Source: Crambe crambe
Taxonomy: Eukaryota; Porifera; Demospongiae; Poecilosclerida; Crambeidae
DNA length: 64,000 nucleotides
Assembly (NCBI GenBank): GCA_963924555.1
Contig: OZ004583.1
Location: 6,276,582-6,340,581, forward strand
Direction: 5' to 3'
Numbering within the stretch: the first letter of the stretch is position 1; each line of letters begins with the position of its first letter. Positions 1-64,000 of the stretch are shown here, piece by piece. A program made the translations under genes and the position numbers. The notes under the pieces were generated by a model that did not search any database, was not told the DNA's origin, and was given only the letters and a program-made list of their open reading frames with translations.

Positions 1-921
1 CACAGACCTCATTGTGGAAACATTTTCCTCTAAATCGCTTTATCAACATGAACTTTCAGATTTCAAGCATAGAGGAATCATTTCAGCCTCAATTTTCAAG
101 CAAGTGTTAACAGCAGAAGATGGCATCGATCCAAATTCATTCTTGAAATTACTCGTCCATCTCCGCATCATATCCCAAATCACTTCATTGGAAAATGAAG
201 AAGACAGATACTTCATCCCATGTGTCCTTAACCATGTCCAGGCATCTCAAAGACTTGAACCAGTTTCTAGCATCCCCACACTCTACATTGGGTTCAAATG
301 TAATCACTGCCCAAAGTACCATTCATTAAAACTACCATTAAGTATAATTCAGTAAAGTGCCAAAGGGGATATTCGGTGTTTTAATAAACACTTTACTTTC
401 AAATACAGTCCAGAGCAAAAATAAGTGGGAGCTTCTACCTGACTCCATTTTCAGGGACCAAGTATCCTTCAGTGTTGGTCGCTTTAAAGACAAGAGTAAC
501 TCTGAAATTTTCATCTTCATTTCTAGAAATTGTTTTGAACCCATCTTGTTGCGAGTCTCGTCGTGTTCATATCAGCCATCTATGCAATGATATTCGCAAC
601 ATAGTCGATAAAAGTATCAAGTCTTCGATAAAAGATCTGCACTACGACAGTCTGAAGACCCAACATTACTTTTGTATCAAGTGTGATTCATGTTCCTCTA
701 CCCACCAAGTCCAAGATCCAGACTACGAGGATGATGACTACATCATGTACTGTGAAAGTGAGCACAAGAGCTGTGCTTTATCTGAGGATTGCTTATCCTG
801 GTTCAGACCAAAGAAAGGTCAGCATGTCAAGTTTTGCACATCTATGCATATAGAACTCTGGACTTATTGTATTGTTATATGCTACAGCTCAACACTCACG
901 TCAGGAATATGTTGCATCTAA
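1..921 (+). pseudogene. 3' part of a ROC-COR GTPase exon (copy 0), broken
   Basis: This matches the end of the large ROCO exon of gene B base for base from 55841 onward, with only a handful of substitutions, so it is the tail of a third, upstream family member cut by the window edge. It covers the end of the COR region and the C-terminal Cys-rich part (a CNHC pair, then paired Cys before the acidic stretch). Two lesions break it. A 49-base insertion follows base 309, and there is one extra A near 493 (acaag against acag in gene B) that shifts the frame and leads to a stop near 590. The splice donor used in gene B (AAAG then GTCAGC) is kept at 817/818. The insertion contains a GT...AG stretch of 37 bases that, if spliced out, would restore frame with four extra codons, so only the +1 base is a clear break. 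A sequencing error at that base cannot be excluded. Confidence 0.8.
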
Positions 922-2187
922 GACTGACACTGAACTGAGTAAGTGTCCAAGTTAGCTACAGTATTGAAGTAACTACAGCCATATCTTTAATTCAAGATAA
1001 CACATGTATGATGGAGTTTGGGTCAGATTTATACATTATGTGTCTATTAAGATCATTAAGGTTGTAGTATAGCTGAGTCCCATAAAGTTCTTTGGAGGGT
1101 TTTAGCTGTTGGATCAGATTTATACATTATGTGTCTATTAAGATCATTAAGCCATGACATTATATTAGTTGTTTACTAATCTGATTCTTCCATCATGAGC
1201 TCAATACAACCATGGGGCTTCTTGATTCAACAAAGTGCTACTTTTACAGTCCTTCAAATATTTATAACTATAAGCCTGCATGTACTTTTCCTGATTAATT
1301 TTGTTTGCCCAGAATTCATGAACCTCCTCGAGCCCATCTAAAGTTCAGAAAATGTAATAGTGTCATCATTAGAATGACAAACTAAGAAACTTCTAGCTCT
1401 AGAAGAAAGGAACAGTTGACAAAATATCTAATCATACTTTAAAATAGTCATAACTAACTATTCATCTACATGTACTTTTCCTGATTGATTTTGTTTTCGT
1501 TATAGTGTGATGAGGAAGCTGACTTGCCCAGAATTCATGAACCTTCTAATAGTAACAGTGTCCTTATAACTAACTACAAATTTTGTTTGCCAAAAGTTGA
1601 ACTTCAGAACATTAGCTAGCTACTTTAGTAAAATTAATGTGACTTTTGTATTAGCTATTTTAAATTTTCCATTTTTATTTCTTTGGTACTATGTGCATAT
1701 TCAGTTTCTACAAGCACATGTACTTGAACAGAAGTAAGACTCCACTTTCACTGACTAGGCCTGAGCCAATTGTGCTAGCATAATTAACTCCTAAAGAGAA
1801 TAATTTTTGAAAAGAGTGTTTTGCTTGTTAAGGGAGTTCTTACCCACAATTTTGGTGATTTCGAAAATATTTCGTCGAACTTCTAGGCTTCATACCGCCT
1901 TCATACATGCCCCTAGAACCTTTTTTTACCACCAAAATGCAGCTTTTTAAAAGAGCTTTCCAATGGTCTATTCAAAAAAAACCCTAAGTCCAACCATGAC
2001 CGAGATAGCAAAAATATTTTGGAAAATTGTTAAAGTGATATTTCGAAATAATATATATACATTTATAACACAACGTATGAGGGAATTAACTGTATCAACA
2101 TGTAGTTGGAAGCTATTCAAGTGTGAATGACCACCACTTAGTGGTATGTACAGCAGATTGCAGTGATCTTGCAATACAAATCCAGAA

Positions 2188-2277
2188 CAGCAAAACCAAA
2201 AATTTACATAGCCTCCTTTCAAGTAGCCCAACTCCAAAGCCATTTGAAAGGAGACTATGTAAATTTTGGTTTTGCTG
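2188..2277. repeat. Small foldback (hairpin) repeat
   Basis: Inverted arms of about 34 bases (starting CAGCAAAACCAAAA and ending TTTTGGTTTTGCTG) surround a short loop. Arms differ at only a few positions. It is probably a MITE or foldback remnant. Confidence 0.6.
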
Positions 2278-2769
2278 GTGGCTTTGAAGTATTTGTGGCT
2301 GGGGAACAATAAAATGTTTTCATAGCCCTATTGTTCTTAGCCACTAGCTACTCCAGAGCCACTGCCTATCTCTGCCTTATGCATGACAACTGTTCTGCAA
2401 ACTACTGTAGACCTGGGTGATTTCTTTGAGCACAAAAGTGAAGCCTCTAGCTCTAGTACATTGTGTAGTGTTTGGCATGTATTAAACACATAATAAGTAT
2501 TATGTGCATGTGTTCATTCAGTCATTGCTATACATGTAATCCCTAATCCGAAATTTCCTTTCAGTAGTGTGTGTGTTAGTCCATGGTGCTAATTCCATAT
2601 CTCTTCCATAATATATTGGATCTCATTATAGTAGTTGAAGACTTATAATAGTTAATAATAGCTAGCTAGCTATATGACATCAACATAAAGAATGAGTACG
2701 TCCTTTTAATTATCTGGAAGATTCCCATCCAAAAGATAAAAGATCATGAACAATTTCATTCAATGATGC

Positions 2770-2947
2770 AGGTCGCTTTTTCTGCTGTTCTGTCTATATG
2801 ATAGCCATATATTTGGTCTGTAAGAAATATGCTGAGGATGGATCAACCATTTGCATCTTCTCAGATGGGAAGTATGGCTCATTCAACACATTGTCCTACT
2901 TTCCTTCATATCTTCTCACACTTATCCCACTCAAATTGAAGAAAGTA
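2770..2947 (+). other. Possible orphan exon, unknown product
   Basis: An open stretch bounded by an upstream AG and a downstream GTAAGT reads like real protein (KKYAEDGSTICIFSDG, then a hydrophobic run FPSYLLTLIPL). I do not recognise the family. It is absent from the duplicate region near 31500, where other repeat DNA sits instead. It could be a relic of a captured gene or chance. Confidence 0.25.
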
Positions 2948-3321
2948 AGTAACCACATAGACAACTCTTATCTATAGATGACTGAGGAAATTTTTGTGGG
3001 ATAAAATTTCATAGACTGAAGTGTATTATCTATACAAAATCCACAATATTGTACCCTTTGTACTGAAAAAGCTGTCAGCTAACTACTGGTAACTATAGCT
3101 ACTGTATTATCATAACACCACTAGCTATTGTATTGTATACTAAAGACCAATTCTGTGGGTGCTATGTAGATTCTAAAGAAAGTACAAATGAAAGGTCTCT
3201 AACCAGCTATGGGGCTCTGTAGTATAGCCACTAGAAATTATAGTGTTAGGTAAATGATTTTCTTGGTCATATCCAACAGCAAAAATGAATTCCATTACCA
3301 TCCATCCATGCATAAGCTGTA

Positions 3322-3712
3322 ATGACAAATAACTATTGCTCAAGTAATTTCCTAGAAATCACAAATCCAAGGGCTTTGCATGTGGTTCTGCTTACCAGTA
3401 CTTGTTTTATTCAGACTCTAGATCCTCAAGAAACCACAAATGAAAAGTCCAAGACTGTTTATATGTGGGGCTTTGTATGTGCAGCTGATAAGATTGGTAA
3501 AGTTGAGTCTGCTGAGATATATATCGGCTCTGGATCAAGGTGACTGGGTATTCTACGAGAATATGGGGTCATACAGCCAGTCTGCGTGGATGCCATTCTG
3601 TGGATTTCCAAAGCCATTTGTCCATTACTTCATCAGAGACAATGAAAAGTATGAAAAATTCTTATTAGCTATAGATATAGAATCTATTATAGCTGATCCT
3701 CATCCAGAATAG
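3322..3712 (+). other. Coding-like fragment, duplicated at 31914-32298
   Basis: Two overlapping open frames (3322-3543 and 3440-3712) look like one decayed coding stretch with a frame change after residues EIYIGSGSR, continuing as GDWVFYENMGSYSQSAW. The duplicate at 31914-32298 has the same frame break, so the lesion predates the duplication. The family is not recognised. No introns or start can be assigned, and it may be a relic of a retrocopied gene. Confidence 0.3.
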
Positions 3713-3774
3713 ATAGCTAGCTAGCTACCCCTGATCCATCTACTATAAAACCAGGGTGTAAAGATCCCCCAAAC

Positions 3775-3780
3775 AACAAT

Positions 3781-3811
<31 letters not shown>

Positions 3812-3822
3812 GCAACAACAAA
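3775..3822. repeat. (AAC)n microsatellite
   Basis: A run of AAC/ACA triplets. The same repeat occurs at 32365-32396 in the duplicate, preceded there by a poly-C/poly-A run, so its length differs between copies. Confidence 0.9.
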
Positions 3823-4216
3823 CTACTACCAGTTATACCCACATACATACCTACTCAAAACAATACATAGCTAGCTACGTAGATTGAAGGAGGTATCATT
3901 CACCCACAGAGATACTATGTTTGTATAAAAGATAAAAGAAAGCATACTAGACAAAGTAATTCATTCTTCTTTGCACTGCCCCACCCCCCAACTGTTTACC
4001 TAGCTATCAAGCTAAAGATTATAATGTTACAAAAGATTGTAATGTTACATCATGCAGGGAGGAGGCGAGAAAGAGATTCCATTTGGAAATGGAACATTGA
4101 ACTCATCTGAATTCTTAGGCTAGCTTATCATAGCTGCTCATTTTTTCACAGCAGCCATTATGAATTACACTGGATAGTACCGGAAAAACAGTAACTTAGT
4201 TGCTCAAGGTCAATCT

Positions 4217-4339
4217 TTTGTTCTGTATATCCAGCCAACAATCCCTACATACTTAAGCCATAAGCTATGGGTATAGATAGCTTCAGATATAGTGCAGTAA
4301 CATATATACATATTATGTTGGCTGGATATACAGAACAAA
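4217..4339. repeat. Foldback element with TTCTGTATATCCAGCC core
   Basis: Perfect 24-base inverted arms (4217-4240 and 4316-4339) share the core TTCTGTATATCCAGCCAACA with three other places in the window (32798-32893, 49514-49624, 53508 onward). A member of a local foldback MITE family. Confidence 0.8.
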
Positions 4340-4891
4340 GACATACCCCACTTCCTTCCTTATCTCCACCTGCTTAATTTTTTGGCTCGTTCCTACTTTT
4401 TTCTTTTTTTTTGAAGTTTTTTTCCCTCATGCCGAATAGATTAGTTGTTTCTCGGGGGCAAACATGATTCAATTTGAAAATAACACATGGCACATTTTAT
4501 GTAAAACCAGCTAGCTTCCTTTGCTTGGCCAAATGGTATAATAGTGAGTAAAGTTGTTGTTGATAGGACTATTTTGAAGTGTAACTGGAACGAAAACTGC
4601 TTCAGTGCTAGAAAATTAATGAGATTTTAAAGTCGTTGGTTTTAAAAGTTATTTCATGCTAGTATACTAGAGAAGCCTGGTTTTTGGAGGTAAAAGGTCG
4701 GCTGCTAGATTGACCGTGCGTTGTTAGTGATCCATTACAATAGGCATGCATAGCAGTGCAGCTCATGTAGCTATGTGCAAAATACTATAATATTCCCCCA
4801 CTATTAATACAGTGCTCACTTTACTAAAACTAAACCTGTATGTACGAATAGATGAGAGGATGAGAGTAATTTTCATATTCATCATTGACAG

Positions 4892-5149
4892 ATTCTAACT
4901 TCAGCATTGAGAGAATAAGCAAGGTGTCAGAGGAAGTGGAAGATTGGGATCAAGTTACACTATTTCTCTCTCTTCCTGAATCACTAATAGATAGAATCAA
5001 GTCGAGTGAGAGTACTGCACCTAAGCAGGCCCTGGCTGAGATCATGGTGCGCCTTAACCCTGCTCTTGATTGGGATGGATTTGCCAGGGCACTCAGTGAT
5101 GCAGGTTACCATGCACTTGCTGAGGATGTGACCACCAAGTATGTGAAAG
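4892..5149 (+). other. Orphan death-fold exon (86 codons, phase 1-1)
   Basis: Acceptor TTGACAG precedes and donor GTGAGA follows. The translation (SNFSIERISKVSEEVEDWDQ at the start, ALAEIMVRLNPALDWDGFA later, ending TTKYVK) is homologous to death-fold exon 11 of genes A and B. It is intact and in frame, but sits between the broken copy 0 and the promoter of gene A. It could be a 3' exon of copy 0 or a leftover of the duplication. The matching exon at 33433-33689 has a 2-base loss and is dead. Confidence 0.6.
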
Positions 5150-6030
5150 GTGAGAGACTACATACAACACTTTAATTGTTGACCAAACCATGCTCAATGA
5201 GCATAGCTACCTATGGAAGCTTCCCAGATATCATAATAGATTATAATTCCTTTCTTGTTACAGCATGATGTGTGATCTTCCCAGAGCTGATCAACAACCT
5301 GCAGCTAAAGTTTAGAATTTAAAGTAACTATATACTTTATTGTTATCACTGAAATAGAAAAAATATATTTTAAACTCCTGCCATTGGCGCATGCATGCCC
5401 ATAGCTAGTTGAGAAACAAAAGTACACGCCCTCAAAGATCTAGTCTTGCCGAATGTAGCTAGTCAATTCCTGTTGATATAAACGAAACAAGAAATGCCAA
5501 GGAAACCTGTGGAATGAGTAGCTTGTTCACCTTTCTCTAGTATGGAGCATGTGGAGTAAGTAGTTATACACATTGAATACAGACTCTGGATTCCTGCCTA
5601 GCTACTGAACATCCACTACACCTTCATACGATCTGCCTCAATCTCAGGATGCTGCAGCATCACTCTGTAAGTTTACTGGTAGTTAGTCAGATCTTTCCTG
5701 GAAGGAAGGGGAGAAGAAATAAATGGGTCTTTTGTATACAGAAATAGCAATCAAATTACTGATTTAGAACATTTGAAGGCATGACTGTCATGAGACACAG
5801 AAGACACAGAAGACAATCTAATCTAGTCTGCATGGTTCCGATCAAAAGGTGTATATAGTGTAGAGCTATATATGCTGTACGTATACAAGGGACTGGCATT
5901 CACAGCCTTCTCTTTTAAAACTGGGCTCTGACAGTTACCTATAATTCAATTTCTAGCTAAATTTTTATTGCACAGCTCAAGACCATCTACCCTGAAATCA
6001 GCTCTTGAGATGCTCTTCATATTTTATTTT
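5150..6030. other. Upstream flank of gene A
   Basis: No gene seen. It is a near duplicate of the DNA upstream of gene B. It holds a single, partly diverged copy (from 5542) of the 117-base unit that is repeated 16 times at 34601-36472. The Alu-like or tRNA-like hallmarks of a SINE were not found. Confidence 0.5.
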
Positions 6031-6120
6031 TAAATTCCCGCCATTTTTGCGCATGCTCAGATTCAGTATATCCTAATAAGACCCCACCCCACGAGATCGA
6101 GACTCGGCATCTCGGCAGAC
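6031..6120 (+). promoter_or_regulatory. Promoter block of gene A
   Basis: This block ends at the start codon of exon 1. It contains TTCCCGCC (E2F-like) followed by TTTTTGCGCATGCTC (half of an NRF1-like palindrome) and a GTATATCC stretch. The same block stands before the truncated exon at 37100, and a diverged version before gene B exon 1 with TGCGCGTGCGCA, a full NRF1-like site. Conservation at three first exons supports a promoter; the factor names are inference from consensus only. Confidence 0.5.
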
Positions 6121-6406
6121 ATGTCATCTCGTTCTGGTAGTGTATTATTCTTTCGGTTTGCTTTGATTGTGTCTCTGCTGCGACAATGGTGTGATGAGGG
6201 GGAGTGCCAAGTTAGCAAGATAAGCTATGATCGTACAGCTATCAAACACCACTTGCACAACTGCTTGAGATGGAGGAGGGTAGTGGGAGAGTCCCGCTCC
6301 AGAGGACGTAACAGGCCGGTATTATTCCTTATAAGTATCCTGTTACTCTCTGGGGATGTGGAAGTGAACCCTGGACCCAAGACTAAGACTAGAGCAGCTG
6401 ATAAAG
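6121..6406 (+). CDS. Gene A exon 1: leader with 2A-like ribosome-skipping peptide
   Basis: Starts with ATG after the shared promoter block and ends at GATAAAG before GTATGA (phase 1). It encodes a basic leader with two hydrophobic stretches (residues about 8-20 and 66-76), the second running straight into LLLSGDVEVNPGP. This matches the 2A consensus D-V/I-E-x-N-P-G-P. In known 2A peptides the ribosome omits the Gly-Pro bond, here between Gly85 and Pro86. That would free an 85-residue leader and begin the main protein with Pro. N-terminal 2A peptides that double as signal sequences are known from sea-urchin NLR-type proteins. The motif and following residues PKTKTRAADKG are identical in gene B, whereas the leader before it is diverged. 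Skipping activity is inferred, not shown. Confidence 0.85.
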
Positions 6407-6652
6407 GTATGAACTGGTTGTGGAACGTTGTTTGTGACATCTACATAGCTAGCTAGCTATTATACAACTACTGCCACCAAGGAGAATCTAGTTACTTGCT
6501 GCCTCTTGAGTGTTGCATCCCTGGCTAGAAACAATAATGGATAGAGAGATCACATGCCCCATTTTAGTAATTTTCAATAATCACTTTCTTCCTGTATGGT
6601 GGAGTAGAAGGGCTTCACCAAGTTATGATTGTCTTATCATTTCCTGATTTAG

Positions 6653-6700
6653 AGGTTGATCAATCTGATGAGTCTATTACTAAACGACTGAGGCTTGAAG
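6653..6700 (+). CDS. Gene A exon 2: small charged linker
   Basis: A 16-codon exon, phase 1-1, between TGATTTAG and GTGAGG. It encodes VDQSDESITKRLRLE, a charged linker following the 2A site. Gene B has the counterpart at 38011-38058 with several replacements. KRLRLE-type ends could hold a basic targeting signal, but this is speculative. Confidence 0.8.
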
Positions 6701-6830
6701 GTGAGGTTGAGCAGGATATAACTAATCTGTGTTCTATTACTATGCACTTATACTGCCACCTTATCATCTCATTATTTCTCAATATTATATTGTCACCCCC
6801 TGACTTCTCATATGCCTTACAATCCTCCAG

Positions 6831-6961
6831 TCCCATCATCAGAAACCCTCACTCCCACTTGTCTCCCTGAAGGAGTCTCTGCTTCACCTCCAGCTCCTCC
6901 ACTACAACCTCATCCTTCATCACATCCTCCACACCAATCACACCCGCCTAATAACTCACAG
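6831..6961 (+). CDS. Gene A exon 3: Pro/Ser/His-rich linker
   Basis: Follows ATCCTCCAG and ends at TCACAG before GTACGT, changing the phase from 1 to 0. It encodes a low-complexity linker rich in Pro, Ser and His (for example SHPPHQSHPPNN). The gene B counterpart (38451-38506) is much shorter (PCPPTAHMHPSHQPHPPQ), so the length of this linker is not constrained. Confidence 0.7.
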
Positions 6962-9606
6962 GTACGTAAGTCACACACAAACCACGTACTGAATGACGAA
7001 GTTGTAAATAATGTCCTGGAGCTATCTCATTGTTACTAGGGAAATGCAAGCATTGTGGGGCAAGCATGCATGCTCAGATTAGGCCAAGGTCGTCACGCAA
7101 AGAAACTCCAATGATATAACTCCCTAGTGGGGGGCTCACTTCACTTGCTCCAATTAGCTACTCACTGGATTCTTACTCACTAGAGCAGTTTAAATGTGTT
7201 TTATCATCTATGTCACCTCTCTATGACTTTCTTTGTTTTATGGAGATTGACTGCTCCCCTTCCCATTTCAATTTCTCCAACTGAACAACTTTTCCAATCA
7301 TGTGCATGCTCCTGATAAATGTTAAAGTTTCTTAATTCAAAAGCACAATGGAGTGTGATTTTGCTCCACTCACAACATGCTGTAGGGAATAGACTACCTA
7401 GCTGATAAGGTGATACCACATCTTGCAGCTATTGCTAGAACTTTGCACAATATGTGGACATAACTTTGAGCATAATAAGTATGCTGAAGCATTAAGCATA
7501 ATGCTGGAATGATATTTGTTGTTTGTTTTTGTTGTTTTTTTGTTGTTTTTTTGTGCATGAGAAAAAATTTGTGCATGAAAATCAGCTAGTGATGTGAGTG
7601 ATACTGATGTCCAACTTGTTGGTTGAATGAGCACCTTTGACCTTTAGAGGATTCCATAGAAACAATGTTACAATATAATGAGGCACTAAATATGTTTTTT
7701 GTTCTTATTGTGATTTTGTTATTGTGTTATAAATTAGTGTGAAGTGTGGGAGCATAATCTGGAGCATAACAGGGAGATTTGAAAAGCATTGGAGGATAGC
7801 ATAATAGGCTTTTAATGTGCAAAGTCTGATTTCATGTTCTACCCACTTCAATCTGACCAATATGACCAACTGCATACCTGTGGGATTGATAAGCTTCTCA
7901 GTGTATGGAAATGAGGTAGTCATTTCAGACCACCTTATGACTGTGTGTGACTAAACTTTTTAGTGGTAGAGTTCTGCTCATATTTGCACACTCCCAGTAA
8001 TCAGATCATATTAGCAAAAACGATGACTTAAAGACAGACAATGGTGGTTAATTTTATGCTATGTATGCTTAGATGTAGATAAGGTAACATTCTGAAGTCC
8101 CATACATTGTGTTGGCCATGACTGAGTCTTTGTAAGTACATGTATTTTCATACTCCTAATAAACTGGATCATGTTAATGTTACAAAGGTTTTTGTAGCAT
8201 GAGTGAACTCCCTCTAATCTGGACCACGGAAATTAGACCACCCTATAAGGTCACTTGTAAATGTCCCAATATTTAAGTAGCTATTTCCAACACAAAATCT
8301 ACCCACAAAATGAGACCACCCCTCTAATCAGGACAGGTCCCAAGGGTAAGCATAACAGTTTGCATATTGACAATATCCAAGTTTGGGCTAATAAGACTAC
8401 ATTCATGAGTTATGCACGCTCAAAGACCCACAGCACATTTCAGACACCATGCAATAAGGAAGGAAATTACTTGCATAACTCAAGCAAGGAATTGGTTAAT
8501 GCGTTCCAAAATTGAACACATCTTAGGGAGTATAAAGGGAGTATAAGCTATGACTTGAATATTGGGTCCCTTAGCCCCCCTTTTAAAATATTGGTGTGCT
8601 CTAATTAGGAATTTAGCTCACTGGTCTATACAGTTTTAATGTGCCACCTCTCTATGACCTTCTTTATTTTGTGGAGATTGGCTGCTCCCCTTCTCTTACA
8701 ATTGCTTACCAGTGTGTGATTTTAGTGACATACATCTATACACTCGATGCTCAGAGCGTAAACCCTAGGCACTAGTCTGGTTATGAATCAAGCCTTGATG
8801 CAACAGTATATCAGGTACATATCAGTAAAGGCCTTAAAAATTATATACAAAATTAGATCAATGGCAATATACTGTATAGATCTTCCAGATCTTCCAGATC
8901 AGATTCATTTCGGCTCATACAATATTATGATGAAATCTCCGATTATCTACATAGCTACAATATGTGAACTTTAACCTTTGATAGCATCCAGTTACCTATA
9001 ATAAAATAATAGAAAAAAGATGATGAACAAGTAAAGGAAAAACTATTTATTCTAAATAAAAAAGAGAAGTAGGGATGATGAAAGGGAGTGAAGTAGGAAT
9101 AGTTGGCTCGTAGTTGGTGATGGGTAAGGGGTTACTTGACTGAAGTTCACTCTCTTGTTGCTGAACTTTTTTGAACTGCACACAGCCATCCCTACTTCTC
9201 CTTTTTTAAATATTTTTTCCGTTATACACGCTCAAAGATTCTCATTCCCCATAGCAAATTTCAGACCCATACCATGCAATAAGCTTGCATAACTCAAGCA
9301 AGGAATTGGTTAATGCGTTCCAAAATTGAACACATCTTAGGGAGTATAAGAATCATAGCTATGACTTGAATATTGGGTCCCTAGCCCTTTTAAAAATATT
9401 GGTGTGCTCTAATTAGGAATATAGCATATGCTACTCACTGGTCTATACACATTATGCAGTTTTAATGTGTTTTGTCATCACCTCTCTATGACCTTCTTTG
9501 TTTTGTGGAGATTAAAAGTACAATGGAGTTGGAGTAGTGAAACTCCTGACCAGTGTGTGATTTTTAAGTGAATAAGCATCGTGATGCACCCGCAGTATTA
9601 GCTCCT
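6962..9606. other. First part of the long gene A intron
   Basis: No coding signal. It carries local duplications: 8395-8560 repeats at 9225-9405 (AATTGGTTAATGCGTTCC and surrounding), and a block containing CACCTCTCTATGACCTTC occurs near 7215, 8650 and 9485, as well as near 40347 in gene B. A foldback-like repeat lies at about 9020-9225, with arms ending in AGTAGGGATG and CATCCCTACT. The corresponding intron of gene B (38507-44714) shares most of these blocks. Confidence 0.6.
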
Positions 9607-9615
9607 ATAGGGAAT
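9607..9615. repeat. 9 bp target-site duplication, left
   Basis: ATAGGGAAT immediately before the left inverted repeat. The same nine bases follow the right inverted repeat at 15675-15683. Gene B has one uninterrupted copy of this target near 41932 (ATAGGGAATAGACTTCC). Confidence 0.85.
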
Positions 9616-9785
9616 TAGTTTAGCTGCTAGGCCCTTTTTTTCCCTTCTCAAAAAATAAACGCGGGGAAAAAAGGGTCTAGCAAATGTCATTTTAATTTTT
9701 AAAATCTGCCAATGAGATCGTGCTACCCAAAATCCGTGGATGTCCTGGAATCCGGCAAGATTGCTGAATCAGCAATAATTTCATC

Positions 9786-10959
9786 ATGAGTTTTAGTTAT
9801 AATTATGATGATGGTAGTTTAGAAGTAGCTTTGGAGCTTAGTACTAGTAGTCTAGGTATATCTAAGCTCAAGAAAGAGCAGCATGAAGCCATCGTTTCAG
9901 TTCTTTCTGGAAAAGATGCTTTTGTAAGCCTACCAACAGGCTTTGAGAAATCCGTGATATACAACTGTGTGTGAAAACACTGTGCATCACTCACCCCCTT
10001 CATTTTAGTGATTTCTCTGCTAATCTTGCTAATGGAAGATAAACGCGAGCTTAGAAGTGAAAGCTGTGATGCTGAATGAAGGCATGGACATTTTGGTCCT
10101 AGAAAACAACAGTCATGTGTTTTGCAGTCCTGAGTGTATATTGTCCTCTGCTAAATGGAGGAAAGCAATGGTAGTGGATAGTTTTGGAGAGCAACTGGTT
10201 GTGATATGTATTGATGAGGCACATTGCATAGTCAAGTGGTAAGTGCTCTCTGTATAGAAGGAAGTATAGAATACAGCCTAACTGTCCTCCTCCTCCCCCC
10301 ACCCCCTCCCAAATTTAGGGGTATTGGAGATACCTTCAGAGCCTGGTATGGACGACTGTTTGAGATTCAATCATTAGTACCATCTCGTGCCATTATTATC
10401 TTTGACATCATTTTCTAGGACCAAAGTGTCCATGCCTTCATTCAGCATCACAGCATTTGTGCCTTTCACTTCTGGCTGACTTATCAGTGTCAGCAGTCGG
10501 GTCGTGTCGGCCGAGATGGAGAACCTTCCAAAGCCATTTTGTACACCTATGGTGGTTGCACTCTGGGCTGTGTTAGAAAGCTTACTGCAGAAACGAAGTT
10601 TTGTGCCGGAGAACTGAACTTTTGAAACATTTTTCAGGAAAGCCTAGGAAAGGAAAGTTTGTCAGATACTGGTTCTTCAGTAGCTGCTGAGGAATCTGAT
10701 ACCAAACTTGTTCGTGAGGTATCAATGACAGCTCTCCGTGAAAAGCTCATAGCACTTCCATGAAGTTAAGTCAAGACAGTACAGTGGTGTAGGCACTTTC
10801 CCTCTTTACTGTGGATCAACACTTGCTTACATTATTGATTCTATCATAGAAAGTGCCCCTTATATAGAATCGGAGGAAGACTTGGAAGAAAAATGTTTAC
10901 TGTGGGGTAATGTGTCGGATATATTTAGAAATTGTTCTGTATAGCTAGTATAACTTCTT
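9786..10959 (+). pseudogene. RecQ-like DNA helicase, decayed
   Basis: The N-terminal piece (9786-9974) has a Q-like region LKKEQHEAIVSVLSGKD followed by a Walker A relic FVSLPTGFEKS, in which Glu replaces the expected Gly before Lys-Ser. The next piece (10057-10242) has VFCSPE and the motif II DEAH box VVICIDEAHCIVKW. A further piece (10312-10418) continues FRAWYGRLFEIQSLVPS. Motif VI appears at 10491-10560 as QQSGRVGRDGEPSKAILYTYGG. Later stretches include LVREVSMTALREKL and YCGSTLAYIIDSIIESAPYI, both of which look like the C-terminal part of such helicases. Motifs III to V are missing between 10418 and 10491, and several frames must be joined. The family call is strong; function is lost. 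Confidence 0.75.
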
Positions 10960-11015
10960 TTCATCAATAAAGTGGATATCTTGTTTTCTTGAATACTGTG
11001 TAAGTTTTGTTCTAA

Positions 11016-13706
11016 CTATGTATGTAATCGTTTGGGATTTTTTAGACGAGACTTGAAAGGATTATTAGAAAATGTTTTGAAATTGTTATGACACCTTTTA
11101 GGCTTGCGTGTAAAGACTTCATTCTTGCTCAAGCATTTCAGTATCACTTCCATGTCTGCTTTGATGGAAGGTAGGGAATGATGACTTGATGGTGACCTCA
11201 CATTTAACTGCTTGTCCATGGAATGTAAGAATGATGAAATAGGCCCCGATAGCATTTCTTTTTATACTGCCCTCTGTTATGTTGGCTCTGAATGTGTTTA
11301 TGTCGTCTTTGAAAACCCTATTCAGATGCTCTTGATGAAGATCGAGCTCGACATTATTTCCAGCACTGGCTTTAGGATTGCATGTTCTGTTCCACATTAA
11401 TTGATGAGCTTGTCGTGGTGATTGAAGGGCCATTACTTGTGTGAGAAAATGATATGCTTCAAGTGCATATTTTGAATGTGAGCTACCAATGCAGAAGTAG
11501 AAATTTGTGACACCTGAGTAACCTCTCACCGTCACCTTCCCTAGATGCATCCTGAAAGTTACGTGTCATCATTCCATATGTGAGAACGCTTTCATTGTGT
11601 TGATTGTGCATCTTTTCCACGTGTTATCAACTCAGCATCCATTGTGTACCGTACTCACGCATTATTAGGCGCATCTTGTTAATAAGCGCGTATTCATTGT
11701 TCTTGCTGCACTAATTACCCTTTGTTAAGCGCTCCTTACTTATAAACTCTATTTCTGTTGGTTTTCTTACTGGTTTAGCAACTCTTTGCCAGGCTTACCT
11801 CACTTAAAAGTGTGTTTCTGCATGGAACTTCCACTTACTGCTGGTTCTTCACGATCGCTTCATGTGGTACTCTAATTAATGCCCACCCAAATTAAATTAT
11901 CCATCTCGCTGTTAGGCGCATACTCGCTGTTAAGCGGTGGTTTGCTTCCTGTGGAGATATAAGCACATACGCCTAATAACACGTGAGTACGGTAATTCAG
12001 GATATACTTGTACACAAACTCACCAACTACAGAAAGAAGATACTTCCGTCTGGTTCCAACTCTCCATCTGTAGGGGATTTTCTGCTTACTTGATCATCAC
12101 TAGATTTCAATCCAAATAACTCATATCAGTGTTCTAGCCAAAGAGTAGAAGAGTGGTGCTCCCCCACTCTATTTCCCCCAACCCTACTGTAACTGAATTA
12201 ATAGAGTGGAATATATACACTCAAGCATTTCACTTTTGGATCAACTACATTCATAAAGTCATGTGTTGCATTGAAATTCTTCTTCACCACTGATGGAACA
12301 TTTTAACGATTGATAAGTACTTCTAGGTGCTTGAGAGTACCTTTTCAGTTGCAGAAGCATTATAATAGAGAGCATCCCAAACAACCTGTATTAGGATGAG
12401 TGTAATAAAATTCACCTATACCTACCTGATATAAGCAAACTGCAGTGTGCCAATCTTCACTCTTTGGAATGATTCCTTTCAGCTTGCCAACATCAGTTGA
12501 TGACTACAGTTTTGCTTGCTGAGCAGCAGAAGCTCTTTCCCTCATCAGCTGGTCACCTCCAAAGAATATAGGGTAAACGTTTCCTTCTTCAGATTTTGGA
12601 GAATACTGTTGTATGTGCTGAAGAATATCAATCATATCTTTTCACACTTTGTGAGCACTGAACCTTAAAAAACAAGAAAGGGTTTGGGGGGGAGAGGGAT
12701 TTCATTTCTTACTATTTCAGACTTTTTGGACATCAGTGGTGAGTACCTATGAGGTTTGTGTTCTGCTACAACAGTGGCCAGTGGAGATAGGAAAGAGAGA
12801 TGGCTGGTAAGAATGTGGGACACTAATGAACTTCTTTCTCAACAACGCGCAGTAATTTACTGAAGGAAGCCATGACGATAGAGGCAAATCTTAGATTTTC
12901 GTAGTGCTCGGGTGATCAGACAGATGTAATCCGAGAACACGGTGTTGGATGGTATACATATGAAACCAATGTAAGTCTTTGTCTCTCCTCTGAATGGTCT
13001 GATGAGAAGCATATTGACGAAGGTCCACATTATCACCCACACAAGAATAGAATGGTGCTCTGACCAAATTGGATTCTATAAAAGTGATTTGCACATAAAT
13101 CATTATAACTGGCTATAATGCATCCAAACAATACCTTAAATAGGGTCGGAATTAGAAACTGTCAGCTGGTCCCTCCACTCTATAACTTTTTCGCCATGAT
13201 TATGACCTAATTCGTCTACTTTTTTAAGAGTAGTGTCTGGGTGTACGGTCAAACCAAGATGGTTCAGACGAACGCGTGCCTATATGGTAGAAAACAAGAT
13301 ATGTATAAAGATTACAACAGAATGCAATTGTAACTAACCATTTTGCTGATGTCACCATGAAAAAGAACTAATCCAGATATATGGTGTAATGGTGTCATAT
13401 GCATGTTTCTTTCCTTCAGTAAAATTCCTCCTGCCATACAAATTGCTGGAAGTTTTTGGTCACCAACATCACCGGAACATTTTGACACTGCAAGAAGCAT
13501 CGAATGAAATAGAAGTGACTGACACTTCCATTCATTCAAGATCTTCTCCCACTTCACTGACACCAAATCAACTGGCTTATGCTTGCGTAGGATTCCTTAC
13601 GCTCACAAAAATGCTCACACTCCTTCACAAGACGCTTCATCACGATATCTATTACCAATCTGGACACTGGTTCCGATTTCATCACTGCACTGGCAACCTG
13701 AGCTAA
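11016..13706 (-). pseudogene. DUF6589-type protein (probable transposase), decayed
   Basis: Reading leftwards on the minus strand, the pieces are as follows. 13706-13570 has MKSEPVSRLVIDIVMKRL. 13566-13312 has ICMAGGILLKERNMHMTPLHH. 13277-13139 has RVRLNHLGLTVHPDTTLKK. 13103-12857 has GDNVDLRQYASHQTIQRRDK. 11550-11119 has SPRQAHQLMWNRTCN then LDLHQEHLNRVFK. A final piece at 11255-11016 has KADMEVILKCLSKNEVF. Their order and conserved words fit the metazoan DUF6589 family as I remember it. Introns explain some breaks, but the change of frame near 11245 looks like a true frameshift. It is convergent with the helicase and lies inside the same inverted repeats, which suggests it is the element's transposase. 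Confidence 0.65.
11649..11992. repeat. MITE with CCGTACTCACG ends, TA-flanked
   Basis: The left end CCGTACTCACG..TTATTAGGCG and the right end CGCCTAAT..CGTGAGTACGG are inverted copies, each bordered by TA. This is the usual form of a Tc1/mariner-type MITE. It is nested inside the larger element, so it is younger than that insertion or travelled with it. Confidence 0.75.
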
Positions 13707-13760
13707 GGGCTAATCCAATTCCCCTCGGTGATTCTGACAACCTCTTTTGAACAGGCTACA

Positions 13761-15600
13761 TTATAACTATTTTCACAGGAACAGCTATGGTTTCTTCAGT
13801 TGGTACAAGAATCCATGTTAAACTTTCCAGAGTAATGGGTGAAATAGTTTGCAAAGGTTTGGGGGTAGTTCGACAACGGAGGTGTGGAATGATTAACTAG
13901 ATTTTGAATTCCTCTTCCCTCAAAAGGTCTGGGTATTGTGTTTGATACTATATTAAAACAGTTGTAAATAATAAATTAGTGTGGAAAGATTTGAAATTTT
14001 TACCTTGATGTGCTGGTCCTTTCTGCAACTGACAGATGGTTTTTTAGCTGCTGGTGAAGCACCAGTGTGTACAGAGGATGGTGATAAATACCTTTTTTCA
14101 GCTAATTTTTTTTTTGTGTGTGTGGACTAATCTAAGTTTTGTAAGTATATGCTCCTTCAGATTAGCTAATTCTTTCATCCAGTGAACTGCACGTTTTATT
14201 TTAGAACTACAGGATTTACAGACCACAAGATGTGTGTGTGTTCACAAGTAAAATTTAGTTCAATATCTAATATTAGTTGTAATTCAGAACCTAGAGTTGT
14301 TAGCTTGTTAGTATTTACTTCATCTACTAGCCTATTATCATGAATCAAAGACTTACAGCTAGGCATGGGCTAATATGCTAGCATAATAATGGAATAATAG
14401 GGCCTCACTGGAATCGCAGCATAATAGGCTAATAATAGGCTGCAGTTATTATTATAGCTACTATAACCTCGCTCCTCCCTAGCCTTTATCTGATTGTCCA
14501 GTGCTGGCGTCTTGACTTGGCACAAAATTGATACTGGTGTGTGCATTCTGAGTGAGAATTTTTTTGCCTCGGCACCAAAGTGCCGAGGCACAGTGCTGGA
14601 GGCGACTATGTGTGCGTGGTACGTATGTCCTATTAGTAGCACGCGCAAACGAATCCACGTGACTTTGACCTTACAGTCACATGCATAGCTCAGCAGTTAT
14701 TAAACGAGAGCTAGATACAAAGCTATGATCGTCTGAAAAGGCAGCAAGAGAGCCTACAAGAAAGTTAAATAGCAAGAACAGAAGCTACAAAGTCACTAGA
14801 GTAGTAGGCAAGACAAGTTAACGATCGTGAGAAAGCAGAAAGAGAGCCAAGCAGCGAGAGTAGAGGCAGGCAAGTAAACGATCAGTACTGGGAGCAAGAA
14901 AACCCAACATGAAACAGGAAGAGTAGAGGGTATAAAGCTCAAGATTCTAAAAAAGCAGCAAGAGAGCCTACAAAAAAGCCTTAAATAGCAATCAAGAACA
15001 GAAGCTACAAAGTCACAAGTGGGTTTAAAGTCCTGAGAAAGAGCCAACAAAGCTAAGCAAACAAGCTATAGCAGCCACTAACTATATCAGTTTGCTACAG
15101 CATAGAAGGTCATTGATGTGATAATTATAGAATAATGACATGTAAAATAAGATCTTTTTCAGTATAATTATATAGGTAGACACAGCACAAAAGAAATCAG
15201 TGAAAATCAAAATAACAATGCTAAGTCTACTACATGCCGAGGCATCAAGTCTTTTTAAAGACAAACTTGCTATTTTAAAAGCATCCTTTTGGTGATCAGC
15301 AAGAAAACTGTACATCTTTAATGCTGTACAGCTTAAAAAGTACTCTTTCATGATATATATTGTTGAGAATAATAAGCTACTATAATAAGAATAATGGTCT
15401 GCTGGGGGAGCACTGCAGAATAGAAGAATAGGCCAAAAAAAAAGAAAAAAAAGAGCATATTAGCTCCATGCCCACAGAATACACCAGAGACGTGATTATT
15501 TACCACGTGTTTACATAACACACATGCGGGTGTAAACCACATCAGCTGTTCTTGTGGTTTGGCTTACCATGCCATATAAGTGAGGATAGAGGAATTTGCA
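13761..15600. other. Right inner part of the TIR element, non-coding
   Basis: No supported coding sequence. It holds a perfect 11-bp-stem hairpin (TGCCTCGGCAC, loop CAAA) at about 14567-14592. Two related blocks at 14738-14800 and 14951-15020 share AGCAAGAGAGCCTACAA and AACAGAAGCTACAAAGTCAC. Confidence 0.5.
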
Positions 15601-15674
15601 TCGACATCTGCTAGACCCTTTTTTCCTCTTGTTATTTTTTTTGGAAGGGAAAAAAGGGCCTAGCAGCTAGACTA

Positions 15675-15683
15675 ATAGGGAAT
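15675..15683. repeat. 9 bp target-site duplication, right
   Basis: ATAGGGAAT directly after the right inverted repeat, matching 9607-9615. Confidence 0.85.
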
Positions 15684-16595
15684 AGACTTCATGTCCAGTA
15701 GTTAAATGCCCACAGGCATCAGGTGCAAACCACACCTACCTGGTCTCTAAACTGAGACCAGGCCCCATCAGACAAACTTACAAAAGTCCAGGCGGGAGGG
15801 AGGGAGGTATAAAGTTATAACCACTTCCATATGCTACCCACTTCAATATAATTATGACACCAACTACATACTGCAGACCACCTACGTATATGCTTGTGTG
15901 TGCTAGTAGAGTTCTGCTCTAATCTGGATCCCTGAAATTTGGGTCACTTGCCACCCCTGTAACCAGGACAAGTCCCAAGGGTCACCAGATAACTGGAAGT
16001 AGTAATAGACACAGAACATAAACCCAAGACACCTGGTTCCCTATTTTCAATCCAGGACGAGGTTGGTGGGAGGAGGAGATCCTCATACATAGTAAATCAA
16101 GTTGTAATGGAAAAGCTTTAAGTTATGAATGAGAGACTGAAGGGATGGACATAATTACATGTACACTGTGCACATCGTGTGGAAATACGTCTAAATTTCA
16201 AGGAAATACATTCCAGTCATAAGTACAGTGCAACTTCTGATAAAGGACAAACATATGAGGATAACCTCTCTACAAAGGACGAAAGGAGTCCAAGTGTGTC
16301 CAGGATTTCATACAGAAATTTTTTTTCAGCCACTTTAAGTGCCATGTCCAAAATTCAAATCAAAGTTGTTCTTTATGTGAACTAAACTTTACAAAGCTTT
16401 GTGTTTAGTGCTGGGCTAAGAAAATTAACCAGCTAGAAAATATTCGTGCTATGTAATTGTATGTGCATTTCATAATGTGAAAAGTACAAGTTTTGAGATA
16501 TTGGAAATAATATTGAAGCATACACAGAATGAAATTAGAAATAGAATATTCTTTATAACTTGGTGGTCTACGTATGACACATGACCTCGTTACAG
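15684..16595. other. Remainder of the long gene A intron
   Basis: Homologous blocks occur in the gene B intron (for example AGTCCCAAGGGTCACCAGAT near 15970 and 44520, and GGATGGACATAATTACATGT near 16143 and 40167). No coding signal is evident. Confidence 0.5.
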
Positions 16596-16868
16596 GTGTC
16601 CCTCCAACCTACTCACTTCACTGGACGTATGCCTCCTTCACTCACCTCACCACTTTCCTCATCCTCCACTCAACCCCCGTCCCTTCCACCACACCCACAG
16701 GGCCCAACTCATCCCACCCACCTCAACCCATTCTCACAGCTCCCACTCCAGACTCCACCCACCCAATTAGTGAGGTCTGCACCCACTTCCTTTTCCTCTC
16801 CAGTTGACTCTGCTCTCTTCCAGCACAACCCTCGCATCACCAATCCACCACTTCCCCTCAGATCAGAG
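16596..16868 (+). CDS. Gene A exon 4: proline-rich linker
   Basis: A 91-codon, phase 0-0 exon following CGTTACAG and ending at GATCAGAG before GTCAGT. It is rich in Pro, Ser, Thr and His (MPPSLTSPLSSSSTQPPSLP and similar), with no domain, and is probably a flexible spacer between the 2A leader and the death-fold array. In gene B only the last bases survive (44586-44608) without an acceptor, so B lacks this exon. Because phases are 0 on both sides, losing it keeps the frame. This exon is supported by frame continuity and base composition only. Confidence 0.6.
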
Positions 16869-16985
16869 GTCAGTCAATAACTCAATTGTTGTCTGCTGAC
16901 AAACTATAAGGTTTTGATGTTTCATGAAAGAACTTGTCTTCAAGTAGAAAGCTTCAAGTTACTGTTTTACCATAATTATTGGTAG

Positions 16986-17199
16986 GTTTTATCAGTCCCA
17001 AGACCTCCAGTCACTCCATCACTGATATCACCATCACCAAACACCACTCCACTAACCACACCCCATCTAAATATGGCACCTGAGACCTCCCGTACTTCCA
17101 CTCTTCACCCTCCTCCTCCTCAGCCTCATTCTCCTACTTCTCCTTCTCCTACTTCTCCTCCTGTGTTCCAAGTGGTGACACCAGTCCATCCTGATCAGA
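16986..17199 (+). CDS. Gene A exon 5: proline-rich linker
   Basis: Starts after TTGGTAG and ends before GTAAGTGG, moving the phase from 0 to 1. It encodes VLSVPRPPVTPSLISPSP and then repeated HSPTSPSPTSPP-type sequence. Gene B has the counterpart at 44715-44910 with in-frame losses in the Pro/Ser/Thr repeat. Conservation of both splice sites and frame supports it as coding. Confidence 0.75.
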
Positions 17200-17972
17200 G
17201 TAAGTGGTTGATAAAATTATTTTGAAGTATCAATACCTTTAACAATTATGTAGAAAATATTTCACGTGTTTAATTTTCGTTGTTCTAGCCAACCGCCAAT
17301 TATTTTTAACAGTGAAAATTTCCCAATTTATGGTAGGCACTCTCAGCTCTGTCCCCTTGTAAAATCACACAACTAGTCTTCCTTTTATTCCATACATCCA
17401 TACATCTTATTCTAAATCATTATCTGTTAGTTCTATCACTAGCTATTTTCATTAAAAAGTTCAATCAAGATTTTTTTCTCTCAGTAAACGAGTTTTCTCT
17501 ATCTTCATTTGTGGTCTGAATAGAAGACAGATATTAGCTAAAGTGTTCATGTTCTTCAGCATCTCCTTGTCATGCAGTTATGATCCCATATCTTCCTTAG
17601 GGGTGTGTATCAAGAGAACTATGTAAATGTGTTGCACATACTTTCAGTGTACACACATCAAAGTTAAACTTGCTAATATTACATACACAAATCACATGTA
17701 ACCAAGGTCTAAAATAATAGTGACATCAAGACTTCCTGCCCCCCTATAACCTCACAAACCTCCCTATAATTCCTCCCCCCACATAAAATCCTGAAGTACT
17801 ATTCCTATATGGTGTGGAGTGAAGTACAGTGTGTAGTAATGTACTATCCCTATGTTTAGTGAGCAGTGATGTACTAACCATGGTATGCACTGCAATGGTG
17901 AACTATCTGGTATTATGTTCTGACTGGATCATGTAGTGATCATGTGTTCTACTATTTTGTGTTCCCATGCAG
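17200..17972. other. Gene A intron 5
   Basis: It matches the gene B intron (44911-46317) closely, except that B carries the 28-base tandem array. The single-copy ancestor of that array can be seen near 17805-17870 (CTATATGGTGTGGAGTGAAG). No coding signal. Confidence 0.6.
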
Positions 17973-18233
17973 TCCCACAGTTGACTCTACCTAACATCAC
18001 CAAGTACATCCCACGAATACTGGAGATAGAGGCAGCATCATTGAAAAGACGATTAGCAGTGGAAGATGCTCTTGCATCTAGTGTTGAATTGGTTCTCAAT
18101 GCCTGGCTAGAAGGAAAGGGAGCACCTTCTTCATGGAGGAGACTTATTTGGGCTCTCAATGTAATAGAAGAATATTTTGATGAACCACAGGGTTTTACTG
18201 ATAACATCAGAAAGTTTACTGAGCCACCACAAG
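17973..18233 (+). CDS. Gene A exon 6: death-fold module 1
   Basis: An 87-codon exon, phase 1-1, between CCCATGCAG and GTATGATC. It starts PQLTLPNITKYIPRILEIE and contains VELVLNAWLEGKGAPSSWRR LIWAL, the helix pattern with the WLxG...SWRRLIxAL signature that is also seen in the C-terminal death domain. Compared with exon 6 of gene B (46318-46569), the central segments are replaced and differ in length (AASLKRR against DVRVHFLKQW), while both ends are the same. The death-fold call rests on pattern recognition. Confidence 0.7.
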
Positions 18234-19255
18234 GTATGATCATCATGCATGACTGTATTGTTAGCTGATATTATTATAGTCCAGAGTTCAGGTCTCTCTG
18301 TGTGTGACCTGATGTGTGTGACCTGACTTTAGCTTGAAATCCTGAGAAAGTTGCATAAGTTTGAACATTGTTTGAAGCATGTCAGGGTGATGATCATCCG
18401 GAAGAATCCATTGCCAAGATAACTTTATTTTTCCATCATGACCCCTTATATTAATGCCCACCTATAGATACTACATAGTAATTTATAATGGAGGAGCTCA
18501 ATTTTCATTACACTGGAACCTCCGAGTAAAGGACATTTTGGGATCAGCCACTTTGTTTTTGCAGAGAGGTTATCCTTTTCTCGGAGGTTAAAAATGTACT
18601 AATGCTATGGGAAAGGGGCCCAAAAGAGCATCCTTTGTTGGGAGGTTGTCCTTTTCTTGGAGGGTCCTTTATTGGAGGTTCCACTGTACAACTTTTGCAG
18701 ATTGACCATCTAGTATTTTAATAAATCTTGGCACCTACCCCTTATGCAGCAGGCTATATTCATACATATGTGCATATTTATTCGTGTGTTCTGGTTTTCT
18801 TGCCGCTCTGACTATAGTCAATTTATGCTCACCATACTTAAAACTCGGCCTCTATGCATGCCTATATTTGTATCAAATATCAATCCAGCTAATTGCTGCA
18901 CAGTACTCTAAATAATGTGCATCCAGAATGAAAATGGCAAGGCTGAGCAATTAACAGTGACAAGAAAACTTAAAACTTAATCAACTGCAGATTCAGTACT
19001 GACAATTAGTATCAGTACCCAGCCAGGTGGCACTGGTAGGAAGATTTGAGTATTTATTTTAATTTCCATTTTCATATTTTAAGATCCACAAAAAAGTTCT
19101 ACTCCTTGAAAATAAAATGCTACACAATATGAACTTTATGAGCTCTATACTTTGCCTCCATGCATGAGACATACAAGGATGACTGCATGAGACCTAACCT
19201 GCATGGTTGTACTTTATGATCCATGTCATGCAACATGCTGTGTTTACTCCTGTAG
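18234..19255. other. Gene A intron 6
   Basis: Almost identical to gene B intron 46570-47671, apart from an extra roughly 90 bases in B near 47490-47580. It contains the TA-flanked MITE at 18511-18686. No coding signal. Confidence 0.6.
18511..18686. repeat. MITE with CACTGGAACCTCC ends, TA-flanked
   Basis: The ends CACTGGAACCTCCGAGTAAAGGAC and its approximate complement GTCCTTTATTGGAGGTTCCACTG are inverted and bordered by TA. It is present at the same site in gene B (46847-47022), so it predates the A/B duplication. Confidence 0.8.
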
Positions 19256-19531
19256 AATCCACCTTGAGTGTAGAGAATGTCACAGCAGTACTCATGCAGA
19301 TAGAGGGAGATGTGTCATCAGTGCTGAAGAAACAGGTGGATTCTATTGGTGGCTGTCCTTGGTCTGTTCACTTCCACATCTCGTCCCTAAGTGGAGAGGA
19401 GAAGATACGAGTTGCTGCCTCTCTTTACATAACCAGTCATGGTTGTCCCTCTTGGAAGTTATTATCCCTAATGCTCTATGAAGTTGGAGAGATGAAGGCT
19501 GCTGAGAGTGCCATGACTAACTTCTCAAAAG
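19256..19531 (+). CDS. Gene A exon 7: death-fold module 2
   Basis: A 92-codon exon, phase 1-1, between CTCCTGTAG and GTCAGG. It encodes STLSVENVTAVLMQIEGDVS, then SGEEKIRVAASLYITSHGCPSWKLLSLMLYE, ending AESAMTNFSK. The CPSWKLLSLxLYE segment is equivalent to the TWxxLxxAL segment of the other modules. Exon 10 has the same pattern (TVENLTTVLM ... YISSHREQPTWKEIATAALY), so exons 7 and 10 are paralogous modules. Differences from gene B exon 7 are mainly replacements. Confidence 0.7.
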
Positions 19532-19749
19532 GTCAGGGGACAGTAAGCTACCATGTTGTAGGAATTTTTCATGGGTTAAAGTTTTTGCAGATTTGGTGGT
19601 ATTGCAAAATAATTAGAGGTTCACACTTCTATTGCAAAACCATGAAAATTTAGTGCTATATGATACATATAAATAAAATGATGAGTACGACATACGTAGT
19701 CATCACTGTTCCTGGGCATACACTTGAGACTACTTTTCCCTCTTAGCAG

Positions 19750-20001
19750 ATCCAACATTTACTGCTGAATTGTTAAGTGAGGTATTAAAGGAGGTGGAGG
19801 ACTGGGAGACCATATCAAAGTACATGGGGATCGCTGACCATACTATATCACAGATCAAGTCTGCTCACGATCAGAAAGGAGCCCTCGTTCATCACCTAGT
19901 CCATGTGTGCCCCTATGTGACCTGGGGGAATGTGGTGACAGCACTGTCTCACTGTGGGGAGGAGATTGCAGCTGAACAGGCATCAAAGTACCTTCCTAAT
20001 G
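19750..20001 (+). CDS. Gene A exon 8: conserved death domain
   Basis: An 84-codon exon, phase 1-1, from CTTAGCAG to GTGAGAG. It encodes PTFTAELLSEVLKEVEDWET then ISKYMGIADHTISQIKSAHD and VTWGNVVTALSHCGEEIAAE, a good match to a canonical death domain (helix pairs with the W..V..AL..CG...A pattern). In contrast to neighbouring modules it is nearly unchanged in gene B, with three conservative replacements and one silent change by my count. This points to a fixed signalling partner. Confidence 0.8.
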
Positions 20002-20392
20002 GTGAGAGATACATTTCTTGTTGATACTTTTTAAGCTAACAGTGTAAGAAATTCTGGTAGTATTGACATGATCCATATAGGATCCAGGAATGTAATGATC
20101 TTGATGTGAGTGGCTGGCTATAGTTTAGAAACTCTGAGTTGTCTTTTGACTTACCAAGTGAAATCTAAGTGGACTACCACTAGAATCTCATTCGCCTATA
20201 TAACCTAAGGAATGGGATTCCTATAAAATTTCTCATATGCATAATAATAGTAGCATTAATAGCATTCATACTTATCTAATATCAGAACTGACACTTAGAA
20301 TTATAGTTCCTGGAGTTTTAAAAGGTTAGGCCCTGCATACGTACATTGCATGCTTAGAATCCCGACTAAGTAATATTATTATTCTCTTTTAG

Positions 20393-20596
20393 GATCAGAT
20401 TTCTCTGTTGACAATGTGCAGAAATATACATCACATGTATTTCTACCAATGTATACGAACTACTACTACTACTCTTTGGAAGAATTCCTGACTGGTAAAG
20501 CTATCACTACATGGAGACAACTCATAAGCATAATGGGTATAACGGATCGATGCAAGTATGCTGACAGCATCAGAAACTTTGCAGAGCCAGTGACAG
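20393..20596 (+). CDS. Gene A exon 9: short hypervariable death-fold module
   Basis: A 68-codon exon, phase 1-1, between TCTTTTAG and GTAATTT. It starts SDFSVDNVQKY, carries a Tyr run (NYYYYSLEEFL), then ITTWRQLISIMGITDRCKYA and ends SIRNFAEPVT. It resembles the shorter death-fold half with the TWRxLI signature. Against gene B exon 9 (49913-50104) I count 19 replacement codons, one silent codon and a net loss of four codons in B, all central; the two ends are identical. Confidence 0.7.
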
Positions 20597-21231
20597 GTAA
20601 TTTAGGGGAAATCCCCTATTCCATCACACACATCCCTCTCCTAACTTTAGACTAATTGACTGACTGTGTGCTAGCTAATATCTTTATTAAGATTCTACCC
20701 ATGGCATACTCCTCAGAGTTTTTGTAATTGGCTCAGCCAGATTGATTCATTAGATGATTGTATTCTCAGATTCTCACTTAACCCCTCCCATTATAGTACA
20801 TATAGCTGGACTATTTTAAGAACTGTATTAAGTGTTGAGTGTAAACTGATGGAACTTGTTTCCATTTCATAGTGACTGACTCTGTCAACTATTACATCCC
20901 ATCAGCTAGCTGTATGGCTGCAATACAATTAGAACACACTTATTCTCAAACAGTGTATATGGATCACTTGTATTCAACTTTGTACCCTCTATTAAAACCC
21001 TTTCCATGCTTTGTTAGAGTTGTAAGATCTCAATAGCATGTGTACATGCCATAGCAACTAAATTGCAGTGTATGGTTCATATGGGATACAGTGGAATCCA
21101 AAATGACTCTATGGTTTCATGACACAAACTATCCCTTCCATAGACAATTCCCTTTAAGTGATTAAAGTAGCTATTGTGTCATAGGTCATTATTTCCATTC
21201 AGTTCTAGCTGTAATCAAGTTTCCCCTGCAG
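20597..21231. other. Gene A intron 9 (635 bases)
   Basis: No coding signal. It has the same length as the gene B intron 50105-50739 and differs from it at only five positions by my count, although it lies between two strongly diverged exons. Confidence 0.8.
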
Positions 21232-21516
21232 ACCCCACAATGACAGTTGAGAACCTGACGACTGTACTGATGAGTGCAGAGGAGTCACCATTGAGAATTA
21301 TATCCAGAGTGGGATCCATTTTATACAGATTATTCTCTAGTCTAATTGGGCGTATTGAGTCCTGTATACCCAGTGTGGAGCAGCAAGTGAAAGTAGCTGC
21401 CATGTGTTACATCAGTAGCCATCGAGAGCAACCTACTTGGAAGGAAATTGCTACAGCTGCACTCTATGGAGAAGAAGAAGATGTGGCCATTAAAGCTTGT
21501 GATTATTGTACTAGAG
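21232..21516 (+). CDS. Gene A exon 10: hypervariable death-fold module
   Basis: A 95-codon exon, phase 1-1, from CCCCTGCAG to GTGAGTTA. It encodes PTMTVENLTTVLMSAEESPL, a variable middle, then CIPSVEQQVKVAAMCYISSH and EQPTWKEIATAALYG, ending VAIKACDYCTR. It is a paralogue of exon 7. In gene B (50740-51042) the middle segment is largely replaced and a six-codon acidic/hydrophobic insertion occurs before DVAIKAC. I count 18 replacement codons against 3 silent. Confidence 0.7.
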
Positions 21517-21736
21517 GTGAGTTAGTTGTTTTAGTGATCCATTACAGCTATAGCCAGAATGATCAGTACAGGTGTGCACATGCTGTAGGGGAAATTTATT
21601 GACTCATGTATGATGTGTAGCTATGTGCACAATACTATTCTAATTCTCATTCTACAATGCATGGGATAGTCACTTAGTTTTTGAGTAATCATGTTGGAAT
21701 AATTATACCTGTACATCTTCATTTCATCATTGACAG

Positions 21737-21982
21737 ATTCCAACTTCAGCATTGAGAGAATAAACAAGGTGTTGGAGGAAGTGGAAGATTGGGAGAAAAT
21801 GACACGACATTTACATCTAATAGAAATAATCAAGTCTAGTGAGAGTACTACACCAAAGAAAGCCTTAGCTGAGATCATGGTGCGTCTTAACCCTGCTATT
21901 GATTGGGAGAGATTGGCCAGTGCACTCAGGCGTACAGGTTACTATGCACTTGCTGAGGATGTTACCACCAAGTATGTGAAAG
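21737..21982 (+). CDS. Gene A exon 11: death-fold module
   Basis: An 82-codon exon, phase 1-1, between ATTGACAG and GTGAGAC. It reads SNFSIERINKVLEEVEDWEK, KKALAEIMVRLNPAIDWERL and ends ALAEDVTTKYVK, similar to exon 8 (the EVEDWE start and the W..L..AL pattern). Orphan copies of this exon are at 4892-5149 (intact) and 33433-33689 (frameshifted). Gene B exon 11 (51264-51515) has two extra codons, and I count 16 replacement and 5 silent codons. Confidence 0.75.
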
Positions 21983-22799
21983 GTGAGACTTACACACACC
22001 AATAACTGCCTATTAGCATTGAAACTTAAAGGGGTAATGTTGCTGCTATTACAGTCATGCATGGTTTCATTACGTTTCACATACTGTGCATATTTATGTA
22101 CAGAAAGTTTTATGAATTTTGAATCTGCAAGTATGTGAATATTGTGTATGTGGTAACAAGTTAGCAAACATAGCTACCCCATAAGGGCCAGTCCAGCTTG
22201 GTGATTTGAGAGCTTAATTTTCATTCTCTTATTTTGTGCTTCTTATGTCAGGTTAAACCTAAAATCCAATATTTTCCTGGGGGTCTCTAAATCATCTTCC
22301 TATGCCACTATATAGAAAGTTGCTTCTTAGCTTTGCCACACTCTCATGCCAGTTAGAAGTCTACTGGCTTACTTCATTAGTAGTTACACACAGATTTCCC
22401 TTCCTTAATTTATCGCAGCAGTCTTTGAGGTGAGCATAAAGTACCGTAACTCTTGAACAAAGCATTTGTTTCTAAATCTACAAGTCAAAAATCAAGAAAG
22501 CATCATGCTGCCCACACAGCTGATAGAGTGTTGATTAAAGGACAAGCAAATAGACACACTAACTAATGTTTCAAAGCAGGTCAACACACTAATCAACTTC
22601 AACTTATTAGGAGAAAATTTTTGCATTTTTATTGTTTGGATACCAGGCTCAATGGTATGAATCTGAAAAGTTGGAACTTGTTATGAAGCAAGTACCGTAG
22701 GGCGGGTTAATTTCGTTAGGAAAAAATTCTGTCTATATCCGGAATCGTTATACTAAATTGAACGGATAAATCTTCGCACATGCGCATTGAAGACAAAAT

Positions 22800-22800
<1 letters not shown>

Positions 22801-22833
<33 letters not shown>
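22801..22833. repeat. Poly-C run of 33 bases
   Basis: An uninterrupted homopolymer of C within the intron. It is near the upper limit of what sequencing resolves, so its true length is uncertain. It could form G-quadruplex DNA on the other strand. Confidence 0.9.
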
Positions 22834-24741
22834 AGTTTCTGTTGAAGTGCAAAGGCAGGTGGACTAGCTATTTCAAGAGAGACACTTGAAATACAATACC
22901 CTTCTACGCACCTGTGCTGGGCATGGGGCTCGAGTGCTTTGCTGCAATGCCCCCTTAGCAACTGATGTGGTTGCTACTGTATGGCCGGAAATGTATACAA
23001 CGATTTTAATTTGATGCTTTGGTGGTTTATCACCAAAAATAAAACTGTCAAAAAGTCACATGGTTTAATTAAGTTCATGCATACGTACACATGCACATAT
23101 TGCGTGCCATTTATTGCACACTGCTACATGCAGCTGCCATACTGTATGTCTTTGCTGAAGTATATTCTACTGAAGAAGGAGAATCCAGTCCTGAATCCAG
23201 TCCTGCCTGTGTGCTTGCTGGAGAGAAAGTCATACTGATAGACCTTCCCTGGGGTAAATTAGAGCTGTAGCACCTTGAACCTGCAAAGCCATCACTGTAA
23301 AGAAAGCTTGGTGATTTGAGAGCTTAATTTTCATTCTCTTCATTTGGCACTTCTTATGTCTAAAATCAGGTTAAATCTAAAAGGTCCAAAATCCAACACT
23401 TTCCTAATATTAATCGTCTTCTATGTCACTATATAGACAGTAGCTTCTTAGCTTTGACACACTCATGCCAGTTAGAAGTCTTGATTTCCCTTCCTTACGA
23501 AATAATACCGTAATACCGTAACTCTTTAACTTTCTAAATCTACAAGTCAAAAATCAAGAAAGCATCATGCTACCCACACAGCTGATTCAATTTATTGGGA
23601 GAAAATGTTTGCATTTCTATTGCTATTTCTATTGCTTGGATACCAGGCTCAAGGGTATGAATCTGAACTTGTCATGAAGCAAGTTTACTGTTCTTATAAT
23701 TTCAATGTAGAACACGGTCTACATCTCCTTCAAAACATCCAAATGAGGGTGTATGATTTTGTATAAACTTAATATGTCATGTTACTTACCTACGATGTAG
23801 TACACCCCTTCTACCTAGATTGGGACCTGTGCTGGGCATGGGGCTCACCCCCACAATCAGTGCTTTGCTGCAATGCCCCCTTAGCAACTGATGTGGTTGC
23901 TATATTTGGTCATGCCTCACCCTGTCCTGTTTTATGCTGCTTAAGTCAGCTTGGGTGAGACATGTTGGGTGGTGAATACCCATGCTGTGCCCAGCACTTG
24001 GTCCTAGCAAGACCCAAGCCTTGTTAGGCTACACAGGAAGTGGGCGGGTGGGTGAATTTTTCAGCTCTGCTATCGTACGCTTGCCTTCTGCTTCTCAGTC
24101 TGACCACTGCTTGAGTATCACCCCTACTGCGCAACCATGTGCCTATGCAACCTTCCCAGTCACTTGCACGCTCATTCCACATGCCTATTAACCTGGGTTA
24201 ATAGTATACCATTAACCCTCATTGATGAAGTGACTCACTGTTCTAAAGGTACTACTTCAGAGAACATATTTGAAGCATGTAATTATATGAATTTCAGAAT
24301 GATATCAAGATCTTAATTTGATCATCTTGGTTTGAAAATTAGGCTTCATGTACATTTCGTATGTAGCTTGTAAACTTTAACAAGCTCTAACATCTTGCTT
24401 GAAATTGTACATTTAGTAACATTTGGCAGACTGGCCATTTCTGCCTGTGTCAGTGGAATATTATCCTCATCTTCAGAAACTAGCTACTGCTCCAGTCAAA
24501 ATTAAATTGAATGGTTAGGAAATATTTTCAAGCTGAAATATTTTGTAGTTGGCCTCTGGTCAGCTGATATTAATTCTCATATATGTATTATCAGTGCAAG
24601 TTAGAGCACATGAGCTAAGTGTGTATTTTAATATTCATCACATGGTGTTTTAGCAGCTGCTTCTTGAAGCAAAAAGAGCTTCCACACTGATTATTTTCCT
24701 CTATATTTTCCCAACCCCATGGGTGTTTATAATACATCTAT

Positions 24742-26518
24742 TCTTCTTCAGGGATCCAATGCTCCAGCAATTTCTGAGCAGATGAAACCATACTCATGAC
24801 AATTGGTTGCAGTTCCATACTTTCAATATCTTCTCCCTCTATTTGCTTCATTACTTCTTCTGAGTAGTTGCTGGAACTTACGCCTATGAAATTCTTTAGC
24901 TGGTTGGTTTGTGGACCGATAGGTCCATTAGCTGGAACAAACTTAGGAGCAATGTTGAGATAGAGAGATGTGACCTCCGAACTCCTCTAATTTGTTTTTG
25001 TTATAAAATTCCATGCCCAGCTGCCATTACAATCCTAGCTGATGCTCCCTACCTGACCTTCAAGTATAACTGAACTTTGGTGTCCAAACGTTCTCCAAGA
25101 AGAACTGGTTTGCTTTATAAGGGCCAGTCCAGCTGGGCTAAATTTTCATTTCTCTAAGAAATCATCTTGCACTACTTATGCTAAAATTCCCATCAGATTT
25201 CACCAAACTTTCCTGGGAGGTCTCTAAATCATCTTCCTATGCTACTGTATAGACAGTTGCTTCTTAGCTTTACCACACTTTCATGCCAGTTAGAAGTCTA
25301 CTGGCTTACTTCATTAGTTACACACAGATTTCCCTTCCTTAATTCATCACAGCAGTCTATTTCTAAATCTACAAGTCAAATATCAAGAAAGCATCATGCT
25401 ACCCACACAGCTGATAGAGTGTTGATTAAAGGACAAGCAAATAGACACACTAACTAATGTTTCAAAGCAGGTCAACACACTAATCAACTTCATATTAAAA
25501 TGTTTTATTGCTTGGATACCAGACTCAAAGGTATGAATCTGAAAAATTTTTGAAATGTTTTCAAGCAAGTATTGTTCTTATAGTTAGAACATGGTCTACA
25601 CACATAATATATATTATCTTCTTCAAAGCAGGTGTTGATTTTATAAAATACACTGTTCTGAAAGGTACAATTTCACGCAGATAAGCATAATAATTATTAT
25701 GAATTTAGAATCAATCGTATCAAGATCAAAACCAATTTGGTTCATTATCAAAGTTCATGTACATTTTGTATGTGGCTTTTAAACTTTAACAGGCTCTAAC
25801 AACTTGCAAGAAATTTTAAATCCAGTCACATTTGGCAGACTGGCCTGAGTCAGTGGAATACTGTCCTCATTTTCAGAAACTAGCTACTGCTCCAGTCAAA
25901 ATTGAATTGAAAATATTTTTTGCTCCATGTATTATGCCTATGGGAAACATTTTTTTCCTCCACATGTGTCCCCCATAGGTGTAATACAGCCAAAAAAATT
26001 GACCGATTTTAGCAGCTGTTTTCTAACAGCCAGTTTGAATGAACTATGATGAATCAAGAGCTAAACTCTTGCCATGTGATCAAAAGGATTGAATTTTGCT
26101 AGAGTAACTTTATCCCTCGAAGTCTAGCTAAACTGGAACCCGTGTTTGAAATATGTTTTTTCTTCTTCTTTTTTTTTTGGGGGGGGGGGGTCATTTGACC
26201 TCGCTTTTAGCAACTGCTGTATTGGTTCACTGAATGATTTATCCCTAACCTTCTTCAAATATAACTGAACTCTATGGTACAAATGTTTTCCAAGGAGAAG
26301 TGGTCTGCCTTGCTTTCTCCATGGCAAGACTTTCACATCACCATCCTCGGTACTTTTTTTCTTTTTGATCCTTCAATAAAGTCCTTCTTGATGGGGTGAA
26401 CAGTTGACTCGGTCACTTTCTGCTTGAGCTCCCTAAGCAGCTGCACCTCCACCATACTGGCTAGCATATTTCCAGGGCTAAACCTGTAGCTACCTCTACC
26501 TGTTAACAATCCAGTCAT
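24742..26518 (-). pseudogene. Pogo/Tigger-like transposase relics
   Basis: On the minus strand, 26336-26124 has GRPLLLGKHLYHRVQLYLKK, similar to the helix-turn-helix region (GRPxxLxxxLxxxVxxYL) before the catalytic domain of pogo-like transposases. A second such piece lies at about 25120-25030 (GERLDTKVQLYLKVR, then SARIVMAAGHGIL). Farther on, 24988-24742 contains YSEEVMKQIEGEDIESMELQ and ends QKLLEHWIPEEE at a stop, which looks like the C-terminal end of such proteins. The DDE catalytic core was not found. The family is an inference from remembered sequence patterns. Confidence 0.45.
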
Positions 26519-26696
26519 TCAAATTGGGGATCAAAAGTATCAAAGACAGTTCTATCCGGCAGAACTTCTTATTGGTTACGTCTGCTGTTGGTGATCTGGT
26601 TTACTAAAAATGGATTCCAGGAAAGGTTACTGGACCCCACTCGTATGGGGATTCCATTATGTGTCATGAAATCTGACTAGTAAAAGTTGGGCCGTG

Positions 26697-26870
26697 ACTG
26701 CATCATAATTATCAAACCAAGCCATATGGCACCAAAAAATCTAGCTAGATTATGTACTACTTTGACTGCAACATCGTATCAATCTAAGCCCATTTTGATA
26801 TGTGCTGCAGTCAAAGTGCATAGATTTTGGGGGCCATACGGCTTGGTTTGATATGATGCTGCAGTCATAG
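26697..26870. repeat. Foldback element
   Basis: Inverted arms of about 45 bases share ATCAAACCAAGCC, CCAAAA and GACTGCA (left) and their complements (right). A MITE-like palindrome. Confidence 0.65.
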
Positions 26871-27435
26871 TCCAGCTGAATTTGGGGCCACCCCTATTTA
26901 GCATTATTATTTAGAAGAAATTTTTTGCACTCGTAGTATATCAAAAGAGTATTCTTTGGGCTATCTAACAGTAGAAAATCCAAAGTCTGAAGGCTAACTG
27001 TTGCTTAGATTATGACTCTGTCCATATCAATCATGGCCACTTTAGAGTTGTGTAAAGACAGCTACTTTCCTTTCATTGCTAACCTCTGGTGTCTCTGGGT
27101 TCTCTGACCCAAGTGTAGAACTGATGGCTTGGGTTCATAGTGCTAGCTTGATAGCTTGTCACATTCAGTTTAGCAAGTGCCTCTATAAGACTGCTGATGA
27201 GCTTGCACATGCAGAAAGAAGATTTTTCCCAGTATCATCCACAGTCTTTCAGTACAAATTAATTGGAGCCTATCAGCTCTAAAAGCTATAGAAATACTTG
27301 CTCTCTTGCTTGCTGTCAAATGTTGCCTAGTAATGATTACAATATAAAATATACTAATTATATTTTACTAGTTACTACATCAGTATGTTATCTGTCCAGA
27401 AACATTTCATTAATGGTTTCTTACTATACTTGTAG

Positions 27436-29610
27436 GAGACCACGATTCTTGTCAGGATGAAGTAGATGAAAAAGAATTTCTCAAAGTGATTCAAGAAGCC
27501 ATCAACAAATCTGGAGCGATAAAACGAAAATTAGTACATTCTGTCTTTCTAGGCTCTCCTGGTTCTGGAAAGAGTTCGTTAATCACTCGCCTTGTTCGCA
27601 AAGAACTAAAGGACTTCTCTCCCTCCACTGGTGTCTGTGAACCTGTCGTTATAGTGGATGTTGGAATAGAAGATTCTTCTGCCAAACATGCATCAGTTAC
27701 AGTTCTACTACAGGCTGGAGAGTGGTCCGAAGCCGAGTTTGAGGTGTCTGTCGTGAGGCAAATGAACAAGGAAAGCATAACAATCACACCCAAAACAATG
27801 ACACCCAAAGCAGTGCCTCCTCCTGCACCATCCACTGCTAGTGAGAGTGCATCACCAGTGCAGACTAGCACCACTACGATTGCTCCACCTCAACCAATAG
27901 CATCTCCACTTGTATCACAGTCTGCAAATCCATGTCAAACCAGTGGCTCTGCCACTTCAGAAATGTTAACAAGTGATGGAGTAGATCTCTCAAGGAGACA
28001 ACTTTTGCAACCACCACCTCCACCATCAATCCAGAACATTTCATCTGTAATAAGAAAATATGGCTACAGCAGAGTTCAAAGGTATCTAAAGAACTCCTAT
28101 TCGATTTATTTGACTGATACTGGTGGTCAAGTGGAGTTCCAAGAGATGGTGCCTCTCCTGATATCTGGACCATCCATATTTTTCTTCCTATTTCGCATCG
28201 ATCAAGATCTCCGCAGCAAATTCAAAATATCGTATCGAAAAAAAGACAGAACAGTTATCAATTCGTATGTATCTTCCATCAGCACAGAGGATGCTCTGCT
28301 GCAGTGCCTTGCTAGTGTCGATGCCATGGATATAACTGGCCAAAGTGATGTCAAGATCCATCAACCTCTTATCTTCATCGTAGGCACACACAAGGATCTG
28401 CTTGGTTCCAATGCTGAAGAGAAAATCAGCGAGATAGACCGACAGTTGAACGATTTAATCAATAGGCATGGATACCAGCACTTGGTTCAGTATGCAGATC
28501 AGCATTCTAACAGGTTGATGTTCACTGTTGATAATTACAGCAAGAGTGAAGAGGACTTTGAACGCATCCGATCACGAGTCAGTGAAATAGTAATCGGTGG
28601 AGATGAGTTTGCCATTGACTATCCTATCAGCTACTTGCAGTTCAGCCTTGATTTTGAAAATTTGAAGAAGAGCATAGTTCCTCTTGACGAATGTGTGGCT
28701 CTAGCTGCTCAGTATGGCATCAGTAAAGACCAAGTAAAGCATCTGTTGCGATTTCTCCATACCCGAATTGGAAGGATCAAGTATTTTCCCGTCAAAGGCT
28801 TGCATGACATCGTCGTACGAGAACCTCAAGTGCTTTTCAATAAAGTTACAGATCTTATTGTTGAGACATTTTCTTCAAATCGGCTTTTTCGACAAGAACT
28901 CTCTGATTTTAAGCATAGGGGCATCATTTCTGCTTCAGTTTTCAAGAAAGTGATAACAGCAGAAGATGGCATCGATCCAAATTCATTCTTGCAATTACTG
29001 GTACATCTCCGCATCATATCACAAATCACCACATCAAGAGATAAAGAAGACCGGTATTTCATCCCATGTGTCCTTAACCATGTCCAGGCGTCACAAACTC
29101 CTGACGAAGTATCCAGTATCCCCACACTCTACATTGAGTTTGAATGTAATCACTGCCCTAAGGGGATATTCGGTGTTTTAATAAACACCTTGATCACTAC
29201 TAGTCTCAAAAGCTGGTTCAAATGGGAACTTCTTCCAAATTTCATATTCAGGGACCAAGTATCATTCCGTGTCGGTTGCTATGAAGATCGAGTGACTCTT
29301 AAATTCTTTGCATCCCATTTGCAAGTAATTCTACATCCATCTGGACGCAAATCAAAACACGCTCACATCAGTTATCTATGTAACGATATTTGTAAAGTTA
29401 TAGAGAAGAGCATCCATTCTTCAGTAGAGGATCTTCACTACGACAGTACCAAGACCCAACATTACTTCTGTTGCAAGTGTGAACTGTGTTCATCGAATCA
29501 TCGTGTCAAATATCAAGGCTGGGTGCAAGCAGACTACTTCATGTACTGCAGTAAAAAACACGAGATCTGTATTTTATCAGAAGACAACCTGGTCTGGTTT
29601 CGACCTAAAG
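27436..29610 (+). CDS. Gene A exon 12: ROC-COR (ROCO) GTPase domain
   Basis: A single 725-codon exon, phase 1-1, from CTTGTAG to GTGTGTA. The G1/P-loop GSPGSGKS is at exon residues 40-47. A Pro/Thr/Ser-rich insert (about 115-195) separates it from the G3 motif DTGGQ (about 227) and G4 THKD (about 317). The COR-like region follows (about 390-590), with YPISYLQFSLDFENLKKSIV, VVREPQVLFNKVTDLIVETF, HRGIISASVFKK and EDRYFIPCVLNHVQ, the usual order of ROCO proteins. The tail has Cys pairs (CNHC; CCKCELC) and ends LSEDNLVWFRPK. ROCO GTPases relay signals by a GTP cycle and dimerise through COR. There is no LRR or kinase here; death domains replace them. It is intact, and diverges from gene B with both silent and replacement changes. 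Confidence 0.85.
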
Positions 29611-29978
29611 GTGTGTATTAAATAAAGTAATAATATTATCATAATAGGTACATATTTAATTATAGCTAATGTAGATTTCCATTCACCCATACTGATAGCT
29701 AGTTTCTTCTTCTTCTTCTTATTTTCTTCTCCTCCTCCTCCTCCTTTTTTCTTCTTCTCCTCTCTTTCTCCTCTTTTTCTTCTTCTTCTTCTCCTCCTCC
29801 TTTTTCTTCTCCTCCTCCTTCTTTTTCTTCTTCTCCTTTTTCTTCTCTCCTCCTTTTTCTTCTTCTCCTTTTTCTTCTCCTCTTTTCTTCTTCTCTTCTT
29901 TCTTCTTCTTCTCTTCTTTCTTCTTCTTCTCTTCTTCTTCTCCTTCTTCTATCTAAATTATTTTTTTTTCTTTTATAG
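29611..29978. repeat. Polypyrimidine tract (CTT/CTC)n in intron 12
   Basis: Roughly 250 bases (about 29700-29952) are almost only C and T on the + strand, built from TTC, TCC and CTT units, directly upstream of the acceptor of exon 13. Such tracts can form triplex (H-DNA) structures. Gene B has no equivalent, only a T-rich stretch near 56940. Confidence 0.85.
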
Positions 29979-30017
29979 TGGATGAAAAATTATGTGGAAG
30001 TAATGATTCATTAAAAG
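29979..30017 (+). CDS. Gene A exon 13: 13-codon linker
   Basis: A tiny phase 1-1 exon between CTTTTATAG and GTAACATT, encoding DEKLCGSNDSLK. Splice sites and frame fit, but gene B has no counterpart, so it may be optional or a prediction artefact. Confidence 0.45.
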
Positions 30018-30107
30018 GTAACATTTGCCGTATGAATAAGTTATTTTGCATTCATTCTCATAGGAATGTTTGTCCTTATTGTAGCAGGGGAGGAGAGTTG
30101 GTCACAT

Positions 30108-30183
30108 TACATAATAATAATAATAACAATATAATAATAATAACAATAATAATAATAATAATAATAAAATAATAATAATAATC
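30108..30183. repeat. (AAT)n microsatellite
   Basis: AAT/ATA triplet repeats with a few interruptions in intron 13. Confidence 0.9.
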
Positions 30184-30262
30184 TCCCAAGACTTTGTGTA
30201 GGCACATGTATAGCTATACACAGTTTGCTAGCTTACAGTTTAATGAAGTCTCACCCTTTCAG

Positions 30263-30325
30263 AATGCAATGTGCCAGTTTCAGCAATCCAAGAAGTTCAG
30301 CCATCAATTTTGAATACTGCTCTGG
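30263..30325 (+). CDS. Gene A exon 14: 21-codon linker
   Basis: Phase 1-1, between CCCTTTCAG and GTAAGTG. It encodes CNVPVSAIQEVQPSILNTAL. Gene B has the matching exon at 57260-57322 (CSEPVSAIHEVQPSILNTAL), which supports it as coding. Confidence 0.75.
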
Positions 30326-30410
30326 GTAAGTGTCCCCGGTTGTATACCCCAGTTAGCTATATTGAAAAGCTGCTATCAAGATATTTTGTACTGCTCTACT
30401 CACCCTGCAG

Positions 30411-30665
30411 CTATGACTCACCACCATCAAGTGTCCATGTGCTTGAGAGACCTGACTGAAAATCAACTTCTGGATCTTGGTGGAGCTCTTGGATTGTACT
30501 GGCCAAATCTCAAGATGATGAAATACCTCTGTAAAGAATTAGTGGAAGCATGGTTAAATGGAGCTGACAATGTCCTTGCCACTAGTGGTCAGCCCACTTG
30601 GAGGAGTTTGATAAAAGCTCTAGACGAGATCGGTCAGAAAGGAACAGCTGACAAAATATCAAAAT
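30411..30665 (+). CDS. Gene A exon 15: C-terminal death domain
   Basis: An 85-codon exon, phase 1-1, between CACCCTGCAG and GTGAGTAT. It encodes VSMCLRDLTENQLLDLGGAL, YLCKELVEAWLNGADN, GQPTWRSLIKALDEIGQKGT and ends ADKISK. The LVEAWLxG...TWRSLIKALDEIG pattern is a clear death domain. It is nearly identical in gene B (57408-57662), unlike the variable modules ahead of the GTPase. Death domains bind other death domains to build signalling platforms; the partner is not known here. Confidence 0.85.
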
Positions 30666-30723
30666 GTGAGTATAAATTATTACCTAATGACACAGTCATG
30701 ACAGCAACTGTATCTTGTTTTAG

Positions 30724-30901
30724 CATTGCAGGGTACTACTTCATCTGATTCTTCTGAGCTCTTCCATAGTGGAACATCAAAATTTTGTGAGTTTAATAAC
30801 TATGGGGCTTCTTAATTTCTACTTTGGCCACAGTATCACACCCTCTCTCAAATATAACTATTCATCTACATGTACTTTCCTTTGTTTTCATTATAGTGTG
30901 A
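30724..30901 (+). CDS. Gene A exons 16-17: C-terminal tail and stop
   Basis: Exon 16 (30724-30786) follows TTGTTTTAG and encodes LQGTTSSDSSELFHSGTSKF, a Ser-rich tail. A donor GTGAGT follows. The next acceptor (ATTATAG at 30896) gives Leu and then a TGA stop at 30899-30901. In gene B the same arrangement ends after Met (57904-57908). A second frame after this acceptor (CDEEAD...LLE) is open for 12 codons in A, and similar in B, so an alternative end by a different donor is possible. Confidence 0.5.
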
Positions 30902-32362
30902 TGAGGAAGCTGACTTGCCCAACCTCCTCGAGTAATAGTTTCCTCATGCAAATTTCCTTTTTGCTTGAAGCTTCAAAAGTTGAACTTCAGAATAATAACC
31001 CACCAACTGCTATAGCTACTTCATTAAAATTAATGTGACTTTTGTATATGCATTGCTTTGGAACTATGCGCATACGGGTAAGGGGTCACTTGACTCACTT
31101 GTTGCTGAAGGGGTGATGTGAAGAGCAGGGATTTAAGTAGGGTGATAATTATAGGCATGGTTATTGAAATTAGGAGGGCTAGGAGTGATAGGAATGCAAC
31201 TCACCTGGAGAGAGTTTATTCAACAGAGGCAGGAAGCCTAAGCAAGTCTACAATGGATGGAGATTTTCTTGAACTAGGTTCACCAAACTGAAGCCAGCCC
31301 ATTCTCTCAGGCTTGATCAGGAGATTGACCTCACACATACAAGGACATCCTCTTTTCTCCATTATACCACACACAGAAGTCATTGTACAAGTGCCCCTAT
31401 GCTTAACAACTTTAAAAACTTGTATCTCAATAACCATATAACTTCAGGGGCCAAAATTTCATGTGAAGTCATAACTTAGGGTAAGGTATGTGTCCACCAA
31501 TTTTTGGCAAAATCTGGAATGGGTGTCCATTTTGCGTGTTGATTTGGCATGGAATGACCCATAGACAACTGTTATCTGCTGTATAGCAGGAAATTACTTG
31601 TGGGATAAAATTTCATAGACTGAAGTGTATTAACTATACAAAATCCACAATATTGTACCCTTTGTACTGAAGACGCTGTCAGCTAACTACTGGTAACTAT
31701 AACTACTGTATTATCATAACACCACTATTGTATACTAAAGACCAATTCTGTGGGTTGCTGTGTGAAGAAAGTACAAATGAAAGGTCTCTAACCAGCTATG
31801 GGGCTCTGTAGTATAGCCACTAGAAATTATAGTGTTAGGTAAATGATTTTCTTGGTCATATTCAACAACAGCAAAAATGAATTCCATTACCATCCATCCA
31901 TGCATAAGCTGTAATGACAAATAGCTCAAGTAATTTCCTAGAAATCACAAATCCAAGGGCTTTGCATGTGGTTCTGCTTACCAGTACTTGTTTTGTTCAG
32001 ACTCTAGATCCTCAAGAAACCACTAATGAAAAGTCCAAGACTGTTTATATGTGGGGCTTTGTATGTGCAGCTGATAAGATTGGTAAAGTTGAGTCTGCTG
32101 AGATATATATCGGCTCTGGATCAAGGTGACTGGGTATTCTATGAGAATATAGGGTCATACAGCCAGTCTGCGTGGATGCCATTCTGTGGATTTCCCAAGC
32201 CATTTGTCCATTACTTCATCAGAGACAATGAAAAGTATGAAAAATTCTATGGATATAGAATCTATTATAACCGGTCCTCATCCAGAATAGATAGCTAGCT
32301 AGCTACCCCTGATTCATCTACTATAAAACCAGGGTGTAAAGATCCCCCCCCCCCCAAAAAAA

Positions 32363-32395
<33 letters not shown>

Positions 32396-33432
32396 ACTAC
32401 TACCAGTTATACTCACATACATACCTACTCAAAACAATACATAACTAGCTACGTAGATTGAAGGAGGTATCATTCACCCACAGAGATACTATGTTTGTAT
32501 AAAAGATAAAAGAAAGCATACTAGACAAAGTAATTTATTCTTCTTTGCACTGCCCCACCCCCCAACTGTTTACCTAGCTATCAAGCTAAAGATTATAATG
32601 TTACAAAAGATTATAATGTTACATCATGCAGGGAGGAGGCAAGAAAGAGATTCCATTTGGAAATGGAACATTGAACTCATCTGAATTCTTAGGCTATAAT
32701 TATAGCTTATCATAGCTGCTCATTTTTTCACAGCAGCCATTATGAATTACACTGGATAGTACCAGAGAAACAGTAACTTAGTTGCTCAAGGTCAATCTTT
32801 TGTTCTGTATATCCAGCCAACAATCCCTACATACTTAAGCCATAAGCTATGGGTATAGCATACATATTATGTTGGCTGGATATACAGAACAAAGACATAC
32901 CCCACTTCCTTCCTTATCCCTACCTGCTTAATTTTTTGGCTCGTTCCTACTTCTTTTTTTTTTTTGAAGTTTTTTCCCTCATGCTGAATAGATTAGTTGT
33001 TTCTCGGGGGCAAACATGATTCAATTTGAAAATAGCACATGGCACATTTTATGTAAAACCAGCTAGCTTCCTTTGCTTGGCCAAATGGTATAATAGTGGG
33101 TAAAGTTGTTGTTGATAGGACTATTTTGAAGTGTAACTGGAACGAAAACTGCTTCAGTGCTAGAAAATTAATGAGATTTTAAAGTCGTTGGTTTTAAAAG
33201 TTATTTCAACTAGAGAAGCCTGGTTTTTGGAGGTAAAGGGTCGGCTGCTAGATTGACAGTGCGTTGTTAGTGATCCATTACAATAGGCATGCATAGCAGT
33301 GCAGCTCATGTAGCTATGTGCAAAATACTATAATTCCCCCACTATTAATACAGTGCTCACTTTACTAAAACTAAACCTGTATGTACGAATAGATGAGAGG
33401 ATGAGAGTAATCTTCATATTCATCATTGACAG
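30902..33432. other. 3' flank of gene A and start of duplicated spacer
   Basis: No complete gene. A repeat piece at about 31075-31200 is shared with 41735-41880 (GGGAGGGCTAGGAGTGATAGG). Another ends at 31558 with GGCATGGAATGACCC, the terminus of the element family seen complete at 42266-43835. From about 31585 the sequence duplicates 2958 onward, including the coding-like fragment (31914-32298), the AAC repeat and the foldback at 32798-32893. Confidence 0.6.
32798..32893. repeat. Foldback element, TTCTGTATATCCAGCC core
   Basis: Same perfect arms as 4217-4339, with a loop shortened by about 27 bases. Confidence 0.8.
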
Positions 33433-33689
33433 ATTCTAACTTCAGCATTGAGAGAATAAGCAAGGTGTTAGAGGAAGTGGAAGATTGGGATCAAGTTACA
33501 CTATTTCTCTCTCTTCCTGAATCACTAATAGACAGAATCAAGTTGAGTGAGAACTGCACCTAAGCAGGCCCTGGCTGAGATCATGGTGTGCCTTAACCCT
33601 GCTCTTGATTGGGATGGATATGCCAGGGCACTCAGTGATGCAGGTTACCATGCACTTGCTGAGGATGTGACCACCAAGTATATGAAAGG
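33433..33689 (+). pseudogene. Dead death-fold exon, duplicate of 4892-5149
   Basis: Splice acceptor and donor remain, and the sequence matches the intact exon at 4892-5149, but two bases are lost (GTGAGAACTGC against GTGAGAGTACTGC), which shifts the frame. Other changes include GTGCGC to GTGTGC (Arg to Cys). The exon can no longer encode the module. Confidence 0.75.
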
Positions 33690-33995
33690 TGAGAGACTAC
33701 ATACAACACTTTAATTGTTGACCAAACCATGCTCAATGAGCATAACCTATGGAAGCTTCCCAGATGTCATAATAGATAATAATAATTATTACAAAACTAT
33801 TATTTCTACTTCACTCCTAATTTCAGGAGGCCTAGGAGCATATTTATGTAATCTTACCAATATTATTATGTGCATGTGTTCATACAGTCATTGATATACA
33901 TGTAATACCTAATCCAGAATTTTCTTTCAGTAGTGTGTGTGTTAGTCCATGGTGCTAATTCCATATCTCTTCCATAATAAATTATATTGGATCTC

Positions 33996-34245
33996 TATTT
34001 TGTGTTCAACTGAAACTTGAAGGTGAGACCTAACAAAATGATCTCAAGTCACCATCTCTGAACAGTCAACATGGTAGCCATACTTGGTTATGAATAATGT
34101 TAAGAAAAAGTCTCTAATGAGGAACAAGGAATCAACTTTGCCTAGCCCTAAGATTGAGCAAAATAATAATTGCTAAACGAAGTATAGTAACATTCGAAAG
34201 TTCACTGAGCCACCACAAGGTATAATCATCATGCATGACTGCTTC
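33996..34245 (+). other. Mosaic of gene fragments
   Basis: Bases 34004-34190 resemble the end of exon 2 and start of intron 2 of gene B (CAACTGAAACTTGAAGGTGAGACCTAA and the following AACAAGGAATCAACTTTGCC). Bases 34192-34235 match the end of the exon 6 module and its donor (TTCACTGAGCCACCACAAGGTAT). The two pieces are about 8 kb apart in B, so this is a rearranged patchwork, not a gene. Confidence 0.6.
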
Positions 34246-34600
34246 CCAGCTTCCCAGATGTCATAATAGTCCTGTTATTATAATTCCTTTCTTGTTACAG
34301 CATGATGTGCGACCTCCCCAGAGCTGATCAACCACCTGCAGCTAAAGCTTAGAATTTAAATTACTTTATTAGTAGTTATCACTAAACTCCTGCCATTGCA
34401 TGCATGCCCATAGCTAATTGATTACTGGTCATAATGCCCTGATGGCTGGTAGTTTCACTGTTTTAAAAACCTCACTGTGGTCAAAACTTCAAAGCATATT
34501 ATGGATGCCATAGTCTAATTCCTGTTGATATAAACGATACAAGAAATGGGCCGAGGAAACCTGTTGAATGAGTAGCTTATTGACCTTTCTCTAGTATGGA

Positions 34601-36472
34601 GCATGTGGAGTAAGTAGTTATACACATTGAATACAGATTCTGGATTCCTGCCTAGCTACTGAACATCCACTACACCTTCATAGGATCTGCCTCAATCTCA
34701 GGAGCAAGGGGAGAAGAGCATGTGGAGTAAGTAGTTATACACATTGAATACAGACTCTGGATTCCTGCCTAGCTACTGAACATCCACTACACCTTCATAG
34801 GATCTGCCTCACTCTCAGGAGCAAGGGGAGAAGAGCATGTGGAGTAAGTAGTTATACACATTGAATACAGACTCTGGATTCCTGCCTAGCTACTGAACAT
34901 CCACTACACCTTCATAGGATCTGCCTCACTCTCAGGAGCAAGGGGAGAAGAGCATGTGGAGTAAGTAGTTATACACATTGAATACAGACTCTGGATTCCT
35001 GCCTAGCTACTGAACATCCACTACACCTTCATAGGATCTGCCTCACTCTCAGGAGCAAGGGGAGAAGAGCATGTGGAGTAAGTAGTTATACACATTGAAT
35101 ACAGACTCTGGATTCCTGCCTAGCTACTGAACATCCACTACACCTTCATAGGATCTGCCTCACTCTCAGGAGCAAGGGGAGAAGAGCATGTGGAGTAAGT
35201 AGTTATACACATTGAATACAGACTCTGGATTCCTGCCTAGCTACTGAACATCCACTACACCTTCATAGGATCTGCCTCACTCTCAGGAGCAAGGGGAGAA
35301 GAGCATGTGGAGTAAGTAGTTATACACATTGAATACAGACTCTGGATTCCTGCCTAGCTACTGAACATCCACTACACCTTCATAGGATCTGCCTCACTCT
35401 CAGGAGCAAGGGGAGAAGAGCATGTGGAGTAAGTAGTTATACACATTGAATACAGACTCTGGATTCCTGCCTAGCTACTGAACATCCACTACACCTTCAT
35501 AGGATCTGCCTCACTCTCAGGAGCAAGGGGAGAAGAGCATGTGGAGTAAGTAGTTATACACATTGAATACAGACTCTGGATTCCTGCCTAGCTACTGAAC
35601 ATCCACTACACCTTCATAGGATCTGCCTCACTCTCAGGAGCAAGGGGAGAAGAGCATGTGGAGTAAGTAGTTATACACATTGAATACAGACTCTGGATTC
35701 CTGCCTAGCTACTGAACATCCACTACACCTTCATAGGATCTGCCTCACTCTCAGGAGCAAGGGGAGAAGAGCATGTGGAGTAAGTAGTTATACACATTGA
35801 ATACAGACTCTGGATTCCTGCCTAGCTACTGAACATCCACTACACCTTCATAGGATCTGCCTCACTCTCAGGAGCAAGGGGAGAAGAGCATGTGGAGTAA
35901 GTAGTTATACACATTGAATACAGACTCTGGATTCCTGCCTAGCTACTGAACATCCACTACACCTTCATAGGATCTGCCTCACTCTCAGGAGCAAGGGGAG
36001 AAGAGCATGTGGAGTAAGTAGTTATACACATTGAATACAGACTCTGGATTCCTGCCTAGCTACTGAACATCCACTACACCTTCATAGGATCTGCCTCACT
36101 CTCAGGAGCAAGGGGAGAAGAGCATGTGGAGTAAGTAGTTATACACATTGAATACAGACTCTGGATTCCTGCCTAGCTACTGAACATCCACTACACCTTC
36201 ATAGGATCTGCCTCACTCTCAGGAGCAAGGGGAGAAGAGCATGTGGAGTAAGTAGTTATACACATTGAATACAGACTCTGGATTCCTGCCTAGCTACTGA
36301 ACATCCACTACACCTTCATAGGATCTGCCTCACTCTCAGGAGCAAGGGGAGAAGAGCATGTGGAGTAAGTAGTTATACACATTGAATACAGACTCTGGAT
36401 TCCTGCCTAGCTACTGAACATCCACTACACCTTCATAGGATCTGCCTCACTCTCAGGAGCAAGGGGAGAAGA
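34601..36472. repeat. Minisatellite, 117 bp unit, 16 copies
   Basis: Copies begin GCATGTGGAGTAAGTAG at 34601 and every 117 bases after that, the last starting at 36356. Apart from small differences in the first copy, they look identical. The corresponding place before gene A (from 5542) has only one diverged copy. Recent, rapid expansion is implied. Confidence 0.95.
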
Positions 36473-37014
36473 AATAAATGGACACAGAAATAGCAATCAA
36501 ATTACTGATTTAGAACATTCAAAAGCATGACTGTCAGGAGACACGGAAGACAATCCAATCTAGTCAGCATGGTTCCGATCAAAAGGTGTATATAGTGTAG
36601 AGCTATAGCTATATGCTGTACACTATAACAGTGAAAAAGATTTACTACTCACTGCTACATACAGTATGGGAGGTGCAGCTATTATACTATGGACATAGTT
36701 AAAATACTACCTTTAAGCAAACCCACATAGCTAATTCTGAAAATATATATACAATCAAACAATTACTATTACAAAGGATGAAGGAATGTGACCAGCTTGC
36801 TATCTTGCCAAATAAAAAAAATTGGGGGGAGAAAGTTGCAGTATACAAGGGACTGGCATTCACAGCCTTCTTTTAAAATGGGCTCTGACAGTTACCTATA
36901 ATTCAATTTCTAGCTAAAATTTTATTGTACAGTTGAAGACCATCTACCCTGAAATCAGTGAAGAATTAGCTCTTGAGCTGCTCTTCATACTAAATTCACT
37001 TTTTATTTTTTAAT
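36473..37014. other. Flank between minisatellite and promoter block
   Basis: Duplicate of about 5720-6030, with an additional roughly 215 bases in the middle (36620-36840). No gene seen. Confidence 0.5.
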
Positions 37015-37171
37015 TCCCGCCATTTTTGCGCATGCTCAGATTCAGTATATCCTAATAAGACCCCACCCCACGAGATCGAGACTCTGCATCTCGGCAGACA
37101 TGTCATCTCGTTCTGGTAGCGTATTATTCTTTCGGTTTGCTTTGATTGTGTCTCTGCTGCGACAAAGTAAG
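37015..37171 (+). pseudogene. Duplicate promoter and truncated first exon before gene B
   Basis: The promoter block (TTCCCGCC, GCGCATGCTC) and the start of exon 1 (ATG at 37100; MSSRSGSVLFFRFALIVSLL) repeat gene A almost exactly, but the sequence departs after GCGACAAAG and reaches TGA within three codons. The 2A motif is therefore missing. A possible donor GTAAGT lies at the break, so an alternative first exon without 2A cannot be excluded. Confidence 0.6.
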
Positions 37172-37403
37172 TGAAGTAAGTGATTTGATGGTGACTGGAT
37201 TGTAACTGCAGAAAAATTTCTCCTATTGTTGCAATACATTTTCTGAGGAAGAGAGGTCAGTACAGACTTTGTGGGACTAGGGCTATGAGTGCAAGTACTT
37301 TTGCAGCAATATTCTCCTATGGAATACCCTAATCAGTGTAAGAATTAGCTCTTGGGCTACTAACGTTTTAGCTAGCAAGAGGATGTGTATTATGTCTATT
37401 TTG

Positions 37404-37484
37404 AAATTCCCGCTATTTTTGGCAGGTTCTGCGCGTGCGCAGTTTCTGCAAGTATACGCCCCCACCCCAATTTAAAAAGTAGAC
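37404..37484 (+). promoter_or_regulatory. Promoter block of gene B
   Basis: AAATTCCCGC followed by TGCGCGTGCGCA, which fits the NRF1 consensus palindrome, and then a CCCCCACCCC stretch and AATTTAAAAAG just before the ATG. The arrangement is parallel to that upstream of gene A. Factor identity is inferred from consensus only. Confidence 0.45.
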
Positions 37485-37785
37485 ATGTCTTGCTTCTTTC
37501 GTTTTGCTTTGATTGGTCTCTGTGTGTCTCTGCTGCGACAGTGGTGTGATGATGAATGGAAGGGGGAGTGGCAGGTCAACAACAAGACAAGCTATGATGT
37601 AGCTGTCAAACACCTCTTGCACGGCTACTTTAGGAAGACAAGACTATGGAGGAGGGTAGTGGGAGAAAGATCAGGATCCAGAGGAAAAGGCAGACCAACT
37701 TGGTTCCTGATGGGTATCCTGTTACTCTCTGGGGACGTGGAAGTGAACCCTGGACCCAAGACTAAGACTAGAGCAGCTGATAAAG
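37485..37785 (+). CDS. Gene B exon 1: leader with 2A-like peptide
   Basis: ATG at 37485, donor GTATTA after GATAAAG (phase 1). It encodes MSCFFRFALIGLCVSLLRQW, a basic diverged middle, and FLMGILLLSGDVEVNPGP with the full 2A consensus; skipping would fall between Gly90 and Pro91. The 60 or so bases covering 2A and the next ten codons are almost identical to gene A, whereas the preceding leader has many replacements and indels. This suggests the 2A function is under constraint. Confidence 0.85.
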
Positions 37786-38010
37786 GTATTAGCTGTTTGT
37801 GGAATGTTGTTTGTGACTACAATACTCCATAGGCTATGATGGATAGTCAGAGAGATCACATAGCCTCATCCCTTTTATTAGTTAACTATACAGTGAATCT
37901 ACTGACAATGCTATAAGTATCAATAATCACTTCCTTTCTTCCTGTGTGGTGGACTAGAAGGGCTTCATATCTACCGTTAGTTACCAATTTGTTATCATTT
38001 CCTGATTTAG

Positions 38011-38058
38011 AGGTTGATCAAACTGAAGGACCTCATACTAAACAACTGAAGCTTGAAG
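38011..38058 (+). CDS. Gene B exon 2: small charged linker
   Basis: Sixteen codons, phase 1-1, TGATTTAG to GTGAGACC. It encodes VDQTEGPHTKQLKLE, the counterpart of gene A exon 2 with several replacements. Confidence 0.75.
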
Positions 38059-38450
38059 GTGAGACCTAAAAAAATGTATTCCTCAGCACTTCTCTGACTA
38101 AAGGAGCCATGTCCACAAAATAGGGCTTTATTGGGTTAGATTTTGGTTAAAAAAAAAGTGTCTGATGACGAACAAGGAATCAACTTTGCCTGGCCTAAGA
38201 TTGAGCAAAATGTAGCTAAACAAAGTGTAGGGATTGTTCTATTACTGTGCCAAAAATAAGTTGTACTGGCACCTTATTAAACTTAAATGAACAGGTGGGT
38301 GTAGCTATTGGGTGTGGTTTTTACTACTTTATTAGAAGAGACTCTGGGCCTTAGTAAGGTCAAAGTCCAGAAATTCTTGCTTAATGGGACACAAATTTTG
38401 TTATTATTATCATAGAGACAACCTCTTTTGTCTACTCTTTATCCTTCCAG

Positions 38451-38506
38451 ACCCATGTCCTCCTACGGCTCACATGCATCCTTCACACCAACCACACCCA
38501 CCTCAG
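38451..38506 (+). CDS. Gene B exon 3: short Pro/His-rich linker
   Basis: From ATCCTTCCAG to GTAGGTC, phase 1 to 0. It encodes PCPPTAHMHPSHQPHPPQ, less than half of the gene A counterpart. The frame joins directly to exon 5 of B because exon 4 is lost. Confidence 0.65.
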
Positions 38507-40640
38507 GTAGGTCACGCACCCCACTTCACTAGTCATCCATATGGTCTCTGCAGTTATAGCCCTGATTTCATGTTCTACCCACTTCAATCTGACCAATATG
38601 ACCTGCATACTTGTGAGATTGATAAGCTTCTCAGTATGATCATGCATATGGAAGTGGGGGAATTCCCTAAGTCCCATATATTATGACTGTGTGTGGCTAA
38701 ACTTTGATAGAGTTCTGCTTATATTTGCTTTGCACACTCCCAGTAATCAGATCATATTCATGTAGCAAAGGTTCTTGGAGCATACACTACTACAAAGACT
38801 TAATTTTATGCTATGTATGCTTAGATGTAGATAAGGTAACATTCTGAAGTCCCATACATTGTGTTGGCCATGACTGAGTCTTTGTAAGTACATTTATTTT
38901 CATACTCTTCATAAACTGAATGTTTTTGTAGCATGAGTGAACTCCCTCTAATCTGGACCACGGTAAATTAGACCACCCTATAAGGTCCCTTGTGGACAAG
39001 GTGATACCCTTTATAACCACATCCTGCAGCTGTAGCTAGAACTTTGCACAATATGCCGGCATAACTTAGAGCATAATAAGTATGCTGAAGCATTAAGCAT
39101 AATGCTGGAATGATAGGGTGTTTTTGTTTGTTTGTTTGTTTGTTTTGTTGTTTCATTTGTTTGTTGTTGTTGTTGTTGTTGTTGTTTTTTGTGCATGAAA
39201 ATCAGCTAGTAATGTGAGTGATACTGATGTCCAACTTGTTGGTTGAATAAGCACCTTTGACCTTTAGAGGATTCCATAGAAACAATGTTACAATATAATG
39301 AGGCACTAAATATGTTTTTTGTTCTTATTGTGATTTTGTTATTGTGTTATAAATTAAGTATGATATGTGAAGTGTGGGAGCATAATCTGGAGCATAACAG
39401 GGAGATTTGAAAAGCATTGGAGGATATCATAATAGGCTTTTAATGTGCAAAGTCTGATTTCATGTTCTACCCACTTCAATCTGACCAACTGCATACCTGT
39501 GGGATTGATAAGCTTCTCAGTGTATGGAAATGAGGTAGTCATTTCAGACCACCTTATGACTGTGTGTGACTAAACTTTTTAATGGTAGAGTTCTGCTCAT
39601 ATTTGCATTTGCTTGCACACTCCCAGTAATCAGATTATATTCATGTAGCAAAAACGATGACTTAAAGACAGACAATGGTGGTTAATTTTATGCTATGTAT
39701 GCTTAGATGTAGATAACGTAACATTCTGAAGTCCCATACATTGTGTTGGCCATGACCGAGTCTTTGTAAGTACATGTATTTTCATACTCCTAATAAACTG
39801 GATCATGTTCATGTTACAAAGGTTTTTGTAGCATGAGTGAACTCCCTCTAATCTGGACCATGGAAATTAGACCACCCTATAAGGTCACTTGTAAAATTAA
39901 TGTCCCAACACAAATTTACCCACAAAATGAGACCACCCCTCTAATCAGGACAGGTCCCAAGGGTGACCAGATAACTGTAAGTAGTACTTGTAAGTAAATA
40001 GAATGAACCCATGTCATTGGAATGCAGTGAATTTCCAGCCTATTTGTGCATACAGACACCTATTTTCAATCCAGGATGAGGGGGTGGGAGGGGGGAGGAG
40101 GAGATCCTTATACATAGTAAATCAAGTTGTAATGGAAAAGCTTTAAGTTATGAATGAGAGACTGAAGGGATGGACATAATTACATGTACACTGTCCACAT
40201 CATGTTGCTCATTTATGAAGCTGTAATGACTTGACTGTCTATGTATGTCACATGACTTTAAACTTGTTACAGATCCCTCTAACCTAGCTACTCACTGGAT
40301 TCTTGCTGACTAGAGCAGTTTAAATGTGTTTTATCATCTACGTCACCTCTCTATGACCTTCTTTGTTTTGTGGAGATTGACTGCTCCCCTCCCCATTTCA
40401 ATTCCTCCAACTGAACAACATTTCCAATCATGTGCACACTCCTGATAAATGGATTCTATACATGTACTAAAACTTTTGAAGAATAATCTGGACCCTTAAA
40501 GTTTCTTAATTCAAAGCACAATGGAGTCTGAATAATGAAACTCCTGACCGCAATGTGTGATTTTGGTGGCATTCGTAAAATATGCTCCACTTACAATTAT
40601 TCTAACATGCATTGTGATATCCCACAATATTACCTCCTAT

Positions 40641-40661
40641 CAGAGAGTGCGCTAGCACTCT
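40641..40661. repeat. Terminal hairpin CAGAGAGTGCGCTAGCACTCT
   Basis: A palindrome immediately following a host TAT. The same 21-base hairpin, with one base changed, starts the insertion at 48645. It probably marks one end of a repeat family whose next bases are TAGGGATG. Confidence 0.6.
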
Positions 40662-41357
40662 AAGTAGGGATGGCAGGTCAAAGTCCATAGGACGGTATAA
40701 ACTAAAAACTCTTCTTTCTCTTCTACCCTTACTCTACAGGTTCTCAGAAAGCTACAGTGAATCATTACACCTACACAGTAGAGACAAGAATGTTCAAAAA
40801 TCTAAAGTTCATGCGCTAACATACGAAAAAAACGACATCTAAAATTGACTTTTGTTCAGTTTCTTCATAATAATTAATTTCAGATCAGCGTACTGACTTA
40901 CTGGCTGCAGCTATGACATCGAAATTGTTGCAATCTGCTCTAGTGCTACTTCCAGGCGTGCCTTTTGCTATTTGTTCCAACTAAAAAGGCTTTATTCCAG
41001 AAAAAAGGCACGATTCCAGCTGTGTACTATATAGCCTATACTCCATATAATGCGCACTCTGTGCTGCCAACCATTACCTACTTCATCTAGGCTATACTAT
41101 GAGGTGAGTTGATCAGAATAGGTAGCTGGAGTATCTTTAGTTACAAGTCTACAAGTCTACTTCGGCTTTATGCATTGCTGCTGTCTTACCTACATGCTTA
41201 ATCATATCTGTGCAGTTCTCCAAGCAGTATATTTTTACATGTGATAATTCAAAATGAGAATGTGGAGTCTGTAGTTCAGACACTGCTAACTAGCTCAACA
41301 GTATCGATTGACTGCTACTTCACTCCTAAGGAGGCCTAGGAGTGAAGTAGGAATAGT

Positions 41358-41696
41358 CAGGGGAGTAGCCAGGTTTTTTATTTCACTGAGGCAAAATTGG
41401 GATACAGTGGATCGCGTGGCCATAAGGCCACGGCGAGGAGGAGGGTGTGGGAGGGGGACCCCTGCGTGGAGCGAAAGCTACTGATAAGCTCATAAATAGA
41501 TGAATTTTCTATAATTCATGATTCAGACATTGTATAGTTAATCTATAATTTATAGTGATGTGTGTAGCCAATTCTTTAAGTGATAAAGATGTCAGGAAGG
41601 GTCAGCACTGCAAACCTCTCTGTTGATCATGTACTAATTTCCTAAATTTTCACTGAGGCAAGTGCCTCAGTTGCCTCAATGGTAGCTACTCCTCTG
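41358..41696. repeat. MITE with CAGGGGAGTAGC ends
   Basis: The left end CAGGGGAGTAGCCA and right end TAGCTACTCCTCTG are inverted, and both lead into a CTGAGGCAA/TTGCCTCA segment. ATAGT flanks both sides. It is hAT-like by its end sequence, but the duplication seems shorter than the usual 8 bases. Confidence 0.55.
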
Positions 41697-42265
41697 ATAG
41701 TAGTTTTGTAATAATATCATTGCTGTGATTCTTGAGTTTGGTGATGGGTATGGGTAAGGGGTTACTTGACTCACTTATTGCTGAAGGGGGAGTGAAGAGT
41801 AGGGATTTTAAGTTGGACGATATATATAGGCGTGGATATTGAAATTTGGGAGGGCTAGGAGTGATAGGAATGCAGCTAAATTTTATGGCTATCCCTACTT
41901 CACTTTTTATTTAGCAGAAATTTTTTGCGCTCATAGGGAATAGACTTCCATGTCCAGTGGTTATAGTATCTATGCCCATAGGCATTACATGCCAGCCACA
42001 CCCACCTGGTCTCTCACCTTTAGACAACCTTGTGGACAAGGTGATACCCTTTGTAACCACACATCCTTCAGTTATAGCTAGAACTTTGCATGAAATGCCG
42101 GCATAAGCACTGGAATGATAGGGTGTGTTGTTTTTGTTTGTTGTTTGTTTTGTTTTGTTTTTGTTTTGTTTTTTGTGCATGAGAAAAAATTTTGTGCATG
42201 AAAATCAGGTAGTGATGTGAGTGATACTGATGTCCAACTTGTTACATAGAAACAATGTTACAATA

Positions 42266-43835
42266 GGGTCATTCCATTTCAAATCAACGAAAGATAAAAC
42301 ATGACCCCTTCAGATTTTTGTAAAATTTGGTGAGGTCAGAGTACTTATAGAGTATTGCAGCCACACGAAATTTCAGCTCCATCCATCGAGTATTCTTGGA
42401 CTTGTGGTAATTTGAAAGTTATCATTTTGATGACATCTTAATTAGGTTTACTTTACTTCCTGCAACTTCAGTAATTTTTATCATGGAGATTTGAGTCTAG
42501 TACCATCTTGAAGCTCTTTTGACGCCCTTTCCGATGATGGGTAAATATAAAAGCAATTATGAAACTGAAAGTAAATTATGGCGGACTGACCCTTTGACCT
42601 TTGTTATATCAAAAAATGCTGCTTCAATTTCAAAATATTTTCAAGTGTAACTTAGTCTCATGGACTTGTTTCACTTCCCCAAGTTTCAATTTGGGATTGC
42701 TTTGGGATCATGAGATATCGGTGAAAATGTCCTTAAAATGGTGTCTTTTCTATGATCTCTGATATTTAAAGACCCCTAACTTTGTTGGTAGTCATGCTAT
42801 AGATATGACTTTTGTAACATTTTGAAGCTCTTTGAATGCTCTTATAGGTGGGGTACCCTGCACAAGTATTTCAAAACTAAAAGGTTAAAGTACAATGTAT
42901 AACCTTTGACCTTTGTTGGAATTCCATACTTACAAAAAAATTTTGGCCTTTGTTACCTCTATGCCTCAGATATTCATTCTACCTAATTTCTAGTTGCTTC
43001 ATTTAGCTAGAGCTTACAGCAAATCAAGTACTTTCTTGTTGTTATGTAATTAGCTACATGCAATTCTTCAAACTTACAATAAATCACCAATTATTGTTGT
43101 GGCTGTTGGCAATCAAGAGTTAGGTGATTGAATTGTTTATTGAAGGACTGAAGAGCAACTAACAAATGTGAGAAAGTAGGTTGCTATGCTTCTATACAGC
43201 AAAGGTTAAAGGTCAAATGATGTACATTAACCCTTAATCTCCAAAATGACACTGCATGATACTCCCGGATCCCTGAAAGAGCATTCAAAGAGCTTCAAAA
43301 TGAGATAAATATTATCACGAGGTCTTTAGATATCAGAGATCACACAAAAGACACCATTTTAAGGACCTTTTTGCTGATATCTCATGATCCCAAAGCAATC
43401 CCAAATTGAAACTTAAGGAGGTTAAACAAGTTTATGAGATTAAGTTACAGTTGAAAAAAATTCAAAATTGAAGCAGCGTTTTTTTTGAAATAACAAAGGT
43501 GAAAGGTCACAGCTCACCATTATTCACTTTCAGTTTCACAATTGTTCTATATTTATTCATCATCTGAAAGGGCATCAAAAGAGCTTCAAGATGGTACTAG
43601 ACCCAAATCTCCATGTTAAAAATTACTGAAGTTGCAGGAATTAGAGTAAACCTAATTTACCCAAAATGTCGTCAAAATGGTGACTTCAAACCACCACAAG
43701 TACAAGAATACTTGATGGATGGAGCTGAAATTTGGTGTGGCTACAATACTCTATAAGTACTCTGACCTCACCAAATTTGACAAAAATCTGGAGGGGTCAC
43801 GTTTTATCTTTCGTTGATTTGAAATGGAATGACCC
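42266..43835. repeat. Giant foldback element with GGGTCATTCCATTTCAAATC ends
   Basis: The ends are exact complements for more than 30 bases. Similar inverted sequence continues inward for nearly 600 bases on each side (for example AGATGGTACTAGA on the right against TCTAGTACCATCT on the left), with a loop of about 400 bases. It has no coding capacity. ATA flanks both ends. A partial copy ends at 31558. Confidence 0.85.
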
Positions 43836-43840
43836 ATATA

Positions 43841-44167
43841 CCGTATGGTTGGAAATGTTGGTGGAGAATTTAATTTGGCAGTTTGGACTCAATCGCCAAA
43901 ATTAATTCCGCAATAGAGTAAGGTCTTTTTTACATAGGTATGGTAAAGGTCATCAACATTACGAATTCGAAAACACGAGGTCGATCGATCTAGGAGCTGA
44001 GCTTGTCCTAGAATCGGTGTCCAAATACTTGTGTAGATATGATGTCCCCTATCACTGCTTTCAACGTGTGCCAATGAGCATGCACATTCTGCCAATTAAA
44101 TCAACCCAAGTTTTAATTTTTCCTGAATGAGAGCAATCCACCAAATTCAATATTTCCGGCCATATGG
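43841..44167. repeat. MITE with CCGTATGGTTGGAAAT ends, TA-flanked
   Basis: CCGTATGGTTGGAAATGTTG at the left, and a right end that is the complement of CCATATGGCCGGAAATATTG. TA borders both sides. It abuts the giant foldback with five bases between. Mariner/pogo-like in form. Confidence 0.75.
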
Positions 44168-44714
44168 TATATGTCAGATCACCTACGTATATGCTTGTGT
44201 GTGTTAAACTAGTAGAGTTCTGCTTATATTTGCTTGCACACTCCCAGTAATCAGATCATATTCATGTAGCAAAGGTTCTTGGAGCATACTCTACTACAAA
44301 GAGACAATGGTGGTTAGATAAGTCTGGATGTGATGGCCATGACTAAGCACGTGTATTTTCATACTCATGATAACTGGATCCTGATTTCATGTTACAAATG
44401 TTTTTGGAGCATATGTGCTATATCCCTCTAATCTGGACACCTGAAATTTGGGTCACTTGCCACCCCTGTAACCAGGACAAGTCCCAAGGGTCACTTGCCA
44501 CCCCTGTAACCAGGACAAGTCCCAAGGGTCACCAGATAATAATAGACACACAACATAACCCAAGAAATCTGGTTCCCTATTTTCAATCCACCATTTCCCC
44601 TCAGATCAGAGGCCAGTCAATAACTCAATTGTTGTCTGCTGACAAATGTTTCATGAAAGAACTTGTCTTCAAGTAGGAAGATTCAAGTTACTGTTTTACC
44701 ATAATTATTTGTAG

Positions 44715-44910
44715 GTTTTATCAGTCCCAAGACCTCCAGTCACTCCATCACTGATATCACCATCACCAAACACCACTCCACTAACCACACCCCATCTAAA
44801 TATGGTACCTGAGACCTCCCGTACTTCCACTCTTCATCCTCCTCAGCCTCATTCTCCTACTTCTCCTTCTACTTCTCCTCCTGTGTTCAAAGTGGTGACA
44901 CCTGATCAGA
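44715..44910 (+). CDS. Gene B exon 5: proline-rich linker
   Basis: From TTTGTAG to GTAAGTGG, phase 0 to 1. Same sequence as gene A exon 5 with six fewer codons in the Pro/Ser/Thr repeat and before DQ. In-frame length changes suggest a tolerant spacer. Confidence 0.7.
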
Positions 44911-45046
44911 GTAAGTGGTTCATAAAATTATCACTTAATTTTTTTGAAGTATCATTACCTTTTACCAATTATGTTCATGACTTCCCTAAAAGTTATAAAG
45001 CAAGAGTCACCTGAAATGCTCATAATTGGAAGAGCTGAGAGTCTCC

Positions 45047-45645
45047 CTATATGGTGTACTATCCCTATATGGTGTGCAGTGATGTATTATCCCTATATGG
45101 TGTGTAGTGATGTACCATCCCTATATGGTGTGCAGTGATGTACTATCCCTATATGGTGTGCAGTGATGTACTATCCCTATATGGTGTGCAGTGATGTACT
45201 ATCCCTATATGGTGTGCAGTGATGTACTGTCCCTATATGGTGTGCAGTGATGTACTATCCCTATATGGTGTGTAGTGATGGTGTGCAGTGATGTACTATC
45301 CCTATATGGTGTGCAGTGATGTACTATCCCTATATGGTGTGCAGTGATGTACTGTCCCTATATGGTGTGCAGTGATGTACTATCCCTATATGGTGTGTAA
45401 TGATGGTGTGCAGTGATGTACTATCCCTATATGGTGTGCAGTGATGTACTATCCCTATATGGTGTGCAGTGATGTACTATCCCTATATGGTGTGTAGTGA
45501 TGTACTATCCCTATATGGTGTGCAGTGATGTACTATCCCTATATGGTGTGCAGTGATGTACTATCCCTATATGGTGTGTAGTGATGTACTATCCCTATAT
45601 GGTGTGTAGTGATGTACTATCCCTATATGGCGTGTAGTGATCTTG
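45047..45645. repeat. Minisatellite, 28 bp unit, about 20 copies
   Basis: Unit CCCTATATGGTGTGCAGTGATGTACTAT, with G/A variation in GTGCAGTG/GTGTAGTG and some shortened units (GTGTAGTGATGGTGTGCAG). It lies in gene B intron 5. Gene A has only the unexpanded precursor near 17805-17870, which is also kept in B at 46141-46215. Confidence 0.95.
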
Positions 45646-46317
45646 GTTTCTTTCAAGAGGGTTTCCCCCCTCAGCTGCCCCCTTGTAGAATCACACAACT
45701 AGTCTTCCTTTTATTCCATACATCCATACATCTTATTCTAAATCATTATCTGTTAGTTCTATCACTAACTATTTTCATTAATAAGTTTAATCAAGTTTTT
45801 CTCTCTCAGTAAGTGAGTTTTCTCTATCTTCATCTGTGGTCTGTCTTTCTATTCCAACAACAATAGAAGACAGATATTAGCTAAAGTGTTCAGGTTGTTC
45901 AGCATCTCATTGTCATGCAGTTATGATCCCATATCTTCCTTAGGGGTGTGTATCAAGAGAACTATGTAAATGTGTTGCACATACTTTCAGTGTACACACA
46001 TCAAAGTTAAACTTGCTAATATTACATACACAAATCACATGTAACCAAGGTCTAAAATAATAGTGACATCAAGACTTCCTGTCCCCCCCTATAACCTCAC
46101 AAACCTCCCTATAATTCCTCCCCCCACATAAAATCCTGAAGTACTATTCCTATATGGTGTGGAGTGAAGTACAGTGTGTAGTAATGTACTATCCCTATGT
46201 TTAGTGAGCAGTGATGTACTAACCATGGTATGCACTGCAATGGTGAACTGTCTGGTATTATGTTCTGACTGGCACATGTAGTGATCATGTGTTCTACTAT
46301 TTTGTGTTCCCATACAG

Positions 46318-46569
46318 TCCCACAGTTGACTCTACCTAACATCACCAAGTACATCCCACAAATACTGGAGATAGAGGATGTCCGAGTACATTTTTTGAAA
46401 CAATGGTTATCAGTGGAAGATGCTCCTGCATCTAGTGTTGAATTGGTTCTCAGTGCCTGGCTAGCAGGAAAGGGAGCACCTTCTTCCTGGAGGAGACTTA
46501 TTTGGGCTCTCGATAGAATAGAAGGGAGTGTTGCTGATAACATACGAAAGTTTGCTGAGCCACCACAAG
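46318..46569 (+). CDS. Gene B exon 6: death-fold module 1
   Basis: Eighty-four codons, phase 1-1, CATACAG to GTATGATC. It keeps PQLTLPNITKYIP and VELVLSAWLAGKGAPSSWRR but has DVRVHFLKQWLSVED where A has AASLKRRLAVED, and a shorter loop before VADNIRKFAEPP. Core helices are conserved, surface segments are not. Confidence 0.7.
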
Positions 46570-47671
46570 GTATGATCATCATGCATGACTGTATTGTTAG
46601 CTGATATTATTATAGCCCAGAGTTCAGGTCTCTCTGTGTGTGACCTGATGTGTGTGACCTGACTTTAGCTTGAAGTCCTGAGAAAGTTGCATAAGTTTGA
46701 ACATTGTTTGAAGCATGTCAGGGTGATGATCATCTGGAAGAGTCCATTGCCAAGATAACTTTATTTTGCCATCATGACCCCTTATATTAATGCCCACCTA
46801 TAGATACTACATAGTAATTTGTAATGGAGGAGCTCAATTTTCATTACAGTGGAACCTCCGAGTAAAGGACACTTTGGGATCAGCCACTTTGTTTTTGCAG
46901 AGAGGTTATCCTTTTCTCGGAGGTTAAAAATGTACTAATGCTATTGGAAAGGGGCCCAAAAGAACATCCTTTGTTGGGAGGTTGTCCTTTTCTTGGAGGG
47001 TCCTTTATTGGAGGTTCCACTGTACAACTTTTGCAGATTGACCATCTAGTATTTTAACAAATCTTGGCACCTACCCCTTATGCAGCAGGCTATATTCATA
47101 CATATGTGCATATTCATTCATGGGTTCTGATTTTCTTGCCGCTCTGACTATAGTCAATTTATGCTCACCATACTTAAAACTTGGCCTTTATGTATGCCTA
47201 CATTTGTATCAAATATCAATCCAGCTAATTGCTGCACAGTACTCTAAATAATGTGCACCCAGAATGAAAATGGCAAGGCTGAGCAATTAACAGTCACTTA
47301 AAACTTAATCAACTGCAGATTCAGTACTGACAATTAGTATCAGTACCCAGTCAGGTGGCACTGGTAGGAAGATTTGAGTATTTGTTTTAATTTCCATTTT
47401 CATATTTTAAGATCCACAAAAAAGTTCTACTCCTTGAAAATAAAATGCTACACAATATGAACTTAATGAGCTCCATACTTTGCCTCCATGCATTATCTTA
47501 TGAGAAATGTTTGCATGAGACATACAAGGATGACTGCATGAGCACATGCAGACTTCACTAAGTCTTGATGAGTGTGATTCATTCATACATGCAGCCATCT
47601 GAATAGCACCTAACCTGCATGGTTGTACTTTATGATCCATGTCATGCAACATGCTGTGTTTACTCCTGTAG
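46570..47671. other. Gene B intron 6
   Basis: Near copy of 18234-19255 with the shared MITE at 46847-47022. No coding signal. Confidence 0.6.
46847..47022. repeat. MITE with CAGTGGAACCTCC ends, TA-flanked
   Basis: Orthologous to 18511-18686: same site, same length, inverted ends CAGTGGAACCTCC and GGAGGTTCCACTG, TA on both sides. Confidence 0.85.
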
Positions 47672-47950
47672 AATCCACCTTGAGTGTAGAGAATGTAGCA
47701 GCAGTACTCATGCAGATAGCAGAGGGAGATGTGTCATCAGTGCTGAAGGAACAGAAGGATTCTTTTGGTGGCTGTCCTCCGTCTGTTCACTCCCGCATCT
47801 CATCCCTAAGTGGAGAGGAGAAGATACGAGCTGCTGCCTCTCTTTACATAACCAGTCATGGTTGTCCCTCTTGGAAGTTATTATCCCTACTGCTCTATGA
47901 AGTTGGAGAGATGAAGGCTGCTGAGAGTGCCATGACTAACTTCTCAAAAG
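47672..47950 (+). CDS. Gene B exon 7: death-fold module 2
   Basis: Ninety-three codons, phase 1-1, CCTGTAG to GTTAGGG. It reads STLSVENVAAVLMQIAEGDV and IRAAASLYITSHGCPSWKLL. Compared with gene A, nearly all differences are replacements (K to E, V to K, I to F, W to P, F to S, H to R, among others). Confidence 0.7.
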
Positions 47951-48167
47951 GTTAGGGGACAGTAAGCTACCATGTTGCAGGAATTTTTCGAGGGGTAAAT
48001 TTTTGCAGATTTGGTGGTATTGAAAAATAATTAGAGGTTCACACTTCTATTGCAAAGCCATGAAAATTTAGTGCTATATGATACATATAAATAAAGTGAT
48101 GAGTACGACATACGTAGTCATCACTGTTCCTGGGCATACACTTGAGACTACTTTTTCCTCTTAGCAG

Positions 48168-48419
48168 ATCCAACATTTACTGCTGAGTTGTTAAGTGAGA
48201 TATTAAAGGAGGTGGAGGACTGGGAGACCATATCAAAGTACATGGGGATCGCTGACCATACTATATCACAGATCAAGTCTGCTCACGATCAGAAAGGAGC
48301 CCTCATTCATCACCTAGTCCATGTGTGCCCCTATGTGACCTGGGGGAATGTGGTGACAGCACTGTCTCACTGTGGGGAGGAGATTGCAGCTGAACAGGCA
48401 TCAAAGTACTTTCCTAATG
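48168..48419 (+). CDS. Gene B exon 8: conserved death domain
   Basis: Eighty-four codons, phase 1-1, TTAGCAG to GTGAGAG. Nearly identical to gene A exon 8 (V to I twice, L to F once), with ISKYMGIADHTISQIKSAHD and WGNVVTALSHCGEEIAAEQA. Its constancy contrasts with exons 6, 7, 9, 10 and 11. Confidence 0.8.
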
Positions 48420-48644
48420 GTGAGAGATACATTTCTTGTTGATACTTTGTAAGCTAACAGTGTAAGAAATTCTAGTAGTATTGATATGATCCATATAGGA
48501 TCCAGGAATGTAATGATCTTGATGTGAGTGGCTGGCTATAGTTTAGAAACTCTTGAGTTGTCTTTTGACTTACCAAGTGAAATCTAATCAGGACTTAACT
48601 TTTTGGTATGACCATGTGGCCACTAGAATCTCATTCGCCTATAT

Positions 48645-49718
48645 CAGAGAGTGCGGTAGCACTCTCTATGTAGGGATGACTCGGACGGCCGCGCGCGCCG
48701 CCTATAGACTAATACAAAAGTGAAATTCTAGTTCCCCCACTTAGACCTAATAATAGCTACTGTGAATGATTATCCAGCCTACTAGAGCCTACTACTATGT
48801 GCAGACCAAGTTTCAGGACCAGGGAGCTTACCGTTTCAGAAATACGGCAAGCAGGTAAATCGCTATATTCTTCTTCTTCTCTATTATTATTATTATTATT
48901 CTTCTTCTTATTATTCTTCTTAGACAACCATATCTCTCGAACCACTCAAGCTACAGCTATGATTTCTGGACAAATCCACTCCAAATTCTACGAACTACGA
49001 TCTTTTCTACTCGTTGATCCTCGAAAGAGTAGATGAAAAAGGAGACACTATGGAGCACAGCACTCGACTAATTCAATTAGGAAGCCATCTTTTCTATAAT
49101 ACGCATGCGCATGTATTTGAATATCCAATTATTCGAAATCATAATATTACTCAGCTGTCTCTAGCTAGCTAGCTAGCCAGCTCTAGCTGATGATAGACTA
49201 CTGTATCGATTCGGGGATTTAGATTCACCACGGTAGACTCTATTTCAGCATCTTCGACCTCCAAGTATGGCTCAACAACACAACACCTTGACTCGATAAA
49301 TGATTGGGCTGGTATGCTATTGGAGAACTTCTTTCATCTGTCCCTGCATACACATAGAAGAATGAACTCTAATCATAGCTAAAACCATAAAAGAGAGGAA
49401 AAAAGACCAGGAACAAGTAAGGGAAAAAGCATTTCGTGAAATGAAAAAAAGATGTAGGGATGACCACTGCTCAAAAAAGTAAGGAAACAAGAAGGATGGA
49501 AATGGGATCAATCTTTGTTCTGTATATCCAGCCAACAATCCCTACATATACGTCAGGTAACTTCAGATTATAGTGTAGTAATGTGTGTATATGTAGGGAT
49601 TGTTGGCTGGATATACAGAACAAAGATTGATCCCATTTCCATCCTTCTTGTTTCCTTACTTTTTTGAGCAGTGGTCATCCCTACATCTTTTTTTCATTTC
49701 ACGAAATGCTTTTTCCCT
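48645..49718. mobile_element. Insertion beginning with CAGAGAGTGC hairpin and ending in a long palindrome
   Basis: Comparison with gene A (CGCCTATATAACC, uninterrupted) shows precise insertion with TAT at both edges. The left edge is the hairpin CAGAGAGTGCGGTAGCACTCT; the right edge is the outer end of a 299-base palindrome. The two parts may be separate elements, one nested beside the other. No transposase was found, so it would be non-autonomous. Confidence 0.65.
49420..49718. repeat. Near-perfect 299 bp palindrome
   Basis: Arms of about 131 bases (49420-49550 and 49588-49718), beginning AGGGAAAAAGCATTTCGTG and ending in the complement, are virtually exact complements around a 37-base centre. 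The inner arms contain the TTCTGTATATCCAGCC core shared by the other foldbacks. Confidence 0.9.
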
Positions 49719-49912
49719 TATAACCTAAGGAATGGGATTCCTATAAAATTTCTCATATGCATAATAATAGTAGCATTAATAGCATTCATACTTATCTAAT
49801 ATCAGAACTGACACTTAGAATTATAGTTCCTGGAGTTTTAAAAAGTTAGGCCCTGCATACGTACATTGCATGCTTAGAATCCCGACTAAGTAATATTATT
49901 ATTCTCTTTTAG

Positions 49913-50104
49913 GATCAGATTTCTCTGTTGAGAATGTGCAGAAATATGTACTTCTGGAGGATGAGGGAAACTACTACTACTCTTTGGACGAATTCCTGAC
50001 TGCTAGAGCTATCACTACATGGAGAGAACTCATAAGCAGAATGGATACAATGAATCAACACAAATATGCTGACAGCATCAGAAACTTTGCAGAGCCAGTG
50101 ACAG
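49913..50104 (+). CDS. Gene B exon 9: short hypervariable death-fold module
   Basis: Sixty-four codons, phase 1-1, CTTTTAG to GTAATTT. SDFSVENVQKYVLLEDEGNY replaces the longer segment of A, then SLDEFLTARAITTWRELISR and the unchanged SIRNFAEPVT. Nineteen replacement codons and one silent codon relative to A by my count. Confidence 0.7.
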
Positions 50105-50739
50105 GTAATTTAGGGGAAATCCCCTATTCCATTACACACATACCTCTCCTAACTTTAGACTAATTGACTGACTGTGTGCTAGCTAATATCTTTATTAAGA
50201 TTCTACCCATGGCATACTCCTCAGAGTTTTTGTAATTGGCTCAGTCAGATTGATTCATTAGATGATTGTATTCTCAGATTCTCACTTAACCCCTCCCATT
50301 ATAGTACATATAGCTGGACTATTTTAAGAACTGTATTAAGTGTTGAGTGTAAACTGATGGAACTTGTTTCCATTTCATAGTGACTGACTCTGTCAACTAT
50401 TACATCCCATCAGCTAGCTGTATGGCTGCAATACAATTAGAACACACTTATTCTCAAACAGTGTATATGGATCACTTGAATTCAACTTTGTACCCTCTAT
50501 TAAAACCCTTTCCATGCTTTGTTAGAGTTGTAAGATCTCAATAGCATGTGTACATGCCATAGCAACTCAATTGCAGTGTATGGTTCATATGGGATACAGT
50601 GGAATCCAAAATGACTCTATGGTTTCATGACACAAACTATCCCTTCCATAGACAATTCCCTTTAAGTGATTAAAGTAGCTATTGTGTCATAGGTCATTAT
50701 TTCCATTCAGTTCTAGCTGTAATCAAGTTTCCCCTGCAG
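50105..50739. other. Gene B intron 9 (635 bases)
   Basis: Same length as gene A intron 9 with five substitutions. No coding signal. Confidence 0.8.
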
Positions 50740-51042
50740 ACCCCACAATGACAGTTGAGAACCTGACGACTGTACTGATGAGTGCAAAGGAGTCACCATT
50801 GAACATTATATACGATGTGAAAGATTCCGATTGGGGCAGACTATTTTATGATCTAATGAAGCGTATTGAGTCCTGTATACCCAGTGAGGAGCAGCAAGTG
50901 AAAGCAGCTACCATGTGTTACATCAGTAGCCATCAAGAGCAACCTACTTGGAAGGAGATTGCTACATCTGCACTCTATGGAGATGTAGTTATAGTTGAAG
51001 AAGTCGATGTGGCCATTAAAGCTTGTGATTATTGTACTAGAG
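50740..51042 (+). CDS. Gene B exon 10: hypervariable death-fold module
   Basis: One hundred and one codons, phase 1-1, CCCTGCAG to GTGAGTTA. TVENLTTVLMSAKESPLNII is followed by YDVKDSDWGRLFYDLMKRIE, which is largely different from A, then the conserved CIPSEEQQVKAATMCYISSH and PTWKEIATSALYG, and the extra segment DVVIVEEV before DVAIKACDYCTR. Confidence 0.7.
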
Positions 51043-51263
51043 GTGAGTTAGTTGTTTTTAGTGATCCATTACAGCTATAGCCAGAATGATCAGTACAGGT
51101 GTGCACATGCTGTAGGGGAAATTTATTGACTCATGTATGATGTGTAGCTATGTGCACAATACTATTCTAATTCTCATTCTACAATGCATGGGATAGTCAC
51201 TTAGTTTTTGAGTAATCATGTTGGAATAATTATACCTGTACATCTTCATTTCATCATTGACAG

Positions 51264-51515
51264 ATTCCAACTTCAGCATTGAGAGAATAAACAAGGTGTT
51301 GGAGGAAGTGGACGATTGGGAGGAAGTGGCACGATATCTATCTATATCGCTAATGGAAAGAATCAAGTCCAGTGAGAGTACTACACCAAAGCAAGCCTTA
51401 GCTGAGATCATGGTGCGTCTTAACCCTGCTATTGATTGGGTGAGATTGGCCAGTGCACTCAGGTATGCAGATTATGATGCACTTGCTGAGGATGTGACCA
51501 CCAAGTATGTACAAG
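51264..51515 (+). CDS. Gene B exon 11: death-fold module
   Basis: Eighty-four codons, phase 1-1, TTGACAG to GTGAGAC. SNFSIERINKVLEEVDDWEE, then ARYLSISLMERIKSSES and NPAIDWVRLASALRYADYDA, ending TTKYVQ. Two codons longer than gene A, with 16 replacement and 5 silent codon differences. Confidence 0.75.
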
Positions 51516-51655
51516 GTGAGACTTACACACACCAATAACTGCCTATTAGCATTGAAACTTAAAGGGGTAATGTTGCTGCTATTACAGTCGTGCATGGTTT
51601 CATTACGTTTCACATACTGTGCATATTATGTACAGAAAGTTTTATGAATTTTGTA

Positions 51656-52011
51656 CCGTACAGCGGGTTATTTTCGGAGATAAAATGTTTTGTTAATCAT
51701 CAAAGGATAAATACAGATGAAGAATTATGGTAGTCTTTTATGCGGTACGGTACAACAATATCTACGGAATTCGCTTCACAGCTGCTGAATTTTCTTTTTC
51801 ACTTGGCTTACACACTAATTTTTGGCCTTCATTTCTTCAGGTATAGCCCTCTTCATGATCGTGGCAACTTCTTAATTGATGGAATCTAGCTAGCTCTACG
51901 TATAGTGCCATGGTTGAATGTACGAACATCTAAACGGTGGGAAATAGAAAAATTTCGATAGATACGAAATTACCGGATTTTTATCCCCACCAAAATTATC
52001 CTGCTGTATGG
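51656..52011. repeat. MITE with CCGTACAGCGGGTTATTTT ends, TA-flanked
   Basis: Left CCGTACAGCGGGTTATTTTCG and right end complementary to CCATACAGCAGGATAATTTT, with TA at both borders. Absent from gene A at the same position, so it is a later insertion. A lone end-like sequence (TACCGTAGGGCGGGTTAATTT) is at 22693. Confidence 0.75.
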
Positions 52012-53420
52012 TATGTGAATATTGTGTATGTGGTAACAAGTTACTACCCCATAAGGGCCTGTCCAACTTGGTAATTTGAGAGCTTAATTTACATCTTCTT
52101 CATATTTTCACTTCTTATGACTAAAATCAGGTTAAATCTGAAAGGTCCTAAAATCCTAAACTTTCCTGGGGGTCTCTAAATCGTCTTCCTATGCCACTGT
52201 ATAGACTTAGCTTTGCCACACTCTCATGTCAGTTAGAAGTCTACTGGCTTACTTCATTAGTAGTTACACACAGATTTCCCTTCCTTAATTTATCGCAGCA
52301 GTCTTTGAGGTGAGCATAAAGTACCGTAACTCTTGGACAAAGCATTTATTTCTAAATCTACAAGTCAAAAATCAAGAAAGCATCATGCTACCCACACAGC
52401 TGATAGAGTGTTGATTAAAGGACAAGCTAACTAATGTTTCAAAGCAGGTCAACACACTAATCAACTTCAACTTATTGGGAGAAAATGTTTGCATTTCTAT
52501 TACTTGGATACCAGGCTCAAGGGTACGAATCTGAACTTGTCATGAAGCAAGTTTACTGTTCTTATAATTTCAATGTAGAACATGGTCCACGTCTCCTTCA
52601 AAACATCCAGATGAGGGTGTATGATTTTGTAAAATAAACTTAATATATCATGTTACTTGCCTACGATATAGTATACCATTTTTCTAATCTAATTATATGG
52701 ATTGGGACCTGTGCTGGGCACGGGGCTCAATGTCCCTGTCCCCTTAGCAACTGATGTGGTTGCTATAATTATTTGGTCATGCCCCACCCCATCCTGTTTT
52801 ATGCTACTTAAGTTCACCTTGGATGAGACATGTTGGGTGGTGAATACCCATGCTGTGCCCAGCACTTGGTCCTAACAAGACCCGAGCCTTGTTAGGGTAC
52901 ACAGGAAGTGGGCGGGTGGGTGAATTTTTCAGCTCTGCTATCGTACGCTTGTCTGCTTCTCAGTCTGACCACTGCTTGAGTATCACTCCTATTGTGCAAC
53001 CATGAGCCTGTACAACCTTCCCAGTTGTGCACATGCTCATCCCACATGCCTATTAACCTGGGTTAATAGAATACCATTAATCCTCATTGATAAAGTGCTT
53101 GTGATAGTGCAACGAACGAACGAGCCATCCATCGCTAATACGAAAGAGAGAACAAGCGGCTGAAATTCTTTGCAGCATAATTAAGGATCACTGTCAACAT
53201 CAGTCTCTCTTCTTACACTCCCAAGAATTGGAGTCCATACGCTTTTGTAGACATGATGGCTCCTCACACAACTGGAGAACTCATGGTCATGCTAAATCTA
53301 GCAGCTGGCATGCATGACTATTTTGCGCACTTTCGGATACTGTCAAATTAAATACTGTCATTGGAGGAAATCATATAATTCTCCTGCACTATTTGAAGCA
53401 TGTAATTATATGAACAAGTA

Positions 53421-53637
53421 AGGGAAAAAGCATTTCGTGAAATGAAAAAAGATGTAGGGATGACCACTGCTCAAAAAAGTAAGGAAACAAGAAGGATGGA
53501 AATGGGATCAATCTTTGTTCTGTATATCCAGCCAACAATCCCTACATATACGTCGGGTAACTTCAGATTATAGTGTAGTAATGTACGTATATGTAGGGAT
53601 TGTTGGCTGGATATACAGAACAAAGATTGATCCCATT
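53421..53637. repeat. Truncated copy of the long palindrome
   Basis: The left arm equals 49420 onward (AGGGAAAAAGCATTTCGTGA). The right arm stops after GATTGATCCCATT, so the outer 80 or so bases are lost. Confidence 0.8.
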
Positions 53638-54498
53638 CTTGTTGGGGGGTTTCAGTTCAAAAGTTCATGTACTGCAGCTAGGCCTATAAAATGAATATCA
53701 AAGGTCCACCACAAATATGTGGTGAACTTGTTTCGTGGTCATGTCTGACTTAAATGAAAGTTAAGCAAATGGAGTTAATTGATAGGCGGGGCTACCTGCA
53801 GGATATCCTGCATGCTCCATGGTTTATATACTAGCGACACGTGGTCATCCAGCAGTCAGCCTCAGCTAGATAGCCAGACCCATCAGGGAAAGATATTCTT
53901 TTCTCCCCTCCCTCCTCCCAACTTTCTCATCCACCAAGAGATGCCTAACTCTTGGTGTGACATGTCAGGCCAAGTAGGGGTTCAAGTGGAACCCCACTTT
54001 ACCCAATCACTAATCAGCTAGCGATAAAAATTATTACTGCATACACCAGGCCGGCCGACATTCCAGCACACACAACTAATCTAGGCTCCTGCTGCCTATG
54101 TAGTGGGAGCTGATCGATTAATCAGCAGTAACCTTATATGGTTGGGTCCTATAGTAGTATAAAATATACTCATTGGAAAGCGTATGAAATAAGCTTTCTT
54201 TTGAGCCTATTTTCAAGGTCATGGCGGGTAGTATGAAGGAGCTATGAACCAAAATGTCCGATCACCTAAAAATGGTATAGGCCCCCCCCCCCTTAACTTT
54301 GAAGAAGATAATAAAAAGATCAGATTCTGTAGACTCACTGTGTCATAGCTAATATGATCTCTCCATGCTGTCGCTGCATTTGGAGAATGGCTTTCTAACA
54401 TGCATCTTCTTGTTTTTTGTTTGTTGTTTTGTTTTGTTTCTTTGTTGTTGTTTTTTCTCAATAATTATGAATGATATGGTTTCTTGCTATACTTGTAG

Positions 54499-56607
54499 AT
54501 TCTGATCAAGATGAAAAGGAATTTCTTAATGTGGTACAAGAAGCCATCAACAAATCTGGAGACATAGAACGAAAATTAGTCCATTCTGTCTTTCTAGGCT
54601 CCCCTGGTTCTGGAAAAAGTTCGTTAATCACTCGGCTTGTTCGCAAAGTCCCAAAGGACTTCTCTCCCTCCACTGGTGTCTGTGAGCCTGTTATTATAGT
54701 GGACGTTGGAACAGAAGATTCTTCTGCCACACATGCATCAGTTACAGTTCTACTAAAGGCTGGGGAGTGGTCCGAAGCCGAGTTTGAGGTGTCTGTTGTG
54801 AGGCAAATGAACAAGGAAAGCATAACCATCACACCCAAAACAATGACACCCAGAACAGTGCCTCCTCCTGCACCATCCACTGTTCCACTTCAACCAGTAA
54901 CATCTCCACATGTATCGCATTTTACGACTCCATGTCAAACCAGTGGCTCTGTCACTTTAGAAATGCTAACAAGTGATAAAGCTGATCTCTCCAGGAGACA
55001 ACTCTTGCCTCCACCAAAACTTATTCATAATATTTCATCGATAATAAGTAAATATGGCTACGACAGAGTTCAAAAGTATTTAAAGAACTCCTTTTCGATT
55101 TACTTGACTGATACTGGTGGTCAAGTGGAGTTCCAAGAGATGGTGCCTCTCCTGATATCTGGACCATCCATATTCTTCTTCCTCTTTCGCATCGATCAAG
55201 ATCTCTGCAGCAAGTTCAAGATATCATATCGAAAAAAAGACAGAACTGTTATCAATTCGTATGTATCTTCCATCAGCACAGAGGATGCTCTGCTGCAGTG
55301 CCTTGCTAGTGTCGATGCCATGGATATAACTGGCCAAAGTGATGTCAAGACCCACCAACCTCTTGTCTTCATAGTAGGAACACACAAGGATCTGCTTGGT
55401 TCCAATGCTGAAGAGAAAATCAGTGAGATTGACCGACAATTGATCAATTTAGTTTGTAACCATGGATACCAGCACTTGGTTCAGTATGCAGATCAGCAAT
55501 CCAACAGGTTGATGTTCACTGTTGATAATTACAGCAAGAGTGAAGAGGACTTTGAACGCATCCGATCACGAGTCAGTGAAATAGTAATTGGTCGAGATGA
55601 GTTTGCCATTGACTATCCTATCAGCTACTTGCTGTTCAGCCTTGATTTTGAAAATATGAAGAAGAGCATTGTTTCCTTTGATGAATGTGTGTCTCTAGCT
55701 GCTCAGTATGGCATCAGTAAAGACCAAGTGAAGCACCTATTGCGATTTCTTCACACCCGAATTGGAAGGATCAAGTATTTTCCTGTAAAAGGCTTGCATA
55801 ATATCGTTGTACGAGAACCTCAAGTTCTTTTCAATAAAGTCACAGACCTCATTGTGGAAACATTTTCCTCTAAATCGCTTTATCAACATGAACTTTCAGA
55901 TTTCAAGCATAGAGGAATCATTTCAGCCTCAATTTTCAAGCAAGTGTTAACAGCAGAAGATGGCATCGATCCAAATTCATTCTTGAAATTACTCGTCCAT
56001 CTCCGCATCATATCCCAAATCACTTCATTGGAAAATGAAGAAGACAGATACTTCATCCCATGTGTCCTTAACCATGTCCAGGCATCTCAAAGACTTGAAC
56101 CAGTTTCTAGCATCCCCACACTCTACATTGGGTTCAAATGTAATCACTGCCCAAAGGGGATATTCGGTGTTTTAATAAACACTTTACTTTCAAATACAGT
56201 CCAGAGCAAAAATAAGTGGGAGCTTCTACCTGACTCCATTTTCAGGGACCAAGTATCCTTCAGTGTTGGTCGCTTTAAAGACAGAGTAACTCTGAAATTT
56301 TCATCTTCATTTCTAGAAATTGTTTTGAACCCATCTTGTTGCGAGTGTCGTCGTGTTCATATCAGCCATTTATGCAATGATATTCGCAACATAGTCGATA
56401 AAAGTATCAAGTCTTCGATAAAAGATCTGCACTACGACAGTCTAAAGACCCAACATTACTTTTGTATCAAGTGTGATTCATGTTCCTCTACCCACCAAGT
56501 CCAAGATCCAGACTACGAGGATGACGACTACATCATGTACTGTGAAAGTGAGCACAAGAGCTGTGTTTTATCTGAGGATTGCTTATCCTGGTTCAGACCA
56601 AAGAAAG
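54499..56607 (+). CDS. Gene B exon 12: ROC-COR (ROCO) GTPase domain
   Basis: A 703-codon exon, phase 1-1, CTTGTAG to GTCAGC. P-loop GSPGSGKS at exon residues 35-42, DTGGQ and THKD at the expected spacing, then the COR-like region (YPISYLLFSLDFENMKKSIV, HRGIISASIFKQVL, EDRYFIPCVLNHVQ) and a Cys-paired tail ending CLSWFRPKK. The proline-rich insert between G1 and G3 is about 15 codons shorter than in A. If not spliced at 56607, the frame runs on to a stop at 56711, giving an alternative ending without the C-terminal death domain. Its last 870 bases are nearly identical to the copy 0 fragment at 1-921. Confidence 0.85.
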
Positions 56608-56711
56608 GTCAGCATGTCAAGTTTTGCACATCTATGCATATAGAACTCTGGACTTATTGTATTGTTATATGCTACAGCTCAACACTCAAGTCAGGAATAT
56701 GTTGCATCTAA

Positions 56712-57259
56712 GACTGACACTGAACTGAGTAAGTGTCCAAGTTAGCTACAGTATTGAAGTAACTAGAGCCATATCTTTAATTCAAGATAACACATGTATG
56801 ATGGAGTTTGGGTCAGATTTATACATTATGTGTCTATTAAGATCATTAAGGTTGTAGTATAGCTGAGTCACAAAGTTCTTGGAGGGTTTTAGCTGTTAAT
56901 CCAGAAGGGCTATGCTGTATGGTATGTATGTAGTTAATGATTTTTTAAATTTTTTTATTTTTATTTTTTTTTTGGAAAAGATATCTAGTTAGCTAGCTAC
57001 ATTCCAAATATTTCTTTCCTCTTTATCCTTTTCAAAAACTAATTATTTATTGGGTGTTTGTTTGAGGGTATTATTTTTCCAATATCACATGTTATAGGTA
57101 TAATAGTTACACCTCATTCAATTCCAATAGGAATTTTTTCATCCTTACTGTAACAGGGGGAGGGAAGTTACTGTTTATCAGATGACGGTAACCCTTTCAA
57201 AAAAAAAAAAGGCAAATCATTAACTTGAATTGGCTTGCTATGAACTCTCACCCTTTCAG
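56712..57259. other. Gene B intron 12
   Basis: Contains a T-rich stretch (56940-56980) but neither the long polypyrimidine tract nor the 13-codon exon 13 of gene A. No coding signal. Confidence 0.6.
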
Positions 57260-57322
57260 AATGCAGTGAGCCTGTTTCAGCAATCCATGAAGTTCAACCA
57301 TCAATTTTGAATACTGCTCTGG
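57260..57322 (+). CDS. Gene B exon 13: 21-codon linker
   Basis: Phase 1-1, CCTTTCAG to GTAAGTG. It encodes CSEPVSAIHEVQPSILNTAL, counterpart of gene A exon 14. Confidence 0.75.
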
Positions 57323-57407
57323 GTAAGTGTCCCCAGTTGTATACCCCAGTTAGCTATATTGAAAAGCTGCTATCAAGATATTTTGTACTGCTCTACTCAC
57401 CCTGCAG

Positions 57408-57662
57408 CTATGACTCACCACCATCAAGTGTCCATGTGCTTGAGAGACCTGACTGAAAATCAACTTCTGGATCTTGGTGGAGCTCTTGGATTGTACTGGC
57501 CAAATCTCAAGAAGATGAAATACCTCTGTAAAGAATTAGTGGAAGCCTGGTTAAATGGAGCTGACAATGTCCTTGCAACTAGCGGTCAGCCCACTTGGAG
57601 GAGTTTGATAAAAGCTCTAGACGAGATCGGTCAGAAAGGAACAGCTGACAAAATATCAAAAT
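57408..57662 (+). CDS. Gene B exon 14: C-terminal death domain
   Basis: Eighty-five codons, phase 1-1, CCTGCAG to GTGAGTAT. VSMCLRDLTENQLLDLGGAL, LVEAWLNGADNVLATSGQPT and WRSLIKALDEIGQKGTADKI: a death domain almost identical to gene A exon 15 (M to K is the clear difference). Low divergence indicates constraint on the downstream partner interface. Confidence 0.85.
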
Positions 57663-57730
57663 GTGAGTATAAATTATTACCTAATGACACAGTCACGACA
57701 GCAACTGTTATATACTGTATCTTGTTTTAG

Positions 57731-57908
57731 CACTGCAGGGTACTACTTCATCTGATTCTTCTGAGCTCTTCCATAGTGGAACATCAAAATCTAGTGAGTT
57801 TAATAACTATGGGGCTTCTTAATTTCTACTTTGGCCACAGTATCACACCCTCTCTCAAATATAACTATTCATCTACATGTACTTTCCTTTGTTTTCATTA
57901 TAGTGTGA
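57731..57908 (+). CDS. Gene B exons 15-16: C-terminal tail and stop
   Basis: Exon 57731-57793 (LQGTTSSDSSELFHSGTSKS) follows TGTTTTAG. After the donor GTGAGT and the acceptor at 57903 the frame gives Met and a TGA. The alternative frame CDEEADFMNLFE is also open, as in gene A. Confidence 0.45.
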
Positions 57909-58172
57909 TGAGGAAGCTGACTTCATGAACCTCTTCGAGTAATAGTTTCCTCATGCAAATTTTCTTTTTGCTTGAAGCTTCAAAAGTTGAACTTCATTAA
58001 AATTAATGTGACTTTTGTGTATGTAAATTTCATTTCTTTGGTACTATGTGCATATTCAGTTTCTACAACTACATGTACTTCAACAGAAGTAAGACTCCAC
58101 TTTCACTGACACAGTGATTATATCTGCCTCAAGCTCAGCTCTTCATGAATGATCCAACAGGATGGCTGACCC
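57794..58172. other. 3' flank of gene B
   Basis: Matches the 3' flank of gene A and part of copy 0 (around 1620-1760), then ends where the next mobile element begins. No gene seen. Confidence 0.5.
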
Positions 58173-58389
58173 TTGAATTCTGACCTTTGACCTTGGCGGG
58201 AAAATTGGATCGCGCGGGAAATTTGTTTCACAGCTTATCAGTGTATTCCCTGTACTGTATAGTTAGTGACAGCTGATCAGTGAGACTCAGGACCTCTTGA
58301 TGGATTGTATACCACCGGTAAATAGTTCCAAGTTGAAGAATAATAGCTAATAGATATGCAATCACTTTTATTTCAGAGTGAAAACCAAG

Positions 58390-58647
58390 AAAATGATAAT
58401 GAACATTCTAGTAGTTGGTTTAAATGTCCACAATGTAGACAGCACGTTTGCATTCAAGCAAGGACTCAATCAGCACTGGAAAGGCATCCACCACCATTCT
58501 CTTGACACACTTGCTGCACCATCCTGCAATAAAAAGGGAAAGATGTCATTAAAGCTGGATAAAGTGCCTCGATTTTCATATCCTTTTGACAGCTGTGAAT
58601 GCAATCCTTTCATTAATGTTCTATATACAGCTAAGTGCACACTGTAA
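58390..58647 (+). pseudogene. Frameshifted C2H2 zinc finger segment
   Basis: One frame reads WFKCPQC and an adjacent frame continues DSTFAFKQGLNQHWKGIHHH, so the Cys pair and the His pair of a classic C2H2 finger lie in different frames, one base apart. It was probably the N-terminal DNA-binding part of the element's protein. Confidence 0.55.
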
Positions 58648-59379
58648 AACTGACCATGACATGGATTTAGGTTAGCATTACTACTATCTTGCCGGACTTG
58701 GGAGGGATAACCATAGGATTCAATCAGGAAATGGATAGCTTGGGGTGTTACACATGCAATTGCTTGCTAGAGTGCTAAGGCAACCGTACTATAGCTATTA
58801 TATATCCCACCTGATTGGCTAGAATCCTAGTGCAGTATTACTATAGCCGTAGCAACTATCATGGCAGAATCCACTTCTACCTCCGAGTATCCTTGCATGC
58901 CCATACGATAGGTACTGCCTAGGCATGTGCGAGTGGACTGGCTGTCTCGGGGCTTTCGGCAAGTCTCCACCCACATCTGCAGTCATTTACAGACAAAGTT
59001 CCTTGGCGAGCGTGCATGTATTGCTAGCAACAAGCTCTTCAGCTCCCCGGCCCCAAGTCCACAGCCATAGCTGAGTTAGAACGAAAAATGCATTACATTT
59101 TGAATGTGCCTCTGAGAAAGAGCTAGCAAAGGGATAGTTCCACAGAACTAGATTTTGCCATACTGGGAGCTCCATCACTATCATGGTCTCTTTATTATCT
59201 CAAGGAATAACTAGCTATAGAAAAGACAATTTGTAGAAAAGAGGCCATTATAATAGAGATGCATTTCACTTGGCCTGGGGGAGGCCAATATTACAGTTTA
59301 GGAGTAAATGTACTAGGTGGGATATATGTTGTTATTAGATGCTGTGGGCTGTTGGGTCTCGTTATTTTTCAGCCTCTAC

Positions 59380-60400
59380 AACATGGTTACATTAGGTCTA
59401 AGGAAGTTTGAGTGCCAGTCATTTAAGGAATTCCTGAAGTGGAAGGAAAAAGAAGAGGAAGACAACAACACATTCTATGCTCCATCAACTTGGAAAAAGC
59501 CATTCACTACCATTAATAATACTGGTTGGTATAGTGGAACCTCCCACAAACTCAATGGGACCTATGCCAGTTTGGATATGTAAAATGACATGTGAAACAA
59601 ATGCTTCCTTTATGGAGCCAGCATTTAATACACAGCTGAATAAGAGTGGTTGGATATATATGAGGGTTTGGTATTACAGGGCTCACAATAACACCCTATC
59701 ATTGTCCACACATGATAATATAAAATCAGTTTTAAATGTATAGCAGGCAGAAAATGACTGGACTTGACTGGAAAATGTCCTGTGACTGACTGTTATTGTG
59801 AGCTCTGGTATTATACACATTCTTGACCTATGTCTTATGTAAGCAGGATATACGTAGGTACTATTACTCATGTTGCCGAGATGGAAAATCCCGTAGGAAT
59901 GGCTGGACAAAGCGTAAAACTAATGAACAGAGAGGTCAAGGAGGCAAAAAGCCTTCCAGGAAGTTGGATGGCACATGCATCTCAAGAATTTATGTCACTA
60001 CTAGTGGGCAGCATGACAAAGTCAAAGTAGTGTATCCACCAGTACATATAAATTATTCACTTTCAATTGAAGGCATATCCCTTTGCCACGGAGCACTCAA
60101 AGTGAGGTTTTGGACAAGCTGCAAAGGGGAATTTCAGTGGATAGGATAATGGAAGGTAATAACTATAGGAAAACAATTAGTTGCTTTTTGAAAGCAGTGA
60201 AACTACAGTCTCCAACTGTTACAATCAACACTGCTATGACAGATGATGGTAAAATCTAAGGGTTGATCTTTCATTAGTACATAGCTAATACTTGTCATTA
60301 GATAATACTGGCTGGTCTGCAACTCAAAATGTTTATGGGAAGGCTGTGAAACATCTTCTATGTAAATGGCATGTGGACCAGTGAGTTCGCCATAACTTAA
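59380..60400 (+). pseudogene. MULE-like transposase fragments
   Basis: Pieces include FECQSFKEFLKWKEKEEEDN, then in 59857-60060 RRYYYSCCRDGKSRR with later KPSRKLDGTCISRIYV and KVVYPPVHINYS, a Cys/His pattern like the FLYWCH/WRKY DNA-binding domains of MULE proteins. At 60299-60384 DNTGWSATQNVYGKAV and HLLCKWHVDQ resemble the C..WHVD end of the MULE transposase domain; a stop follows directly. The catalytic Asp residues cannot be placed. Confidence 0.45.
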
Positions 60401-61506
60401 ATACACGACCTATTGTAATACAGAAGTTGGCAAAAAAATCTACATCGGCTAGTTAAAGATCCGGTCAGGAAGGTTGATATTTATCAGATGCTACATATTT
60501 TACTGAACAACCAGCATCAAACAGAATTTCAGCAGCTATTGGAGAAATTTCTTGATCACTACAAGCAAATTGAGCCTGCATTTATTGAGTACTTTGAGAA
60601 TTTTTATAGCCCACGCATGCAGTGATAATGTTTATAATCATATTAGCTAGTCATTAGTTTCCATAGCTACCACTGTTGTCTTGTACAGAAAAGTGGGCTA
60701 TGTGCTTTAGAAAATTTGAGCATGCTGACACTGATACGAATATGCACATTGAAAGGTTAGTCAGCTCAGGCATGCTACACCACAATTATACTGAATATGC
60801 AACAGAGCTAGCTTATTTGCTTCCATAGCATCCAGTACCAGTGATGAGGGAGTGAGTGTAAGCATTAGTTCCACAAGTACGCATGAAAATGGTAAGGAAA
60901 TCATTGCTAGAGGTATCCACTGTAACAACACTATAATTGGTACTAACTAATTCTTCTTAAGTGAGTACCCCTTACCATTCAACTTAAAACATTTTCAAAA
61001 GTAATAAACCACGTACCTAATTTTTGACCCATAAATTAGCTAATAGGGGGTATGTATGTACTTAGGTGATGAGATGAGGCTATCCAAATGTCAGGAACAG
61101 TATCACCGATGGTTTACACCCAAATAACTTAAATCATCTGCAAGCAACTCTTCCATATAAAATTATTACTGCAATATTGGAAAAAGTACTCAAATCAATA
61201 GAGTCAGCACTACCCCTACAGAAAGCTGTGTAACAGTTAATACTTTCAAGCAATCCTTTCTAGTTGTACCAGGTCAAAACCATGATAAACAGATGCAGTT
61301 TTATAGAACTACCCAAAAATGTGGTCGGAAAAGAAAGGATACTCTGAGGTAAGAATTAAAGCCACATCACACATTGACATAGAACTTTGCTATTAAATTA
61401 CAGAATGGTTGATCCAACCAAGAAGATCAAATTACTGGATGCTCTGAATAATGATTGCCAGGAGGTACAATTAGCTATGCATGTGCATGTACTGAAATAA
61501 TTGTAG

Positions 61507-61830
61507 TTGGAAGCCATGGAAACAAGTAAATCTGCAATAAAATCACCAGTTCACGATCTTTACCGACTTTGGGATCCAAACCAGCTTCTATACAAAGGGA
61601 TGCAAAAGGTAAGTATCTTGGAACTATCATTTCCACAAAATTTTCATGACACTACAGGAAAGAGACCAGGAAGGTGTGGCCTATGTGAGGGATGCAAGGC
61701 ACCAAATTGTGGACAGTGTACATATTGTCTAGATATGACACGTTTTAGTGGACCTGGACGCAAGAAGAAAGCCTGCATTCTTCGCAAATGTCAAGCTATG
61801 GTGTTACTATCACAGCAGTCGGTACGTATT
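61507..61830 (+). CDS. CXXC zinc finger fragment in the mobile element
   Basis: The sequence CGLCEGCKAPNCGQCTYC, followed by LDMTRFSGPGRKKKACILRKC, holds all eight Cys of the CXXC domain (C-x2-C-x2-C-x4-C-x2-C-x2-C ... C-x4-C) as in DNMT1, MLL and KDM2-type proteins; RFSG stands where KFGG is usual. CXXC domains bind unmethylated CpG. A mini-intron (GTAAGT at 61609, acceptor at 61668) would join GMQK to RPGRCGLC in frame. It is part of the decayed element by position. Confidence 0.7.
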
Positions 61831-61993
61831 AGTGGCAATCATAGCCCAAAGCAACCCGAGATTCCATGCCCAATTTCACTTCTCCCTTATGCAGGCTCTT
61901 AATTTTATCTGCATGTATAATATCTGTACAGAAAGGCAAAAGGCCCCACTTCAATTATCTTTTTTTAGGGGATGGATGTCCCACTAACTAAGG

Positions 61994-62552
61994 AAACCTC
62001 AAGTCAACGCTGCAAATGGAGACAAGACTAAAATCTTACAACTGGCTGGCAAAGAGGAAAACATACCAGTATGTCATATATTCTTATAATATAAGTTCAT
62101 GTATTTACATTTATTTACAGCCACCAAATTCACTTACTATTTTTTTGCAAAGTGGACGTCGAAAGGTGCATCGAGTACTTGGAGATGGCAACTGCATGTT
62201 TCGTAGCATATCTCACCAGCTCTTTGCTACACCCAACAAACACTTTGAAGTCCACTCCCTGCTGGTGAGGTTTGAGTCGAAGAATAGCCACATTTTTTCC
62301 CCTCTGTTAACAGAAATCAATGCACCAGGTATGATAAGACATATTGCACAGATGTTACAATCAGGAGTCTGGGGGACTCATGTTGAAGTACTTGCAGCAG
62401 CAATTTACTTTCAAATTCCTGTGTACATTCTCAAAGCTTCCCAAAATCAGAATAGATGGGAAGTCTTCCGTCCACCAGGACCAATGCAGAACTTCAAGTA
62501 CCAACTGTATCCTGAAATAGACATTGAAGGAGAAGACTTCAACACACTATGA
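61994..62552 (+). CDS. OTU-type cysteine protease domain in the mobile element
   Basis: The main part (62121-62551) contains KVHRVLGDGNCMFRSISHQL, with the D-G-N-C catalytic Cys context of OTU proteases, and later GMIRHIAQMLQSGVWGTHVE VLAAAI, the WGxxxEVxAAA block. Close to the end, where the catalytic His is usual (HY/HF before a hydrophobic pair), the sequence reads GEDFNTL, so the His seems replaced by Asp and activity is doubtful. A 52-base intron (62069-62120) would join the upstream frame ILQLAGKEENIP to PPNSLTIFLQ with correct phase. OTU domains are common passengers in transposon-encoded proteins. Confidence 0.7.
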
Positions 62553-62691
62553 CAGCATAATATCTGAAACTAACACCAGACCTGTCATAGAGGAGGCTCA
62601 CATCGACTGCACACACTTTAATACAGTAGTACTAGACTGATATACTCTTGCCACGCCCATAGTCTAGATGGGGTCAAAGGTCAGAATTCAA

Positions 62692-64000
62692 CCACCCCAG
62701 GCACTTCCGGAACTCCATCACATGCACATACCACACATGCCACCATTTGCTTGTTGCGAGATTCAGGTAGGCAAATTATTTACTAACCTCCGTCAGGCTA
62801 AAGTTTACAAGCTTTTATTTTTTGTCAGATCGTGGGAGGATGATCAGGACTGAATTGGTGGACTTGTGGAAATCACGAGTCCGGTATCTGAGGCAGTATT
62901 ACTGCTTCCAAGGCCACAAGCCAAAACAGAGAAGCTACTCGGCCATTTCCCGCCATGTCTGGTTCATTCCTTTCATTTTGACCTTATGGTGGTTGTTGAT
63001 AGCAGTCATCTTTTTGTATGCTCTCAAGATGGAGCATTTATTGAATTCAGGTATGAATTACGGTTTGGTAGCTATATACTAGGGCAATGGGCAACATTTG
63101 AGTCACAGCCAGCAAGCCAGCAAGCTAGTATTCCTATAGGCTTTTTGAGCTGATACTCATTTGTGCTTCAACTCCAGGAGAAGATTTTGCTGTTGATTGG
63201 CAGGCAGCTACATACATGAAAGCTCTAATGCTTTCCACAAAGCACTTGGATAGATAGCTAAAGCCTAGTGCCTACAATCCAATCACCTAGACTACCCCCT
63301 AAGACTGTAGAAATCAATCAAGGCACTATTCACGACACATGGACACATACCACATAAGCCACACACGCCTAACCTGGGTTGGATTCCTAATTGATATGGG
63401 TTGGGCTACCCGGATTGGAATCGGGTTAGAACCCCCGTGCTTTATATAGACACATATACTAATGCCTGGGGCATTTTGGAGTCTAGACCTTGATATACAT
63501 TTACAATTTGAATGAGTCATGACCTGAGAGTCAGCTCACTTGCTCCGCTTGCTCGCTAATTTTAGTTGACTCCTAAGTTTTTTAATGCGGCTGCACCAGA
63601 ATAATGCTATAAAGCTAGAGGTGAATGTAAGGCTGAGCGCACCTCCCTCATGTCAGTGAATTCTGATGAGGCATTTCTTCCTGTCTACTATGGACCACCA
63701 CCTACATAGGCCAATATGATTACTTCCTGTCTACATACCACCACCTACTCATTTATGTTTATTTAGCTGAGTGTCCAGCATGGTGGTCAGTTATAATTAT
63801 GGTTGTTTATCTAGGGAGGCAGGGTATTTATTATACTAGGGTCATGTGCAATATTTGACTGCAAGTGAAGCTTTTACTTTTAGAGTTGATAGACTCCAAC
63901 TTATTTTCACTACCCCTTAAAAATGTTGCTGTTGTGTGTGCCACAAAGCACTTGGCTGAGGCTACAAGGTCATAGTCCTCCTTGTGGGAGATTAATTTGA
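62692..64000. other. Right flank, no gene assigned
   Basis: Two overlapping open frames around 62822-63153 look partly coding-like (WKSRVRYLRQYYCFQGHK in one, LFVCSQDGAFIEFRYELRFG in another), with a possible exon before them (62692-62766, ending CCEIQ before GTAGGC), but I cannot assign a family or choose between the frames. From 63200 to 64000 nothing is recognised. Confidence 0.35.

Follow-up and report, generated by a model that had tools for sequence, protein, structure and literature searches.

Hypervariable death-like exons between nearly identical introns in a ROCO-type gene array of the sponge Crambe crambe

We have analysed a window of 64,000 nucleotides from the Crambe crambe genome (GCA_963924555.1, contig OZ004583.1, positions 6,276,582 to 6,340,581), in which two ROCO-type genes, A and B, carry tandem death-like exons whose cores differ strongly while the introns between them are nearly identical. 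The block of exons 9–11 is present in 18 copies, all on one contig, and the same pattern of uniform introns and variable exons recurs across them. The likely explanation is that exchange homogenises this array of about 18 ROCO-type gene copies and moves exon patches between its members, while diversifying selection keeps the exon cores different. The parts of the two genes are listed below in window coordinates.

6121..6453, + strand: gene A, likely N-terminal exon; codes for a hydrophobic leader with the 2A-like motif GDVEVNPGP at its end (from ORF and homologues)
17973..18233, + strand: gene A exon 6, variable
19256..19531, + strand: gene A exon 7, with most of its variation in one short segment; similar to exon 10
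19750..20001, + strand: gene A exon 8, death-like; internal control that differs no more than introns
20393..20596, + strand: gene A exon 9, variable
20597..21231, + strand: gene A intron 9, homogenised
21232..21516, + strand: gene A exon 10, variable; predicted six-helix death fold
21517..21736, + strand: gene A intron 10, homogenised
21737..21982, + strand: gene A exon 11, variable; weak Pfam Death match
27436..29610, + strand: gene A Roc-COR GTPase exon, silent change exceeding replacement change
30357..30665, + strand: gene A C-terminal death-like exon (by resemblance; no Pfam Death match)
37485..37829, + strand: gene B, likely N-terminal 2A-like leader exon (from ORF and homologues)
46318..46569, + strand: gene B exon 6, variable
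47672..47950, + strand: gene B exon 7
48168..48419, + strand: gene B exon 8
49913..50104, + strand: gene B exon 9, DNA identical to exon 9 of copy L004
50105..50739, + strand: gene B intron 9
50740..51042, + strand: gene B exon 10
51043..51263, + strand: gene B intron 10
51264..51515, + strand: gene B exon 11, DNA identical to exon 11 of copy L009
54471..56708, + strand: gene B Roc-COR ORF
57354..57662, + strand: gene B C-terminal death-like exon (placed by homology to gene A)

Exons 9–11 of both genes are each flanked by AG and GT, with phase 1-1. The motif GDVEVNPGP in the leader ORFs of A and B fits D(V/I)ExNPGP and marks a putative 2A-like recoding element. Of the 19 full-length exon-6 sites, 12 have a homologue of this leader on their strand, 4–13 kb upstream (matched by hand), and the leader exon probably forms one transcript with the downstream exons of its gene. 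Exon 10 is predicted to fold as a six-helix bundle, as in the death-fold superfamily, and the exon 6 model is of low confidence (pLDDT 55, four helices). Matches to Pfam Death (PF00531), all under the curated cut-off, were obtained for exons 8 and 11 of gene A (E 0.0019 and 0.032) and exon 11 of gene B (E 0.00049), and none for exons 6, 7, 9 and 10 of A, exon 10 of B or the C-terminal exon. Like exons 7 and 10, exons 8 and 11 resemble each other; the exon-10 profile had no hit in a sequence search against solved structures. In A and B, COR-A scores above its cut-off (37.3 and 40.1 vs 35.3) and Roc below (22.4 and 19.3 vs 27). No LRR match was found in exons 6–11, the Roc-COR exon or the C-terminal exon of gene A. 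NACHT is absent from the scanned exons of A and B, and present (E 3e-15 and 3e-19) in both scanned loci of the four at 9.0 Mb on the same contig (C5).

Between A and B, intron 9 has 5 mismatches in 635 positions and intron 10 has none apart from one inserted base (220/221), exactly as counted in the first-pass annotation. The replacement to silent codon ratios are 17:2, 18:3 and 15:5 in exons 9, 10 and 11, with 4, 6 and 2 gap codons, respectively; the earlier count agrees for exon 10 and is slightly off for exon 9 (19:1) and exon 11 (16:5). That both exon ends stay identical holds for exon 9 (6 and 13 identical codons) and exon 10 (16 and 12) but not for exon 11 (16 and 0), whose last codon differs. 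Exons 6 and 7 vary too (17:3 and 9:2), exon 8 only little (3:1).

Over the 11 closest copies, the divergence of introns 9 and 10 is 0.0122 and 0.0072, while the core-codon pN reaches 0.105–0.126 after removal of gap-adjacent codon columns. Hypervariable cores with in-frame indels are found in exons 6, 7, 9, 10 and 11, whereas exon 8 of the same block diverges no more than the introns. Frames and splice sites are intact in nearly all 18 copies, and 52 of the 54 exon 9–11 units are open and in frame as located. Since the pattern is repeated in 18 copies with frames kept, we judge assembly chimeras unlikely. The public protein sets, which contain 51 exon-10 clusters, also oppose them, as 14 clusters match a copy here exactly over the aligned part, though some may come from this same assembly and are not fully independent. 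In 45 of the 51 clusters the same 12 residues are read from intron 10, and 35 clusters do not exceed 92% identity to any of the 18 copies; these 35 bear only indirectly on individual-specific polymorphism of the kind that controls recognition in allorecognition or immune receptors. In this comparison and in all codon tests, L017 and L018 were left out, and P0169 may belong to their branch; among the exon-6 clusters scored as unmatched, as many as three may be L002, L010 and L015, which were dropped for exon 6.

The introns themselves can change. Intron 9 ranges from 406 to 1,912 bases in the copies where it could be bounded, and intron 10 is 13% diverged from the L017/L018 branch vs 0.7% within the close set by global alignment, which makes functional constraint on the introns unlikely. 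An apparent lack of intron matches in that branch was an artefact of the BLAST threshold, as global alignment shows the match. Among the four loci at 9.0 Mb, the distant pairs lack near-identical introns and the pair L022/L024 is nearly identical throughout. We also took three stretches of a second ROCO cluster (contig C3, with 22 Roc-COR matches listed) as a replicate attempt. Two of them have the C-terminal death-like exon (E 1.7e-18 and 9.7e-20) and the third a weak exon-8 match; the variable exons are not recognisable in the three, and this result bears neither for nor against the pattern.

The proposal of diversifying selection is supported by codon models. M2a is preferred over M1a in all five variable exons (2dlnL 33.6, 130.8, 92.8, 131.5 and 83.3 for exons 6, 7, 9, 10 and 11), with selected sites at ω of 3.7–20, and in 9 of 10 exon halves; the second half of exon 7 gives 1.6, and that of exon 6 gives 10.0, near the largest exon 9 null value. 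Null simulations, 24 each, reached at most 5.5 for exon 10 and 9.4 for exon 9; they cover these two exons and lack recombination, which the site models ignore as well and which can inflate their signal. Exon 8 reaches 8.0, from one site. Columns with over 30% gaps were removed for models and simulations; for exon 9 the rows of L010 (frameshift) and L015 (end not located) were dropped, leaving 16 of 18 copies, and for exon 6 those of L002, L010 and L015, leaving 15. In the dN/dS test suggested earlier, selected codons thus appear in all five variable exons, but the whole-exon ω (0.60, 1.48, 3.10, 1.27 and 1.07 for exons 6, 7, 9, 10 and 11) has an interval above 1 in exon 9 only. That is, the signal sits in particular codons, not in whole exons. 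After gap filtering, core ω is 1.6–2.8, while the ends of exons 10 and 11 show 0.32 and 0.09; the ends of exon 9 carry too few silent changes for a verdict. Placed by hand on the predicted fold, the selected codons of exon 10 fall in helix 2, in the turn, along one face of helix 3, and in helix 5 with its surrounding loops; helices 1, 4 and 6 contain none.

Silent divergence, likewise computed without gap-adjacent columns, is 0.127, 0.054 and 0.061 in exons 6, 10 and 11 vs 0.007–0.024 in the introns. Exon 9 (0.027, interval 0.002–0.074) does not clearly exceed the introns, and no silent divergence is seen at its fixed four-fold sites. Such elevation is not general, since the silent divergence of exon 8 (0.010) is below its flanking introns (0.022–0.024); exon 8 is uniform, though its ω of 1.29 (0.37–5.13) does not show constraint. 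In the Roc-COR exons of A and B, pS is mostly 0.1–0.8 and pN is low, with pN below pS in 18 of 19 windows; the exceptional window is gap-rich and without silent change. This part is under purifying selection. The first-pass annotation had spoken of a reversal of normal constraint: the high replacement change stands, but a simple reversal does not, because silent divergence in exons 6, 10 and 11 is several times the intron level and that of Roc-COR is higher still. The introns are low because they are homogenised; they are no neutral yardstick, and their near-identity reflects recent homogenisation.

Exchange with paralogues, also proposed earlier, is supported by whole exons that are identical in otherwise different genes and by some shared patches. 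Exon 9 of gene B has 0 differences from that of L004, and exon 11 of gene B 0 differences from that of L009, while in each case the remaining two of exons 9–11 differ by 5–10%. Across 16 copies there is no correlation between the distances of exons 9, 10 and 11 (r −0.10, 0.10 and 0.04), and PHI is significant on the joined exons (p 0.001) and mostly borderline within single exons (p 0.001–0.073, six tests). The exchange is not purely exon by exon, since distances in exon 9 track those in intron 9 (r 0.56, p 0.004) and, within the close set, those in exon 11 track intron 10 (r 0.55, p 0.003). In the young duplicate pair L007/L008, exons 6, 7 and 9 have 36 mismatches in 714 aligned bases, tightly clustered as patches, vs 0 in 807 bases of exons 8, 10 and 11 and 14 in 6,099 outside exons. 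By a hand tally that includes a 10 nt flank per side and skips difference clusters >160 nt, an exact match in another copy exists for 4 of the 28 patch sides, and one within 2 mismatches for a further 6. For the other 18, none of the copies read lies within 2 mismatches, so new mutation or donors beyond the sampled copies are needed.

If the copies came from recent whole-gene duplication and were then changed only by strong positive selection on point mutations, without exchange, exon silent divergence should equal intron divergence. Exon 9 would allow this, and the high ω of the site models fits, but the silent divergence of exons 6, 10 and 11 and of Roc-COR, the identical exons in different genes and the clustered L007/L008 patches do not; this account is already disfavoured and seems to us improbable. 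Exon-limited conversion alone, bringing neutral patches from diverged paralogues without diversifying selection, would give the shared exons and patches as well as the raised silent divergence. It is nevertheless very improbable, as the variation stops inside exons though similarity is greater in the introns, exon 8 is not diversified, core ω and the site models point to selection, and nearly all exon 9–11 units stay open.

Relaxed constraint, with the copies decaying as pseudogenes, could be read from the frameshifted exon 9 of L010, the degenerate look of L017 and L018 in exons 9 and 10 as located by anchors, and stops within some Roc-COR matches; against the kept frames and splice sites, the low ω at the ends of exons 10 and 11 and the excess of pS in Roc-COR, it is hardly credible. 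A targeted mutator, that is, enzyme-driven hypermutation or error-prone patch repair acting on exon cores with selection filtering afterwards, agrees with the tight clustering in L007/L008, with the patch sides lacking a close donor, and with a transition to transversion ratio of 174:163 in the variable exons vs 116:52 in introns 6, 8, 9 and 10. However, selection for replacements can itself raise transversions, many further variants exist as possible donors, and exact patch matches and shared whole exons are seen; we consider this mechanism unlikely.

Under the preferred combination of exchange and selection, diversifying selection would act on death-fold exons 6, 7, 9, 10 and 11 as recognition modules. 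Members of the array would exchange sequence by gene conversion or unequal crossing-over, of which conversion is probably the process at work; this would hold introns 6–10, exon 8 and most of the exon ends nearly uniform, and would also transfer whole exons and short patches (about 20–110 nt), giving new combinations. Selection would favour copies with differing exon cores, and the cores escaping homogenisation would gather replacement changes, in-frame indels and some linked silent change; new mutation or unsampled donors would act in addition. The proteins are probably intracellular immune or self/non-self sensors, in which the variable death folds may choose partners or targets and the Roc-COR GTPase may drive signalling. 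A bolder and rather doubtful possibility is that the variable surfaces are death-fold assembly interfaces, each product being a private string of lock-and-key death folds that joins only partners that match. The exchange of exon patches would then have written an identity code inside the cell. If true, such a code might let the animal tell self from non-self, or keep parallel death-signalling lines from crossing.

Death folds are known as conserved signalling adaptors. In this array of about 18 genes, with several death folds in each, they resemble instead the hypervariable part that does the recognising. The array can serve as a natural experiment on how an animal without antibodies generates diversity: recent exchange is recorded in the near-identical introns, exon 8 provides an internal control, and the young duplicate pair catches exon patch replacement. 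Should the array prove to be linked to infection or to the outcome of grafts, it would yield candidate genes for recognition.

Overall, a ROCO gene whose death folds are hypervariable seems to be a new form of a kind already known. Exons 2 and 3 of MHC class I are likewise diverse between more uniform introns, which is attributed to selection and exchange, in vertebrate cell-surface proteins. Brown-algal LRR-ROCO genes, proposed as immune receptors, share the Roc-COR GTPase family, tandem one-phase exons each coding one module, exon shuffling (there of LRR exons) and positively selected sites (PMC11378527), but the variable module there is a 23-residue LRR and here a death-fold exon, with near-identical introns across some 18 genes and variation in exon cores. 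In zebrafish NLR-B30.2 genes, also clustered, one part is homogenised by conversion and one exon diversified, for which positive selection and short conversion tracts were proposed (PMC4852459); the diversified part there is B30.2, in a NACHT NLR. ASSET in snake venom genes likewise replaces exon segments while introns remain similar, in secreted proteins, and its authors found none of the known mechanisms satisfactory, recombination included (PMC2711939), whereas some patches here match another gene exactly. The fungal het-d/het-e family also exchanges modules among members with diversifying selection at interaction residues, though in WD repeats (PMC1805685). Finally, N-terminal 2A-like signals accompany death-domain immune genes in sea urchin as well, in 85 of 241 NLRs (PMC4981915); there they stand on NACHT-LRR proteins, and on the present contig they precede death/Roc-COR genes and occur next to NACHT genes too.

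Genes A and B, two ROCO-type relatives in tandem, lie at C5:6276582-6340581 in a 143-Mb genome of 119 contigs. The first-pass annotation had described their introns as nearly identical, and this is reproduced exactly: intron 9 has 5 differences in 635 sites, and the sole difference in intron 10 is one inserted base. The claimed heavy change of exons 9–11 also stands, including the in-frame indels, though our recount gives 17:2, 18:3, and 15:5 replacement to silent codons, so the earlier counts were slightly off. Likewise, both ends of each exon are identical except for the last codon of exon 11. The A/B observation is real, and stronger than stated.

The exon 9–11 block belongs to a large array. 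A DNA search recovered 18 copies plus two of greater divergence, every one on C5 at 4.57–6.36 Mb and on both strands, and searches at the protein level hit 20, 20, and 21 places for exons 10, 9, and 6, respectively, on C5 only. In all 18 copies, AG and GT bound exons 10 and 11, and both exons keep the frame. Exon 9 is open in 16 of 18; it is frameshifted in copy L010, its end in L015 was not located by anchor, and the anchors in L012 and L013 matched with several mismatches. At least 16 of the 18 copies are followed within ~14 kb, in the same orientation, by a Roc-COR match (matched by hand, with 60 of 500 candidates scored), while none was found downstream of L005 and L010 among the matches listed. 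Another contig, C3, carries a second large ROCO cluster with at least 22 Roc-COR matches among those listed, and repeats at ~204 bp spacing occur in all three stretches read there (L019–L021).

For the eleven closest copies, the divergence of introns 6–10 is 2.2, 2.4, 2.2, 1.2, and 0.7%, respectively, and in introns 9 and 10 the 50 bp next to the exons diverge a little more than the interior (0.018, versus 0.005–0.014). After removal of columns close to gaps, the core codons in exons 9, 10, and 11 give pN of 0.126, 0.107, and 0.105, and pS of 0.045, 0.068, and 0.044. When every gap-filtered codon is counted, pS is 0.127 (interval 0.072–0.183), 0.038, 0.027, 0.054 (0.019–0.101), and 0.061 (0.015–0.117) in exons 6, 7, 9, 10, and 11, and 0.010 in exon 8, our internal control. 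Therefore exons 6, 10, and 11 have raised silent change, exon 8 does not, and for exons 7 and 9 this is uncertain. The whole-exon ω values are 0.60, 1.48, 3.10, 1.27, and 1.07 for the five variable exons in the same order, and only for exon 9 does the interval lie above 1 (1.05–31). Exon 8 is as uniform as the introns (pN 0.013), with an ω interval that spans 1 (1.29, 0.37–5.13). The introns are not frozen by function, since intron 10 diverges by 13% from the L017/L018 branch, versus 0.7% inside the close set; for exon 11 these values are 14.2% and 6.7%.

The age of A and B can be judged from their Roc-COR exon, where pN is below pS in 18 of 19 windows. Here pS is 0.08–0.42 by window over about the first two thirds (zero in one gap-rich window) and 0.39–0.78 in the last part, reaching 1.05 in the final 11-codon window. 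At least this part of the two genes is old, so the near-identical introns were most likely homogenised after the Roc-COR divergence. The climb of silent divergence towards the 3' end (28475–29610 in A, 55469–56700 in B) suggests a mosaic exon.

Exchange between copies is indicated by several results. Distance matrices show no correlation among exons 9, 10, and 11, either over 16 copies (r −0.10, 0.10, 0.04) or in the close eleven (−0.01, 0.00, 0.23), while exon 9 distances track intron 9 (r 0.56, p 0.004). In the PHI test, p is 0.001 for the joined exons; within exons 9, 10, and 11 the full set of copies gives 0.003, 0.052, and 0.059, and the close eleven give 0.073, 0.001, and 0.069. Exon 9 of B exactly matches that of L004, and its exon 11 that of L009; L003 and L012 differ by 2 bases in exon 10 and 2 in exon 11, yet by 12.5% in exon 9. 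The young pair L007/L008, ~168 kb apart, is free of mismatches over the 807 bases of exons 8, 10, and 11, and its 6,099 aligned non-exon bases contain 14, along with 90 gap columns; the differences in exons 6, 7, and 9 amount to 25, 7, and 4 mismatches with 9, 3, and 3 gap columns, and almost all of them fall in compact patches.

We have compared 14 such exon patches, i.e., 28 patch sides, from the pairs L007/L008, B/L004, and L003/L012 with the other copies read, including 10 nt of flank at each patch end and leaving out clusters over 160 nt. By hand tally, four sides have exact donors: L006 for the L008 exon 7 patch (31/31), L011 for the L004 exon 10 patch (36/36), and L009 for two B exon 11 patches (90/90 and 67/67), both inside the shared exon 11. 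Six more have a donor within 2 mismatches, e.g., the L007 exon 6 patch, 38 nt of which recur unbroken in B, L004, and L005, and 18 have none within 2 mismatches among these copies. This tally slightly weakens the favoured explanation. Public predicted proteins hold further variants. The exon-10 ORF returned 51 clusters; compared with the 18 copies, 14 of these are 100% identical, two reach 99%, and 35 do not exceed 92%. The same 12 residues, which result from translating the beginning of intron 10, occur in 45 of the 51, two others being cut short and four having differing residues (one is gene A itself). Exon 6 also returned 51, with 12 exact and 39 at no more than 93.8% (at least four are fragments), three array copies standing outside this comparison. 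As the database is clustered at 90% and may include the alternate haplotype of the same animal, these clusters show further variants, not variant frequency. Because such variants exist, the donors possibly reside in other haplotypes; new mutation could also be a source of the patches.

Diversifying selection was assessed by codon site models in our own implementation (FastTree trees with scaled branches, short optimisation). For exons 6, 7, 9, 10, and 11, 2ΔlnL is 33.6, 130.8, 92.8, 131.5, and 83.3, with 11–30% of codons at ω of 3.7–20; exon 8 gives 8.0, from one site. With separate trees for the exon halves, the values are 34.3/10.0, 92.3/1.6, 49.9/50.8, 107.2/14.1, and 37.9/41.9. Null simulations without recombination (n = 24 each), run for exons 10 and 9, reach maxima of 5.5 and 9.4.

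Exon 10 is predicted to form six helices (pLDDT 73.9), and solved death domains fill the top 13 rows of a second-look alignment. Matches to Pfam Death fall short of the cut-off in exons 8 and 11, and none was found for exons 6, 7, 9, and 10; exon 7 is similar to exon 10, and exon 8 to exon 11. Exons 6 (whose predicted structure folded poorly) and 9 are putative death folds by exon layout only. When the codons called as selected are mapped by hand onto the exon-10 model, they fall in helix 2 (22, 25, 26), in the turn and on one face of helix 3 (31–33, 36, 37, 40, 43), and before (65), within (72, 75), and after (80, 81) helix 5, with none in helices 1, 4, and 6; another two sit in insertions that A lacks. 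In other death domains, such helix faces are assembly interfaces. Exon-11-like death exons (63–71% identity to A exon 11) downstream of a Roc-COR exon are possibly a further C-terminal death exon. These and other features of the window are as follows.

4891–5148 and 33432–33687: exon-11-like death exons
6121–6453 and 37485–37829: hydrophobic leader that ends in the 2A-like ribosome-skipping motif GDVEVNPGP; homologues in the array and at C5 9.0–9.2 Mb
18501–18694: dispersed repeat inside intron 6; matches on several other contigs
34599–36472: tandem array of ~16 nearly perfect 117-bp units, intergenic between A and B
45052–45641: array of repeats spaced 28 bp apart, located 5' of exon 6 in gene B
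61507–62549: unrelated ORFs with CXXC zinc finger and OTU protease domains

Of 19 full-length exon-6 sites, 12 are preceded on their own strand, at a distance of 4–13 kb, by a leader homologue (matched by hand; one consists of two partial matches). At four loci near C5 9.0 Mb, similar leaders stand ahead of putative death and NACHT ORFs, NACHT being scanned in two of the four. In sea urchins, ~35% of NLRs have such leaders, according to an excerpt of PMC4981915. The 2A-like leaders are the main, though indirect, pointer to immunity.

Overall, the data fit best with homogenisation across the array and exchange of exons, together with diversifying selection on the cores of the death-fold exons. 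Of the open-access titles and abstract openings listed by our searches, none deals with death-fold exons that are hypervariable or with ROCO death genes like these. The nearest systems found, as far as excerpts of the papers describe them, are ROCO exon shuffling in brown algae (PMC11378527) and the zebrafish NLR-B30.2 genes (PMC4852459), along with exon segment switching in venom (PMC2711939) and fungal het genes (PMC1805685).
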